From NCBI GenBank assembly GCA_003194525.1, contig NBIV01000151.1, positions 141,806 through 205,805 of the forward strand: 64,000 nucleotides of DNA, written 5' to 3'. Positions 1 to 64,000 of the stretch are shown piece by piece. The DNA is from Gracilariopsis chorda. Taxonomy: Eukaryota > Rhodophyta > Florideophyceae > Gracilariales > Gracilariaceae. The notes beneath the pieces are model-generated. The model saw nothing but the letters and a program-made list of their open reading frames with translations, searched no databases and was not told the DNA's origin. Position 1 is the stretch's first letter. Each line of letters starts with the position of its first letter. Made by a program: the position numbers and the translations under genes.

Positions 1-345
1 TGATGTCGAGAATCATTCTCCCGAAGGGGGGTATATGCAACCTCAAGACCCCAAACCAGTAACACTGCCAAGGGAAATCGAACTCACCTTCCCACCTTCG
101 GTCTCGTTCGTTCGTCTACCTTCCGACCATCGAATTATGATCACCCACAAGGAAAGGTTTAGAAAAAGGAATGGCATTCGGAAGCCTTCGAAGGAAAAAG
201 AGCGCGATGGTTCTTTTCGGCGTTCGAAGTCTTAGCTGGGCACATCCCAATCCGGCTGCATGCTCAAGCGTTCATCGACAATGCCGAGGATGAGCTTGAA
301 GACTTGTATGTGTGGCCACGACAACTTTGACCACCAGATCCCGTC

Positions 346-1085
346 GTGCGTTATTCCGGGATGCACGAAATCGCTGATGAAATGCGTATATGTGGGGTGT
401 ATTTCCTCACAGAAGTGCACCCTACACTTCACCTCGACATCTTCACGGTCACGAGCAGCATTGGAACTTCGAATTTCCATTCAAAAGTATTGGCAGTCAT
501 TGTGAGCGAAGGTGGAAAGGATGTATGTCTATAAAGAGATGAAGAATGCTTCCGCACTGATATGTAAACTATAGAGCCATTTTCAGCACCTTTCATCAAA
601 GACGAGAGCTGTACGATAACCACAGTAAATGCGTCCGGATTGAACGATGGTGCGACGGCGTTGGTGCTTGTCAGCAGATCAAAAGCAGTTAAAATCGGTT
701 TATCAGTTTTGCCCATTATTAGTGGGTTTGCGGCGCTTTTTTGAAATCAGAAAACTTTACCACAGCACCATCATTATCTATTCCAAGAGCATTGAAATGC
801 CCTAGTAGGTGCATGGACGGATTTGGTGTGTTTGAATTGGACAACGCATTTTGTGTGGTGGCTTCGGCAAACTCGATGCTTCTGGCACTACCGGAAGAAA
901 ATGTGAACCTCTTTGGAGGCGCAGTTAGCTTAGGACACCCAGTAGGTTGTAGCGGAGCACTAAGTGTAGTTAAATTTCTCAGCGTTCTGAAACATACGAA
1001 TTCTCGAGTGGGGATGGCTGGTATATGTAATGGTGGAAATGTATCTACAGCAAAGGTGTTTGAGAGTACGTCTCATACGAAATAA
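346..1085 (+). pseudogene. Thiolase (acetyl-CoA acyltransferase) relic
   Basis: Thiolases condense or cleave acyl-CoA in beta-oxidation or mevalonate synthesis. The 3' part (741-1085) reads well as the thiolase C-terminal domain: a NFTTAPSLSIPRALK-like start, the active-site block GGAVSLGHPVGCSGA with its GHP histidine, and the CNGG block with the second catalytic cysteine. The expected NEAF motif is changed to DNAF. The part from 592 to about 735 gives VNASGLNDGATALVLVS, the conserved NASGxNDGA segment, in another frame; the shift falls in the T run near 736-742. Further upstream, 346-590 resembles the thiolase linker but contains stops. The N-terminal nucleophile-cysteine domain is not visible. 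I call it a decayed gene fragment; introns or sequencing errors could explain part of the disruption. Confidence 0.8.
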
Positions 1086-1329
1086 ACCGTCGGATACGTT
1101 AGCTCATTAAAAACAGAAAAACAGCCCTTCAAAAACTCCCAAATGATCGATAGAGAGGCCTAAACATTGCTAGATCCAGATCTCCCTCTCGATTTCGATT
1201 CGTGAGCACGTCATTAGTTACCACAGCAGAGAAGCATTCAGTATTCTTAAAAGTGAATGGGCAGAACGATACTGTTGTGCGCCATACTGTGTGAAATTTA
1301 ACAGAATCCCGTGGCAATGAGAATGCTAG

Positions 1330-1735
1330 TCAGAGACCTTTTCTGTCTTGGCAGTAAGGATGGAAGAACAAATGTCCCACTCTCAGCTCTTGGTGGGGTT
1401 GCTCCTTCAAGAAATGGAGCCCATCCGCAATACGGCTCGAAGGGGCGATACAAAGTTGTACCATACTGCGCGAATGCAAATCGTCGCAATCCACACTCGT
1501 GAACACCACGTACTTTAGCACCCCTTGCGAAATCTCAGTCACCACATTAAACGGCCCATCCTCATCCAGAGAAGCAGGCTGTGCGTCCGTGTTCTCTGCA
1601 CAAAACCGACACACACGCGTATGATTATCGCCTAGAACCATGACAATAGCCGTGCCACCATTTCAGCATTCGCCAATGGTAGGAGAAGCCGCTTCCTCAT
1701 ACAATTTGTGTAAACGTCGGGATCGAAGATATGTT
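1330..1735 (-). pseudogene. Lipoyl synthase relic
   Basis: Lipoyl synthase is a radical-SAM enzyme that inserts sulfur into octanoyl groups in mitochondria or plastids. Read on the minus strand from about 1735, the sequence gives LHKLYEEAASPTIGEC, then a TGA where the family has Trp, then GGTAIVMVLGDNHTRVCRFC, then DEDGPFNVVTEI and YVVFTSVDCDDL. These align in order with the VCEEARCPNIGECW, ATxMxLGDxCTRxCRFC and VVLTSVDRDDL blocks. Key residues are lost: two of the three auxiliary-cluster cysteines are changed (to Tyr and Ser) and the first cysteine of the CxxxCxxC radical-SAM motif is His. With the nonsense codon this cannot be an active enzyme. Downstream similarity fades after about residue 60 of the ORF. 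Confidence 0.8.
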
Positions 1736-2452
1736 TTCAGCTCACCATGTTTTGAGTGCAATACCTACGTGTGTGGCGTGAGTACGCGGAACCACTTTGG
1801 GCATGTAGTGGGCTGTGGCGCTCCGACCAACGGTGAGCAAGGCGTGGCGGTGGTGGTTGGATCAATTCGTGTGCGTCACTTAACGACGCGTGACTTGCGG
1901 TAAAGTGGCCATGCAGGAAGAAAAGCAGCAACGTACTTCATGACGCTATACTCCCAAAGACGCCCATGTTGGCTCAAGATGCGCTTCGTGCTTTCTGCCT
2001 TGAAGGCAACACCGGGCGTACCGTGGGTGCTTTCGAAGGTATCTTCGGTAGTCGCAGATCGTAGCACTTCGAAAATGGTCACCTGCCCACTCCTCCACAC
2101 ACAGCTATTTGCTCATTTTACGTCTGAATTTGAGCGCAGTTCTTCCCGCGCCTCCTTGCTGCCGCGACTCTGCCCAGCCACGTTGGCACGCGAGCACGTC
2201 ACTATGACGGCGCGCCATTCGTCGGCGATTACCGCCCCTGCCGCGCCGCCACGGAATTCTATGGCACGGTAGTGCCGGTACATAAGCGCGTGTAAACTTC
2301 GGACAATAACGTCTACTCGGCCGCATTCCGCAGACATTTCTGCGATTATGGACCAAAAAAGCAGGCGTGGCAAGCAAAGTCTCGATGGCTTTTGTCAGCT
2401 CTTTGGAGAAGTTTAAAACCATTTGAGCTTAAAGCGGTCACAATGCGATAGT

Positions 2453-2841
2453 ATGCGTCGGGCTTTCCAATACTTCGATAAGTATCTTGCTGATGAAGGT
2501 GGAAGTAAGAAGTAAGTCAAAATGTCTTTTCCTTAAATCACTGCTCCATAACAAATGATTGACTCTTTGCTAAGCTGTGACATAACTCCTTTTGATCCAG
2601 AACAGAAAATGCAGGAATGGTTTCGAATGGAGCTCGCATAGTTGGCTGCAATATGCTACTTTACTTTACAATTGGATGTCTGACTTTGGAGAAAGTAGAC
2701 GATGAAGGAATGCGGAAACTTCATGATATGGCGGAAACGGCTATAAAAGACTACTCGAACCCTTCCCTACCAAATTCCAGGTTTGCGTCACCAATGAAGA
2801 CGGCTGCTGGTCTGCAGTTGAACCTAGGTCAGTTGGAATGA
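2453..2841 (+). CDS. Possible small two-exon gene, function unknown
   Basis: An ATG at 2453 opens a short exon that runs into GTAAGT at 2512. A CAG acceptor ends at 2600, defining an 89-nt intron whose removal keeps the reading frame, giving a protein of about 99 residues that ends at 2841. The frame upstream is open back to 2417, so another 5' exon is possible. The product has an N-terminal MRRAFQYFDKYLADEGG, a hydrophobic stretch near CNMLLYFTIGCLTL and a helical KLHDMAETAIKDY segment. I do not recognise a family. The frame-preserving splice is the main support; no start context or expression evidence is available. Confidence 0.3.
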
Positions 2842-2849
2842 TAAGAGAA

Positions 2850-3239
2850 GCATCTGGCTACCTTCCATGATACGACGAATATTTTGTTAAGGAAAGCCAG
2901 TACTGTCTCGTTCTGCGCTCTTGCTGGGTTGTTGGAACACAATCAAAACCAGGAGTACGAATCCTCAGATCCGACTTACTTAATAGTAACATGATTCTGG
3001 ACCGTCAGCGCCCATGGATGTTGTTCATCAAAACTGTGAGCAGCCATAAGAAAGGCTTCTTCGGCATAGGGCATGTAGTATAATGGGTGCAATGTGGCAC
3101 CCTGCCTTTGGAAATGTCCCCTACGGGCTGGTTGGGTTGCTGGCACGACTGTGCAGGTCGTACACGTGGGCCTTGGCAAGCCCCAGGGGTTATTTAAGCT
3201 TTAACTATTAGTTTTAGAACCATATGTAGTATAGGTAGT
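2850..3239. other. No recognisable gene
   Basis: I see no supported coding region here. The stretch lies between the small two-exon ORF and the chromovirus. The chromovirus LTR or leader could start inside it, but I could not find a matching 3' copy to define an edge. Confidence 0.4.
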
Positions 3240-3682
3240 ACACGTGGTGCACTGCGGTACAGTGCACTGCCCCTGAGGTAGAGATGCCTCGCAGCAGATA
3301 CTTATGCTGCTTGAGCTGCGCCTCCCTCCTGAGGTAAAGTCAGAGACCCTCTTGAGTCTACTAGCCCTCCTTTGGTTAGTTTCACTCTAATTCCTTCAGG
3401 CTTCTACGTCGCTATTACGCCGCACGCCACCTCCTGTGGGCACAGCAGTTAGTATCGCCCGAGTGCGCCTTTCGTACCAGTGGTCTCGCCGTTGGCACAA
3501 TTTCCTTTGGATTCCTCCGTGGGCAGCGCTCCGTACTCGCTATCTTACATTTTTGGTCTCCCGACCTAGAATAATTGTATTCCGCACGGCTCACAGTTTG
3601 TGCACCATTGGAGTGACGAACTGCAGAAATCCTACCATTGGAAGTGGACTACCGACGGACTGGTACTTGAAGCACCGCCATA
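3240..3682 (+). promoter_or_regulatory. Chromovirus leader / possible 5' LTR remnant
   Basis: This non-coding block sits directly upstream of gag and carries several CCTGAGG and CCANTGG words (for example near 3275, 3331, 3477, 3603, 3634) that also fill the element body. It may be the LTR-leader region. I could not fix a primer-binding site or a repeated copy at the 3' end. Confidence 0.35.
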
Positions 3683-6000
3683 ATGGATAACCAACCCCCC
3701 GTTCAGGAAGAACCCCGTACACCAGTGGCTCAACCATTGGAAACTCCTCAGGCATCCACTACTGCCGCCGGACCCTCCGGCGACAACGCGAGTGACCGCC
3801 GGAGGACCCGCTCACAGCCACAGGTACACCTCCTCACACCAGTGGATAACCCAGAGGATATCGCTCGTAACGCCTCTTTGGCTGAGCAACTCCGTGGGAG
3901 GCTGGAAGAGTACCGCTCGCACCTCAATACACCACAGGCAGGACCGCCGAATACCATTAGAGCTGTTACTACCAGTGGAATCGCTGACCTCCTATGGCCG
4001 AGGGTTCGCGAGATGCTCGAAGCCCGTTTGGAAACCCTTGTGGATCTCCAGGTCACAGTCGCCCTCGCGGAGCACGCAGACCAGTTGGCTGAACGTGTTT
4101 TCCTAAGGTATTGGAGTCTGACTCCTTTGTGGACTCCCTCGCCATTGGTATTCGCTGTGGGGTGGAACGCCAGGTAGGCACCACGCCGCCCATCACGGGC
4201 GGAACTCAAAGTAATCCATTGGTATCCGTATGGCAACCCCGTTCCGAACCACCGGGAGCAGCTGCTTTGCCAGCCCCTCGCCGGATTCAACCACAGGTAC
4301 ACCAATCGAGCCCACGCCCAGGGATCAGAAGCGATGCTCCTCGGCAAGAAGGCCTAGTAAACGTGCAACCCGTGAGGTACAACCGGGCCCAGCGCCCTGT
4401 CGACTCCATTAGTTTTGAGGCTGAAGATGAAGAGCCACCATTGGATTCGAGCCGCGCTGACCGTAGGAAGAAGAGATGTAACCACAGGAAGAAGTCAAAG
4501 AACAAGAGGAAAAGCCGAAAGGACTCCAGCGGTAGCGAGTCTGATTCAGACTCGTCGAGTTCCAGTGGCTCAGAGACGGATGATACGGCTGTTCGACGCC
4601 TCAAACCGTTGGCAACTACCAATGAACTCTTCAAGAGAGTATTGAATTACCGCACGTACCGTTTGGCTGATCGTTCCACTCGGTACACGACCTCGGTTGC
4701 AAAGAATGTCACCAAATGGTTTAAACGGATGCAGCTAACCATTACGGAGAAGTTCTCGGGCTCCGACCCCATCTCGATTCTAAGGTTTCTGAGTCTGTTC
4801 CGGACGGCCTGCGACCAGAACTGTATCCACGAGGGTGCCGCTCTGTATCTTTTTCAGTTTTTCTTCCATGGGCAAGCGCACGACCATGTGGTTTCTAAGA
4901 TTTCTGGGACTACTGACCCAGTGGATGCTACCGACAGGGAGCTCCTAAGGTCTTACCCAGAGGTGGTGCATTACCTATCGGAAACATATGCGATGGACGA
5001 AGTCATTATGGACGCCCATCAGGATGTGATCTCTTTTAGGCGAAGTTCCAATATGGCCGAGAAGGACTTCGCCGATAACCTTTGGAAAAAAGCCTACAGG
5101 TGCGGGAACGTGTTTTCCGAAGGTAGGTTGAAGCAGCATTTCATCGCTGGGTTGCTGCCTGCCATACGGACTAACGTTCGCAATCACCATATGGCTCATC
5201 AAGATATATCCTATAGGCAATTGGTGAACTTCGCCGAAGACTATGGCAAAACCTACAGGACATCCCGCCGGGCAACCGACCACGACACCAGAGGAAGAGC
5301 GACTCCTGTCAGGAAATTCTCTCATGCCAATATGATCGAGAGCTCCGATGGAAGTACCTCAGGAATACTCGAGGACGAGGGGAACATCCTCGCAGTTTCC
5401 TTTGGTTCAGCTCCTTCAGGTCCGCCGTCTATCCCGTCCACTGGTACGGGCACGACCACTCCTTCAGGTCAGCCCACGCCGAGTTATTCGCTCACTCCAC
5501 CTTGTAGGGATACTTTTCAGCGCGCTCCTCAGGCTTGCTACATATGCTTGTCCAATGTTACACCTTGTGACTGCATGAAATTCTTACCTAAGGAAACGCA
5601 GGAGAAACTCCTTGCCTTAAGGACTGAGAACTACCACGCTCGGCGTTCCGAAGGAATGTTCACCCGTCAGGCTCCGAGGTACACGTCATCCCCTGGTTCG
5701 TCCAGGTACGTTACACCAATGGCCACGCCCTCCAGGGCTCTACAGGTCAACTTTGTCTCAATCCCCGAGGATAATGGACGCCCAGAGATGCCAATGGATG
5801 CTCCAGAGGGAGCACCGAGCACGGGTATTGAACCTGCCATTGGTGGAAAAACTATGTCGGAAAACGCCTGGAGGAGCAGTGCGAGGCGAACCGCCCCTCA
5901 GAGGATTCCCGCCTCACTGCCGAAGGTGATACGGTTCCCCCACAGGAATCCCGTTCTCCTTTGGGAACTAAACCGGAAAGCCCAACGGATGATTCCCTAA
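3683..6000 (+). pseudogene. gag: Chromovirus gag, frameshifted
   Basis: Gag forms the retrotransposon particle. The ATG at 3683 begins a Pro/Gln/Thr-rich N-terminus (MDNQPPVQEEP). The frame ends at 4177, but homology-like continuity passes to the next frame (PKVLESDSF) near 4105, from where it stays open to 6000. The second part has a basic-then-Ser/Asp tract (KKRCNHRKKSKNKRKSRK followed by SSGSESDSDSSSSSGS) and the gag core (TKWFKRMQLTITEKFSG, then LFRTACDQN). A Cys-rich CYICLSNVTPCDC segment near residue 475 of the long ORF stands where a nucleocapsid knuckle is expected, but lacks the CCHC spacing. The frame change could be a mutation, an error or recoding; no good slippery heptamer is visible. 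Confidence 0.8.
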
Positions 6001-6002
6001 CC

Positions 6003-6518
6003 TTAAACCAATGGTGTGATGAAATGGAAGCCGCTGGGGATACGCCAGTTTGTATCCTGTGGAAGGAGAATTAAAAAGTTCGACACACCGTTGGATTGAC
6101 TGCCTCTAGGTCTCAGGTCGTCACAAACGTCCTGGACACTGGTGCCGGTCCAAATTTGGTTCATCCGAAGGTTTTACCACCTGGTTGGGAGGATGCGGTG
6201 CAGGTACGGAAGACTCCTAAGGTTACAGATGCGTCGAAACGACCGATGGACAGTAAAGGAATCATCCCCCTTTGCGTACAGTTGGGTGACCTTCAGGTTC
6301 GCACTTGGTTCCTTGTCTGTCCTACCTTCGGCACAGAATGTCTCCTAGGGAGGTCTTTTATAGACTGCTATGTCAAAGCGATCTATCTCGGCCTCCGGAA
6401 GGTGTCTTTCTACCGCACCCGTTCTGTGGCTATCATCGGTTCCAAATCTGGTCCTGAGGCTAGCCTGCGTCTACCTCCACTGGCGCAGAATACCGTATCC
6501 AATAAGGTTGGGTTATGA
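6003..6518 (+). pseudogene. pol: Chromovirus aspartic protease segment
   Basis: The retropepsin that matures Gag-Pol. The motif VLDTGAGPNLV carries the DTGA catalytic triad about 15 residues from the 6096 start, and the flap/strand region ends in ECLLGRSFID, the typical ILG-type block. The same frame is open upstream to 6003 except for a TAA at 6072, and ends in a TGA at 6516-6518; reading past it leads directly into the RT domain in the same frame. Gag ends at 6000 in another frame, so a functional ancestor would have needed a frameshift between gag and pol. Confidence 0.75.
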
Positions 6519-6539
6519 AAAGCGATATCGATACCACCG

Positions 6540-8645
6540 ATGACGCAGATTACCGCTCAGGTCACCTGCGAAACAGCTGGTCTCGTGACGCTGCAGAATC
6601 ACCCTCGGACAACTGACCGCCATTTGTCCTTGATGGCCAACCGAATTATGGACTGCAGACCGATGGTACCCTTTCTGGTTCATATAAGTAACTTTCCGGA
6701 CCGCCCGGTACGTCTACCTAAAGGTACAATAATTGGGATAGCGCTCCCAGCTCCCATGGCAATCATGGAAACCTCATGGGATGAACTCACCCTTACCTCC
6801 GACGAGGACGTCGAAAGTTGGGAGGGGGAGGTAAACCTTGGGAAGGAATTCGAATCCTATTGTCCTCAGGTTATAGAACTCCTCCGGGAATTCAAATCCA
6901 TGTGGGCTGGCCAATTGGGCGAGATTCATGCCACGAAGCACTGCATTGACCTTAAGGATGACGCCAAACCAGTGTTCCAACACCCGTATAGGACAGGCCT
7001 TAAAGGACGCGAAATCGTTGCGGAGCAGATAGCAAAGATGCGTAAAGCTAACGTCATCGAGCCAGCTCCCCCTCACGAATCCCAATGGGCAAGTACCTTC
7101 GTCCTTGCGGCGAAGAAGGATGGCTCCGTCAGGTTCTGCATGGACTACCGAAAGTTAAACGCAATGACCAAACGGGACAGTTACCCGATACCTAGAATGA
7201 ATGACTGCCTCGATTCCTTAGGTGAAGCAGTGGTATTCACAACGCTGGATGCCAATTAGGGCTATTCGCAGATACCATTGGATGACGACGCAAAGCCCCT
7301 GACCACATTCACAACCCACGAGGGATTGTTCCGTTTTACACGGATGCCCTTTGGTTTAATGAATGCACCCGCAACCTTCCAACGGGCAATGGATATAATC
7401 CTCTCTAGGGTTAAATGGAAGTTTGCGCTGGTTTACTTGGATGACGTGATCATCTTTTCAACAACCATACGGGAGCATATCACCCACGTGATGACTGTCT
7501 TAAGGATTCTCCGCGAGGCTGGAATAACATTGAAATTGCCTAAATGCTTCTTTTTCCAAGCGTCTGTGGATTATCGTGGCCATGTGGTTCATCCGGTTAA
7601 ACTCGAGGTAGCCAAGCGGACAACAGATGCCATCCGCCAGGCGAAACCCCCGAGGACTCACACTAAACTGCGCTCCTTCCTTGGGCTTTGTAGTGTCTAC
7701 CGTAGGTTTGTTGAGGGCTTCTCAAAGATTTCAGCACCCCTCAACGAGATGCTCAAGAAGGGCACGCCATCGGAATTTGATTGCCTAACGGAAGAACAGT
7801 ACAAGTCCTTTGATACCTTAAAGGATAAGCTACTGAACCCTCCGATATTGGTGTTGCCCAAGCCTGGAAAACCGTACCTGCTGGATACGGACGCATCCCA
7901 TGGACAAATTGGAAGTAATCTCCTTCAGGAACAAGAATCACCAAAGGATTATCGACCCATCGGATAGTGGAGTAGGACCCTTAATAGTGCCGAAAGGAAC
8001 TACAGTACTACCGAAAAGGAATGCCTTGCTATCGTATGGGCAGTTCTAACCTTAAGGCCTTACCTTGAGGGAGTTCGGTTTACCATTAGGACCGACCACC
8101 ACTCGCTCCGCTGGTTGCTGAATATGACTGATGCATCCAGTAGGCTAGCGAGATGGAGATTGCGGCTCTCAGAATTCAAATACGAAGTTACCTACAGGCC
8201 AGGGGTCAATCACCAGGCGGCTGATGCGCTCAGCCGCATACTTACCGATGGAACAGACGCAACCCCTTTGGACGACGATATACCAACTCCGAACCTCGAG
8301 GGATACCAGACAGACCCAGAAGATGACGTACTGCTCGCCCAAGTGGTATGCTCCGATGGTAACGACGACGTTGATCCGGAGGAGGTATACGTAATTGACT
8401 GGCCGCAGGAGCCATTGGATGACAAAGCGGCCCTTGAGGTTAATGCTGTTGTGCCAGAGGAGAAAGAACTACTCCCAATCACCCTACAGGATCTCCTACA
8501 GGCGCAGAAGGATGATGAGTTCTGCAAGGGAAAGCGCAGCTTGTTGGAACCAGTGGATGTGTTTATGATTTTGACCAATTCGGATTACTATGCCGAAGGT
8601 CTCCTTTGGATGATTCTATCCAGAAGGTCTTTCCTAAGACCCTAA
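6540..8645 (+). pseudogene. pol: Chromovirus reverse transcriptase and RNase H
   Basis: One frame, interrupted by two stops, holds the full RT-RNase H. RT blocks in order: ASTFVLAAKKDGSVRFCMDYRKLN, SYPIPRM, TTLDAN-stop-GYSQIPL (TAG at 7257-7259 where Trp is usual), FTRMPFGLMNAPATFQRAM, and FALVYLDDVIIFS with the YLDD active site. The connection region LRSFLGLCSVYRRFVEGFS follows. RNase H includes LDTDASHGQIGS and, after a TAG at 7965-7967 that replaces an aromatic residue, WSRTLNSAERNYSTTEKECLAI and RTDHHSLRWLL. The tail reads RPGVNHQAADALSR, the usual tether end. After 8600 the element continues in another frame, so a one-base shift occurred there. Confidence 0.92.
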
Positions 8646-10480
8646 AGGCGCGGTTCCTTTACCTCGCTCACTACCCTCGGTTTGCAGGACACCCTGGAGG
8701 CACACGCATGTATCAAACCCTTAGGAAGCACTTCTATTGGCCCTTCATGGCGAATGACCTTTGGAACACCTCAAAGAAGTGCACTTCTTGTGCGAAGATC
8801 CGTGGGACACGAGCTCGCCATCAGGCTAAGCTCAAGCTCTTTCCTGCGGCTGGAACACTGGAGTTCATCGCAATGGACATACTCGGCCCACTGCCAAAGT
8901 CCACCCACGGGAACCAATTCATCTTGGTTATTACCGATAGGTTTACCAAGACAACACGGGCTATTTCTTTGAGGAGGACTACCGCTATGGATTTTGGTAT
9001 GGCGTTTCTCACCCACTGGGTCTATCCTTATGGTTTGCTGCTTTATCTCCTGACGGATAATGGCACACAGTTCGTGTCGAAGTTCTTCTCGCACGTCTGT
9101 GCTACCTTAGGTATCAAGCACGTCACCACGACGGCATACCACCCACAAACCAATGGACAAGCCGAGCGGTTCAACAAAACGCTTGCGAACCGTTTAGTAT
9201 ACTACAGCCTCGAGCGCCAATTGGATTGGGACAACTACGTAGAACCATTGGTTTATGCCTACAACACACAGGTGCATAAGTCCACTGGCACTACACCGTT
9301 CGATCTCACCCTGACTCGGCAGCCGCTACGATTGGGAGTGGATGTGAAAACCTCTTGGTTCCCTCAGGATATCACCGAAGGAATGAAACCTACGCAGGCT
9401 AAGAGATATGCTCGCTGGCGGATCGATTCTATCCTACAGGCAGCGAGAACTACGCTATCGCGATCGCAGTTAATGTACAAAGCAAACTTTGACAAAACTG
9501 TTAAGTTCACAGCTACCTTCAAGGCAGGTGAACTAATATACCTGGACCGCGCGCCTACGGACAAGAATAATCCTCTGGGGGAAATTGAAATCGCCTCTAG
9601 GAAGCTCTTGCCTAAATCCATTGGCCCTTTCAAGGTGGTACGAGCATCTAGCCATACGGTTACGATCGAGCGCGATGGCCTTGAGGATACCATCACCGTC
9701 GATCGTGTTTCACAAGCTCCACTGGCTAGTGCTGCTCCATTAGAATCATCGGCACAGCCTCCGGATGACGCTCCTATCACCGATGGATCCACACCAAAGG
9801 CTGGGAAAACTCGCTCCAGCGGTCTACCAAACCTTTCTTCCAGTGGTGTGACGCCTAAAGAAGTCTCTGTTGACCCCACGGTCGGTCCTGCCAGCGATTA
9901 TGCTCCAATGGCAGAAATGGATCTACCTGAGGAATCGTTTCTTCCACTGGAAAGCGCTGACTCCGTTGGTGATGAAGATCTCCCATTAGGTTTTGCTCCA
10001 ATGGATGATATGGACCTTCCAGAAGAAGCCTACGAGCCGTTGGATCAGGGCCACGAAGCGACTGCTTCGCCGCGCGATGCGCTCCCTGATGGTTCGCTGC
10101 GCCCGGCGCATCGTCCTGGACTTCTGCCCACCTTAGGAACACTACCCGCGGGAAAATTTGGCATAGCCTCCGGCGTAGGGAGCAATTTCTCCAATGGAAC
10201 TGAGTTCCCAGGGCGTGGTAGTAGGTCTACAAGCTCGCGCCCAAAGAGCTTGGGTCCGACGGACACCATGGACTTACCAGAGGAAGGATTACCAAAGGGA
10301 TATGTCGTCGAGGATATCTTCGCGGCAGGGGTTGACGAACACGGCAACCCCATCTACAAAGTCCGCTGGTATGGATATCCTCCAGAGTGCAACTCGTGGA
10401 AACCACGCCGGCACATCCCGGCAAATTTTTTCCGACGGTTCTGGCGAAAACAAGGGCGCACGGAGCGCGCCTTTTTGTAG
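8606..10480 (+). CDS. int: Chromovirus integrase with C-terminal chromodomain
   Basis: A 624-codon open frame encodes the integrase. An N-terminal HHCC zinc domain (HYPRFAGHPGG...CTSCAKIRG) is followed by the RNase-H-like core with its DDE triad in AMDILGPLP, LLTDNGTQF and QTNGQAERFNKTL. Then come the GPF/GPY-like module (LLPKSIGPFKVVRASSHTVTI), a long acidic linker in which MDLPEE appears three times, and a chromodomain near the C-terminus (YVVEDIFAAGVDEHGNP then YKVRWYGYPPECNSWKPRRH). The aromatic cage is represented by Y, W and W. The true start lies in the RT frame upstream, so this is the distal part of a frameshifted pol. This domain is intact. Confidence 0.92.
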   Translation: MDDSIQKVFPKTLKARFLYLAHYPRFAGHPGGTRMYQTLRKHFYWPFMANDLWNTSKKCTSCAKIRGTRARHQAKLKLFPAAGTLEFIAMDILGPLPKSTHGNQFILVITDRFTKTTRAISLRRTTAMDFGMAFLTHWVYPYGLLLYLLTDNGTQFVSKFFSHVCATLGIKHVTTTAYHPQTNGQAERFNKTLANRLVYYSLERQLDWDNYVEPLVYAYNTQVHKSTGTTPFDLTLTRQPLRLGVDVKTSWFPQDITEGMKPTQAKRYARWRIDSILQAARTTLSRSQLMYKANFDKTVKFTATFKAGELIYLDRAPTDKNNPLGEIEIASRKLLPKSIGPFKVVRASSHTVTIERDGLEDTITVDRVSQAPLASAAPLESSAQPPDDAPITDGSTPKAGKTRSSGLPNLSSSGVTPKEVSVDPTVGPASDYAPMAEMDLPEESFLPLESADSVGDEDLPLGFAPMDDMDLPEEAYEPLDQGHEATASPRDALPDGSLRPAHRPGLLPTLGTLPAGKFGIASGVGSNFSNGTEFPGRGSRSTSSRPKSLGPTDTMDLPEEGLPKGYVVEDIFAAGVDEHGNPIYKVRWYGYPPECNSWKPRRHIPANFFRRFWRKQGRTERAFL

Positions 10481-11261
10481 GGGGCGTATGACGCGTAGCA
10501 CGCGTGCACACGTGCACACAACTACACGCGCATGCTCTACCCACGTGGAATACGCCAACAGATCAGTCGATTACAAAAGGCTCAGTTTATTTCAAATCTT
10601 AACTGGCTAACCGCTAACTAATCATCTAACCACTGGCTTACTTACAGCGCGCGTGGCACTTGCAACGGCGCACGACGCTCGAAACATCCACTGGTAATAG
10701 CCTCAATTTTTTTAGATGGCTTTCAACACGGGTTTCGGCCCGAGAACAGAGAATCGGCCGTACTCGGAAACGAGGAGGTGCACAGGCAGGCCGACACCAG
10801 ATTTGGAATCTCATGCAATGGCCCTTTTCAACCCCGTTGAGGCGATTTCGCCTCTGAAGCGCGAGCCTGGTGCGGGCTAACGTTTGGCACCCCCAAAAAA
10901 TCGGCCAATTACTTTACTTGATCAACCACACGCGCGCGCTCGAACACCGCTGGAATGGCATGCAGACCAGTGGCTTTATTTGATTATCAATTTCCGACGG
11001 ACTTGTGACCCCCAGGGAGCCTAAGTCGGATGCCCGAGGTACACGAAACCGTTGGAAGATCACCCCAAATTTTAGGCTTCCCATTGGCTCCTGAAACGGC
11101 ACGGCGGCCCACTACGCCGCCAATGATAACCAATGGAATGCATGCGCAAGCTCAACCGTCGCCGCTGGTCTTCATAGCGCCAATGGCGCGAGATAACTCA
11201 CAAACGCATGTCGTTTACCTCAAGGATTTCTCCCCTAACGGGAGCTACAATTACGGCCGCA
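10481..11261. other. Non-coding region downstream of chromovirus pol
   Basis: After the integrase stop the sequence shows GC-rich CGCG/CACGTG-like stretches and several CCANTGG words (near 10630, 10687, 10970, 11081, 11131, 11182) but no supported gene. It probably belongs to the chromovirus 3' region. Confidence 0.4.
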
Positions 11262-12035
11262 TTAGGAGGGCAGCGCGCCAGAGGAAGAAGGCGCTGGCGG
11301 CGCAGCACTGGAAGACCCCGCACCGCCACCGGAAGCAGAAGCGCCGGAAATACCACCATTAGACGGGCGTTTGCGCTTACGACGCTTAAACTGGCTACCA
11401 ACGGCGGGGGGCGGAACCGACTCGGGAAGCGTGTCCGCATCATTTGAACCTTCGGAATCCGTTAGGTGAACCAGGTTGAGCCCAAACCGCTGGTCCAAAT
11501 TCTCAGTCACCCATTGGGAGAGCGAAGCCATGTTTTCCTGGAGGACATTAGCGAGGTTGGAACGCAGCTCTTGCGTCTCCGCCTGTAGCGCTTCTAGCCT
11601 GACCGAACGGCGCAGCCAAGACCTGGCGGTCATGAGAATGTCTCCCAGGCGCCAATTGCCCGTGTAACCATTGGCGATCATTTCAGCTGACAGGCTCTCC
11701 AAAGCGGCATACGTCGCCACACCAAGCATGCGAGCGATCGCTTGCCTGGAGAGCTTAAGCAGCGGCGCCACGCTGACGCCGGCAGTGGTCACCTAAGGAA
11801 CAATTGTGAGCGCTGGAGCCGCTGCCACTGGTTCAGCCACCGCCTCGGGAGCAGCCAACTCAACCACAGGAGGCGCAGCAGCAATAGCTGGGGGATCCAC
11901 CGTTGGCGCGACCACTGCCGACACGAGCGGCTCCGTAACCACTGGAGCAGAATGTGGAACGCCACTCGGGATGGGATCCACAGGTTTGCCCCCAACGAGG
12001 TCCTCCACGCCGCTGGGGATTTCGGGGAGAGCCAA
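11262..12035 (-). pseudogene. Antisense ORF B near chromovirus, one in-frame stop
   Basis: On the minus strand a single frame runs 12035 to 11262, interrupted by one TAG at 11793-11795. The N-terminal half is Pro/Ala/Val-rich and low-complexity (PVVTEPLVSAVVAPTV). The C-terminal half has a helical segment (LRSNLANVLQENMASLSQWV) and ends in a basic patch FKRRKRKR followed by a Gly/Ser/Ala tail. I recognise no family. The DNA shares the CCANTGG word excess of the chromovirus, and it lies between pol and where a 3' LTR should be. Some plant gypsy elements (for example Grande, RIRE2) carry an antisense ORF in that place, which is a possible parallel. Confidence 0.5.
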
Positions 12036-12245
12036 AGGAATGTCGTCAGGCGCCAGACAACCAACGCAGAACCCTCGAGCCTTTGGATATTAATTCGCCA
12101 CGTCCTTACGAGAGATTACATCCGGAACGGCTCGCAATGGGAACGCAGGGTAACTCTTAACGTCTTCCATGCCTGAAGGATGGTGCGGGATTGCCTGAAT
12201 GCTATCCGTTTCATAATCGTACCAAAGGTAGCCCGGCGTGTTCGC

Positions 12246-12953
12246 CTAATCCACTCGGAGAACATAATCCAATAGGTTCTCAACACGCTCCGCGCCATAG
12301 GCGCTGTCCCTCACCAGATTCTGGATCCCTAGTCCCCGAAGGTACACAATGATTATCCTTGGGAGACGTACCAAACGACCAACAGGACTCGGGCAAGCGT
12401 TATCGTGGCTGCAGACACGGTAATCATTAGTACGAACGTTGCATCGCACGCCGAACCTGCAGGTATCGAGAAAGGCCATCAGGACGAAGACCGCCCACTC
12501 CACCGTGAGCACCTGCCAGGTTAGCCAGTTGCGTCTATCCGTAGGATCATTAACCATCTGCCTCGAGTGGAAAGCTGCCAATGGAGGAGTCGGCACTGCC
12601 AGAATGTTCGACAAGCGCCAGAAATCCTGCCAGTCTATATCCTGGAAGAACGTCATCCTAAGGTACAGACCGCCTCTGTCGGGAGCTTCCATGTCATGGA
12701 ACTCCACTTGGTGCCAGCAGAAAAGATACCCGAGGTTGGTGCGCATACGACCTTCAGGTTCCGTGAAATCGTTCCAATAGGTACGGTCCTTCACCCAGTA
12801 CATTTGGTCGTACGGGGGAGGGAACGACATCAATCCCAAGAGGTTGTGTCCTGAAGGCGGAAACTGTACCGATGGATCGGCGAAGTTGTCGTACAGTTCG
12901 CGCAGTAAGAGGTTGGACCGCCGCTGGTAATCTTCTTCCTTCAAGGTACGCAC
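12246..12953 (-). CDS. Antisense ORF A near chromovirus, unknown
   Basis: A 235-codon minus-strand ORF begins MRTLKEEDYQRRSNLLLREL and is rich in Trp and Tyr (YDQMYWVKDRTYWNDFTEPE, IDWQDFWRLSNIL, RRNWLTWQVLTVEW). A Cys/His-containing stretch lies near residue 170 (CRFGVRCNVRTNDYRVCSHD). It looks like a folded protein and is not low-complexity sequence. I recognise no family. It stands upstream of ORF B on the same strand, so the two could be parts of one broken gene (the intervening 12036-12245 has stops). CCANTGG words occur inside it, as in the neighbouring chromovirus, which suggests common origin with that element. Confidence 0.5.
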   Translation of the reverse strand: MRTLKEEDYQRRSNLLLRELYDNFADPSVQFPPSGHNLLGLMSFPPPYDQMYWVKDRTYWNDFTEPEGRMRTNLGYLFCWHQVEFHDMEAPDRGGLYLRMTFFQDIDWQDFWRLSNILAVPTPPLAAFHSRQMVNDPTDRRNWLTWQVLTVEWAVFVLMAFLDTCRFGVRCNVRTNDYRVCSHDNACPSPVGRLVRLPRIIIVYLRGLGIQNLVRDSAYGAERVENLLDYVLRVD

Positions 12954-13037
12954 ACGATGTACAATGCTCGGATGGACTTCTGAGTAACGGATTTAATGTC
13001 CAGAGTGGTATAAGAGGCAATTTTTGCATTAGCTCTT

Positions 13038-13788
13038 TTGACGCTGACCCCCTGCTGCTTTTCCAAACTCCTCAACACCAACGGTACACGCCAAATGCGA
13101 GCGTGCACCCTACAGCACTGCGAGCGCCGAGCTATGCTCAAAATGGGTGAGGAGAATGAAATTCTCAACGCAAACGTTGCATACGCGCAGCAGGTTTCAG
13201 ATGAGCGATCAGTCGAAGACGATGAGTCGTTGCTCATTGGTCGATTCTAAGGTGACGAAGAGGAGGTTCCTTCATGCTTCTTCGAAGACTCGGATGGTGG
13301 CATCCTGAATGAAGAAGAATGATAATCAAGGGATAAGAATGGCCTTGGAGGGAAGGACGAAAAGTACTGGACAGAAGATATAGATGAAGAACTGTGCACG
13401 AAATCCATACAGAACACGATACTGAATGAGACAATTGAGGAGTGTTTTAAAGCAGCTGTCTTAGCCTATCTGGAAACCATTCCTCTCGATGTTCCTGGTC
13501 TCATGGTTCTGAAGGAAGTTCAGTTTATGGTGGACTGCTTCGGGTACAGCTTTTTCATAAGGACTTTTATATGAGTTGGAGAACGAAACAGATCTCCGGA
13601 TAAGACAAAGTGTCTGAAGATTCGTGGTGCTGAACGTGGGAATAGAATGGTGCTGAAGAAGGGAATCTTGAAGTGCAATCAATACAATAACAAAATGAGG
13701 CGATGCCTCTTCTCGATAACGATTAAGACGAAAGATTCTGGGCAGGAGGAAGATGGTGGAATGATCTACTGGCCTAATTAAATGGTTG
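13038..13788 (+). pseudogene. Coding-like stretch, unrecognised
   Basis: One plus-strand frame reads through about 250 codons with only a few stops (near 13248, 13318 and 13572, ending about 13787), fewer than chance. It contains plausible protein segments such as KAAVLAYLETIPLDVPGLMV and KCLKIRGAERGNRMVLKKG. I do not recognise a domain. It could be the remains of a transposon or gene. Confidence 0.2.
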
Positions 13789-13789
13789 T

Positions 13790-16700
13790 AAAAATGGACA
13801 TCGTCCCTCTGGGAGCTTGGACATTAGACATCTCAAGCCGCAAATGCGTTCTAAAACGATGCATAAGACGAACGATTTGCGTATGAGCTTTAGAGATACG
13901 AGACGATACCTGGAAGACAAGTACAATCAAAGGGTGCTCACAGTATCTTACACGAAACAGGCTTCTTCAATAGTACATATGGCAATTGGATGAAATGGCG
14001 TCATCAGCTTCACCCCAAAGTCATACAAGACGCCTTTCTTTGCATCGAAAGATAGAACGATAAGAAAACCGAAGACAATGTTCAGGACACAATACGGGCC
14101 GTTGGCTTACCACACAAGTTAGCACAGAAATTGTCAAAATTAAAAAGAGAACATTCCAGTGATACATCCGGAAGATAAACATATGCAGTCAGTTAAACAA
14201 ACTTCTGTGTTCAGAGAGCGAATGTGACACACTGCAAGATTGCAGAGCATTTGATTATGTCTTCTTAAGCATATGATGCAGAGCTAATGCGGGCTAAAGT
14301 GTCATCGCTGCTGATGGGCTTCATGTCTTTCACTATCTTTACTCTTAAACGGTTGTTACTTCGCGTTTCTTCCGTAATATTCACAATGCATTCCATTCTC
14401 AATTTCTTGTTTATATGTGAGCGACTCGATGACGTTCATGTCCGCTTTATTCACGACGATAGACAACAAATCCCTTAACCATCCGAATGAAATGATTTGA
14501 TCTGGATCTTACGCAGCCCAAACAACTGCCCTTTCTGTTCCGCGTTTTGTATAAAAAACTTGGAAATGAATAAAGCGCATCCGTGGCTTTGGAATGAAGC
14601 AAGCACTAGCGTTTGAAGCGGAGCAAGATAAGACTTTAGTTTGAAACAATGCATGTTTCACTGAAAGGTTGCTGAATCCGTGAGGGACCCAATCGCCTGT
14701 ACATTTTGCTTCTCTCGTTACTAGAGAAAAGACAGATACACATTTTTAAGGCGGACTCGCTTCTGACCAAGACATATGTTTTCTGTTATTGAGCATGGGT
14801 TTCGGAGAATGAGCTGGTATATGGCAGCAGCATCCCCTTTCCTAGTGGGCTTGGAGTGTAGGACTATGTGTGTGGTGCAAGTTTCTTTGAGAGACCCAAT
14901 GCCCAGGGAGTCGTTAAGCTCGTCTCTGCGATGGGCGCACTGATCGCCTCTCCGGACTTGGGATGTCGCCAAGTTAGACTAGGGATGGACTGTTTGGTGC
15001 TTTGGGTTGACAATCACCGTTGCTGACCTTGTAGGTACGTCGCAAAAAGGCCAAATGTCTGCGCGACAATAGTAGGCTTGGAATTCTTCATCAAAAGACG
15101 ATTACGCCACCGTTCCCCTGACTTTTCTCCATCCTGAAGGAGCTCCAACGAAGACATGACGCGATCGGAAATTCAAGGATATTTATTGGAAGGTAGAGGA
15201 AAGGGTTGATGGACCTTGAACAGTTGCAAGCAAATTCTGTTTTTGCCAATGTTCCCGACGATATGAGGATTGGCAGAAGAGAATGCAATCATGATCTTTT
15301 TGCTACACAGAGTGGTACGTGCAAAGCAACTTGTCTTGGTGTGCCCCTTAGCCGGTGACGTTTATAGATGGAGAAGTTGAGGTAAAATTTAGGGAACAAG
15401 AGGTGGAAGGCGATGATCATCGTGGACAAAATGCTCACGCGGACCAGTTTACCTCTCAGATCTAACGCTTTCTTTGCTTCATCACAAAGTAGCTCAGTGA
15501 CGGTAACATGGCTGAGAATTTTCGTCTTCAGCTACGATAACAAGGAAAGCGTTATGGGTATTGGAGGTTTGTAGTAAACCTCACGATGTACGAGTAATAG
15601 ACGTACACGCTCACAATAAATAAGAAGACGAAGAAGTCACTGGCATACCACCCAAAAGCGTACGCCTTTTGTCTATTTCCTCAATACTACCGTAATGCTC
15701 ACTCTCTCACATTGGTACGCCATTTATTGTAAGATTGCACTTTTTCTACACTGTGGTACGCCAACAGCTGCACTGAACTTTTGCTAGGGTGTTCGCTAAA
15801 CCATTGCACATTGACCACAATCTGGCCAACACTCACAACGCCACATGCCAGGACTGCCTCCATCTTTCGGAGCCCAACAAGACATCTGCCGTAACCTTCA
15901 AAATTTCGGCTGCTGGAGAAAACAATTTCATGTGCAATAAAACTGGTATAGAGCACCTGGAATAAGTATTGTTCGTATGTTGGGGTACATTCTTGTGGCC
16001 TTTTAGCAATGCTCGGAGCATGGTGCAATTTTGTAGCACTTTTGTATGCTACCTACAAATGGTGTCCGAGAAAGTGGTGTACGAAATCCATTCAATTGGC
16101 AAAGTAGCTCAGACTTTACGTCATTTGGAATAATTCCTGCAAATGACCTGGGGTTCCAGGTTGTACACTTGTACGCCATTTTTGTTTATATGACACGACA
16201 AGCGCGTGCCACGTATGACGCTGGTGCCACAGTGTGATTGGCACAACACGCGCGCGCGGCACAGGGCATGGCACGGCGCGGAATGGCGCTCGATACTCGT
16301 GAAAAGTTGTACCGAACTGGCCACCTCGGCTGTCCACACGCCATGAAACTGCTTCAAGGCAACAAGCCAGCAGAATTAGCATGGGCTTTCGTTTCAAGCT
16401 GTTCTTTCGTTTCTCTCAATCAATTTACATTATGGCAATCAAAGAATGGCAAAGTCGCTACTTTCATGAACGCCGTGGCCTTGTACACTGAGAAATCACT
16501 CAGTGATTGCAAATGTGATGATCGTGCTGGCGTCAGTGCTTAGAATCCTCATAGTATCAATTCTCGATGTAGCCGCGCAGCATACTGGGCAGCGAGGGGA
16601 AGCGAGTGTCCGGGAGAGAAAATGTTTCCTCTGTGTCACCATGGCCTTCGTCACACGAGACAACATCGTCGGCACCGGGAGTTTATTTGTGCAGGTGACC

Positions 16701-17530
16701 GCCGTCACTGCCACGTGTCCACCTAACCTCATTGCGCCTTGCCAGAGAACTTACGCCATTTACACTCGAGTCTTATCACAATTTTCCTTGAGCAGCACGG
16801 GGATTTACTAACACCAATATAACCAGAACTTGCTCAATCAAAGGCACTTTAAATATACATTCAATCATTTAAAGCTTACCAACAAGTGCTGAGTCACAAA
16901 ATTTCGATAAATCTTGCCACCAAGGGCGCAGTCAAAACACAGGAAATATTTTTGGAGCCCTTTAGGACTGTTATGGTTCGCTGGGTTCTGAAAAGATGCT
17001 TTCAGGCATATAAGATTTTCCAGAAACTGGAAAACGGTCAAAAAGTTACAATAGTTTAGGAATTTGTATTTATCATTTAAAGAACGTTGTTATCACTTTT
17101 CGTATCACTATTAGCAAACAACGACAGACTTTATCACTATTTATTGCGTTTTCTCGCTATATGCATCACATCCAAAAGTTGATTTCGATATTCTATCAAA
17201 GACAGCAGCTTGTATTGAATCTTTTAGGACGTATTAGTGATATTAATATACTTTCTATGGCCTTACAAGCACGTTTCTACTAAACTTTGCGTGCATGAAC
17301 CACCTCTTTTCTAGCGGTACGGTCCCGCATCAGCCCAATCAAACAAGTATGTTTTAGAACTGCTTTCAAATCTGTCTGATATACAATAATTACAAGCTTC
17401 TTCTTTGGTACGAAATGTAGAAGACAGACAAAAAAAGAAACGGCTATCCTTGAGATCAGAACTTACTACAAAATCTAAGATAGCTACACTCTTCTGAGAA
17501 GCGCAAAGAGGGCTCATATATATTTCTTTC
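13790..17530. other. No recognisable gene or RNA
   Basis: About 3.7 kb in which I found no supported coding region on either strand. Short ORFs are present, but none shows motifs. The part from about 16,800 to 17,300 is AT-rich. A word GTACGCCA recurs at about 15,714, 15,753 and 16,170 without clear structure. Old transposon debris is possible. Confidence 0.4.
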
Positions 17531-17534
17531 TTGT

Positions 17535-19366
17535 CTTCTTGGCTGTCCAAATGACGGCTCACAGAACCCGATCACAGTGCTTACCGAGTGCCATTTCGCT
17601 CTCTCATCATGACAGCCTCATCATTGTGCATGTCAATGTACACACGCCCGTGTCTCCATCCGAGAACCGCAGTCCTTCCATCGCCACTTATTGCAACGCA
17701 AGCATGGTTCTTAGCCCAGTGTACTCGAATAATAAAACATGCCCATCGCAAGAAACGACGAGCAACTGTTCCCGACTGCAGAGAGCGATCAAGCTTACAA
17801 CCAGAATCTGTGTCCCACACCACAACTCTCCAATCCATATACCCAGTGACCAACTTCTTAAGGTTGCGTGGGAACGCACTACTACAGCCCCGCAACAATG
17901 AAAACACATTCCCTCGTCCATAGTTGCCACGACCTCCAGATTGTACGCTCCTAGTGGTGGCTGAACCAAGCTGGTACGTTTTCCTCTTTACATGGAATCT
18001 ATTATATTCAATAACACATCACACCCCATCCACAGCTGTCCAGAGAATCCTTATCACATCCCCGCCATGACACATAGCGAGAAAGTTGTAGCAGTATTCA
18101 GTTTGGATACTTTCCGACAATGGTCCCCTGGCGTGGTTCAGAACACCAACCGAAGGTTTCACCCACGGTTGAGGCGCACATTCCTCCACCTCACATAAAA
18201 GGCTTCGCGTTCTTTCGTATTGATCTGCTTACCACACCACGCGTTCATAGATTTGAAGCCACGTCTCATACGCGTTCTCCACCAAGTGCATAAAGCGCAT
18301 TTGGGCTGCACTTCCATTAAGTCTCAAATTTGCTACCAAATCTGCATGCTCACCGCCACATCTCTCTGCAACTCGTATTCCTATCGCCAATTCCTGTTCA
18401 ATACCAACTATTCCACTCTCCTGAAGACGTATTAGCATCCATTGCGCCCTCTCTAGCAGCCACACACCCTCTTGCGTTTCAGCGGCTGCATGTAGACTGC
18501 GAAACACATTGTCATGGAAATATCTGTCATCCTCCACTTCCCACCACTGTGTGAACATAACCGTCCCTTCCCTTATTGCTTCGATTTCTGCCCCACTATT
18601 GACAGGGCATTCCCTCTGAACGTAGTTCTTAAGCAGAGTCTTAAGCCATTTATGCTTTTTACATCGCGCTACCATCTTGTTGACAATGTCCCACACAAGA
18701 CTATGAACCTGAAACGAGAATTCATTCTCTTCTTTCCTCGGCATTCTTATAAGAGAAACACCTTCAAACAATCCCGGAATCTGTACAGCGTTGCCCAACT
18801 CGTCGAAGTTTCAAAAAATGTGCAGCACTAGTCCGCTAACGCTTTGCTGCTTCTGTGGAACCCAAAACGCTTCGAACATCTCTTCAAACCGCTTTTCGAA
18901 GCTCCATTCCAAATCAAGCACAGTAAGAAATCTTTCTACTATCAGTCTCAACGTACCATACAGTTTCGTACTGCCACTTGCAATGCTCTTCGCTTTCGAT
19001 TTCAGTCGTAGTAGTAGTTGCTCCACGCATGCTCATTCATCCTGTTCTATTTACTCTCCATCCCCTTGGTCAAGGCATTGTACGCGAGTCTCAACACCAC
19101 GGAACAGTGCGCTTCGTTAGCACCACTGCCTTGATGAACAACCTGTCTGTCATGAAGTAATAATCAGCGGCGTCCTCTCCCTGTGTTGCACCACATAACT
19201 GTGGCATGAAGGCTTCTAAATGCTTGGGGTTTTGTTCTATATGTCCAAGGACGTCAAGAGCATCGACACGTACTTGTTGATTGTTAACCAGTGCGTGCCG
19301 CCCTTTCTGGAGGTGTATCATCATGCCATCAATGTATATTGCGCCTACCTGCTGCATATCTGGCAC
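17535..19366 (-). pseudogene. WD40-type (NB-ARC/WD40-like) gene relic
   Basis: Minus-strand pieces in several frames look like one decayed signalling-type gene. The 5' part (18229-18798) is a helical block with VHSLVWDIVNKMVARCKKHKWL and an ERAQWMLIRLQESGIVGIEQ segment, resembling the winged-helix/TPR region that follows NB-ARC domains. The 3' part (17581-17969) holds WD40-like units: KLVTGYMDWRVVVWDTDSG, LLVVSCDGHVLLFEY and CVAISGDGRTAVLGWRHGRV. Two further fragments lie at 18811-19026 and 19091-19366. Frameshifts separate all pieces. The beta-propeller assignment is reasonable; the NB-ARC link rests on analogy with the gene at 42.5-43.8 kb. Confidence 0.5.
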
Positions 19367-19691
19367 ACCTCCGTCACCTTTTTTTCGTCGCCTTTAACGC
19401 TTCCGTGCACACCATTATGTACGGCTACTACGCCTTTTGCACGCTGTCCGAGTCTCATGATGCGTCCTCACTACGGCCGCAACAGCTTGACTTCCCTGCA
19501 ACGTCAAATGCACCACCTTCATCGCTTCCGCAGCTGTTGGGCGTAACTCCAGAGCGGAATTCCCTTGCACTGAGAATGAATGGTTTATTACAGACAGGAT
19601 TGACTCTCCGTGCAGTGCGGAAAAGCTATGTTACATGAACATATTCAACACAGACGCCTGATCTTGATTCACAATCAATCAACGCGGCAGC

Positions 19692-19960
19692 GGAACCTAT
19701 GCATTAGATAAAAACCGCACGGTGGTGGAATCTATGCATCAGACTAAGACGGCACGGTGGCAGAACCCATGAATTACACAAAGATGGCGCAGCGGCGGAA
19801 CCTATGCATTAGACAAAGACGGCGCGGCGGCGGAAACTATGCATTAGACTAAGAAGGCACGGCGGTGGCGGCAGAGCTTCATGCATAGGCTACACAGCGG
19901 CGGCGGCAGAGCTTCATGCGTAGACTACAGGGTGGCGGCGATGTTTCACACATAAAATGC
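19692..19960. repeat. GC-rich minisatellite, 35-36 bp unit
   Basis: About five consecutive imperfect copies of a 35-36 bp unit that includes GGAACCTATGCATTAGAC followed by AAAGACGGCGCGGCGGC. Two or three more diverged copies (CAGAGCTTCATGCATAGGCT type) extend the array to the right. It lies between the WD40 relic and the DDE transposase. Confidence 0.85.
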
Positions 19961-20883
19961 ACAGCGGAGGTGGCAAGGAATCATGCGACATTGCACAATG
20001 CTGGGAGAAGCAGCGGGCTTCGCTGAAGCGAAACTTAGAGTGGCAACGGCCCATAAATGAGCATTGTAATTGCGATGATGTGCAGATTTGTCGGCCTTAG
20101 TGACATCATGGTCCTTCCGTGAAGTACGTTGAGTAGATTTTCTTGTGTCAATGCATCAGATCTGACTACTTGGTGAGTTTCGTGAACGAGAACATAACTT
20201 GAGTGACGTTCTCATATCCGTGAAAGCTTTGCCTCTAAATGGAAGTAAATGAAGTATGTTGCAAATTCATTGCACGTCTTTTTTTAGCCAATTGCTGATC
20301 ATAATAAAGGCACAAAAAAGTAACACAAACCTCTCAAAGAATACGAGCCGTCCTGCTTACAACGAGCGTTGATTATACAAGATCTTCCTTGCACAAAGCA
20401 CAAAGCGTTTGTCATCAACAGCGTTTTTACAACAGATGGCACACTGTCGTGTGACCTAACTTTACGTAGGTTGTAGAGTACAGTAACGCAAATTGTAAGC
20501 TTTAACAAATTTGAATTAAACTTCAATATAACCTCAATCGAGAGATTGCCTACGTGAACTAGCAGACAGATATCAACAAAGCATACATAAAAATATGAAT
20601 CTAAAGGACGTATGCACAAATTAGTGAGTCGAGTGCAGATACTCCCTCTGCCATACGACACTGCTGTGCAACCTATGACAAAGGCGGTATCTACGCAGCT
20701 AGAAAAAGCAACCACACCGGATTAAACCCTATGAAAAACTAAGACTACGTCTACAAAATGTTATCATTAGGCATAGACTACGTAACTGCAGTTAAACACA
20801 TAAAACCCGTAGTAGACTACAATAAACATAACTTTACAGACTCTTCTACGGTTTCTACAGACCTCCCTATCTCCAAACAACGT

Positions 20884-22160
20884 GATGGCCAATATTTCGC
20901 CCTCTGACGCTGCGAACGCGCTGAACTTGCTGGCTGAAGCACCTTTGCAACGCCAGCAGGAAATTGACGCTGCGCCCAGCACTCCCACCCATTCCGATAG
21001 TGACGAAGATTCGGGCTCTCAAAGCCCAATCTTAGAAACTTTCTACAGCAAGAATGGTCAAAAAACCTTCTTCGAATGACAAATTTTGATGCGTCAGAAT
21101 TTCAACAGGTCTGCAGTTTTTTGTCGAGTTTTATTCGTGAATACTGGAACACGGGCCGTGGAAAGAAAATTTCAGTTTCTGGGAAAGATGTTTTATTTAT
21201 GATGCTGACTGTCGTTAAAAACGTTGGTAAATGGCACTTTCTGGCAAATATTTTCAAAATGAAAACGACTACTTCTGAGCGTTTAATCAACAAATTTATC
21301 GATATCATTGCAGACCACGTGTGTGACGAGTTCGTCTTAGAAACCGACGTCCATTGGTCTATGCAAAAATCTATCGAAAAGAACAAGGAATTTAAATATT
21401 TTAAGTATGCATACTACGCCATTGATGTTACTTTTCAGCAATCCTACCGTCCATTCGGAGGTGTTGAAGAAGGGAAAAAATATTTTAGTGGAAAGCATAA
21501 GCTTTACGGATTTAAGGTTGAGGTGTCTGTGCTACCGATTGGTTTGGCAATTGGATTCTCTAATCATTACCCTGGGTCATTAGCGAAGGTTGATATTGTG
21601 CATGAAAATTCTGAAAAATGGCATGCAGTTGCTTGAAGAAGAGAAATTTGGAGAAGAGTAATACGGATATTGGAATTTTATCTGGTGAGTACGAAGGTTA
21701 CTGCACTGTACTCTTGGACAATGGATATCAGGGAGCAAAGGAATTTTGCAGGGCTATACATTCCAAAAAGAAGCCAAGGAACGGGTTGCTTAGTTTGGAT
21801 GAGGAAAGTGAAAATAGGAAAATTTCATTGGATCGGATTATCGTCGAGAATTATTTCGGTCAATTGTGCAATTTGTGGTCTATTTTATCCTTCAAGTTTA
21901 GGTGGAACGAAAAATTGTAGAACAAAATTTCTATATTTAGTCTTGGAATGAGAAACATGCATGTAACTTTGTATCCGCTCCGAAACATGTATGAAGCATT
22001 TTATGTGCGTGTCATGAACAGACAGTATATAATAGAGGAGGAAATTGGAAAGAAGAGGAGATTGGCAATTCAGAAATGTCGCAAAAAGCGGCAGCGTCGC
22101 TTGCACGTTCAGTTTCGTAACGTTGCGAGCGATGACAAGACGCTAGATCCGCACTGTTGA
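20884..22160 (+). pseudogene. DDE transposase (Harbinger/ISL2EU-like), frameshifted
   Basis: A cut-and-paste transposase of the DDE_Tnp_4 type. The first piece (20884-21079) is an N-terminal leader; it ends in an ATGA overlap with the second (21076-21636), which has helical N-terminal sequence and the first catalytic Asp in YYAIDVTFQQSY, followed by EEGKKYFSGKHKLYGFKVEV. After a frameshift near 21,625 the third piece has the second Asp in TVLLDNGYQGAKEF and the glutamate in DRIIVENYFGQL. A TAG at 21,918 interrupts the same frame before the conserved tail MHVTLYPLRNMYEAFY and a basic KKRRLAIQKCRKKRQRR end. All three catalytic residues survive, but two shifts and one stop disable it. I did not find clear terminal inverted repeats. 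Confidence 0.85.
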
Positions 22161-22548
22161 TTGGCAAGTACGTAATTTGGAGTTTTACTGGTGTGTTTAG
22201 CTAAGAACGCTAGTACTACAATTCATGTTAAGTTTATGAGTAAGTGAATTGTTTGCATTACATGCGGTGCTGTGCGCCACCTGCGCATTAACTCGATAGC
22301 AACGCAAATCCAAGCTCTTTGCGTTTCAGTAGAGTAACTGCTTTGTAGTCTTAATGAATACTGCAGTTTCTCTAGTACTATACGCCACGTGAATCTTCCC
22401 AGATCCCTGTTTGGTAAGGTTCATTGTATTGAAATATGTGAGTTTGAAACCGGTTCAGCAAAGCCACCACTCAGGAGTGCTATTAACGATTCGCTAATGG
22501 CACTGTCATGATTCATTGAAGAAGACAATTACTGCTTAAAAGCCTGCT

Positions 22549-22612
22549 AAGGAAGAGAACTCCTGCAATCAAAGCCCACTAAGGAAGAGAACTCCTGCAA
22601 TCAAAGCCCGCT
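22549..22612. repeat. Two-copy 32-bp direct repeat
   Basis: Two adjacent copies of a 32-bp unit (AAGGAAGAGAACTCCTGC at the start of each) differ at a single base. Nothing coding is visible around it. Confidence 0.9.
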
Positions 22613-22889
22613 AGTTTTCAAGGTACTTGCTGAGAGTTCTTCCTGCACGTCAATGGCCGATCAAGTGGAAGGTTTTTCGTCCAATCCAGCTAGGGCAAGT
22701 TGCAAATGATTTTCGGCCAAGCTGTCTGAGAAAAATCAGAAAATGGGTTCATTTTTCTCCCTCGCTGGAACTGCCTAGAAGCAGTACTCTAGGCGCCACG
22801 ATATAATTTCTGGAATCGTTCAATACTGGCAAGAAGAGCTAAAGACACAGCAGACTGAAAGGTAAGAGACACATTTGTTTTGTTGAATA

Positions 22890-23230
22890 GAACTTTATTG
22901 TCCTGCCTATTTGCAGCAATTTGACTGTCTCCGATATTGACGTGGACCACGTTCTGGACGATATGATAGCAAACGGATTGAAAATAGTTGGCGTAAGTAT
23001 GCTTTCAGATGCCGTTTTTGGGCACATTGCTTGACGAAAAGAATCTGAGTCCGAATGGTCCCTACTTTTGGAGAAATGCAAGGAACGTATCGAGAACTAT
23101 TCTTATCCTGTAATCGGAAGCAGCCGGTTGACTTCTTTATCAAATATTCCGAATGGAAGCAGCCACAGCGGATTGGCTCGGAATGCAACCGGCTTCGTAC
23201 CCAGAAGCGATTCTTTCTATCTTCGCGAGT
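22890..23230 (+). other. Possible coding remnant, unrecognised
   Basis: Plus-strand reading gives NLTVSDIDVDHVLDDMIANG, followed by a GTAAGT at about 22,993 and then SLLLEKCKERIENYSYPVIG. The pieces look protein-like and an intron is conceivable, but I do not recognise the product. Confidence 0.2.
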
Positions 23231-23307
23231 CGTAAGACGTTGTAATTCTATGATGTTGAGAACATCATGAACAAATAAACAAGCAAAATATGTATACTGC
23301 ATGACCA

Positions 23308-24180
23308 ATGATTCTGATTGTTACCGTCAACCCAAGGCCCCAGCAGCGAGTAAATCGCAGCCGCATAAGTGGACACGATTGCGCGAATGTGGGAGGCGGA
23401 CAGCGGAGAACACGCAGAAACGTCGCTGGTTGGTCACACAGACTGGTTGAGATGTGTTGCGATGAGTGCAGAGGGAGAGCGTGTTGTGTCCGGCTCCGCC
23501 GACAAAACTGTGCTGGTGTGGGAGGTGGGCAGCGGAGAGACAGTGGGATCGCCGCTTGTTGATTACACAGGTTGGTGGAGTGTGTTGCAATGAGTGCAGA
23601 ATGAGAGCGTGCTGTGTCTGGCTCAGACGCCAAGACTGTGCGTATGGGGGAGGTGGGCAGCGGAAGGCCTGTGGGGCAACTGCTTGGGCACGAAAGCGAT
23701 GTGAAAAGAGCCACTGTGAGCGTGGACTGCTCCCAAGTTGTGTCGTACGACGCAGATAATCTGGCAAGGGTTTGGCGCAGGGCGGAGTACGAGTGCGTGG
23801 TGTAATCTCACGACTAGGCATGGAATTCTGCGTTAGACGCGCTGCAGCAAGAGAGGCATTGGACAAGTGAAACGAGGAGTGCGCTGCTTCTTGAGTCAAA
23901 GGAGGTCACGGTGCTGCAGCGGCACGGGAGTGAGGTAGTTCTGGGGCCTGTGACAATGGTAGAGTTGGGCGTCTCGACGATTTGTGGTTTACAAGTGAGT
24001 GCTCGGCGCGGAACGCGGCGGCTGCGGGCTGTTGGTGGCACTGCGTGGGAGAGAAAGGGTGGTGGGTGGTGGCGAGGGCAGGGAGGTGGCGAGGGCAGAG
24101 AGGTGGCAACGTCCGCCCACCGATCTGGTTTGCGACGACTGCGTTTTCGTTCTCGTACGGCTTGACTCGAACCACGTTGA
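23308..24180 (+). pseudogene. WD40-repeat gene relic
   Basis: Three WD40 units are visible in shifting frames: ARMWEADSGEHAETSLVGHT, then ERVVSGSADKTVLVWEVGSG with a following VGSPLVDYTG, and then DAKTVRMGEVGSGRPVGQLL with HESDVKRATVSVDCS. A last unit, NLARVWRRAEYECVV, is followed by a stop. WD40 propellers are protein-interaction platforms. Similar units sit next to NB-ARC proteins in some lineages, and the same repeat style occurs on the minus strand at 39.9-40.4 kb. The sequence after 23,810 continues in other frames as possible propeller tail. Frameshifts and stops mark this as a relic. Confidence 0.75.
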
Positions 24181-24318
24181 AGATAGCCAAATTGGCATTT
24201 GAGGAACCGAGAATGTATTGAGAAACCCACATCCCCAGAAGTGAGGAATCTCCGTTTTGCGGCCAACAAAATGGAGAAATTCCTTCATTTCGCGTCACCC
24301 GATTTGCCCGATTTGTAG

Positions 24319-24411
24319 CCCAAGGTGGAGGAATTCCTCCGATTTGCACCCCAAAGTCGAGGACTTTCTCCGATTCGCGCCTTAAAGTGGAGGACTTCCT
24401 CCGATTCTTAC
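24319..24411. repeat. 31-bp minisatellite with palindromic core
   Basis: Three exact-length 31-bp copies contain GGAGGAATTCCTCCGATT or close variants; the GGAGGA-TTCCTCC core is self-complementary. Diverged copies flank it on both sides (about 24,235-24,318 and 24,412-24,445), so the original array was longer. Confidence 0.85.
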
Positions 24412-24688
24412 CCCAAAGAGGACAAATCTTTCTCAGATTACCATCGCTCTATTCTAAGAAAATATGGATACAATTCACCAACAAAGCAGCGCTATGCCCA
24501 AGGCGTTTGTGAAAAAAGCGTTGCAATTGCCTCCAGTGGTGATACAAAGTCGGTATAGGCGCCAAATTAAGTTGCTTGGAAAACAAGGTGACACAAACGT
24601 AATTCTTTCCACCACCGAAGCCTTGTGTCACCGAAGTTTGAATTCAAGAACTGGAAATGATGCTGAAGTGTAGAAGAAGCTGTCAACG

Positions 24689-25997
24689 ATGGCCTCCTTC
24701 ATGGTGTCCCTCGAAGAAGCGGGGACCGCTACAGAGTGGGTTAGAGACTCGCTGAGCACGCTTGCGGGAAGTACTGGTGTGTGGAATGAGAAAGGTATGG
24801 CATCCAGAAAGACGATCTTGTCCGTCGCGTTTGCCCGGCTTGTTTCAAATCTTTCTCGCTACATTGCAGCATGTGGATATCTTGAGAGCGTCTTTGTCTC
24901 ATTGAAAAGAATCTGGTTTAGCTCGTCGATAACTCCAGAGCTGGAAACCCAGCTAAGGCGAACCTTGTCATCCTTCGCGAGATATTGCGGTTCTCGAATG
25001 ATCCCGATGACTTCATATTGGACTAAGGATTTCTATTAAAATTCTTCGGCAGCCTGGAGACAGTGGAAAGGGACTGTCCTGCATTCATTTCGCATTAGCA
25101 TGCATGCGAGGACGTGAAGATCTACGGCAAGATGGAAATGTCGCACTCGCCGATTTACTAAACACAAATGATGGGAAAACCTCGGCGTGCCCGCCTATGA
25201 AGATGTATCTCAGTTTGCGTCACGAATGGATCTGAATGGATATTAATTCCTCCGCTTAGAGCACGAATTGTGAGCACAAAAGGACGTTTTCCTATTCATG
25301 AGTTGCTAAGATCTGGGTTTACAGCAAAGTACATTTTTTATTGGTGTCGTCATCCGTGTTCTTCAAGACTCTTTTTTGGTTCAGAGAATGGTTCTTCTCT
25401 AGGGTCTTTGTTTTCCTGGCACTTAGCGATCACCTTGAATCTCATTTTCCCGTATCGAGACGATTTGCGCCTTCAGGGCATTAGGCCAGCTATCCTTCTA
25501 GAGCTAATGACGCTTCTTTTCTTGGGCTGTTACTATGGATACACAAACATATCTGAATTATTGGAAGTCTTGTTGTCGATGAAATGAATCTGGAGGATCT
25601 TGCCACCATATGCAAGTGTGGAACAAGCGAATCGCCTGCGAAACAGGGTGTATTTTTACTGTTGTGCGGTTCTGATTGATAAGAAGAATATTGCAGTTGA
25701 CAAGCAACGAATTTCTGCTGCTCTATTCTATATGGTTATGAGTTTGTGTTGGAACAAGAGACTGCCGGAGATGAGAAAATGATTATGAATGCGATTGGTA
25801 TAACGTATTTTGGGGATGTGAAAAGCTCTTGGCGCTGCTTGCTCAGCACCGGCACGATAAATGAGAGAAAAGTGTTTTCGGCCTCCATGTGAGTGAGCAG
25901 GCAACGAAATTAGATTGCAAACATTTGTCTCGTACTCTTTTACAGATTGCCTTGCGCCGTTGCCCGCAAGATGATGCAAGTCAGTCTGTCGCGTCAT
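24689..25997 (+). pseudogene. Unrecognised gene relic
   Basis: Plus-strand ORFs at 24689-25039, 25270-25587 and 25600-25782 lie close together and look protein-like. The first contains SLEEAGTATEWVRDSLSTLA and FARLVSNLSRYIAACGYLES; the second has hydrophobic segments (SLFSWHLAITLNLIFPYRD, ILLELMTLLFLGCYYGYTN) that could be membrane spans. I cannot name the family. Broken frames suggest a decayed membrane-protein gene. Confidence 0.3.
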
Positions 25998-26296
25998 GCA
26001 TCAGTCATGAGGCTTCTTGTGAAAAACGATTGAGTCTTACATACTTGCTGCTCATGGGCTGGAAAGACATATTTAACATATGGATGGGCAAGACAAACAA
26101 AGTGAACGGACTGCTTGCTAACCCAACTCTTATACACGTAGTGAAGTCTAGTGCAAATCTATGTTGTACCCAACACTACTCTTATGAATTTTCATCATGT
26201 GCTAGGACATATTCTGTAATAGGTTCCACTTTTAATTTTAGTTACACAAAATTACATTTATTAGAGTAGTCTCCTAAGAACTACAGTAAAAAGCTC

Positions 26297-26405
26297 TATA
26301 TAAGGACCCTGCTGCAATCGCCAGCACTCCGTCTCTCTCCTTTCTCCACCAGCCCGGACTGGAGAAGAGGGCCAATGTGACTCCCCAGCGAAGGTCAAAA
26401 ATAAA
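26297..26405 (+). promoter_or_regulatory. LTR-like TATA box to poly(A) signal block
   Basis: A strong TATATAAGG box (26297-26305) is followed about 95 bp later by AATAAA (26400-26405). This spacing is typical of the U3-R boundary and R region of an LTR. Gag-like coding follows 1.2 kb downstream on the same strand. I found no second copy, so the LTR assignment is an inference. Confidence 0.4.
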
Positions 26406-27371
26406 CAATACTTTAATCATTTTTCTGTTTTATTTGCATTAAATTCTGAAAAGTAAGATAATCCGTGATTACAACACAGTTTCGTAGCAATCCCCATTTA
26501 CAGTGTAAAACATACTAACATTTGACTTTACAAGGACAGCTAAGAAATCTGCACAAGTGTCCACGGAGGACAAAAACTGTCAGAAGCAAAACACTGACAG
26601 TAAACAACAAGGAACAGCTGCCGGCGAGGTTGACAGCAGTGTACAAGGAGTAAGCCGCTGTTCAAGTGAGCAGTACTGTTAATCCCCAGCGACAACCAAT
26701 CAAAGGCCGACAAGTGAAGAGCATATTCGAGACCCACCCTTAAAACATGAACCAGTCTTCTTAGCCAAAGACAAACCCAAAAGTGGACACGTGGATTCAA
26801 TAACCAATCATCCTTCGCCAAGTGAAGGCAGATTCAAAGAAATCACACCATTAGGAAATGAAACGTTGAAAAAGTGTCCAGCGCCACTGATCCTCTACGT
26901 GTATTACATTTACAAAGTTTGGAGGAATTTCTAAAACTTTTGCGTGCAAAAATTCAAAAACCTTTTCGAAGAAGGTTACCGTGGCTAATTAGGGCTAACA
27001 GGCAAAGTAAGCCGATTTCGGTCCAGTTGCGATCCGATCGGGACCGATTTGGGCCAACTACTCCCTATTAGTAATTTATTTATTTATTACGATATTTGGG
27101 CCGGGATACTGACCAAAGTAACCGTTTAGAAAGGATAGTTACTGCGGTTAACCAAGAAAGAGTCCATTGTGATCCCATCATCAGACGATCAAGTCCACGT
27201 GACAGTGTCACACCGCGACCCCGTGAGCTATGGAACGTTTTTCACAGTCACAAGACACGTACTGCAGCGTGCACAGATCATAATTGAACTCCGGGTCACA
27301 TCAGATCCGCAGTGAGCGAATTTCGATTTGGTGAGGCTTGGAAACGTGTATTGGTAGAGTACGTGGACTAA

Positions 27372-27599
27372 TTGAAATTACTGTGCCCCGTGTGCCGCCT
27401 GTGCTGTAAGGACGTCTTGGGTTACGGTCACCACTACCTTACAGGAGAACATCAGCACCGAGTGTCAGCATTTCTGGAATACGCAAACGTTGCGACGTTC
27501 GAGGACGGTGAGCCAATTATAAGTGTTTCGCGGACTCTAAAGGAAACTCCGGACACTATAAGCACTGTTGTGAAACAATTAGTTGCTCCTCAACAATAA
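27372..27599 (+). CDS. Small ORF with U1/matrin-type C2H2 zinc finger
   Basis: A 75-codon ORF starts MKLLCPVCRLCC and fits the CxxC-x12-HxxxxxH-type spacing of U1-like or matrin-type zinc fingers (CPVC, then GHHYLTGEH). The rest (ASLEYANVATFED-like helical and acidic sequence) has no known domain. The first codon read as Met is TTG in the DNA, so either the start is non-ATG or an upstream exon exists. It precedes the gag fragment by about 50 bp and may be part of the same retroelement, though a captured host fragment is equally possible. Confidence 0.4.
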   Translation: MKLLCPVCRLCCKDVLGYGHHYLTGEHQHRVSAFLEYANVATFEDGEPIISVSRTLKETPDTISTVVKQLVAPQQ

Positions 27600-27647
27600 A
27601 TATTTGAGAAAATTACTGATTTATTATTGCTTACTCTTTGATCTAAA

Positions 27648-28028
27648 ATGGCCAATCAAAGTACTCCTTCCTTTGAGCAAGGCTTACAAGCCATAAAAGA
27701 GCTGAGGCAACAAGTGACTAGTTTGCAACAACAATTGCATAATGCTAATCAGGAATTTGTTAATTTAAGCAACACTACACAACCCGATAGCTCAATAAAG
27801 ATTGGTAAACCAGATAAATTTACAGGTAAAGGAGTACGTAGTTGGAATAAATGCCTGGAAAGTGTTCTTGCCAGTATGACCAAACCTCTAAGTGAAGAGG
27901 AAACAATTAAGTTTGCTGTCAGTTATATGAGTGGTGATGCGCAACAATGGTGGGAGCTTGTCACAATAGATGGTAGCGAGCTGTGGGCGCCATCACGAGA
28001 CGGTGACGCAGGGGGCCAAAATAAATGA
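27648..28028 (+). pseudogene. gag: Retrotransposon gag fragment
   Basis: Starts at an ATG and encodes an N-terminal coiled coil (IKELRQQVTSLQQQLHNANQ) followed by a gag matrix/capsid-like block: KIGKPDKFTGKGVRSWNKCL and SVSYMSGDAQQWWELV-type sequence. The pattern of FxGxxxxxW followed by a WW near a helix is common in Ty3/gypsy Gag. The frame stops at 28,028, well short of a capsid end, and the following sequence (to 28,290) is Lys/Gln-rich but shifted. A fragment of a retroelement distinct from the chromovirus at 3-10 kb. Confidence 0.65.
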
Positions 28029-28299
28029 CAAATTACCTAAAAAGGGTGTTCCTCGTAGCTCAAAGCCCCAACAAAATCAAACGACTCGAACAAAAGATCA
28101 AACGAACAACCAATGCAGGGAGCAAAATGACCCAACCTGCAACGATAACAACAAATACAAAAGAAGAGCACAAGGCTCAATCCAAAGAAAAACTTCTTGG
28201 TACTTCTTGAAACGGCGCACAACCCAAGAACTATTTCAAGGGTCCTTAGGAGTCAAACTCCCGGCTTCCGGTAAGAAACTCCGGATGTGAAGTGATTTC

Positions 28300-29375
28300 T
28301 GCAGCCTACCCACTTCAGCAGCAACCAGAAGCAGGTGCGTACAACCCTTACAGGGCCCACAAAGGAGAGCTACTAGCAGTGGGATATGCTTTCACTCTAT
28401 ACCCAATCTGGCCCTTTGCAGGGGAGGTTGCACGGCTTGTAGCCTGCGGACAGCTTCCCGTCAAGCACCTCCGTTTGGAAACCACCAGGCCTTTCTACCG
28501 TCACCGTTACCCAAGCAAAGCTCCGGTGGGGGCTCACAGACGACAGAAGCGCCTTTGGTACGCACTACCTGTCTCCCGTCCACGCCAAAGGCACTTCAAG
28601 CGGTCTCAACGACGTTATGCTACACCCCAAGTATGCACAAAGCAGCGAGCCCCTCACTAAGTGCGGTTGAGAGTTGATGGTTGATAGTAAAAGTTGAGAC
28701 AATTGCGGGGGTGAGGACTTTGAGATGTGGTTCTTGATATAAGCCCAGACCGAAGTCCCAGACTCAACTCGCCCTTTTATGGAGTCAAAAAGCACGCAAA
28801 ACAACACAGAAACGCATTAATACTTTCTAATTACTCATGTGTGCGTCTAGGTTAATCCATTGGCTTTCAGAAGCCTCTGGAGCTGCACACTAACCAATAG
28901 TATTTTAGCAACGGGCGCCTGCATCACCGAAATACAGTGGTAATGCTGGGCCAGCGAAGCTTAGAATGCTCCAGACACTGCTGGAGCACTCTACACGTCA
29001 GTTCCAGCAGTGCTGGAACATTCTACCAACTTCGCAACCAACACAATCTTGGCCCCAAAGGTTGCTACGCCGCGGCAACCTTGAAAATCTAAACTCCATT
29101 CGGACGCAGAAAGAACATCTTCAAGCGACGAGCGTGTATGCCATGTCTGGTGTAGCGCTTGTGTGGGGAAACAATGTGTAGTGGCGTTGCGTTGCTCTAA
29201 CAACACGACATGGGCCAAAGAACTTCGAAGAGAATGCAGGCCCGCTAATCGTTGTATTCAAGGCCTTTCTCTTTGCAACCAAAACCAGATCGCCGACTTG
29301 AAACTTCTTTCTCTTCTTCTACTGAAAATTTTGGCTGCGTGTGAGCGCAGGACGCTCCCGCCTGGGGTTTCATGC
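28300..29375. other. Retroelement-like non-coding DNA with inverted repeats
   Basis: No gene is supported here. A pair of short palindromic blocks lies at 28,964-29,023. The surroundings are plausible LTR or spacer sequence between the gag fragment on the plus strand and the integrase relic on the minus strand. Confidence 0.3.
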
Positions 29376-29377
29376 TG

Positions 29378-30005
29378 CTAAAGCTTCGACTGCTTGGAAT
29401 ATGTCTGTAGAATTCGTTCTTCTAGTAACCACGCCATCCTCCTCTCGGGCCATGCGCGGCTTCACGCCATGAGGTAGCTCGAAAGGCGAGATTCCACTGG
29501 CTAGGTGTCTGCGACGGTATCCATACAGCACAAAAGAAAGCTCATAGTCTCAACTAGAACGGTTGGCAAGCACCATCTTTCCAAAAGACCGCTTAAGTGT
29601 AGCAACCATACTCTCAGCTCTACCATTTGACATGGGAGCGTAAGCCAGGACTTTCTTCCACTTGATACCATTCTCTTCCATGAAAGCTCAAAGTGAGTTA
29701 GAAGTAAAGCAAGTAGCGCTGTCTGACAAAATGATCCTAGGCAGCCCGACAGCAGAAATGATCATGTTCTTCTCAAATTCATTAACAACTTGTGACGTAG
29801 ATGTTTTGGTGGGAATAGAAATAGGCCAGCCAGTCAAGTGCTACACACAAACCAGAAGAAACCTGTGTCCGGACTTGCTTTTTGGGAATGGGCCTGCAAA
29901 AGCAATCGAGTATAAATCAAAAAGAGAGGACATGGGAGTATGTCAGCACTGTCAATTCCTGACGTAGTTGCGGTCCAAAAACACCATAGACGGAGAACAT
30001 GAGTG
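29378..30005 (-). pseudogene. Retrotransposon integrase relic
   Basis: On the minus strand the integrase core can be followed from about 29,925 to 29,378: DLYSIAFAGPFPKSKSGHRF (first Asp), then a stop, then LTGWPISIPTKTSTSQVVNE, GLPRIILSDSATCFTS (second Asp) and APMSNGRAESMVATLKRSF (glutamate). The tail YGYRRRHLASGISPFELPHG is the usual region after the core. Three in-frame stops interrupt it (after CV, SNSL and NRSS). It is inverted relative to the gag fragment at 27.6 kb, so they are different insertions or a rearranged one. The type is Ty3/gypsy-like. Confidence 0.8.
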
Positions 30006-30059
30006 AGAATCTCCCCCCGTGCAATCGCATCGGTTATGTACGTACATCTAGGAGTGGTG

Positions 30060-31400
30060 TTTCCATCCTCAATCACTTCACGCTCCATTTCGAAACGTTG
30101 CCGAAACTCTTAGGAGTTGAACGTTTTGTCAGCAACCTCATATCCCAAATCAGTATGAATATCTGCGATAGAATGATCCGATGTGGCACCAGGAAGATTA
30201 TGCATCCAGTTCTGCAGTTTTCCCATTTCGGGCCTCCCTCGCTTTGGACGCGATTCATAGCGCTGTTGCAAAGAGTTTGCGAATGTATCGATTTGGCTGA
30301 ACGCAGCCAAGAAGGTAAGATCACGCAAATGACCAAAGACGGGATCGATGTCTGCTCCCAGGCGTTTTTGGGCTGCCACTGTCGTGGCCAGCGTATTTTC
30401 TTTTTATATCAATAGTTCCATAGCATCCTACAAGATGATAGACGAAATAGCAAGATCAATAATGCTGTTGTGAAGACCGATTGCTTCAGCCAGTAAACCC
30501 TCGAATGTTCCTTGAGTAAGAAGCGCGGTAACAACATCGCAGCCACGGTCAATAATAACCAGATTGACTGCACGGTGTTTTGAAGAGTTCTCGACAACCT
30601 CAGCCAGTGTGGGCATATGAGATTCGTACTTGGTTTTATCCGCGTGTGGGTTAGTTACCGCAGAATTAAAGTCGAGTAGTGAGAAGTTCTGATGAGCGGC
30701 AAATGCTGAAGCAGTCATATGACGGGTGGACACATCTGGAGAAGATTGAATAGAAGAAGGAAGTGAGTCAGAATGATGATGTTGAACGCTATACATCTGG
30801 CCGTGAGTCTCAAGCAGCTCTTCCGCAACGGCAGCGCCAGCGCCCCCTGCTGATCGCATGGTGGCGCCGTCGAGATTCTAGGATTTTGCCATGGACGACA
30901 GGGCGGCGGCTGTTGCCAAATTGGCAAAGTTATCGCCATCAAGAACAATCTGACGGAATGCTCGCGGCCAGTCGAGAGTGACTAGATTGGCTTCGAGCGG
31001 AAAGAAGTGAAACGGAAGCACGGGATGTGAATATCTGATAAGTCTGCCTTCCAAAAGACTTTCTCAACAATCTTTGAGCAACGCGGCGTGATCAGAACAA
31101 GAAACGTGGTCGGAGGTGGTTCTTGAAAAGTGGCTTGCACTTGCGGTTTGGCGGTGTCAGACGATCTGGACGCAACATGAGCAGCCTGCCGCGCAGTGAG
31201 AATGATTTGCACAATGTGGGGCGCAGCGGCGACAATGACAGCGCCGATGAGGGTGACGACAGAAGTTTGCGCAAGAGCCTTCTGCATGGAGACACTGGGC
31301 GGACTTTCCATGGGCGCCACATATCGAATCACATGCTTATAAAAAAAAGTAGCATCCGTAAACAACTAGAGCGGGCGCACGAGCGAAAGGTGCATGTCGT
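30060..31400 (-). pseudogene. VPS33-type Sec1/Munc18 protein relic
   Basis: Vps33 is the SM protein of the HOPS/CORVET tethering complexes at endosome and vacuole. In minus-strand order I see TFLVLITPRCSKIVEKVFWK (the domain 1 region with the PRR-like block), DWPRAFRQIVLDGDNFANLA (SLExxxxxxxxDGD region), VNLVIIDRGCDVVTALLTQGTFEGLL (the VPS33 hallmark IDRxxDxVTPLLTQxTYEGL), and DIDPVFGHLRDLTFLAAFS followed by MGKLQNWMHNLPG (the DPLFxxIRDxNF...KLP block). Frames change several times, stops interrupt, and Pro in VTPL is Ala. The block nearest 31,400-31,900 may hold the start but is low-complexity. The gene is divergently placed to the P4-ATPase relic. Confidence 0.75.
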
Positions 31401-34400
31401 AAAACAACGCATCCACCACCAATGACCTGGGGACGGGTAGCGATGACACGGCGGACGAAAACGCGGGTCCCGCCTCCGAATCTTAACGTTCACTGCACTG
31501 TCTCCGGAAGTATGAACGGCAAGACAAGTGGAGGGCGTGCTGAACGCGACGGCAACGGCAGATTTGCGGCGGCTCTCACGCGACACGACATTTTGAAAGG
31601 GGGCTAGTGTCGTGCGGCGTCGCATCGAGCGCGTCGCAGACGGCAGTGAGCTCTGGCTTGCTGGCCTAGATGGCGCAGCAGCGCCGTTGCCAGCTGCTGC
31701 AGCGGACAGCACGGCACTGTTCAAGTCGAGAAGGGAGCCGCCATGAGTCCGAAAAAACCTATAGCCAGACGGCACAACACAACTGGCTGTCACCGTCACC
31801 TTGACGCTGTCGTGTACCTGCCCACATGTCCCCTGCGGCAGCTCCACCGTTCCATCGCCGACGTCGGTCCCCACGTAGTTCACTGCCATCGTGGTCATGC
31901 ACCAGCTCCCTGTAGTGACGCCTCCTTCTCACCCACGCTCCAGCGCATCAGCTTGACGCCTGCGCCGCGCGTACATGCGCGCCCTTCTAACCCATTCAGC
32001 AGGATGAGTTACTGCTCGTGTTGTATGAGCAGTTTCGTATGTTTTACAACTTGTTCTTCTTGCTTGTAGCGTGCTCGAACTTTACACCTGCGCTTCGCAT
32101 CGGCTTTTTCTGGATCTTCTTCGGCCCTCTTATGTTCTTCTTGCTCGTGTCTATGTTTAAGGAAGCCTCTGACCGCATTTCGCGGTACAAGCGAGACAAA
32201 ATTCTCAACCAATCTCCATACACCCTGTTGCTGGGAGGAGAAGCTCCAAAACAAACCAACGCCATCTGCAAAGTCAGTTAGGAAATTCCAGTCTGCGATG
32301 TGCTTCTGCTCGAAACCAATGCCCGAGTACCAGCAGGTTGCGTTTTGCCCAAGGCTATCCCATCAGAGCCCGCGAACCCCAAGTTCTTTTCCATCGATGC
32401 GCCACACCCCAAGGAAACCATGTTTATTCGAAAAGACCAGCTGGACGATGAATCAGATTTGAAAATACGCCGCGCCGTCGCTGCCACTTATTCCATGCCG
32501 CGGGACGAAGACAATCTTTTCAGCGACTGCGTCATCGAGGCGGAGGGCCCCAAGCGCTAGATTTACGACTTTGTGGGAACTTATTGTTCACCCTTCATGC
32601 GTAAAAGAGCCTCTCACGTTGGAGAAAACTTTATGAGCGAATATCGTCCTTGCTCCTCGGCGCCCCATCTGCGTGTTCGTGTACAACGGCAATAAAACGC
32701 GTGCAATGCTCAACAAATCCAAGTCGCAAAGCAAGGTTGGAGAGCTTGATCTTGAGGGCAATCAAAACTCCAAGATGCTTTTCATGCTTCTGTTTTCTCT
32801 TTGGGCCTTTCTTTAACGGCTTGCGAGGTTTCTCTGGTCAATGGATCTTATACGTTTTCCGCTACTTCTTGTTGCTGTTGCGATCATTCCTATTTCGATG
32901 CATGTCAATCTCGACATGGCCAAGATTGCTTATTCAACTTTCATTGAGAATGGTAACTCCGGTATGCCTGGGTGCACAGCACGCAATTCATATCCTCCAG
33001 AGGAACTCGGTCGTATCGAGTAACTCCTGACCGACAAAACTGGCACTTTGACGCAAAACGAAATGTCTTCCAAGAAGCTGCGTCTTGGTGCCATGCTCTT
33101 TGCGAGGGAATCTTTGGAAGATATTTACCAGAACGCTCGGTCGACGTTTCAACGGAATCGCAGTTTTTTCGACGCCTACTCGTCGGGCTCCGTTCCTGCG
33201 GACAACAGAAGTGTGCAAATGAATGAGGAAGCTGTTTTGTCTACGTCGGTTGCCCCAATGAGGTCAAGAAAGTCAACGTGCAGTCCTCGGGCTCAGAAAC
33301 AAGTGCAAGAAGCTCTCCTTGCGAATGCACTTGCGCATACCGTCACACCCGTCGAAGATGGGAGCAAACGAACGTTACAAGCAGCAAGCCCAGATGGAGC
33401 TGCCCTTCTTAAATTCGCCGAGTCCCTCGCCGTGATTCTCAAAGAGCACTCGATCAACAGGGTTGTGCTCAGGGTTTCTGGCGACATTACACTGAGCTAC
33501 GGTATACTCGCTGAATTCCTTTTCACATCCGACGCGAAGCGAAGGGGTGTGATTGTGCAAAACCAACAGTCTAAGAACATTACGCGTTATGTGAAAGGGG
33601 CGGATACGTTCATGTTTCCAAAAGGTTCGGTACAAAGACTGGCTGGATGAAGAGTGTGGCAACTTTGCAAGGGAAGGTTTGCGAACCCTATTGTATTCAA
33701 GGCGCGACTTGTCTATCACAGAGTACCCCACATTTTCAGAAAAGTGGCAAGTGGCCGGGACCTCTTCGTTGAATCGAAAGAAAACTATGGGAGCCGTGCA
33801 GAGCGATGTTGAACACGATATGAATTTGTTGGCACTGACTGGTGTAGAGGACAAGTTGCAGCAAAATGTTTGGGAAACATTCGAGAAGCTACGTCACGCC
33901 GAAATCCGAGTATGGATGCTAACAGGGGACAAAGTGGAAACTGCTACTTGCATTGCCATCTCTTCTAGACTTGCAGAACGATCTCAGAGGATTTTTCGAG
34001 TACCAGGGCTTAAGAGCAGGAACGAAGCTAGTAGAGCTCTCTTGCGGTTTCGGCGGCAAGCAGGGTTGGATGCTCTCGTGGTTGATGGATCGTCGCTTCA
34101 GATTTTGCTCAATACGTTTCTGGAAGAGTTCATAGTGTTTGCAGCAACAGCTCCGGCTCCTGTAGCATGTCGATACTCGCCAATGCAGAAGGATACTGTT
34201 GTAAAACTTTTGCCAAAGCAGCTGGACAGGAAGGTAGCTGCGATTGGTTACTGTGATAATGATGTGGGAATCATTCAACAAGCGTACGCTGGTATCGGAA
34301 TTCCTGAAAAAGAGAGAATGCAAGCTTCACTAGCAAACCGAGCTCAGTATAGCATCATTCTGCCACCTTACTCGACTTCTATTATGGCATGGGCGTAATT

Positions 34401-34445
34401 CTTATAGACGATCAGCAAGACTATCGCAGTTTGTAATTCATCGGG

Positions 34446-34461
34446 GTCTCTCTCTCTCTCT
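34446..34461. repeat. (TC)n microsatellite
   Basis: A short CT/TC run at the left junction of the insertion in the P4-ATPase relic. Confidence 0.8.
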
Positions 34462-34715
34462 GTTTACGAACGAGTAACATCAATTCTATGCTAGCCCGGG
34501 GGTTTGCTAAGGACCCCTACAACCTATAACGCGTTCTTCGTACGATAGCTATTAGCTACAACCCGGAGTCGTGCTACACACCCTGGGTTACTACTATACT
34601 AAGAATGCATTAGGTGTCTAGGCGTGTTCAACCGCAGAATCGTTTCGTTTCCGAGGACTGTTGCCTTCTTCATTCCACCATTTCATTCAACCTCTAGAGG
34701 TCCTCGGGTAAAGGG
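34450..34715. mobile_element. 266-bp insertion in the P4-ATPase relic
   Basis: The P4-ATPase reading (VIHRG then the next conserved block GLIISIIQTVYYAL) is split by 266 bp of unrelated, non-coding DNA. The flanks CATCGGGGTCT (34439-34449) and CATTGGGGTCT (34716-34726) match at 10 of 11 bases and look like a target-site duplication. The insert starts in a TC run; no tail, no clear TIR, no coding. A SINE-like or other short non-autonomous element is possible. Confidence 0.6.
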
Positions 34716-34928
34716 CATTGGGGTCTTATTATATCAATCATTCAGACTGTGTACTACGCTCTGTTTTTCTACGCAACCGTGAGCGTTTATTCAGGGTGGA
34801 TCTTGGTAGGGTATGCGACGTACAAAGATTTTCAGAAAGGAAGATCATTGAATCTGAAGACGTTCTTGGTTTGGGTGTTCAAATCAATTTACCAAGGATC
34901 GATGATTATGGTTTTCTCTGCGTATGTA

Positions 34929-36590
34929 TTATGGGATGATTAGTACTTTACAACACTGCAATTGAGTGCTCTCCCACAGCTGCGTCGCCCGCGGTACGTC
35001 CGCCACCACCCCACCCGCGGCGTTCTCTAGTAGACACCCCAACTCGTTCATCGCAAACACACCCCCTCCCTCGCGAATGGCGCGCTCCCACAGCTTCGCC
35101 GCCTGCTGTGCGTCCGCCGCCACCCCTACCGCCCCGTTCTTCAGAAGCACACCTAATTCACTCATCGCACCCACTTAATTTCCCTCACGGATGGCGCACT
35201 CGAACAGCACCAACGTTCGCGGTGCGTCTGCCGCCACCCCTTCCGCTCCATTCAGTAGTAGACACCCCAACTCATACATCGCATCCACATGATTTCCCTC
35301 GCAGATTGCGAGCTCGAACAGCTCCACCGCTCGCGCTGCATCCCTTGACACCCCGTCCACGCCATTCTTCAGAAGCAACTCAAAGTTGTTCATCGATGTC
35401 ACATGACCTCCCTCGCGAATGGCACGCTTCCACAGCCACGCCGCCTGAGGTGCATCCGCTGGCACCCCGTCTGTGCCGTGCTCCAGCGAGTCTGCCAACT
35501 TGCATAGGTCATTGACATTTGATACTTCTTGGCCGTGAAGCTCCTCTGCTTCCGCGACTGTGTTGGGGCATGTCAAAGCGTCCTCTTGGCGAAGCCACCG
35601 CGGAGTCAGTTCCAACCACCAGTTCCCTTTCTTCGTCCCCGTCTTCACGCCTTTCGCTGGCTTTGTGAGGTATGTCAATTCCTCCAAAAACCTTGATTGC
35701 AGCTTGATGGTTCTCCTTGACGAAGCCTTTGCCGAACTGCACCACGCAAACTGGGCAGTTATCACTCTCCTCCCTTCGCTTAGAACAATGGGCATTGATG
35801 AACTCAAGCAAACGAACCATCCTTCTCGTACAATCAGATTCTGATCTTCTTCCATTACAAAACGAGAAACAGTGCTGCATTGATCTCATCACCATTCCGC
35901 TCTGCCTCTCATCGACATCCAAGCAAGTATCCAAAACTTGTACAATGCGTTGGAAGTGAACTTCGGTGTCCGCTCTTATTTCGATCGTTTCTTGCATGCT
36001 AGTAACACAATAGCTTTCACATCTGCTTCCCTTCCATCTCTCACTCTCGCAGAACCACGTGTCGGAGACAGCATTCCTCTCATAAACTGAGTAGCGCTTC
36101 GACCGTCTCCCCCACTCTTTGTGCGCCTCCGATAGAGCCCAGAAACATGTTCAAGCTGTTTCGCAAGCCAAGATCCTCTTCTAAACTCTTCGCATCTCTC
36201 TCCTCGTGCATCACACGTCGAGAACTGTCTCTATCGTTGCACACCATTCCCCACTCCTCTCCATTGCCACTATCATCTGTGTCTTGGAGATGCCAGAGTA
36301 TTCTCGTCGTCCGAACCTGATGCCAGTCTCTTCAACGATTCCTCAACCACCATGAGCGAGTCCTTGAGAACTTTCTCTTTTGCTTCATCGTACGAGACGG
36401 GCACTTCATCTTGAACTGGTAGCTGACCCAAAGGTCACACATGCCTTACGACTCTCGTATTCTCAGTATGGACGGCATCTACGTTTCCAACTCGCTGGAA
36501 TTCCTTTAGCATCCCCTCATCTTCCAATTCCAATCGACAGAATCCTACTCGGAACAGAGGCCACTATGTCCAAATTCTTGCCGTCCTCTT
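34929..36590 (-). pseudogene. Sel1-repeat protein relic
   Basis: Sel1-like repeats are helical TPR-type modules used as scaffolds. On the minus strand five or more units of about 36 residues are visible: GTDGVPADAPQAAWLWKRAI, GVDGVSRDAARAVELFELAI, GAEGVAADAPRTLVLFECAI, GAVGVAADAQQAAKLWERAI, AAGGVVADVPRATQLWE, each with the AxxLYxxAxxxG character. One TAA (about 35,175) interrupts the array in frame (EGN-stop-VGAM). The 5' part (35509-35997) encodes a Cys-containing segment (ESDNCPVCVVQFGKGF) that resembles a RING-like or related N-terminal domain. A further plausible upstream stretch (36,000-36,590) contains DEAKEKVLKDSLMVVEESLK. Frameshifts near 35,510 and the stop mark a pseudogene. Confidence 0.75.
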
Positions 36591-36591
36591 C

Positions 36592-37176
36592 TCATTGATC
36601 ACAACCTTCTTCATAACTTCTTAAATCCCTGTCCAGTTCCGTATGACATTCAACAACAGATTCGATGCCCATTGCGGTTACAGCATCCATAAGTTCCATA
36701 ATTTTTGGCAAGGCCGCCGCAGCAATTATGTTTACGGCTGGGGCACCGGCTACTGCAGCCTCTGCAATCTGCACTGGATCGATTATCAAGTCATGCCTCG
36801 CAATTGGCATTCCAAGATCCAAGTTGGAAGTCCTCAGAACGTTTGCATTTCTTGACAATTCCGCAGTCTCAAACCCATAAGACAACATATCAGTGATAAC
36901 GAGGGCGGCGTCGACCCCAGTTACGCTGAAGGCCCTTGCTTCACGTCCAATATCTTCTAAGTCCGCAATTTTGTTCTCCTTTTCACCAGGACGTGGAGGT
37001 TGAAACCTTTTCATTGCAGCAACAATCGAAAGTCTTCTGTCTCGTCTTCTGAGGGCTTTCGAGAGTCGATGTGACGTTTCTTGTGCATTAAAAGAATGAC
37101 AAAGATTAATAGGGTGATCGGGTCGTTCTTGAAGAGTGGACTCCATCAACTTAACCTCAATTTTCTTAGGTTCCAC
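36592..37176 (-). pseudogene. Indole-3-glycerol-phosphate synthase relic
   Basis: IGPS closes the indole ring in tryptophan biosynthesis, in plastids of algae. The minus-strand frame gives RLSIVAAMKRFQPPRPGE, matching the VIAEVKRASPS strand with its catalytic Lys, then FSVTGVDAALVITD, IARHDLIIDPVQIAEAAVAG (family LxKDFIIDPYQIYEARAAG), APAVNIIAAAAL and MGIESVVECHTELD. The catalytic Lys of the KDF block is His here. After that the expected segment up to NNRDL is missing: the frame jumps to RDLRSYEEG and stops, so about 80 C-terminal residues, including later active-site strands, are absent. This is a truncated, inactivated copy. The N-terminal extension (37,140-37,176) is not typical. Confidence 0.82.
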
Positions 37177-37179
37177 AGC

Positions 37180-38270
37180 TTCGTGTAGCAGTCTACTAGG
37201 TTTCCAACCATTGAAACTGGTTGACAGCGAGTGGCGAAATCTTGCTCACGAGCTCTTGAAGGGTGTGTCTTCGCAGATTCGCATATAATGCGAGAACTCC
37301 TGTTGATGGGGAGCCATGACGTAATGAATCCTAAAGATCGAAATGGGGCTGTAACAGGAAACAACGAATTTGAGATTCGGTTCGGCATGACTCTAGTTTC
37401 GGGATCACAAGGTTTCATTATCCCAGATTGCTACGGAGACATAATCTGCACTGGATGGATTCTGATCTGACATATGCCTTCTACAAGTTTGGCCCGTTCC
37501 AACCATGTAAACGCTTCTGTTGCTGTCTTCATCTCCAACATTGAATACCTTGTGGCTTTGTACCAACTGTCGTAGCTTTAAGCTCCAAAGAGAACAAATC
37601 TCCATCTTCTTGATCGGATTTGCAAGAAGTCAAAAACTTCACCAGAGCGAGCCAAGGCCATGCTGCACGGTCATGTACCCTTCGGTACAAGATGAATCTT
37701 GAGATTCAATCATGCATACAATCCTCTCACTTGGTGAATCTTTCTCTTTCAGCTGTTGCCGTACCCTGGCTAAGGGAAAGTCATCCTGCTGTCCTCACGA
37801 TCTGTGACACACACTTCAAAAGTACAAACGTCATGTACATTCGAAGTACCTCAACGAAATCTTTGCTTCTCATCCAGTTCGCTACAACATCCTGTTACGA
37901 ACGATACAGAGTAGTACCTTCGGTATGTGCGTGACCGCATTTGTAACCATCGAGACATGGTCATAATACTCTGTTCATGATCTGCAAACAGATATGTCGG
38001 ACGCCTCACACTTGGTGACCAGGGAGAAGGGACGACAAGCATGAGATGCAAACAGCGACCTGCCAGCTAAGGCGACAGATCTTGCTTTTCCATCTAGACA
38101 GTTGCACACATGCTATATTCGTCGATATAGAACACAATTTGTTATACATTACAAGAAGCAAGACAAAGTACGGCAACTACTACAGATTTCTAGAAGCTTC
38201 TTCATCGATTCTCGATGTCAACAATGAAACCGCCAACGTAGTCATTGGAATCAACAACTTCTTCAAAGAA
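37180..38270. other. No recognisable gene
   Basis: I found no supported coding region on either strand. Part of it may be upstream sequence of the IGPS relic or downstream sequence of the Smr relic. Confidence 0.4.
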
Positions 38271-38286
38271 GTATTCATTGTCTTGC

Positions 38287-39033
38287 AGCTATTTCTTAAC
38301 AGCAGGCCGTAATCTTGCTCTCCCCGTACCCTTCGTGTGGTGGCCAGTGCGCGTTAGAATCCGAATCCTTCCATGCTGACCTTCCGAAGCAGAGGGCAGC
38401 CTCTCCAATGCCTTGTTAACAAGCAAGCCATGGCCGTCAATTACATCGAGGACAAGGTGGATTTCTGGTTGCAAAAATGGCATTTGCAACTTTGCTATGG
38501 AGTTCTTTCATCCTCTCATTGGCCTCTCTTCCTAACGCCCCCATCTTCTTCGCTGTCGCTCCGTCATTCCTCCTGAAGGCAGCTGCCGCCGTATCGAAAT
38601 ACTTGTTCCGAATTGAGGCTTGGTCTGCAGCTTCGCCTCACAACTCTTCGTAAAGTTCCGCTATATTTTGGCCCGTTGACACCCAGACATTACCCACGTC
38701 TCCAGCAGTAGGTACTAGTTCGTCTTGTGTTTCGGACCCGTCATTCACAGATTGCAAGGCTTGCACAAAGTCGAGCTGTACGTCGAAATGCTTTTGCCAT
38801 CTTTCTTTCTCGCAGCCTTCCTGCTCGAGGTTTGCACACTCGTCAGACGGCGTTCGCCAGTCCCTCCCGGCGTTCGCTGTCTCAAGAGGAGGCGTTCGCT
38901 CACGGAAAGACGGCGTTTGCAAATTCGCGAGACGGCGTTCGGGGACAGGGCAGATGGCGAATCTACACGATGTAGCCGACGTAGGACCACAGACCGCGAG
39001 TGGAGGCGATCTCCGCGTTGGGGACGTGCGCAA
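38287..39033 (-). pseudogene. DUF1771-Smr domain protein relic
   Basis: Smr domains are nuclease-like folds, often preceded by a helical DUF1771 segment. From 39,033 the minus-strand frame runs through CEKERWQKHFDVQLDFVQAL and STGQNIAELYEEL to a TGA at 38,638; the same frame continues GEAADQASIRNKYFDTAAAA and ALGREANERMKELHSKVANA-IFATRN, the DUF1771 helices. The Smr domain follows one frameshift later: LDVIDGHGLLVNKALERL (DxHG motif) and RILTRTGHHTKGTGRARLRPAV, matching TGxGxHS...GxxRLRPAV. The TGA can be explained by a single C-to-T change (CGA to TGA). Confidence 0.8.
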
Positions 39034-39039
39034 CGGGCA

Positions 39040-39880
39040 TGAGACGAATCAACAAGACGTGTAGGACAAACAAAAGAGAGAAGTTAGTTCAAACGACGCA
39101 TCGCTCCACCCAGCATAATAGAGCCACGTTGGGCGCAGCCATATTCGTTTACGCCGTGACTGCCTCTCTTATACGTAGCTCTCACAGTGGCTCTTCCCGA
39201 CGAAGTTCTTTGCAGCGCAATTTATATAGCGCGGAGCTGCAGGGGACTTCGTCGGGGGACCACCATGGAAATGGCTGGGTGCCGCTTAGCGGAGAAAGGG
39301 AGATCGCGGGTGGGAGAAGGGATTCCAGGCTTTTGTGCAGAGAGAAATTGTGGTGGAATCTGTTCAGTCGCTGTGTACACGTGTCGTGAGATGGTGCACG
39401 TATCGCGCCTTTTCTTGATCGATAGCGCAGCTAAGATGAAAACGTGTTTGCTGTGAGCAACATCAGTGGCAAGTAAGAGGAAACAGTGATAGGAGGCAGT
39501 CAGTACTCAACATGTCAGTGGGGCAAAGGAAGATGTGCTCAGCAACAACAAAACCGGGCACATATGGCGCGCGGAAGGCGATGACACAACTGCGGTGGCC
39601 GAGCAAACGGACAGGAGGGTAGGAGGGCAGCCAGCTGCGCAGCGGGAACGGAGAAGCGGGAGAGAGAGCAGAAGTACCTCGGTACAGCGGCGCCAAGATA
39701 GTGACAACGGCAAATGCGCGGCACGGGCGACGAGATGGCGAGCTGCGGCAAGGAAGGTGGTGCGTCACAATAGCGTGGATGGATGACAGTGGTGGCGGCC
39801 TCAAGAACTTTGCGGAGCTCACAACGAGAATCGCACGATTCGAAGCGCGCAGCTGGCGCGTTGTGCACGCGTGCTGCTGT
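39040..39880. other. No recognisable gene
   Basis: Short ORFs only. The stretch includes AG-rich runs near 39,640-39,670. Nothing supported. Confidence 0.35.
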
Positions 39881-39884
39881 TTTG

Positions 39885-40420
39885 TTACCGTTGGTGACCT
39901 TCCTCGAGTCTGCAGGTGTAGCCCCACCTGGACAACCACCAGTTGCCGATATGAACTGCCTCGACCTCGCAAGCGCCCAGCACATCTTCGACACCGCTGC
40001 CAGGCCTGAGCTCATGGGACCATGGTGGGAGCAAATCTTCGACCACTGGAGCGCTGCCATCGTCCCTCATTGCAGTCACACACTCTCCGCTCGAGACATC
40101 CAATTCCCTTCTCACCCCATCTTTGCCGTAGAGCAACAAGCGCGAGCCGTCATCGTGAAAGGCCACTGGCGATGTTGTGATCCGAATCGGGGCCCCAATC
40201 GCTTTTCCGCTCTCCACCTCCCACACCCGAACCGTCTTATCCAAAGACCCTAACACCACATGCCTCCCGTCCCTTCTGAATGAAACACACTTCAAAATGT
40301 TTGTGTGGCCGTCCAACGGCTGTCCTGCGGGCTCCCCGCTCTCCGACGGGCAGTTGATTCAAACCAGCCGTTGTGACAAAAGGCGAGCGCGCAGCGCTTA
40401 GTGCCTGTTTCCCAGAGCGG
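39885..40420 (-). pseudogene. WD40-repeat gene relic
   Basis: On the minus strand a well-formed WD40 unit is visible: LDGHTNILKCVSFRRDGRHV followed by VLGSLDKTVRVWEVESGKAI, then a weaker one (VAFHDDGSRLLLYGKDGVRR, ELDVSSGECV). Sequence upstream to 40,420 (PSESGEPAGQPLDGHT) is the previous repeat end. A stop after about 143 codons ends the frame. The style matches the WD40 relic at 23.3-24.2 kb, so both likely come from one expanded family. Confidence 0.7.
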
Positions 40421-40659
40421 AAGCGCCCGCATGGCAGGCCATGGCTCGTCACACGCATCGCTATGGTTAGGGCCATCTCGTTTGCCGAGCGTCGGGGTAG
40501 CGTTTACTCGAGAGATAAGCACTACTTAAGCAACGAAGATTGCAGCAAACAGGGCATGGCGTTTCTCTCTCTTTCTCTCTCTTTTACGGGCAGGCATGGC
40601 GTTTGATCTCAGATTATCACAACCAAAACCTGAGTTAGTCACCGCGTTGAAGGCGAAAC

Positions 40660-41090
40660 GTTTATGGAGGCGTTCAAGTTTGCGGAAATTGTTCTGGACG
40701 ACAAACAGCAGCTTCTGAATGAACTTGACGGAGACCATCTGTTTGGCTCCCCTCTGTGTGAGACACGGGACGCATTAAACAGGTATCGAATTCGAACCTC
40801 GCAAAAGAAAAGCTGGTGATAGGATATAGCTAGACTTCGACCCGTTGCCGACATATGTGCGTGGCCGGGTGGCCTTAGTTGGCGATGCAGCTCATAGCAT
40901 TTCTCCCACATTGTCGTGGGGCATTGCGTCTGGGATTGGTGACGCGGTGTGTCTGACAAGAAAGTTCGAAATGGAAAGCAATGTGTTAAACGCTCTGAGG
41001 TCGTATGAAGAGGAAAGAATTGCAGTGACACATGGATATCAAAATGACAGCAGGGCTTTGAGCATGCGCATCAGAAACAAATCCGAATAG
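40660..41090 (+). pseudogene. FAD-dependent monooxygenase fragment
   Basis: The block TYVRGRVALVGDAAHSISPT at about 40,850-40,910 is the FAD-binding GD motif (GRVxLxGDAAH) of aromatic hydroxylase or zeaxanthin-epoxidase-like enzymes, and it continues LSWGIASGIGDAVCLTRKFE and ALRSYEEERIAVTHGYQ, the normal helix after the motif. Upstream, EAFKFAEIVLDDKQQLLNEL (about 40,660-40,730) may be part of the same protein. The N-terminal Rossmann GxGxxG part is not seen, and a stop separates the two pieces, so this is a fragment. Confidence 0.7.
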
Positions 41091-41099
41091 CACCTTCAC

Positions 41100-42500
41100 T
41101 CGCAAACCTTTGTACAGCATGAATCCGTAAAACAAATCCGACCAGATCGACCTCCGCCAAGCCTGAAGCTTTTTTGGACCTAGCAGTTTTGGAATCTGCT
41201 CAAGACCAAGATTGGCGCCATTCGAGCTCGTCAGATGCCACCTTGAGCCCATGCGTTTCCTGCAAGCTGGTCTGAACACATTGTAAGGACGCGTTCAAGA
41301 CTTTTGTCTTAAAAGAAAGGAGTTTGGCATGCACGCCTTTGAACAACTAGTTCGGAAGACCACTGGTACCATTCAAGGGCCCAAGCACAAAAGCGGAAGC
41401 AGTTTCCTTTGATCCTGAAGTGTTTGCACTGCGACGCGTTCACATTCCATGGCTCCATCTTTAGGGAAACACATGTTTTCTTTCCAGTCGAGAGCTACCG
41501 AAGGCAGTACACAACATGCGACGACTTCTTGGGAGGTTGCGGTGAGTGGACACCATAGTAACTGGTACCCCCCTGAGCTGTTCCTCCAAGGTGCAAATAC
41601 AAATGCAAAAGTGCCGCAAATGTTTGCCTGCTTTGGTTCGATAATGGTGAAGTGAGACGTAACGTGCTTACCGAACTGTTGGATGATGTATAGAATACAT
41701 TCTCTCTGCTAGGTGAACCACTCATAGTGAAACACAACAGTTGAGCACTTCAAATACCAACGCTTCTCAGTGCCCTGCGTGCTCTCTAAGTTCAGTAACC
41801 TTTCCACTTCATTTACCAATCGCCGCAGTGGTGACTTCTTCGGCATATCTGTTTTTCATTCGAGACTATAGTCATCACCAACAGCGACTGTTGTTTCCGA
41901 TCAAGCCATACTGCTCAACTACTTATAGAAGTTTGCTCTCTTTGCTTCGCCTCTCGTCGTGCGTGATAACTTTGGACGCACCAGCAAGAGCTGCCGAATA
42001 ACTAACGTCTGCCACAGTGTATCACCGCATCTTCTGCAAGAACCGTTTGCTAACGGATGCTTCACTATGTGTACAAGGATGTACAACTATGTTGGATATG
42101 ACATCTACATACATGGCTTATTACCACCTAGCCGACTGCGCTCTTGTGGCACCCCTTTGTTTACGTTAGTGAACCATTTTTATTCGTATGCAGAATCCTT
42201 TGCATGGTTTCTTTGCCTCAAACGATACGAATTTTCCTCCAGAGTGAGCTTGCGGAACGGCTTGCTTTTTGGATTTAGTACAACTATTCTTGCTGTACGG
42301 AATGCGATCCGCGTTATTCAGTGTTCCAGGATGGTCACCAACATTCAAAGCCCTACCTACCTGTTTCCTACATGACAACGTTGATATTTTCTCTGGCCAA
42401 GCTAAAGCGTGTCTTGGTGAATGTATTTAGTATTTGCCGGGCGTTACATTACTGCCGGTCACAACCGCGTATTTGTCTTTCGTTGTCCTCTAAGATTTCC
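41100..42500. other. No recognisable gene
   Basis: ORFs on both strands are short and carry no motif that I can name. Confidence 0.35.
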
Positions 42501-42509
42501 TGTTCATGT

Positions 42510-43844
42510 AAATATGGCGGACGAGAAGAAAATGAAGAAGTGTTGGAAACTTGCAGTCGAGTAACTCAGACTCGCAAAAGTCAGTTATGGCCTCGACGTT
42601 GGTTGCGGGCGCTAGTATCACGACGAAAACAAGTTGAGCGATACGAATCATGGTGGTCGATACGTGCGGCTTTTAATGAGGTAACGCAAGGCATCATCCG
42701 CGTGCACTTGCAGAATGTGACAGACAACGAGCACACTCTGCAATCGCTAGAGAGAGATGTCCTCGACGCAAAGATCACGCACTGCGTGAACTGAATGAAG
42801 AACCTTCTTGAACAATGTGAGACGGACTCAGAGAAGATAATGGAGTTTCTAAGCTCTCAAGTAGTTCCCGTGCTAGAAGAACGTTAAAGAGACTGTCCGC
42901 AGATAGATGATGTTCCAGACAACAACATGCCACCGAATCCGCCTCGACTCACTTTGGATTACAACACAAGTTTCACATGTGAAGGGCAACTGAAGGCAGC
43001 AGTGATGAAGGAGGATGGAAGAAGAGTAGTTGGAGTTGTGGCGCATGGAATGGGAGGTGTCGGCGAAACGTGTGCACTTCAGGGGCTGGCAGGCGAGAAT
43101 GAGTTGAAGCACAGATTTCCTGGGGGTCTCCTGTACATTCAACTGGGAAAGGATGCCAAGCTGTCAAGTGTAATACAAGAAATCGCTACAGTGGTGGAAC
43201 AGACTGGAAATGAGCTCTTGGGTAGGAAGATGAGAGTCGAGAAGAGGTTGCAAGGTGCGGCAGACAAGGCATCAATATGGTTCCGACGTCAGACATGCCT
43301 TTTTCTGATCGACGATATATGGGTTGCTCATGACATTAATTCGTCAGTGGTGAGGGTTCTTGGAACACTGTTGAGCGAATATAGCCGTTTGGTTTACACG
43401 ACAAGATCCACGCAGTTAATGAATTCGTGCGAGGAGGTGATTAAATTCTCAGCGATGAAGCCGAAAGGTGAGATGGCTCGAAAGATGTTGATGAAACACG
43501 CTGGGTTCGACTGGGCGAAGGCTCTGAACGAAAGCAACGAAGAAGCGGTGAAAGGTATACTGGAGGTGTGCAATGCGCTTCCTCTAGCACTTGGAGTTGT
43601 GGGGGAAACGGTGGGAAGGGAGAGTCGGGGACGGATAGATGATAGGGAAAACACATGGAGGCATGTGTATAATCGGATTCGCTCCAAGAAGGAAAGTATT
43701 GCAGACAGTGACGCAGAAGAATACGGTGGTGTAAGGTTGGTTGTGGACGATAATTTCGCATTCGACACAACAGGAGCAACGACAGCGGAGACAGTAAGTA
43801 CGTTCAACGGCTTGGCGTGGAGCGCGATGCAACTGCGCCAATAA
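42510..43844 (+). pseudogene. NB-ARC gene truncated next to telomeric repeats
   Basis: NB-ARC domains are STAND ATPase switches in immunity-type proteins. The 305-codon ORF from 42,927 has the P-loop as GMGGVGETCALQGLAG, with Glu in place of the essential Lys, then LYIQLGKDAKLSSVIQEI, the Walker B-like CLFLIDDIWVAHD, the RNBS-B-like RLVYTTRSTQL and the GLPL-type CNALPLALGVVGETVG. Upstream, the same frame reads back with two stops (42,792 and 42,885), and another frame from 42,510 (MADEKKMKKCWKLAVE) may be the true N-terminus. The ORF ends at 43,844; TPR/WD40 sensor repeats expected after the NB-ARC are missing. The telomeric array begins 12 bp later. Confidence 0.82.
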
Positions 43845-43856
43845 CAGTTTCGTTTG

Positions 43857-43990
43857 CGCGGGTTTTTAGGGGTTTTTAGGGGATTTTAGGGGGTTTTAGG
43901 GGATGTAGGGGTTTTTAGGGGTTTTTTAGGGGATTTTAGGGGATTTTTGGGTTTTTAGGGGTTCTTAGGGGTTTTAGGGGTTTTTAGGGG
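43857..43990 (+). repeat. Degenerate telomeric repeat array (TTTTTAGGGG)n
   Basis: About 13-14 tandem copies of a 9-11 bp unit, most often TTTTTAGGGG, with variants ATTTTAGGGG, TTTTAGGGGG, TTCTTAGGGG and ATGTAGGGG. The G-rich strand runs 5' to 3' rightwards, so the original chromosome end points to the right of the window. It abuts the 3' end of the first retroelement unit and lies next to the truncated NB-ARC gene. Confidence 0.9.
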
Positions 43991-44137
43991 TTTTTTCCTT
44001 TTTAGGGGGTTGAGGGTGTGCGGCGTCGCGCAGGGAGCATAAGGGGGAGAGAGAGACGGCTTAAGGACTTAGAGTCCTCGGAAAGGGAGGGGGAGCAGCA
44101 GGGAAGGGGGGGGGAAGAAGGGAAAGAGGGAAAGGTT

Positions 44138-44173
44138 GGCAGAGCGCTTTCGTCTTTACGACTCCTCAGTGCC
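44138..44173 (-). ncRNA. Type I hammerhead ribozyme, unit 1
   Basis: Read on the minus strand: stem I 5' arm GGCA, core CUGAGGA, stem II GUC-GUAAA-GAC (including the conserved G10.1-C11.1 pair), GAAA, a self-complementary stem III AGCGCU, cleavage base C, and stem I 3' arm UGCC, which pairs perfectly with GGCA. All conserved core positions (C3 U4 G5 A6 N7 G8 A9, G12 A13 A14, A15.1-U16.1, H17) fit. The stem III is too short to close as a hairpin but can pair between two copies, as known for dimeric PLE hammerheads. It lies downstream (3') of RT and close to the telomeric joint. Confidence 0.88.
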
Positions 44174-44441
44174 TTGGTTGTTGGGGTGAGGAGGGAAGGA
44201 GATGGCCAGAGGGGAGTCTGGCACTCCTTATATATCCTCCAGATACCCTAGCACTGCTCTATCCTTTTCTACGCTGCATCCAGCAGTTTCTACGCAGGTT
44301 TCTACGGAGGGGGATCCAGGAGGATCCGTTACGTCTATCTGTAAACATCATGACCGTTTGTCACGTAACCACCACGTTATCGGCAACAAGACCGTTACAA
44401 CAAGGCGTGTAGGCTGTGACAACTTGTCCGTTACGAAACTG

Positions 44442-46259
44442 TCATGACCGTTGAATCTGGGTGGCCCGTTTTTGATTTTTCCAAAAATCGTGCCAATACG
44501 ACGTGTATAGTTGAATCTGACGGTTTCGGCGGGCCCGAGTGTTGGCCCTGTAGACGTTCCGCATTCCTGCACGGCCATGCGCACGCTGTTTAAAGTCTGC
44601 AGACTTTAAACAGGGTACCGCACTGATGACATGGCGGCTGACACTGTCGCCCTTCTTGAACAAGAGCGTACGTGGCCACTTCTCTCGAATTCCATGACGT
44701 GGCAGCTGACACTCAATCCAGGCTTGGAACTGGCGCCAATACTTCTTCATCTGTGGATGGAATCTGCACTTCACGAGGGATCCTAGGTCAGGAGGCTCCC
44801 GTTCCGCGCGTTCGAGATACTTTGCCCTGTCACGGTAGCTTACATAATCCAGCGCAGCGCGTAGATACTTTCCAGTGTATCCTCGATGCGCCAACATTCT
44901 GAACAAGTGAGCCACTTTGGCCTTCCACGTGCGTTCATCGGTGGTGTTCCGTAAATAGCGAATCAGTTCGCCCTTAACTACACCGGTGAACGTGTGCGTG
45001 GGATGGTTGGACTTGCCATGGAGGTACAGGAACTTGGAGATAGGCTTAGTGTACACCTTAACGTCCACGAGATTGTGGAAGAAGAATCTCCGCCCTTTGT
45101 ATATCTCCAGGTCCAGATAGACTGCCTTCTTTTCACGGATATCCCATGTCATGCGTAGGTTCGAACATGTGTTCAGTCGTTGCATGAGCAGGTCGGCAGC
45201 CTCTCTGTTCCGCAGTATCACGAGACCATCATCAATGTAGCGACGGTTGATGATGACACTGCTGACAAAGTCCTTGAAGATCCTTCGGAACTTATAGAAC
45301 AGGTACAGATTGGCAAAGGCAGGAGCTACGGCTGTTCCTGTTGCTGTGCCAACCAACTGTCTATGTACCCCATGTCCATCAGTCACGTAGTTGTTGTACA
45401 TGATTAACTGTAGTACTCGACACCAGAAGCCATTGTCAGCCATGAAGATCTTAGGTTGCTCCTTGGTTAACAGTCGTATGGCGTCCTTGATGTCGATACT
45501 GGGGTAACACCTCTCCACGTCATACGTTAAGAAAACGCAATCAGTAGGGAGGCGTATTTGTTCCAATTGCCGCACGGTCTGCCAGCTATTAACGGAAATA
45601 GCCGGTATCTTGAGTACCAGTTCGTTGAGGATGGTACTCAATTTTCTAGACAAATCCGCAGTGATATATGAATGCGATACGGTGATAGGTCTAGACTTGA
45701 CCGTGGGCTTGTGGATTTTCGGCAGTACATAGAAGGGTGCTGGGTCTTTGGCTCCTTGTGCATAGTGGAGGATCTCGTCATTGAACTTGCGTCCTTTTTG
45801 ACATACTTCGAGAATCACCAGGAGGTTACCGAGCAGGCTTCTAAGGGGGAAGGCACTGACTTCGGAGAATGCACCCTCGTGGATCTCCTTCTGCACAAGA
45901 CCGTCGTAGAACTCTCGGCTCATAAGCGTGAGACCAAGGTTCTTGTCGGCTTCTTTGATGACCCAGTCCATCTTCTTAATGTACCGGATTCCTCGCATCA
46001 ATGTAAGATGCAAGGATGGAGGTCGATCAATCCCCATACGAGTAATCTCTCTCTCAAGCTTTCCTTTGACTCGTATGTTGGAGGGAATGTCGACTCTCCC
46101 TTGCCCAGTTCCGAGTTCCTTGAAAAGTTGATCCACTGTGTCTTGCAGACATACCTTCAGTGGAGTTCTGAGCATGAACCCACCCCCAACCGAGAGTACC
46201 TTTTTGACGTCATATGGTACTTCGGAATCGGGAATTCCTACGGGTGGGTTGTACTTCAA
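44442..46259 (-). CDS. Penelope-like reverse transcriptase, unit 1
   Basis: A 605-residue RT of the endonuclease-lacking Penelope type; PLE reverse transcriptases are relatives of telomerase RT. Motifs by residue: EADKNLGLTLM (103-113), a PLE hallmark; FYVLPKIHKP (176-185); SRPIT (189-193); motif A TYDVERCYPSI with catalytic D247; motif B GTATGTAVAPAFANLYL (304-320); motif C RRYIDDGLVIL with D343-D344; motif D/E YLDLEIY; and the PLE-type thumb LYLHGKSNHPTHTFTGVVKG. After the thumb a basic tail ends at residue 605; no GIY-YIG domain follows. The first codon of the displayed ORF is TTG; the frame is open further upstream to about 46,345, so translation likely comes from ORF1 by -1 frameshifting. 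Confidence 0.92.
   Translation of the reverse strand: MKYNPPVGIPDSEVPYDVKKVLSVGGGFMLRTPLKVCLQDTVDQLFKELGTGQGRVDIPSNIRVKGKLEREITRMGIDRPPSLHLTLMRGIRYIKKMDWVIKEADKNLGLTLMSREFYDGLVQKEIHEGAFSEVSAFPLRSLLGNLLVILEVCQKGRKFNDEILHYAQGAKDPAPFYVLPKIHKPTVKSRPITVSHSYITADLSRKLSTILNELVLKIPAISVNSWQTVRQLEQIRLPTDCVFLTYDVERCYPSIDIKDAIRLLTKEQPKIFMADNGFWCRVLQLIMYNNYVTDGHGVHRQLVGTATGTAVAPAFANLYLFYKFRRIFKDFVSSVIINRRYIDDGLVILRNREAADLLMQRLNTCSNLRMTWDIREKKAVYLDLEIYKGRRFFFHNLVDVKVYTKPISKFLYLHGKSNHPTHTFTGVVKGELIRYLRNTTDERTWKAKVAHLFRMLAHRGYTGKYLRAALDYVSYRDRAKYLERAEREPPDLGSLVKCRFHPQMKKYWRQFQAWIECQLPRHGIREKWPRTLLFKKGDSVSRHVISAVPCLKSADFKQRAHGRAGMRNVYRANTRARRNRQIQLYTSYWHDFWKNQKRATQIQRS
44586..44613. repeat. 28-bp perfect palindrome in RT coding sequence
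   Basis: CTGTTTAAAGTCTG followed by its exact reverse complement, inside the RT tail (codons for LKSADFKQ). Also at 47849-47876, 51114-51141, 57657-57684 and 60917-60944; unit 4 has one extra A. Confidence 0.9.
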
Positions 46260-46269
46260 CTCCTTCGTA

Positions 46270-47205
46270 TCAAAGGAACCGGGCTTCCTCAGCCGAGAAC
46301 GGTTTAGTTTTGCTTGGCGCCCCGTCCGGCGGCGCCTCGCTTTCCGTTCTTTGGCTTCGGCTTTCCTCTCGACTTCGTTTTCCCCCAGATTGTTGTTGGC
46401 TTTTAGGGGTTTTGGGTTTCCCTTTAGGGGTTTTTAGGGGTCCCTCGCCTCTGGGGGGTTTATGAGAATTCTTAAGAGAACTAATGTCCTTCTTAAGTTG
46501 CTTCATCTCCTCCCGCAGCCGATCGACCCCCGCAGTTGCAGGAGCCTCCACTTCATCGGCCTCGGCGGCGGTTTTCTTCAGGAGGTCAGCGTTCTTCTTC
46601 TCATTTTCCACGAAGTGTCGGAAAGAGCTCTTAAGTTCAGTCTGAAGCCGGCTTTTCTCAAGTGAAGATTCGAGAAACTCCTTATAGCGGTTGAGAACGG
46701 AGGTCACTTGCGACTCTGCCATTTGTTTGGCAATGTGGTACGCATCGAATAGTGACTCCTCCAGCTTCTCCGTGGCTTCAGTGAATAGGCCTTTTCTCTC
46801 GTCAGCGAGGGCTTTTAGATCGGTAGCCCGGGCTTTGACGACAAGATCCAGCGTAGCAGTAACGAATGCATGCGCAATGTCCTTGAACTTAGAGTCAAAC
46901 TCATCAACCTGGGAACTCGGGAGTTGAGGCATTCGGGGCAAGACAATGGACTTTGGCACTGTCCCGTTGTCCTGATGCTTCATAAGTTCATCCAGGATGA
47001 TGCTTCTGCGAGCGATCTTCTCATCTACCTCAAGGATCTTCTTGCGATAAGGAGCGCAGACGCGATCCAAATGAGGCTTCACCACAGCATAGAGTTCATC
47101 GTCGGTATAATCCTTCTCCTCGTCGGCTGGAGATTGAAATGGATTTGCTTCGACTTCCTCTTCGGCTGGATGCTCGGCCATCTGTCGGGTGATGCGGCGA
47201 GACAT
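46270..47205 (-). CDS. PLE ORF1, unit 1 (altered C-terminus)
   Basis: Begins MSRRITRQMAEHPAEEEVEA at a good ATG just inside the 5' end of the unit. The first 270 residues equal unit 2 ORF1, with an acidic N-terminus, long helices (KALADERKGLFTEATEKLEE, LREEMKQLKKDISSL) that look like a coiled coil, and a basic KTPKGKPKTPK stretch. Because one C is missing from the run at 46,382, the last 40 residues are in another frame (ending EEARFL), so the usual RGKPKPKNGKRG basic tail is lost. It probably binds RNA or forms multimers in the RNP; that is inference from position and composition. Confidence 0.8.
   Translation of the reverse strand: MSRRITRQMAEHPAEEEVEANPFQSPADEEKDYTDDELYAVVKPHLDRVCAPYRKKILEVDEKIARRSIILDELMKHQDNGTVPKSIVLPRMPQLPSSQVDEFDSKFKDIAHAFVTATLDLVVKARATDLKALADERKGLFTEATEKLEESLFDAYHIAKQMAESQVTSVLNRYKEFLESSLEKSRLQTELKSSFRHFVENEKKNADLLKKTAAEADEVEAPATAGVDRLREEMKQLKKDISSLKNSHKPPRGEGPLKTPKGKPKTPKSQQQSGGKRSREESRSQRTESEAPPDGAPSKTKPFSAEEARFL
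46400..46440 (-). repeat. Telomere-like tract inside ORF1 coding region
   Basis: The plus strand reads TTTTAGGGGTTTTGGG, then CTTTAGGGG and TTTTTAGGGG in succession; on the minus strand this codes for GPLKTPKGKPKTPK. It is present in all complete units (unit 2: 49,664-49,704). Confidence 0.85.
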
Positions 47206-47400
47206 GGTGAAAGAGACTTGATCGGCGACGGCAACTACCCCACGGCGATTAGGGGTTTTTTCCTTTTTAGGGGGTTGAGGGTGTGCGGCGTCGCGCAGGG
47301 AGCATAAGGGGGAGAGAGAGACGGCTTAAGGACTTAGAGTCCTCGGAAAGGGAGGGGGAGCAGCAGGGAAGGGGGGGAAGAAGGGAAAGAGGGAAAGGTT

Positions 47401-47436
47401 GGCAGAGCGCTTTCGTCTTTACGACTCCTCAGTGCC
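47401..47436 (-). ncRNA. Type I hammerhead ribozyme, unit 2
   Basis: Identical core to the unit 1 copy. It stands about 195 bp upstream of ORF1 of unit 1 and 50-60 bp downstream of the TATA box, so a transcript of unit 1 would carry it near its 5' end. Confidence 0.88.
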
Positions 47437-47488
47437 TTGGTTGTTGGGGTGAGGAAGGAAGGAGATGGCCAGAGGGGAGTCTGGCACT

Positions 47489-47497
47489 CCTTATATA
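47489..47497 (-). promoter_or_regulatory. TATA box in the 3' region of unit 2 (drives unit 1)
   Basis: TATATAAGG on the minus strand, in GGATATATAAGGAG context. Transcription would start about 30 bp to the left (near 47,460), run through the ribozyme and into ORF1 of unit 1. The same box occurs at 44226-44234 (unit 1, facing the telomeric array), 50754-50762, 54009-54017, 57290-57297 (slightly changed), 60557-60565 and 63820-63828. Confidence 0.6.
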
Positions 47498-47704
47498 TCC
47501 TCCAGATACCCTAGCACTGCTCTATCCTTTTCTACGCTGCATCCAGCAGTTTCTACGCAGGTTTCTACGGAGGGGGATCCAGGAGGATCCGTTACGTCTA
47601 TCTGTAAACATCATGACCGTTTGTCACGTAACCACCACGTTATCGGCAACAAGACCGTTACAACAAGGCGTGTAGGCTGTGACAACTTGTCCGTTACGAA
47701 ACTG

Positions 47705-49522
47705 TCATGACCGTTGAATCTGGGTGGCCCGTTTTTGATTTTTCCAAAAATCGTGCCAATACGACGTGTATAGTTGAATCTGACGGTTTCGGCGGGCCCG
47801 AGTGTTGGCCCTGTAGACGTTCCGCATTCCTGCACGGCCATGCGCACGCTGTTTAAAGTCTGCAGACTTTAAACAGGGTACCGCACTGATGGCATGGCGG
47901 CTGACACTGTCGCCGTTCTTGAACAAGAGCGTACGTGGCCACTTCTCTCGAATTCCATGACGTGGCAGCTGACACTCAATCCAGGCTTGGAACTGGCGCC
48001 AATACTTCTTCATCTGTGGATGGAATCTGCACTTCACGAGGGATCCTAGGTCAGGAGGCTCCCGTTCCGCGCGTTCGAGATACTTTGCCCTGTCACGGTA
48101 GCTTACATAATCCAGCGCAGCGCGTAGATACTTTCCAGTGTATCCTCGATGCGCCAACATTCTGAACAAGTGAGCCACCTTGGCCTTCCACGTGCGTTCA
48201 TCGGTGGTGTTCCGTAAATAGCGAATCAGTTCGCCCTTAACTACACCGGTGAACGTGTGCGTGGGATGGTTGGACTTGCCATGGAGGTACAGGAACTTGG
48301 AGATAGGCTTAGTGTACACCTTAACGTCCACGAGATTGTGGAAGAAGAATCTCCGCCCTTTGTATATCTCCAGGTCCAGATAGACTGCCTTCTTTTCACT
48401 GATATCCCATGTCATGCGTAGGTTCGAACATGTGTTCAGTCGTTGCATGAGCAGGTCGGCAGCCTCTCTGTTCCGCAGTATCACGAGACCATCATCAATG
48501 TAGCGACGGTTGATGATGACACTGCTGACAAAGTCCTTGAAGATCCTTCGGAACTTATAGAACAGGTACAGATTGGCAAAGGCAGGAGCTACGGCTGTTC
48601 CTGTTGCTGTGCCAACCAACTGTCTATGTACCCCATGTCCATCAGTCACGTAGTTGTTGTACATGATTAACTGTAGTACTCGACGCCAGAAGCCATTGTC
48701 AGCCATGAAGATCTTAGGTTGCTCCTTGGTTAACAGTCGTATGGCGTCCTTGATGTCGATACTGGGGTAACACCTCTCCACGTCATACGTTAAGAAAACG
48801 CAATCAGTAGGGAGGCGTATTTGTTCCAATTGCCGCACGGTCTGCCAGCTATTAACGGAAATAGCCGGTATCTTGAGTACCAGTTCGTTGAGGATGGTAC
48901 TCAATTTTCTAGACAAATCCGCAGTGATATATGAATGCGATGCGGTGATAGGTCTAGACTTGACCGTGGGCTTGTGGATCTTCGGCAGTACATAGAAGGG
49001 TGCTGGGTCTTTGGCTCCTTGTGCATAGTGGAGGATCTCGTCATTGAACTTGCGTCCTTTTTGACATACTTCGAGAATCACCAGGAGGTTACCGAGCAGG
49101 CTTCTAAGGGGGAAGGCACTGACTTCGGAGAATGCACCCTCGTGGATCTCCTTCTGCACAAGACCGTCGTAGAACTCTCGGCTCATAAGCGTGAGACCAA
49201 GGTTCTTGTCGGCTTCTTTGATGACCCAGTCCATCTTCTTAATGTACCGGATTCCTCGCATCAATGTAAGATGCAAGGATGGAGGTCGATCAATCCCCAT
49301 ACGAGTAATCTCTCTCTCAAGCTTTCCTTTGACTCGTATGTTGGAGGGAATGTCGACTCTCCCTTGCCCAGTTCCGAGTTCCTTGAAAAGTTGATCCACT
49401 GTGTCTTGCAGACATACCTTCAGTGGAGTTCTGAGCATGAACCCACCCCCAACCGAGAGTACCTTTTTGACGTCATATGGTACTTCGGAATCGGGAATTC
49501 CTACGGGTGGGTTGTACTTCAA
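47705..49522 (-). CDS. Penelope-like reverse transcriptase, unit 2
   Basis: Full-length 605-residue RT, nearly identical to unit 1 (a few changes such as Ala for Val in the SHSYIT region and Ser for Arg before KKAVYL). All catalytic motifs are present (YDVERCYPS, GTAVAPAFANLY, YIDDG) and no endonuclease follows. With ORF1 intact as well, this is the most likely functional copy in the window. The 28-bp palindrome lies in its last 55 codons. Confidence 0.93.
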   Translation of the reverse strand: MKYNPPVGIPDSEVPYDVKKVLSVGGGFMLRTPLKVCLQDTVDQLFKELGTGQGRVDIPSNIRVKGKLEREITRMGIDRPPSLHLTLMRGIRYIKKMDWVIKEADKNLGLTLMSREFYDGLVQKEIHEGAFSEVSAFPLRSLLGNLLVILEVCQKGRKFNDEILHYAQGAKDPAPFYVLPKIHKPTVKSRPITASHSYITADLSRKLSTILNELVLKIPAISVNSWQTVRQLEQIRLPTDCVFLTYDVERCYPSIDIKDAIRLLTKEQPKIFMADNGFWRRVLQLIMYNNYVTDGHGVHRQLVGTATGTAVAPAFANLYLFYKFRRIFKDFVSSVIINRRYIDDGLVILRNREAADLLMQRLNTCSNLRMTWDISEKKAVYLDLEIYKGRRFFFHNLVDVKVYTKPISKFLYLHGKSNHPTHTFTGVVKGELIRYLRNTTDERTWKAKVAHLFRMLAHRGYTGKYLRAALDYVSYRDRAKYLERAEREPPDLGSLVKCRFHPQMKKYWRQFQAWIECQLPRHGIREKWPRTLLFKNGDSVSRHAISAVPCLKSADFKQRAHGRAGMRNVYRANTRARRNRQIQLYTSYWHDFWKNQKRATQIQRS

Positions 49523-49566
49523 CTCCTTCGTATCAAAGGAACCGGGCTTCCTCAGCCGAGAACGGT

Positions 49567-50469
49567 TTAGTTTTGCTTGGCGCCCCGTCCGGCGGCGCCT
49601 CGCTTTCCGTTCTTTGGCTTCGGCTTTCCTCTCGACTTCGTTTTCCCCCCAGATTGTTGTTGGCTTTTAGGGGTTTTGGGTTTCCCTTTAGGGGTTTTTA
49701 GGGGTCCCTCGCCTCTGGGGGGTTTATGAGAATTCTTAAGAGAACTAATGTCCTTCTTAAGTTGCTTCATCTCCTCCCGCAGCCGATCGACCCCCGCAGT
49801 TGCAGGAGCCTCCACTTCATCGGCCTCGGCGGCGGTTTTCTTCAGGAGGTCAGCGTTCTTCTTCTCATTTTCCACGAAGTGTCGGAAAGAGCTCTTAAGT
49901 TCAGTCTGAAGCCGGCTTTTCTCAAGTGAAGATTCGAGAAACTCCTTATAGCGGTTGAGAACGGAGGTCACTTGCGACTCTGCCATTTGTTTGGCAATGT
50001 GGTACGCATCGAATAGTGACTCCTCCAGCTTCTCCGTGGCTTCAGTGAATAGGCCTTTTCTCTCGTCAGCGAGGGCTTTTAGATCGGTAGCCCGGGCTTT
50101 GACGACAAGATCCAGCGTAGCAGTAACGAATGCATGCGCAATGTCCTTGAACTTAGAGTCAAACTCATCAACCTGGGAACTCGGGAGTTGAGGCATTCGG
50201 GGCAAGACAATGGACTTTGGCACTGTCCCGTTGTCCTGATGCTTCATAAGTTCATCCAGGATGATGCTTCTGCGAGCGATCTTCTCATCTACCTCAAGGA
50301 TCTTCTTGCGATAAGGAGCGCAGACGCGATCCAAATGAGGCTTCACCACAGCATAGAGTTCATCGTCGGTATAATCCTTCTCCTCGTCGGCTGGAGATTG
50401 AAATGGATTTGCTTCGACTTCCTCTTCGGCTGGATGCTCGGCCATCTGTCGGGTGATGCGGCGAGACAT
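49567..50469 (-). CDS. PLE ORF1, unit 2 (complete)
   Basis: 300 residues from ATG at 50,469 to TAA at 49,567. Acidic N-terminus; central helices; a coiled-coil-like LREEMKQLKKDISSLKNS at about 228-245; then a basic, Pro/Lys-rich tail with KTPKGKPKTPK and SRGKPKPKNGKRG. The KTPK part is encoded by telomere-like DNA (49,664-49,704). ORF1 overlaps RT in the -1 frame; the slip-site equivalent here reads A_AAG_AAC. No CCHC zinc knuckle is visible. Function is inferred: RNP or telomere-end binding for the element RNA. Confidence 0.88.
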   Translation of the reverse strand: MSRRITRQMAEHPAEEEVEANPFQSPADEEKDYTDDELYAVVKPHLDRVCAPYRKKILEVDEKIARRSIILDELMKHQDNGTVPKSIVLPRMPQLPSSQVDEFDSKFKDIAHAFVTATLDLVVKARATDLKALADERKGLFTEATEKLEESLFDAYHIAKQMAESQVTSVLNRYKEFLESSLEKSRLQTELKSSFRHFVENEKKNADLLKKTAAEADEVEAPATAGVDRLREEMKQLKKDISSLKNSHKPPRGEGPLKTPKGKPKTPKSQQQSGGKTKSRGKPKPKNGKRGAAGRGAKQN

Positions 50470-50665
50470 GGTGAAAGAGACTTGATCGGCGACGGCAACT
50501 ACCCCACGGCGATTAGGGGTTTTTTTCCTTTTTAGGGGGTTGAGGGTGTGCGGCGTCGCGCAGGGAGCATAAGGGGGAGAGAGAGACGGCTTAAGGACTT
50601 AGAGTCCTCGGAAAGGGAGGGGGAGCAGCAGGGAAGGGGGGGAAGAAGGGAAAGAGGGAAAGGTT

Positions 50666-50701
50666 GGCAGAGCGCTTTCGTCTTTACGACTCCTCAGTGC
50701 C
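50666..50701 (-). ncRNA. Type I hammerhead ribozyme, unit 3
   Basis: Same 36-nt motif without change, placed upstream of unit 2 ORF1. Confidence 0.88.
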
Positions 50702-50969
50702 TTGGTTGTTGGGGTGAGGAAGGAAGGAGATGGCCAGAGGGGAGTCTGGCACTCCTTATATATCCTCCAGATACCCTAGCACTGCTCTATCCTTTTCTAC
50801 GCTGCATCCAGCAGTTTCTACGCAGGTTTCTACGGAGGGGGATCCAGGAGGATCCGTTACGTCTATCTGTAAACATCATGACCGTTTGTCACGTAACCAC
50901 CACGTTATCGGCAACAAGACCGTTACAACAAGGCGTGTAGGCTGTGACAACTTGTCCGTTACGAAACTG

Positions 50970-52787
50970 TCATGACCGTTGAATCTGGGTGGCCCGTTTT
51001 TGATTTTTCCAAAAATCGTGCCAATACGACGTGTATAGTTGAATCTGACGGTTTCGGCGGGCCCGAGTGTTGGCCCTGTAGACGTTCCGCATTCCTGCAC
51101 GGCCATGCGCACGCTGTTTAAAGTCTGCAGACTTTAAACAGGGTACCGCACTGATGGCATGGCGGCTGACACTGTCGCCGTTCTTGAACAAGAGCGTACG
51201 TGGCCACTTCTCTCGAATTCCATGACGTGGCAGCTGACACTCAATCCAGGCTTGGAACTGGCGCCAATACTTCTTCATCTGTGGATGGAATCTGCACTTC
51301 ACGAGGGATCCTAGGTCAGGAGGCTCCCGTTCCGCGCGTTCGAGATACTTTGCCCTGTCACGGTAGCTTACATAATCCAGCGCAGCGCGTAGATACTTTC
51401 CAGTGTATCCTCGATGCGCCAACATTCTGAACAAGTGAGCCACCTTGGCCTTCCACGTGCGTTCATCGGTGGTGTTCCGTAAATAGCGAATCAGTTCGCC
51501 CTTAACTACACCGGTGAACGTGTGCGTGGGATGGTTGGACTTGCCATGGAGGTACAGGAACTTGGAGATAGGCTTAGTGTACACCTTAACGTCCACGAGA
51601 TTGTGGAAGAAGAATCTCCGCCCTTTGTATATCTCCAGGTCCAGATAGACTGCCTTCTTTTCACTGATATCCCATGTCATGCGTAGGTTCGAACATGTGT
51701 TCAGTCGTTGCATGAGCAGGTCGGCAGCCTCTCTGTTCCGCAGTATCACGAGACCATCATCAATGTAGCGACGGTTGATGATGACACTGCTGACAAAGTC
51801 CTTGAAGATCCTTCGGAACTTATAGAACAGGTACAGATTGGCAAAGGCAGGAGCTACGGCTGTTCCTGTTGCTGTGCCAACCAACTGTCTATGTACCCCA
51901 TGTCCATCAGTCACGTAGTTGTTGTACATGATTAACTGTAGTACTCGACGCCAGAAGCCATTGTCAGCCATGAAGATCTTAGGTTGCTCCTTGGTTAACA
52001 GTCGTATGGCGTCCTTGATGTCGATACTGGGGTAACACCTCTCCACGTCATACGTTAAGAAAACGCAATCAGTAGGGAGGCGTATTTGTTCCAATTGCCG
52101 CACGGTCTGCCAGCTATTAACGGAAATAGCCGGTATCTTGAGTACCAGTTCGTTGAGGATGGTACTCAATTTTCTAGACAAATCCGCAGTGATATATGAA
52201 TGCGATGCGGTGATAGGTCTAGACTTGACCGTGGGCTTGTGGATCTTCGGCAGTACATAGAAGGGTGCTGGGTCTTTGGCTCCTTGTGCATAGTGGAGGA
52301 TCTCGTCATTGAACTTGCGTCCTTTTTGACATACTTCGAGAATCACCAGGAGGTTACCGAGCAGGCTTCTAAGGGGGAAGGCACTGACTTCGGAGAATGC
52401 ACCCTCGTGGATCTCCTTCTGCACAAGACCGTCGTAGAACTCTCGGCTCATAAGCGTGAGACCAAGGTTCTTGTCGGCTTCTTTGATGACCCAGTCCATC
52501 TTCTTAATGTACCGGATTCCTCGCATCAATGTAAGATGCAAGGATGGAGGTCGATCAATCCCCATACGAGTAATCTCTCTCTCAAGCTTTCCTTTGACTC
52601 GTATGTTGGAGGGAATGTCGACTCTCCCTTGCCCAGTTCCGAGTTCCTTGAAAAGTTGATCCAATGTGTCTTGCAGACATACCTTCAGTGGAGTTCTGAG
52701 CATGAACCCACCCCCAACCGAGAGTACCTTTTTGACGTCATATGGTACATCGGAATCGGGAATTCCTACGGGTGGGTTGTACTTCAA
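50970..52787 (-). CDS. Penelope-like reverse transcriptase, unit 3
   Basis: A third full-length RT, differing from unit 2 in only a few residues (Asp for Glu near the start, Leu for Val in QDTLDQLF). All RT motifs are retained. Upstream the slip-site is the canonical A_AAA_AAC (52,874-52,880), but the ORF1 of this unit is broken, so it could not make the full fusion. Confidence 0.92.
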   Translation of the reverse strand: MKYNPPVGIPDSDVPYDVKKVLSVGGGFMLRTPLKVCLQDTLDQLFKELGTGQGRVDIPSNIRVKGKLEREITRMGIDRPPSLHLTLMRGIRYIKKMDWVIKEADKNLGLTLMSREFYDGLVQKEIHEGAFSEVSAFPLRSLLGNLLVILEVCQKGRKFNDEILHYAQGAKDPAPFYVLPKIHKPTVKSRPITASHSYITADLSRKLSTILNELVLKIPAISVNSWQTVRQLEQIRLPTDCVFLTYDVERCYPSIDIKDAIRLLTKEQPKIFMADNGFWRRVLQLIMYNNYVTDGHGVHRQLVGTATGTAVAPAFANLYLFYKFRRIFKDFVSSVIINRRYIDDGLVILRNREAADLLMQRLNTCSNLRMTWDISEKKAVYLDLEIYKGRRFFFHNLVDVKVYTKPISKFLYLHGKSNHPTHTFTGVVKGELIRYLRNTTDERTWKAKVAHLFRMLAHRGYTGKYLRAALDYVSYRDRAKYLERAEREPPDLGSLVKCRFHPQMKKYWRQFQAWIECQLPRHGIREKWPRTLLFKNGDSVSRHAISAVPCLKSADFKQRAHGRAGMRNVYRANTRARRNRQIQLYTSYWHDFWKNQKRATQIQRS

Positions 52788-52831
52788 CTCCTTCGGATCA
52801 AAAGAACCGGGCTTCCTCAGCCGAGAACGGT

Positions 52832-53727
52832 TTAGTTTTGCTTGGCGCCCCGTCCGGCGGCGCCTCGCTTTCCGTTTTTTGGCTTCGGCTTTCCTCTCGA
52901 CTTCGTCTTCCCCCCAGATTGTTGTTGGCTTTTAGGGGTTTTGGGTTTCCCTTTAGGGGTTTTTAGGGGTCCCTTGCCTCTGGGGGTTTATGAGAATTCT
53001 TAAGAGAACTAATGTCCTTCTTAAGTTGCTTCATCTCCTCCCGCAGCCGATCGACCCCCGCAGTTGCAGGAGCCTCCACTTCATCGGCCTCGGCGGCGGT
53101 TTTCTTCAGGAGGTCAGCGTTCTTCTTCTCATTTTCCACGAAGTGTCGGAAAGAGCTCTTAAGTTCAGTCTGAAGCCGGCTTTTCTCAAGTGAAGAGAAA
53201 CTCCTTATAGTGGTTGAGAACGGAGGTCACTTGCGACTCTGCCATTTGTTTGGCAATGTGGTACGCATCGAATAGTGACTCCTCCAGCTTCTCCGTGGCT
53301 TCAGTGAATAGGCCTTTTCTCTCGTCAGCGAGGGCTTTTAGATCGGTAGCCCGGGCTTTGACGACAAGATCCAGCGTAGCAGTAACGAATGCATGCGCAA
53401 TGTCCTTGAACTTAGAGTCAAACTCATCAACCTGGGAACTCGGGAGTTGAGGCATTCGGGCAAGACAATGGACTTTGGCACTGTCCCGTTGTCCTGATGC
53501 TTCATAAGTTCATCCAGGATGATGCTTCTGCGAGCGATCTTCTCATCTACCTCAAGGATCTTCTTGCGATAAGGAGCGCAGACGCGATCCAAATGAGGCT
53601 TCACCACAGCATAGAGTTCATCGTCGGTATAATCCTTCTCCTCGTCGGCTGGAGATTGAAATGGATTTGCTTCGACTTCCTCTTAGGCTGGATGCTCGGC
53701 CATCTGTCGGTTGATGCGGCGAGACAT
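52832..53727 (-). pseudogene. PLE ORF1, unit 3 (broken)
   Basis: Same protein as unit 2 ORF1 but interrupted: a 6-bp-scale deletion at about 53,196 (the GATTCG of the other units is missing), a missing G near 53,459 and a new stop near the N-terminus at about 53,684. The C-terminal half up to the basic tail is conserved. Confidence 0.8.
52844..52880 (-). promoter_or_regulatory. Candidate -1 frameshift signal between ORF1 and RT
   Basis: In unit 3 the ORF1 codons read CCA AAA AAC, giving the heptamer A_AAA_AAC (52874-52880). After a 9-nt spacer, GGCGCC pairs with a second GGCGCC across a 9-nt loop (52844-52864). The -1 frame from this point is open into RT. Unit 5 has the same at 59,384-59,420; units 1 and 2 have A_AAG_AAC (unit 1: 46,346-46,352) with the same hairpin. 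Confidence 0.5.
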
Positions 53728-53921
53728 GGTGAAAGAGACTTGATCGGCGACGGCAACTACCCCACGGCGATTAGGGTTTTTTCCTTTTTAGGGGGTTGAG
53801 GGTGTGCGGCGTCGCGCAGGGAGCATAAGGGGGAGAGAGAGACGGCTTAAGGACTTAGAGTCCTCGGAAAGGGAGGGGGAGCAGCAGGGAAGGGGGGGAA
53901 GAAGGGAAAGAGGGAAAGGTT

Positions 53922-53957
53922 GGCAGAGCGCTTTCGTCTTTACGACTCCTCAGTGCC
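53922..53957 (-). ncRNA. Type I hammerhead ribozyme, unit 4
   Basis: Unchanged motif although the surrounding unit has many indels. Confidence 0.87.
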
Positions 53958-54224
53958 TTGGTTGTTGGGGTGAGGAGGGAAGGAGATGGCCAGAGGGAGT
54001 CTGGCACTCCTTATATATCCTCCAGATACCCTAGCACTGCTCTATCCTTTTCTACGCTGCATCCAGCAGTTTCTACGCAGGTTTCTACGGAGGGGGATCC
54101 AGGAGGATCCGTTACGTCTATCTGTAAACATCATGACCGTTTGTCACGTAACCACCACGTTATCTGCAACAAGACCGTTACAACAAGGCGTGTAGGCTGT
54201 GACAACTTGTCCGTTACGAAACTG

Positions 54225-56088
54225 TCATGACCGTTGAATCTGGGTGGCCCGTTTTTGATTTTTCCAAAATCGTGCCAATACGACGTGTATAGTTGAATCT
54301 GACGGTTTCGGCGGGCCCGAGTGTTGGCCCTGTAGACGTTCCGCATTCCTGCACGGCCATGCGCACGCTGTTTAAAGTCTGCAGACTTTAAAACAGGGTA
54401 CCGCACTGATGACATGGCGGCTGACACTGTCGCCCTTCTTGAACAAGAGCGTACGTGCCACTTCTCTCGAATTCCATGACGTGGCAGCTGACACTCAATC
54501 CAGGCTTGGAACTGGCGCCAATACTTCTTCATCTGTGGATGGAATCTGCACTTCACGAGGGATCCTAGGTCAGGAGGCTCCCGTTCCGCGCGTTCGAGAT
54601 ACTTTGCCCTGTCACGGTAGCTTACATAATCCAGCGCAGCGCGTAGATACTTTCCAGTGTATCCTCGATGCGCCAACATTCTGAACAAGTGAGCCACCTT
54701 GGCCTTCCACGTGCGTTCATCGGTGGTGTTCCGTAAATAGCGAATCAGTTCGCCCTTAACTACACCGGTGAACGTGTGCGTGGGATGGTTGGACTTGCCA
54801 TGGAGGTACAGGAACTTGGAGATAGGCTTAGTGTACACCTTAACGTCCACGAGATTGTGGAAGAAGAATCTCCGCCCTTTGTATATCTCCAGGTCCAGAT
54901 AGACTGCCTTCTTTTCACTGATATCCCATGTCATGCGTAGGTTCGAACATGTGTTCAGTCGTTGCATGAGCAGGTCGGCAGCCTCTCTGTTCCGCAGTAT
55001 CACGAGACCATCATCAATGTAGCGACGGTTGATGATGACACTGCTGACAAAGTCCTTGAAGATCCTTCGGAACTTATAGAACAGGTACAGATTGGCAAAG
55101 GCAGGAGCTACGGCTGTTCCTGTTGCTGTGCCAACCAACTGTCTATGTACCCCATGTCCATCAGTCACGTAGTTGTTGTACATGATTAACTGTAGTACTC
55201 GACACCAGAAGCCATTGTCAGCCATGAAGATCTTAGGTTGCTCCTTGGTTAACAGTCGTATGGCGTCCTTGATGTCGATACTGGGGTAACACCTCTCCAC
55301 GTCATACGTTAAGAAAACGCAATCAGTAGGGAGGCGTATTTGTTCCAATTGCCGCACGGTCTTGCCAGCTATTAACGGAAATAGCCGGTATCTTGAGTAC
55401 CAGTTCGTTGAGGATGGTACTCAATTTTCTAGACAAATCCGCAGTGATATATGAATGCGATGCCGGTGATAGGTCTAGACTTGACCGTGGGCTTGTGGAT
55501 CTTCGGCAGTACATAGAAGGGTGCTGGGTCTTTGGCTCCTTGTGCATAGTGGAGGATCTCGTCATTGAACTTGCGTCCTTTTTGACATACTTCGAGAATC
55601 ACCAGGAGGTTACCGAGCAGGCTTCCAAGGGGGAAGGCACTGACTTCGGAGAATGCACCCTCGTGGATCTCCTTCTGCACAAGACCGTCGTAGAACTCTC
55701 GGCTCATAAGCGTGAGACCAAGTTCTTGTCGGCTTCTTTGATGACCCAGTCCATCTTCTTAATGTACCGGATTCCTCGCATCAATGTAAGATGCAAGGAT
55801 GGAGGTCGATCAATCCCCATACGAGTAATCTCTCTCTCAAGCTTTCCTTTGACTCGTATGTTGGAGGGAATGTCGACTCTCCCTTGCCCAGTTCCGAGTT
55901 CCTTGAAAAGTTGATCCACTGTGTCTTGCAGACATACCTTCAGTGGAGTTCTGAGCATGAACCCACCCCCAACCGAGAGTACCTTTTTGACGTCATATGG
56001 TACTTCGGAATCGGGAAATTCCTACGGGTGGGTTGTACTTCAACTCCTTCGGATCAAAGGAACTGGGCTTCCTCAGCCGAGAAACGGT
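54225..56088 (-). pseudogene. Penelope-like reverse transcriptase, unit 4 (broken)
   Basis: Aligns over its whole length with unit 2 RT, but indels break it: missing A at about 54,266, extra A at about 54,391, missing G at about 54,457, extra T near 55,362, extra C near 55,464 and a missing G near 55,722. Motifs A, B and C survive in the piece 55,357-54,458. Most changes are in homopolymers, so some may be assembly errors. Confidence 0.85.
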
Positions 56089-57000
56089 TTAGTTTTGGCT
56101 TGGCGCCCCGTCCGGCGGCGCCTCGCTTTCCGTTTTTTTGGCTTCGGCTTTCCTCTCGACTTCGTCTTCCCCCCAGATTGTTGTTGGCTTTTAGGGGTTT
56201 TGGGTTTCCCCTTTAGGGTTTTTAGGGTCCTTGCCTCTGGGGGGTTTATGAGAATTCTTAAGAGAACTGATGTCCTTCTTAAGTTGCTTCATCTCCTCCC
56301 GCAGCCGATCGACCCCCGCAGTTGCAGGAGCCTCCACTTCATCGCCCTCGGCGGCGGTTTTCTTCAGGAGGTCAGCGTTCTTCTTCTCATTTTCCACGAA
56401 GTGTCGGAAAGAGCTCTTAAGTTCAGTCTGAAGCCGGCTTTTCTCAAGTGAAGGATTCGAGAAAACTCCTTATAGCGGTTGAGAACGGAGGTCACTTGCG
56501 ACTCTGCCATTTGTTTGGCAATGTGGTACGCATCGAATAGTGACTCCTCCAGCTTCTCCGTGGCTTCAGTGAATAGGCCTTTTCTCTCGTCAGCGAGGGC
56601 TTTTTAGATCGGTAGACCGGGCTGTTGACGACAAGATCCAGCGTAGCAGTAACGAATGCCATGCGCATGTCCTTTGAACTTAGAGTCAAACTCATCAAAC
56701 CTGGGAACTCGGGAGTGAGGCAATTTCGGGGCAAGACAATGGACTTTTGGCACTGTCCCGTTGTCCTGATGCTTCATAAGTTCATCCAGGATGATGCTTC
56801 TGCGAGCGATCTTCTCATCTACCTCAAGGATCTTCTTGCGATAAGGAGCGCAGACGCGATCCAAATGAGGCTTCACCACAGCATAGAGTTCATCGTCGGT
56901 ATAATCCTTCTCCTCGTCGGCTGGAGATTGAAAATGGATTTGCTTCGACTTCCTCTTCGGCTGGATGCTCGGCCATCTGTCGGTTGATGCGGCGAGACAT
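56089..57000 (-). pseudogene. PLE ORF1, unit 4 (broken)
   Basis: Split into several frames by single-base indels (for example near 56,452, 56,601, 56,660, 56,725, 56,931). N-terminal and coiled-coil segments are recognisable. Confidence 0.8.
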
Positions 57001-57199
57001 GGTGAAAGAGACTTGATCGGCGACGGCAACTACCCCACCGGCGATTAGGGGTTTTTTTCCTTTTTAGGGGGTTGAGGGTGTTGCGGCGTCGCGCAGGGAG
57101 CATAAGGGGGAGAGAGAGACGGCTTAAGGACTTTAGAGTCCTCGGAAAGGGAGGGGAGGCAGCAGGGAAGGGGGGGAAGAAGGAAAAGAGGGAAAGGTT

Positions 57200-57235
57200 G
57201 GCAGAGCGCTTTCGTCTTTACGACTCCTCAGTGCC
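57200..57235 (-). ncRNA. Type I hammerhead ribozyme, unit 5
   Basis: Unchanged motif, in an indel-rich unit. Confidence 0.87.
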
Positions 57236-57509
57236 TTGGTTGTTGGGGTGAGGAGGGAAGGAGATGGCCAGAGGGGAGTCTGGCACTCTCTTATATATCC
57301 TCCAGATTACCCTAGCCACTGCTCCTATCCTTTTCTACGCTGCATCCAGCAGTTTCTACGCAGGTTTCTACGGAGGGGGATCCCAGGAGGATCCGTTACG
57401 TCTATCTGTAAACATCATGACCGTTTGTCACGTAACCACCACGTTATCGGCAACAAGACCGTTACAACAAGGCGTGTAGGCTGTGACAACTTGTCCGTTA
57501 CGAAAACTG

Positions 57510-59371
57510 TCATGACCGTTGAATCTGGGTGGCCCGTTTTTGATTTTTTCCAAAAAATCGTGCCAATACGACGTGTATAGTTGAATCTGACGGTTTCGGC
57601 GGGCCCGAGTGTTGGCCCTGTAGACGTTCCGCATTCCTGCACGGCCAATGCGCACGCTGTTTAAAGTCTGCAGACTTTAAACAGGGTACCGCACTGATGA
57701 CATGGCGGCTGACACTGTCGCCGTTCTTGAAACAAGAGCGTACGTGGCCACTTCTCTCGAATTCCATGACGTGGCAGCTGACACTCAATCCAGGCTTGGA
57801 ACTGGCGCCAATACTTCTTCATCTGTGGATGGAATCTGCACTTCACGAGGGATCCTAGGTCAGGAGGCTCCCGTTCCGCGCGTTCGAGATACTTTGCCCT
57901 GTCACGGTAGCTTACATAATCCAGCGCAGCGCGTAGATACTTTCCAGTGTATCCTCGATGCGCAACATTCTGAACAAGTGAGCCACCTTGGCCTTCCACG
58001 TGCGTTCATCGGTGGTGTTCCGTAAATAGCGAATCAGTTCGCCCTTAACTACACCGGTGAACGTGTGCGTGGGATGGTTGGACTTGCCATGGAGGTACAG
58101 GAACTTGGAGATAGGCTTAGTGTACACCTTAACGTCCACGAGATTGTGGAAGAAGAATCTCCGCCCTTTGTATATCTCCAGGTCCAGATAGACTGCCTTC
58201 TTTTCACTGATATCCATGTCATGCGTAGGTTCGAACATGTGTTCAGTCGTTGCATGAGCAGGTCGGCAGCCTCTCTGTTCGCAGTATCACGAGACCATCA
58301 TCAATGTAGCGACGGTTGATGATGACACTGCTGACAAAGTCCTTGAAGATCCTTCGGAACTTATAGAACAGGTACAGATTGGCTAAGGCAGGAGCTACGG
58401 CTGTTCCTGTTGCTGTGCCAACCAACTGTCTATGTACCCCATGTCCATCAGTCCACGTAGTTGTTGTACATGATGAACTGTAGTACTCGACACCAGAAGC
58501 CATTGTCAGCCATGAAGATCTTAGGTTGCTCCTTGGTTAACAGTCGTATGGCGTCCTTGATGTCGATACTGGGGTAACACCTCTCCACGTCATACGTTAA
58601 GAAAACGCAATCAGTAGGGAGGCGTATTTGTTCCAATTGCCGCACGGTCTGCCAGCTATTAACGGAAATAGCCGGTATCTTGAGTACCAGTTCGTTAAGG
58701 ATGGTACTCAATTTTCTAGACAAATCCGCAGTGATATATGAATGCGATGCGGTGATAGGTCTAGACTTGACCGTGGGCTTGTGGATCTTCGGCAGTACAT
58801 AGAAGGGTGCTGGTCTTTGGCTCCTTGTGCATAGTGGAGGATCTCGTCATTGAACTTGCGTCCTTTTTGACATACTTTCGAGAATCACCAGGAGGTTACC
58901 GAGCAGGCTTCCAAGGGGAAGGCACTGACTTCGGAGAATGCACCCTCGTGGATCTCCTTCTGCACAAGACCGTCGTAGAATTCTCGGCTCATAAGCGTGA
59001 GACCAAGGTTCTTGTCGGCTTCTTTGATGACCCAGTCCATCTTCTTAATGTACCGGATTCCTCGCATCAATGTAAGATGCAAGGATGGAGGTCGATCAAT
59101 CCCCATACGAGTAATCTCTCTCTCAAGCTTTCCTTTGACTCGTATGTTGGAGGGAATGTCGACTCTCCCTTGCCCAGTTCCGAGTTCCTTGAAAGTTGAT
59201 CCACTGTGTCTTGCAGACATACCTTCAGTGGAGTTCTGAGCATGAACCCACCCCCAACCGAGAGTACCTTTTTGACGTCATATGGTACTTCGGAATCGGG
59301 GAATTCCTACGGGTGGGTTGTACTTCAACTCCTTCGGATCAAAGGAACCGGCTTCCTAAGCCGAGAACGGT
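57510..59371 (-). pseudogene. Penelope-like reverse transcriptase, unit 5 (broken)
   Basis: Same RT as unit 2 with frame breaks near 57,546, 57,652, 57,730, 57,962, 58,214, 58,280, 58,454, 58,813, 58,879 and 59,193. RT motifs A to C are still readable in separate frames (VERCYPSIDI at about 58,600, YIDDGLVIL at about 58,300). Confidence 0.85.
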
Positions 59372-60273
59372 TTAGTTTTGCTTGGCGCCCCGTCCGGCGG
59401 CGCCTCGCTTTCCGTTTTTTGGCTTCGGCTTTCCTCTCGACTTCGTCTTCCCCCCAGATTGTTGTTGGCTTTTAGGGGTTTTGGGTTTCCCTTTAGGGGT
59501 TTTTAGGGGTCCCTTGCCTCTGGGGGGTTTATGAGAATTCTTAAGAGAACTAATGTCCTTCTTAAGTTGCTTCATCTCCTCCCGCAGCCGATCGACCCCC
59601 GCAGTTGCAGGAGCCTCCACTTCATCGGCCTCGGCGGCGGTTTTCTTCAGGAGGTCAGCGTTCTTCTTCTCATTTTCCACGAAGTGTCGGAAAGAGCTCT
59701 TAAGTTCAGTCTGAAGCCGGCTTTTCTCAAGTGAAGATTCGAGAAACTCCTTATAGCGGTTGAGAACGGAGGTCACTTGCGACTCTGCCATTTGTTTGGC
59801 AATGTGGTACGCATCGAATAGTGACTCCTCCAGCTTCTCCGTGGCTTCAGTGAATAGGACTTTTCTCTCGTCAGCGAGGGCTTTTAGATCGGTAGCCCGG
59901 GCTTTGACGACAAGATCCAGCGTAGCAGTAACGAATGCATGCGCAATGTCCTTGAACTTAGAGTCAAACTCATCAACCTGGGAACTCGGAGTTGAGGCAT
60001 TCGGGGCAAGACGATGGACTTTGGCACTGTCCCGTTGTCCTGATGCTTCATAAGTTCATCCAGGATGATGCTTCTGCGAGCGATCTTCTCATCTACCTCA
60101 AGGATCTTCTTGCGATAAGGAGCGCAGACGCGATCCAAATGAGGCTTCACCACAGCATAGAGTTCATCGTCGGTATAATCCTTCTCCTCGTCGGCTGGAG
60201 ATTGAAATGGATTTGCTTCGACTTCCTCTTCGGCTGGATGCTCGGCCATCTGTCGGGTGATGCGGCGAGACAT
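59372..60273 (-). pseudogene. PLE ORF1, unit 5 (one frameshift)
   Basis: Complete except for one missing G near 59,991, which separates the first 96 residues from the rest. The C-terminal part ends RGKPKPKNGKRGAAGRGAKQ, as in unit 2, and carries the canonical A_AAA_AAC heptamer (59,414-59,420). Confidence 0.85.
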
Positions 60274-60468
60274 GGTGAAAGAGACTTGATCGGCGACGGC
60301 AACTACCCCACGGCGATTAGGGGTTTTTTCCTTTTTAGGGGGTTGAGGGTGTGCGGCGTCGCGCAGGGAGCATAAGGGGGAGAGAGAGACGGCTTAAGGA
60401 CTTAGAGTCCTCGGAAAGGGAGGGGGAGCAGCAGGGAAGGGGGGGAAGAAGGGAAAGAGGGAAAGGTT

Positions 60469-60504
60469 GGCAGAGCGCTTTCGTCTTTACGACTCCTCAG
60501 TGCC
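60469..60504 (-). ncRNA. Type I hammerhead ribozyme, unit 6
   Basis: Unchanged motif, upstream of unit 5 ORF1. Confidence 0.88.
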
Positions 60505-60772
60505 TTGGTTGTTGGGGTGAGGAGGGAAGGAGATGGCCAGAGGGGAGTCTGGCATTCCTTATATATCCTCCAGATACCCTAGCACTGCTCTATCCTTTTC
60601 TACGCTGCATCCAGCAGTTTCTACGCAGGTTTCTACGGAGGGGGATCCAGGAGGATCCGTTACGTCTATCTGTAAACATCATGACCGTTTGTCACGTAAC
60701 CACCACGTTATCGGCAACAAGACCGTTACAACAAGGCGTGTAGGCTGTGACAACTTGTCCGTTACGAAACTG

Positions 60773-62634
60773 TCATGACCGTTGAATCTGGGTGGCCCGT
60801 TTTTGATTTTTCCAAAAATCGTGCCAATACGACGTGTATAATTGAATCTGACGGTTTCGGCGGGCCCGAGTGTTGGCCCTGTAGACGTTCCGCATTCCTG
60901 CACGGCCATGCGCACGCTGTTTAAAGTCTGCAGACTTTAAACAGGGTACCGCACTGATGACATGGCGGCTGACACTGTCGCCCTTCTTGAACAAGAGCGT
61001 ACGTGGCCACTTCTCTCGAATTCCATGACGTGGCAGCTGACACTCAATCCAGGCTTGGAACTGGCGCCAATACTTCTTCATCTGTGGATGGAATCTGCAC
61101 TTCACGAGGGATCCTAGGTCAGGAGGCTCCCGTTCCGCGCGTTCGAGATACTTTGCCCTGTCACGGTAGCTTACATAATCCAGCGCAGCGCGTAGATACT
61201 TTCCAGTGTATCCTCGATGCGCCAACATTCTGAACAAGTGAGCCACCTTGGCCTTCCACGTGCGTTCATCGGTGGTGTTCCGTAAATAGCGAATCAGTTC
61301 GCCCTTAACTACACCGGTGAACGTGTGCGTGGGATGGTTGGACTTGCCATGGAGGTACAGGAACTTGGAGATAGGCTTAGTGTACACCTTAACGTCCACG
61401 AGATTGTGGAAGAAGAATCTCCGCCCTTTGTATATCTCCAGGTCCAGATAGACTGCCTTCTTTTCACTGATATCCCATGTCATGCGTAGGTTCGAACATG
61501 TGTTCAGTCGTTGCATGAGCAGGTCGGCAGCCTCTCTGTTCCGCAGTATCACGAGACCATCATCAATGTAGCGACGGTTGATGATGACACTGCTGACAAA
61601 GTCCTTGAAGATCCTTCGGAACTTATAGAAACAGGTACAGATTGGCAAAGGCAGGAGCTACGGCTGTTCCTGTTGCTGTGCCAACCAACTGTCTATGTAC
61701 CCCATGTCCATCAGTCACGTAGTTGTTGTACATGATGAACTGTAGTACTCGACACCAGAAGCCATTGTCAGCCATGAAGATCTTAGGTTGCTCCTTGGTT
61801 AACAGTCGTATGGCGTCCTTGATGTCGATACTGGGGTAACACCTCTCCACGTCATACGTTAAGAAAACGCAATCAGTAGGGAGGCGTATTTGTTCCAATT
61901 GCCGCACGGTCTGCCAGCTATTAACGGAAATAGCCGTATCTTGAGTACCAGTTCGTTAAGGATGGTACTCAATTTTCTAGACAAATCCGCAGTGATATAT
62001 GAATGCGATGCGGTGATAGGTCTAGACTTGACCGTGGGCTTGTGGATCTTCGGCAGTACATAGAAGGGTGCTGGGTCTTTGGCTCCTTGTGCATAGTGGA
62101 GGATCTCGTCATTGAACTTGCGTCCTTTTTGACATACTTCGAGAATCACCAGGAGGTTACCGAGCAGGCTTCCAAGGGGGAAGGCACTGACTTCGGAGAA
62201 TGCACCCTCGTGGATCTCCTTCTGCACAAGACCGTCGTAGAATTCTCGGCTCATAAGCGTGAGACCAAGGTTCTTGTCGGCTTCTTTGATGACCCAGTCC
62301 ATCTTCTTAATGTACCGGATTCCTCGCATCAATGTAAGATGCAAGGATGGAGGTCGATCAATCCCCATACGAGTAATCTCTCTCTCAAGCTTTCCTTTGA
62401 CTCGTATGTTGGAGGGAATGTCGACTCTCCCTTGCCCAGTTCCGAGTTCCTTGAAGAGTTGATCCACTGTGTCTTGCAGACATACCTTCAGTGGAGTTCT
62501 GAGCATGAACCCACCCCCAACCGAGAGTACCTTTTTGACGTCATATGGTACTTCGGAATCGGGAATTCCTACGGGTGGGTTGTACTTCAACTCCTTCGGA
62601 TCAAAGGAACCGGGCTTCCTAAGCCGAGAACGGT
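60773..62634 (-). pseudogene. Penelope-like reverse transcriptase, unit 6 (broken)
   Basis: RT C-terminal two-thirds is open from 61,648 to 60,773 (including YIDDG), motif A and B lie in another frame (61,907-61,623) because of an extra A near 61,628, and the N-terminal third is fused in frame to ORF1. A missing G near 61,935 separates the last two. Confidence 0.87.
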
Positions 62635-63539
62635 TTAGTTTTGCTTGGCGCCCCGTCCGGCGGCGCCTCGCTTTCCGTTTTTTTTGGCTTCGGCTTTCCT
62701 CTCGACTTCGTCTTCCCCCAGATTGTTGTTGGCTTTTAGGGGTTTTGGGTTTCCCTTTAGGGGTTTTTAGGGGTCCCTTGCCTCTGGGGGGTTTATGAGA
62801 ATTCTTAAGAGAACTAATGTCCTTCTTAAGTTGCTTCATCTCCTCCCGCAGCCGATCGACCCCCGCAGTTGCAGGAGCCTCCACTTCATCGGCCTCGGCG
62901 GCGGTTTTCTTCAGGAGGTCAGCGTTCTTCTTCTCATTTTCCACGAAGTGTCGGAAAGAGCTCTTAAGTTCAGTCTGAAGCCGGCTTTTCTCAAGTGAAG
63001 ATTCGAGAAACTCCTTATAGCGGTTGAGAACGGAGGTCACTTGCGACTCTGCCATTTGTTTGGCAATGTGGTACGCATCGAATAGTGACTCCTCCAGCTT
63101 CTCCGTGGCTTCAGTGAATAGGACTTTTCTCTCGTCAGCGAGGGCTTTTAGATCGGTAGCCCGGGCTTTGACGACAAGATCCAGCGTAGCAGTAACGAAT
63201 GCATGCGCAATGTCCTTGAACTTAGAGTCAAACTCATCAACCTGGGAACTCGGGAGTTGAGGCATTCGGGGCAAGACGATGGACTTTGGCACTGTTCCCG
63301 TTGTCCTGATGCTTCATAAGTTCATCCAGGATGATGCTTCTGCGAGCGATCTTCTCATCTACCTCAAGGATCTTCTTGCGATAAGGAGCGCAGACGCGAT
63401 CCAAATGAGGCTTCACCACAGCATAGAGTTCATCGTCGGTATAATCCTTCTCCTCGTCGGCTGGAGATTGAAATGGATTTGCTTCGACTTCCTCTTCGGC
63501 TGGATGCTCGGCCATCTGTCGGGTGATGCGGCGAGACAT
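62635..63539 (-). pseudogene. PLE ORF1, unit 6 (frameshifted, fused to RT)
   Basis: The first 90 residues (63,539-63,295) are in one frame, then an extra T at about 63,295 shifts the rest. From 63,292 the frame runs through the coiled coil and the basic region (KKRKARRRRTGRQAKLNRS) straight into the RT N-terminus. This shows what the -1 frameshift product of the other units would look like. Confidence 0.85.
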
Positions 63540-63589
63540 GGTGAAAGAGACTTGATCGGCGACGGCAACTACCCCACGGCGATTAGGGG

Positions 63590-64000
63590 TTTTTTTCCTT
63601 TTTAGGGGGTTGAGGGTGTGCGGGTCGCGCAGGGAGCATAAGGGGAGAGAGAGACGGCTTAAGGACTTAGAGTCCTCGGAAAGGAGGGGGGCAGCAGGGA
63701 AGGGGGGGAAGAAGGGAAAGAGGGAAAGGTTGGCAGAGCGCTTTCGTCTTTACGACTCCTCAGTGCCTTGGTTGTTGGGGTGAGGAGGGAAGGAGATGGC
63801 CAGAGGGGAGTCTGGCACTCCTTATATATCCTCCAGATACCCTAGCACTGCTCTATCCTTTTCTACGCTGCATCCAGCAGTTTCTACGCAGGTTTCTACG
63901 GAGGGGGATCCAGGAGGATCCGTTACGTCTATCTGTAAACATCATGACCGTTTGTCACGTAACCACCACGTTATCGGCAACAAGACCGTTACAACAAGGC
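63590..64000 (-). mobile_element. Telomeric Penelope-like element, unit 7 (partial)
   Basis: The 3' region of a seventh unit runs out of the window. It contains the ribozyme and TATA box that would serve unit 6, so the array continues to the right. Confidence 0.88.
63732..63767 (-). ncRNA. Type I hammerhead ribozyme, unit 7
   Basis: Unchanged motif in the partial last unit, upstream of unit 6 ORF1. Confidence 0.88.

What the first reader, a model, noticed from the sequence alone, without database searches (positions are those of the whole stretch)
43857..64000. A chromosome end built of head-to-tail endonuclease-lacking Penelope-like elements
Six full units and one partial unit of about 3.26 kb stand in one orientation, the first attached by its 3' end to telomeric repeats whose G-strand points right. 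Short telomeric tracts (TTAGGGGTTTTTT) lie at each joint. RT lacks any GIY-YIG domain. Known background: EN-deficient PLEs attach to telomeres in bdelloid rotifers, fungi, plants and some protists. Inference: G-strand 3' ends prime copying of the element RNA, so repeated additions build a terminal array that may replace or supplement telomerase in this organism. Such a long regular array with a 3'-end telomere joint is a strong case.
Basis: partly seen in the sequence, partly recalled or inferred. Interest (0 to 1): 0.95.

Follow-up and report, generated by a model that had tools for sequence, protein, structure and literature searches.

The report
Telomere-attached retroelement arrays in red seaweed
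In a red seaweed, several chromosome ends carry rows of near-identical copies of a jumping gene that lacks a DNA-cutting enzyme and carries a self-cutting RNA motif and a stretch matching the chromosome tip; it probably copies itself straight onto the tip, a kind of element already known elsewhere, here beside a normal telomerase gene.

Summary
The window is the right end of contig C151 of Gracilariopsis chorda. Six full units of about 3.26 kb and a partial seventh run off the contig end, attached by the 3' end to telomeric DNA. The RT is PLE-like and has no GIY-YIG match. The genome holds at least three such families. Of 16 boundaries between element and other DNA, 12 lie at a contig end with the 3' end inward, 2 are subtelomeric and 2 internal.

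(1) A telomerase gene is present and at least 20 contig ends carry plain telomere, so replacing telomerase is not supported. (2) Joints inside arrays are part of the element, not traces of repeated telomere additions: in family C, 57 of 67 joints, all within arrays, read AAAGGGG, and the other 10 read T(T/A)(A/G)GGGG.

Best reading: a red-algal member of the telomere-associated EN-deficient PLEs (Athena/Terminon type). The chromosome's G-strand primes copying at a built-in telomere complement of a tandem template, and telomerase caps the product. Whether arrays grow by copying or by recombination is open.

The parts
43860..43995 (+). Telomeric tract, G-strand pointing right, irregular T(3-6)AGGGG repeats, between unique DNA and the array
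   Evidence: Tandem Repeats Finder; sequence
43984..47248 (-). Unit 1; 3' end on the telomeric tract
   Evidence: joint positions; boundaries set by me at the TTAGGGGTTTTTT tract, which unit 1 shares with the telomeric tract
47249..50512 (-). Unit 2
50513..53770 (-). Unit 3
53771..57044 (-). Unit 4 (frames broken by small indels)
57045..60316 (-). Unit 5 (frames broken; haplotype changes within the unit)
60317..63582 (-). Unit 6 (frames broken)
63583..64000 (-). Unit 7, partial, cut by the contig end
46270..47205 (-). ORF1 of unit 1, 311 aa, no family above its Pfam cut-off
44442..46259 (-). Reverse transcriptase ORF of unit 1, 605 aa, motif RRYIDDG, no GIY-YIG
44227..44235 (-). TATA-like box TATATAAGG in the 3' UTR, 59-67 nt before the ribozyme core in families A, B and C
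   Evidence: promoter role inferred
44138..44173 (-). Minimal hammerhead ribozyme, predicted cleavage between 44142 and 44141
   Evidence: core letters by reading; copies; alignment of families; Rfam silent
44018..44029 (-). Conserved GCGACGCCGCAC before the telomere complement; could pair with GUUGCCGUCGCC (47224-47235) across a joint
   Evidence: pairing not tested by covariation
43984..43998 (-). Telomere complement GGAAAAAACCCCUAA in the RNA, proposed priming site; same joint at 47249-47263 and at each later unit

Best explanation
[quoted passage not shown] Their RNA carries a telomere complement (AAAAACCCC). The G-rich 3' end of a chromosome anneals there and primes reverse transcription, so the 3' end of the element faces inward. 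The complement is internal to a tandem (or circular) transcript, which reads: TATA-like box, hammerhead ribozyme, pyrimidine-rich spacer, telomere complement, ORF1, RT, and the same block again. Copying through the joint gives head-to-tail units without telomeric repeats laid between them. Telomerase caps the product where copying stopped or the end broke, and the cycle can start again. Once tandem, arrays are probably also lengthened and homogenised by recombination. Shown: anatomy, orientation, two classes of joint, caps, a TERT gene. Inferred: priming, transcript start, ribozyme activity, telomerase activity, recombination.
For: Attachment point the same in 10 of 11 sequenced joints to longer telomeric tracts: A in C151, C247, C497, C591, C157; B in C3, C263; C in C269, C505, C343; the eleventh (C343, inner) starts further in at a GGGG microhomology. 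In-array joints constant: 46 of 46 distinct A joints in fetched sequence carry one TTAGGG(G) tract; in family C 57 of 67 read AAAGGGG, the other 10 T(T/A)(A/G)GGGG, nine of those ten seen against telomeric DNA. Caps: C247 is one unit cut in ORF1 and followed by telomere to the contig end; in C343 a cut element is followed by about 540 bp of telomere and a further element. TERT. Ribozyme and TATA-like box shared by three families. 36 of 75 RT matches cover query 1-593 without a stop.
Against: No activity data. C157 and C58 are internal copies. Caps fit breakage and healing as well as incomplete copying. Byte-identical units and haplotype blocks fit DNA-level amplification as well. Rfam does not report the ribozyme.
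Confidence: 0.76

Rival explanations
1. Arrays grow mainly at DNA level (unequal exchange, break-induced replication or rolling circle), as recalled and read for yeast Y' arrays; reverse transcription only seeds them.
For: Three byte-identical units in C461 and no substitution between C334 and C1034 units; haplotype blocks and a haplotype change inside unit 5 of C151; single additions with readable outer ends are short or cut.
Against: The first tandem joint still has to be made, and in C343 a segment of one unit plus 0.77 kb across a tandem joint lies between telomeric sequences, as copying of a tandem RNA would give; but terminal loss from a longer array would give the same.
Confidence: 0.45
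2. Stepwise growth: telomerase adds a little telomere to the last unit, then one new unit is added, again and again.
For: Seen in C343, where stubs and a unit are each separated by a single repeat and a later element by about 540 bp.
Against: 57 of 67 family C joints carry no telomeric T before GGGG; 46 of 46 in-array A joints have a constant tract.
Confidence: 0.08
3. The arrays are an assembly artefact.
For: Twelve contigs of 12.6-24.0 kb that carry A joints and little else as far as seen; indel noise in the later units of C151.
Against: Different unique flanks at C151, C247, C497 and C591; three families with different unit lengths (about 3265, 3090-3123 and 2980 bp) behave alike; C247 is a single capped copy.
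Confidence: 0.04

Closest known systems
Athena and Terminon EN-deficient PLEs of bdelloid rotifers (passages of PMC6431247, and PMC3846280)
   Same: No GIY-YIG in the RT protein; 3' end on the G-rich telomeric strand; hammerhead motif with a reverse-complement telomeric stretch downstream; telomere-capped copies; head-to-tail arrays described.
   Different: Here 3.0-3.3 kb with two ORFs (passage: two-ORF EN-less PLEs typically 4-6 kb, Terminons up to 40 kb); 153-176 nt between ribozyme cleavage site and telomere complement, described as immediately downstream in Terminons; very regular arrays with constant element-encoded joints; red-algal host.
Canonical tandem PLE, Poseidon of Anolis (two of four parts of PMC11167929)
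   Same: Tandem units, hammerhead in the repeated region, reverse transcription starting inside the RNA downstream of the hammerhead.
   Different: That element has a GIY-YIG endonuclease and starts at a site not homologous to the target; here the start site matches the telomere.
HeT-A/TART/TAHRE of Drosophila (passages of PMC4700185)
   Same: Head-to-tail arrays at chromosome ends; for HeT-A a promoter in the 3' UTR.
   Different: Non-LTR elements in a host without telomerase; here PLE-type RT and TERT present.
Y' arrays of yeast telomerase survivors (passage of PMC4700185)
   Same: Tandem subtelomeric units.
   Different: Not a PLE; that they spread by recombination is recalled.

Membership tests
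Telomere-associated EN-deficient PLE | PLE-type reverse transcriptase | tested here: inconclusive
   PF00078 match; groups with RT relatives incl. two with a GIY-YIG match, against TERT, in a quick tree; no named Athena/Coprina/Penelope protein was available
Telomere-associated EN-deficient PLE | No GIY-YIG endonuclease domain | tested here: met
   one GIY-YIG match in the genome, not PLE-linked
Telomere-associated EN-deficient PLE | Located at chromosome ends, 3' end attached to the telomeric G-strand | tested here: met
   12 of 16 boundaries at contig ends, 2 subtelomeric, 2 internal; contig ends are not proven chromosome ends
Telomere-associated EN-deficient PLE | Telomeric repeats added at the 5' side of copies | tested here: met
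   C247, C343; most arrays run off the contig, so untested there
Telomere-associated EN-deficient PLE | Hammerhead motif with downstream telomere complement (as in Terminons) | tested here: met
   motif recognised from the core letters; distance 153-176 nt; Rfam silent
Hammerhead ribozyme | Self-cleavage | not testable with these tools
   needs an in vitro assay
Athena or Coprina clade | RT groups within that clade | not tested
   no named reference sequences; the window RT lies in a 25-row clade of mostly unnamed relatives
Telomerase-replacing retroelement (HeT-A type) | Host lacks telomerase and simple telomeres | tested here: not met
   TERT gene; at least 20 plain telomeric contig ends

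The most novel reading that the evidence does not exclude
The element works like a telomerase with a 3-kb repeat: ribozyme-processed circular (or tandem) RNA presents the telomere complement as an internal template, and the chromosome tip is extended round and round it, laying down several identical units in one event. The evidence does not exclude this: constant joints without telomeric repeats, a ribozyme upstream of the priming site in all three families, byte-identical units in one array.
Probability: 0.17. Interest if true: 0.88.

Novelty: new member of a known kind. Interest (0 to 1): 0.55.

Why it matters
It brings EN-deficient telomeric PLEs to a red alga, with three families side by side, so that shared parts (ribozyme, TATA-like box, telomere complement) stand out from diverged coding sequence. 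The two classes of joint give a simple sequence test of how such arrays grow, and the host keeps a telomerase gene, so the interplay can be studied. The genome also shows a T(4-6)AGGGG telomere; a 2020 review calls red-algal telomere information mostly missing or fragmentary (passage of PMC7046594).

Tried and rejected
Replacement of telomerase: not supported, given TERT and plain telomeres. An endonuclease elsewhere in the family: one genomic GIY-YIG match, not PLE-linked. Rfam for the ribozyme: no hammerhead family reported; the best other matches were far below their gathering scores. Relatives in viral contigs: none (one search had 51 pattern stretches, none confirmed). A template hairpin across the joint: the outer stem is invariant in three families, so covariation cannot test it, and the isolated fold of A and B pairs the CCCC of the complement with GGGG; kept as a lead only. 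PDB: the window RT alone matched nothing; a profile matched group II intron-type and other RTs best and TERT only at E 0.52-0.69, so a special kinship to TERT is not shown here. Synonymous and nonsynonymous counts between A haplotypes are too small and not clearly purifying (for example 5 and 8 codons). The tree is the quick one; the careful search did not finish and several rows have long branches. Evidence against 'ends only': C157, C58, and interstitial telomeric tracts in C277, C373 and C406.

Rows dropped: four flank pieces before the SNP table; 15 full units out of 66 pieces for identities; 42 of 120 listed RT relatives, plus the window RT and 4 TERT pieces, in the tree. Capped lists: one search scored 40 of 254 candidates, one search scored 73 of 365, one search scored 40 of 142, and searches list only the first 100 places, so genome counts are lower bounds.

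Full report
Observation. The window is the last 64 kb of contig C151 (205,805 bp) in a genome of 91.3 Mb and 1081 contigs. A 1034-aa piece of its telomerase gene is 100% identical to a protein that NCBI names telomerase reverse transcriptase of Gracilariopsis chorda, on a contig of the same length, 236,516 bp; so the host is that red seaweed. Seven joints bound six full units and a partial seventh, and the array runs off the contig. The first unit abuts a telomeric tract at 43860-43995. The RT frame is open in units 1-3 and ORF1 in units 1-2.

Genome-wide picture. The A joint word (up to 3 mismatches) occurs 79 times in 16 contigs, in one orientation per contig; the reversed control has none. 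A protein search with relative P0003 found A copies at 66-67% identity to the query, family B (C3, C263) at 58-59%, family C (C117, C269, C343, C505, C578) at 51%, and more diverged or broken copies (C266 61%, C157 68%); 36 of 75 matches cover query 1-593 without a stop. Pieces of B and C that I held are 41-58% and 45-53% identical to the window RT. Of 16 boundaries between element and other DNA, 12 lie at a contig end with the 3' end inward: C3, C117, C151, C247, C263, C269, C319, C343, C497, C505, C591 and C907 (whose total length I did not obtain). Two lie 4 and 14 kb inside a terminal telomere (C306, C266). Two are internal: C157 at 14.6 kb of 179.7 kb, with about two and a half telomeric repeats on its 3' side and no telomeric cap on the other, and C58 at 225.6 kb of 312.7 kb. 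C58, C117, C306, C319 and C907 rest on coordinates of joints, ribozyme words and telomere tracts, not on sequence read through the boundary; for C266 the 3' joint was looked for in 801 bases and not seen.

Telomerase. The TERT gene is on C110 (PF12009, 103.7 bits; TERT_C and RVT_1 in the full protein). Twenty contig ends finish in telomeric repeats by the tract coordinates and the lengths. One of these, C247, has an element directly inside the telomere.

The 3' region. In all three families the sense strand reads TATATAAGG, 59-67 nt, hammerhead core, 153-176 nt of mostly pyrimidines up to the telomere complement, with GCGACGCCGCACA shortly before it. The 32-letter ribozyme word (up to 2 mismatches) occurs 169 times, the reversed control never. 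In the aligned copies it differs between families only at free position 7 of the core and in loop II. The reading as a hammerhead is mine, from the recalled core letters. A review describes PLE hammerheads as usually minimal, lacking helix III (passage of PMC6155905). Rfam does not report it.

Joints. Ten of eleven sequenced attachments to longer telomeric tracts start at one family-specific point; the eleventh, inside C343, starts further in at a GGGG microhomology. In A, 50 distinct joints were in hand: 46 in arrays, each with one TTAGGG(G) tract and small homopolymer differences, and 4 on telomere. Family C separates two classes among 67 joints: 57 read AAAGGGG (three of them with a shifted run, AAAAGGGGTTTT) and lie within arrays; 10 read T(T/A)(A/G)GGGG. 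Of these ten, nine were seen next to telomeric DNA by sequence or tract coordinates, two of them in C343 after a single repeat; C907:2023 was not checked. So units of an array were copied or recombined through the joint, not added one by one onto telomeric repeats.

Single additions. C247 holds one unit cut in ORF1 and followed by telomere to the contig end. C343 shows, from inside out: telomere, two stubs of about 205 bp, a full unit, 0.77 kb of a second unit across a tandem joint, about 540 bp of telomere, and a further element. Both stubs end at the same base of a TCACCACC site about 50 nt past the TATA-like box. Joint pairs 226 bp apart in C117 and 205 bp apart in C907 suggest similar stubs, which I could not read. 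I infer that stubs are cDNAs primed at the telomere complement near the RNA's 5' end and run to that end.

Unit variation. Units form haplotype blocks. Three units of C461 are byte-identical; C334 and C1034 share a haplotype (0 substitutions); clean units of other contigs differ by up to 28 substitutions in about 3265 bp; C151 changes haplotype within unit 5. This fits recombination or template switching on top of copying; misassembly cannot be excluded in the noisy units.

Relatives. A search of about 5.8 billion proteins gave 141 RT relatives, most from unnamed sources; of the 120 listed, one (P0118) carries a precomputed GIY-YIG domain, and a weak one below the cut-off was seen in a turtle protein. 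In a quick tree the window RT lies in a fully supported clade of 25 rows without these two.

Known background. Passages of PMC6431247 describe rotifer Terminons: EN-deficient, head-to-tail arrays, copies cut by telomeric repeats, and a hammerhead whose fold exposes reverse-complement telomeric repeats for pairing with the G overhang. Passages of PMC3846280 describe EN-deficient PLEs primed from chromosome ends in animals, fungi, protists and plants. Two of four parts of PMC11167929 show that a PLE with endonuclease starts reverse transcription inside its RNA. The primary papers of 2007, 2017 and 2021 that I asked for were not held. Searches for a red-algal or Gracilariopsis case (listings and abstract starts seen) showed none to me, in an open-access library only.

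Verdict. An EN-deficient telomeric PLE in a red alga, a new member of a known kind, in unusually regular arrays. The open and testable point is whether multi-unit arrays are laid down by copying tandem or circular RNA or grow by recombination.

Noticed in passing
window 42927-43844 (+): An NB-ARC domain ORF (PF00931, 71.9 bits) ends 15 bp before the telomeric tract.
   Followed up: no
C60, C95, C140, C345, C355-C357 and other contig ends: Plain telomere of this red alga is an irregular T(4-6)AGGGG repeat.
   Followed up: partly
window 46402-46445 (-): A telomere-like tract lies inside ORF1 and encodes a K/P-rich tail; a similar tract is in family C (L100), not seen in the B piece L097.
   Followed up: no
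window 46316-46336 (-): A GGCGCC...GGCGCC hairpin near the end of ORF1 lies in sequence conserved at DNA level in pieces of B and C.
   Followed up: no
window 46259-46400 (-): The RT open frame extends upstream into ORF1 in another frame (653-663 aa open frame), so frameshifting or reinitiation may express the RT.
   Followed up: no
C306:82600, C60:340081, C639:12997: Contig ends share a short subtelomeric sequence before the telomere.
   Followed up: no
C277:24581, C373:44009, C406:30356: Interstitial telomeric tracts away from contig ends; whether elements lie next to them was not looked at.
   Followed up: no
one search hit list: Many RT relatives come from contigs about one unit long (3.1-3.4 kb), as collapsed tandem arrays would give.
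   Followed up: no
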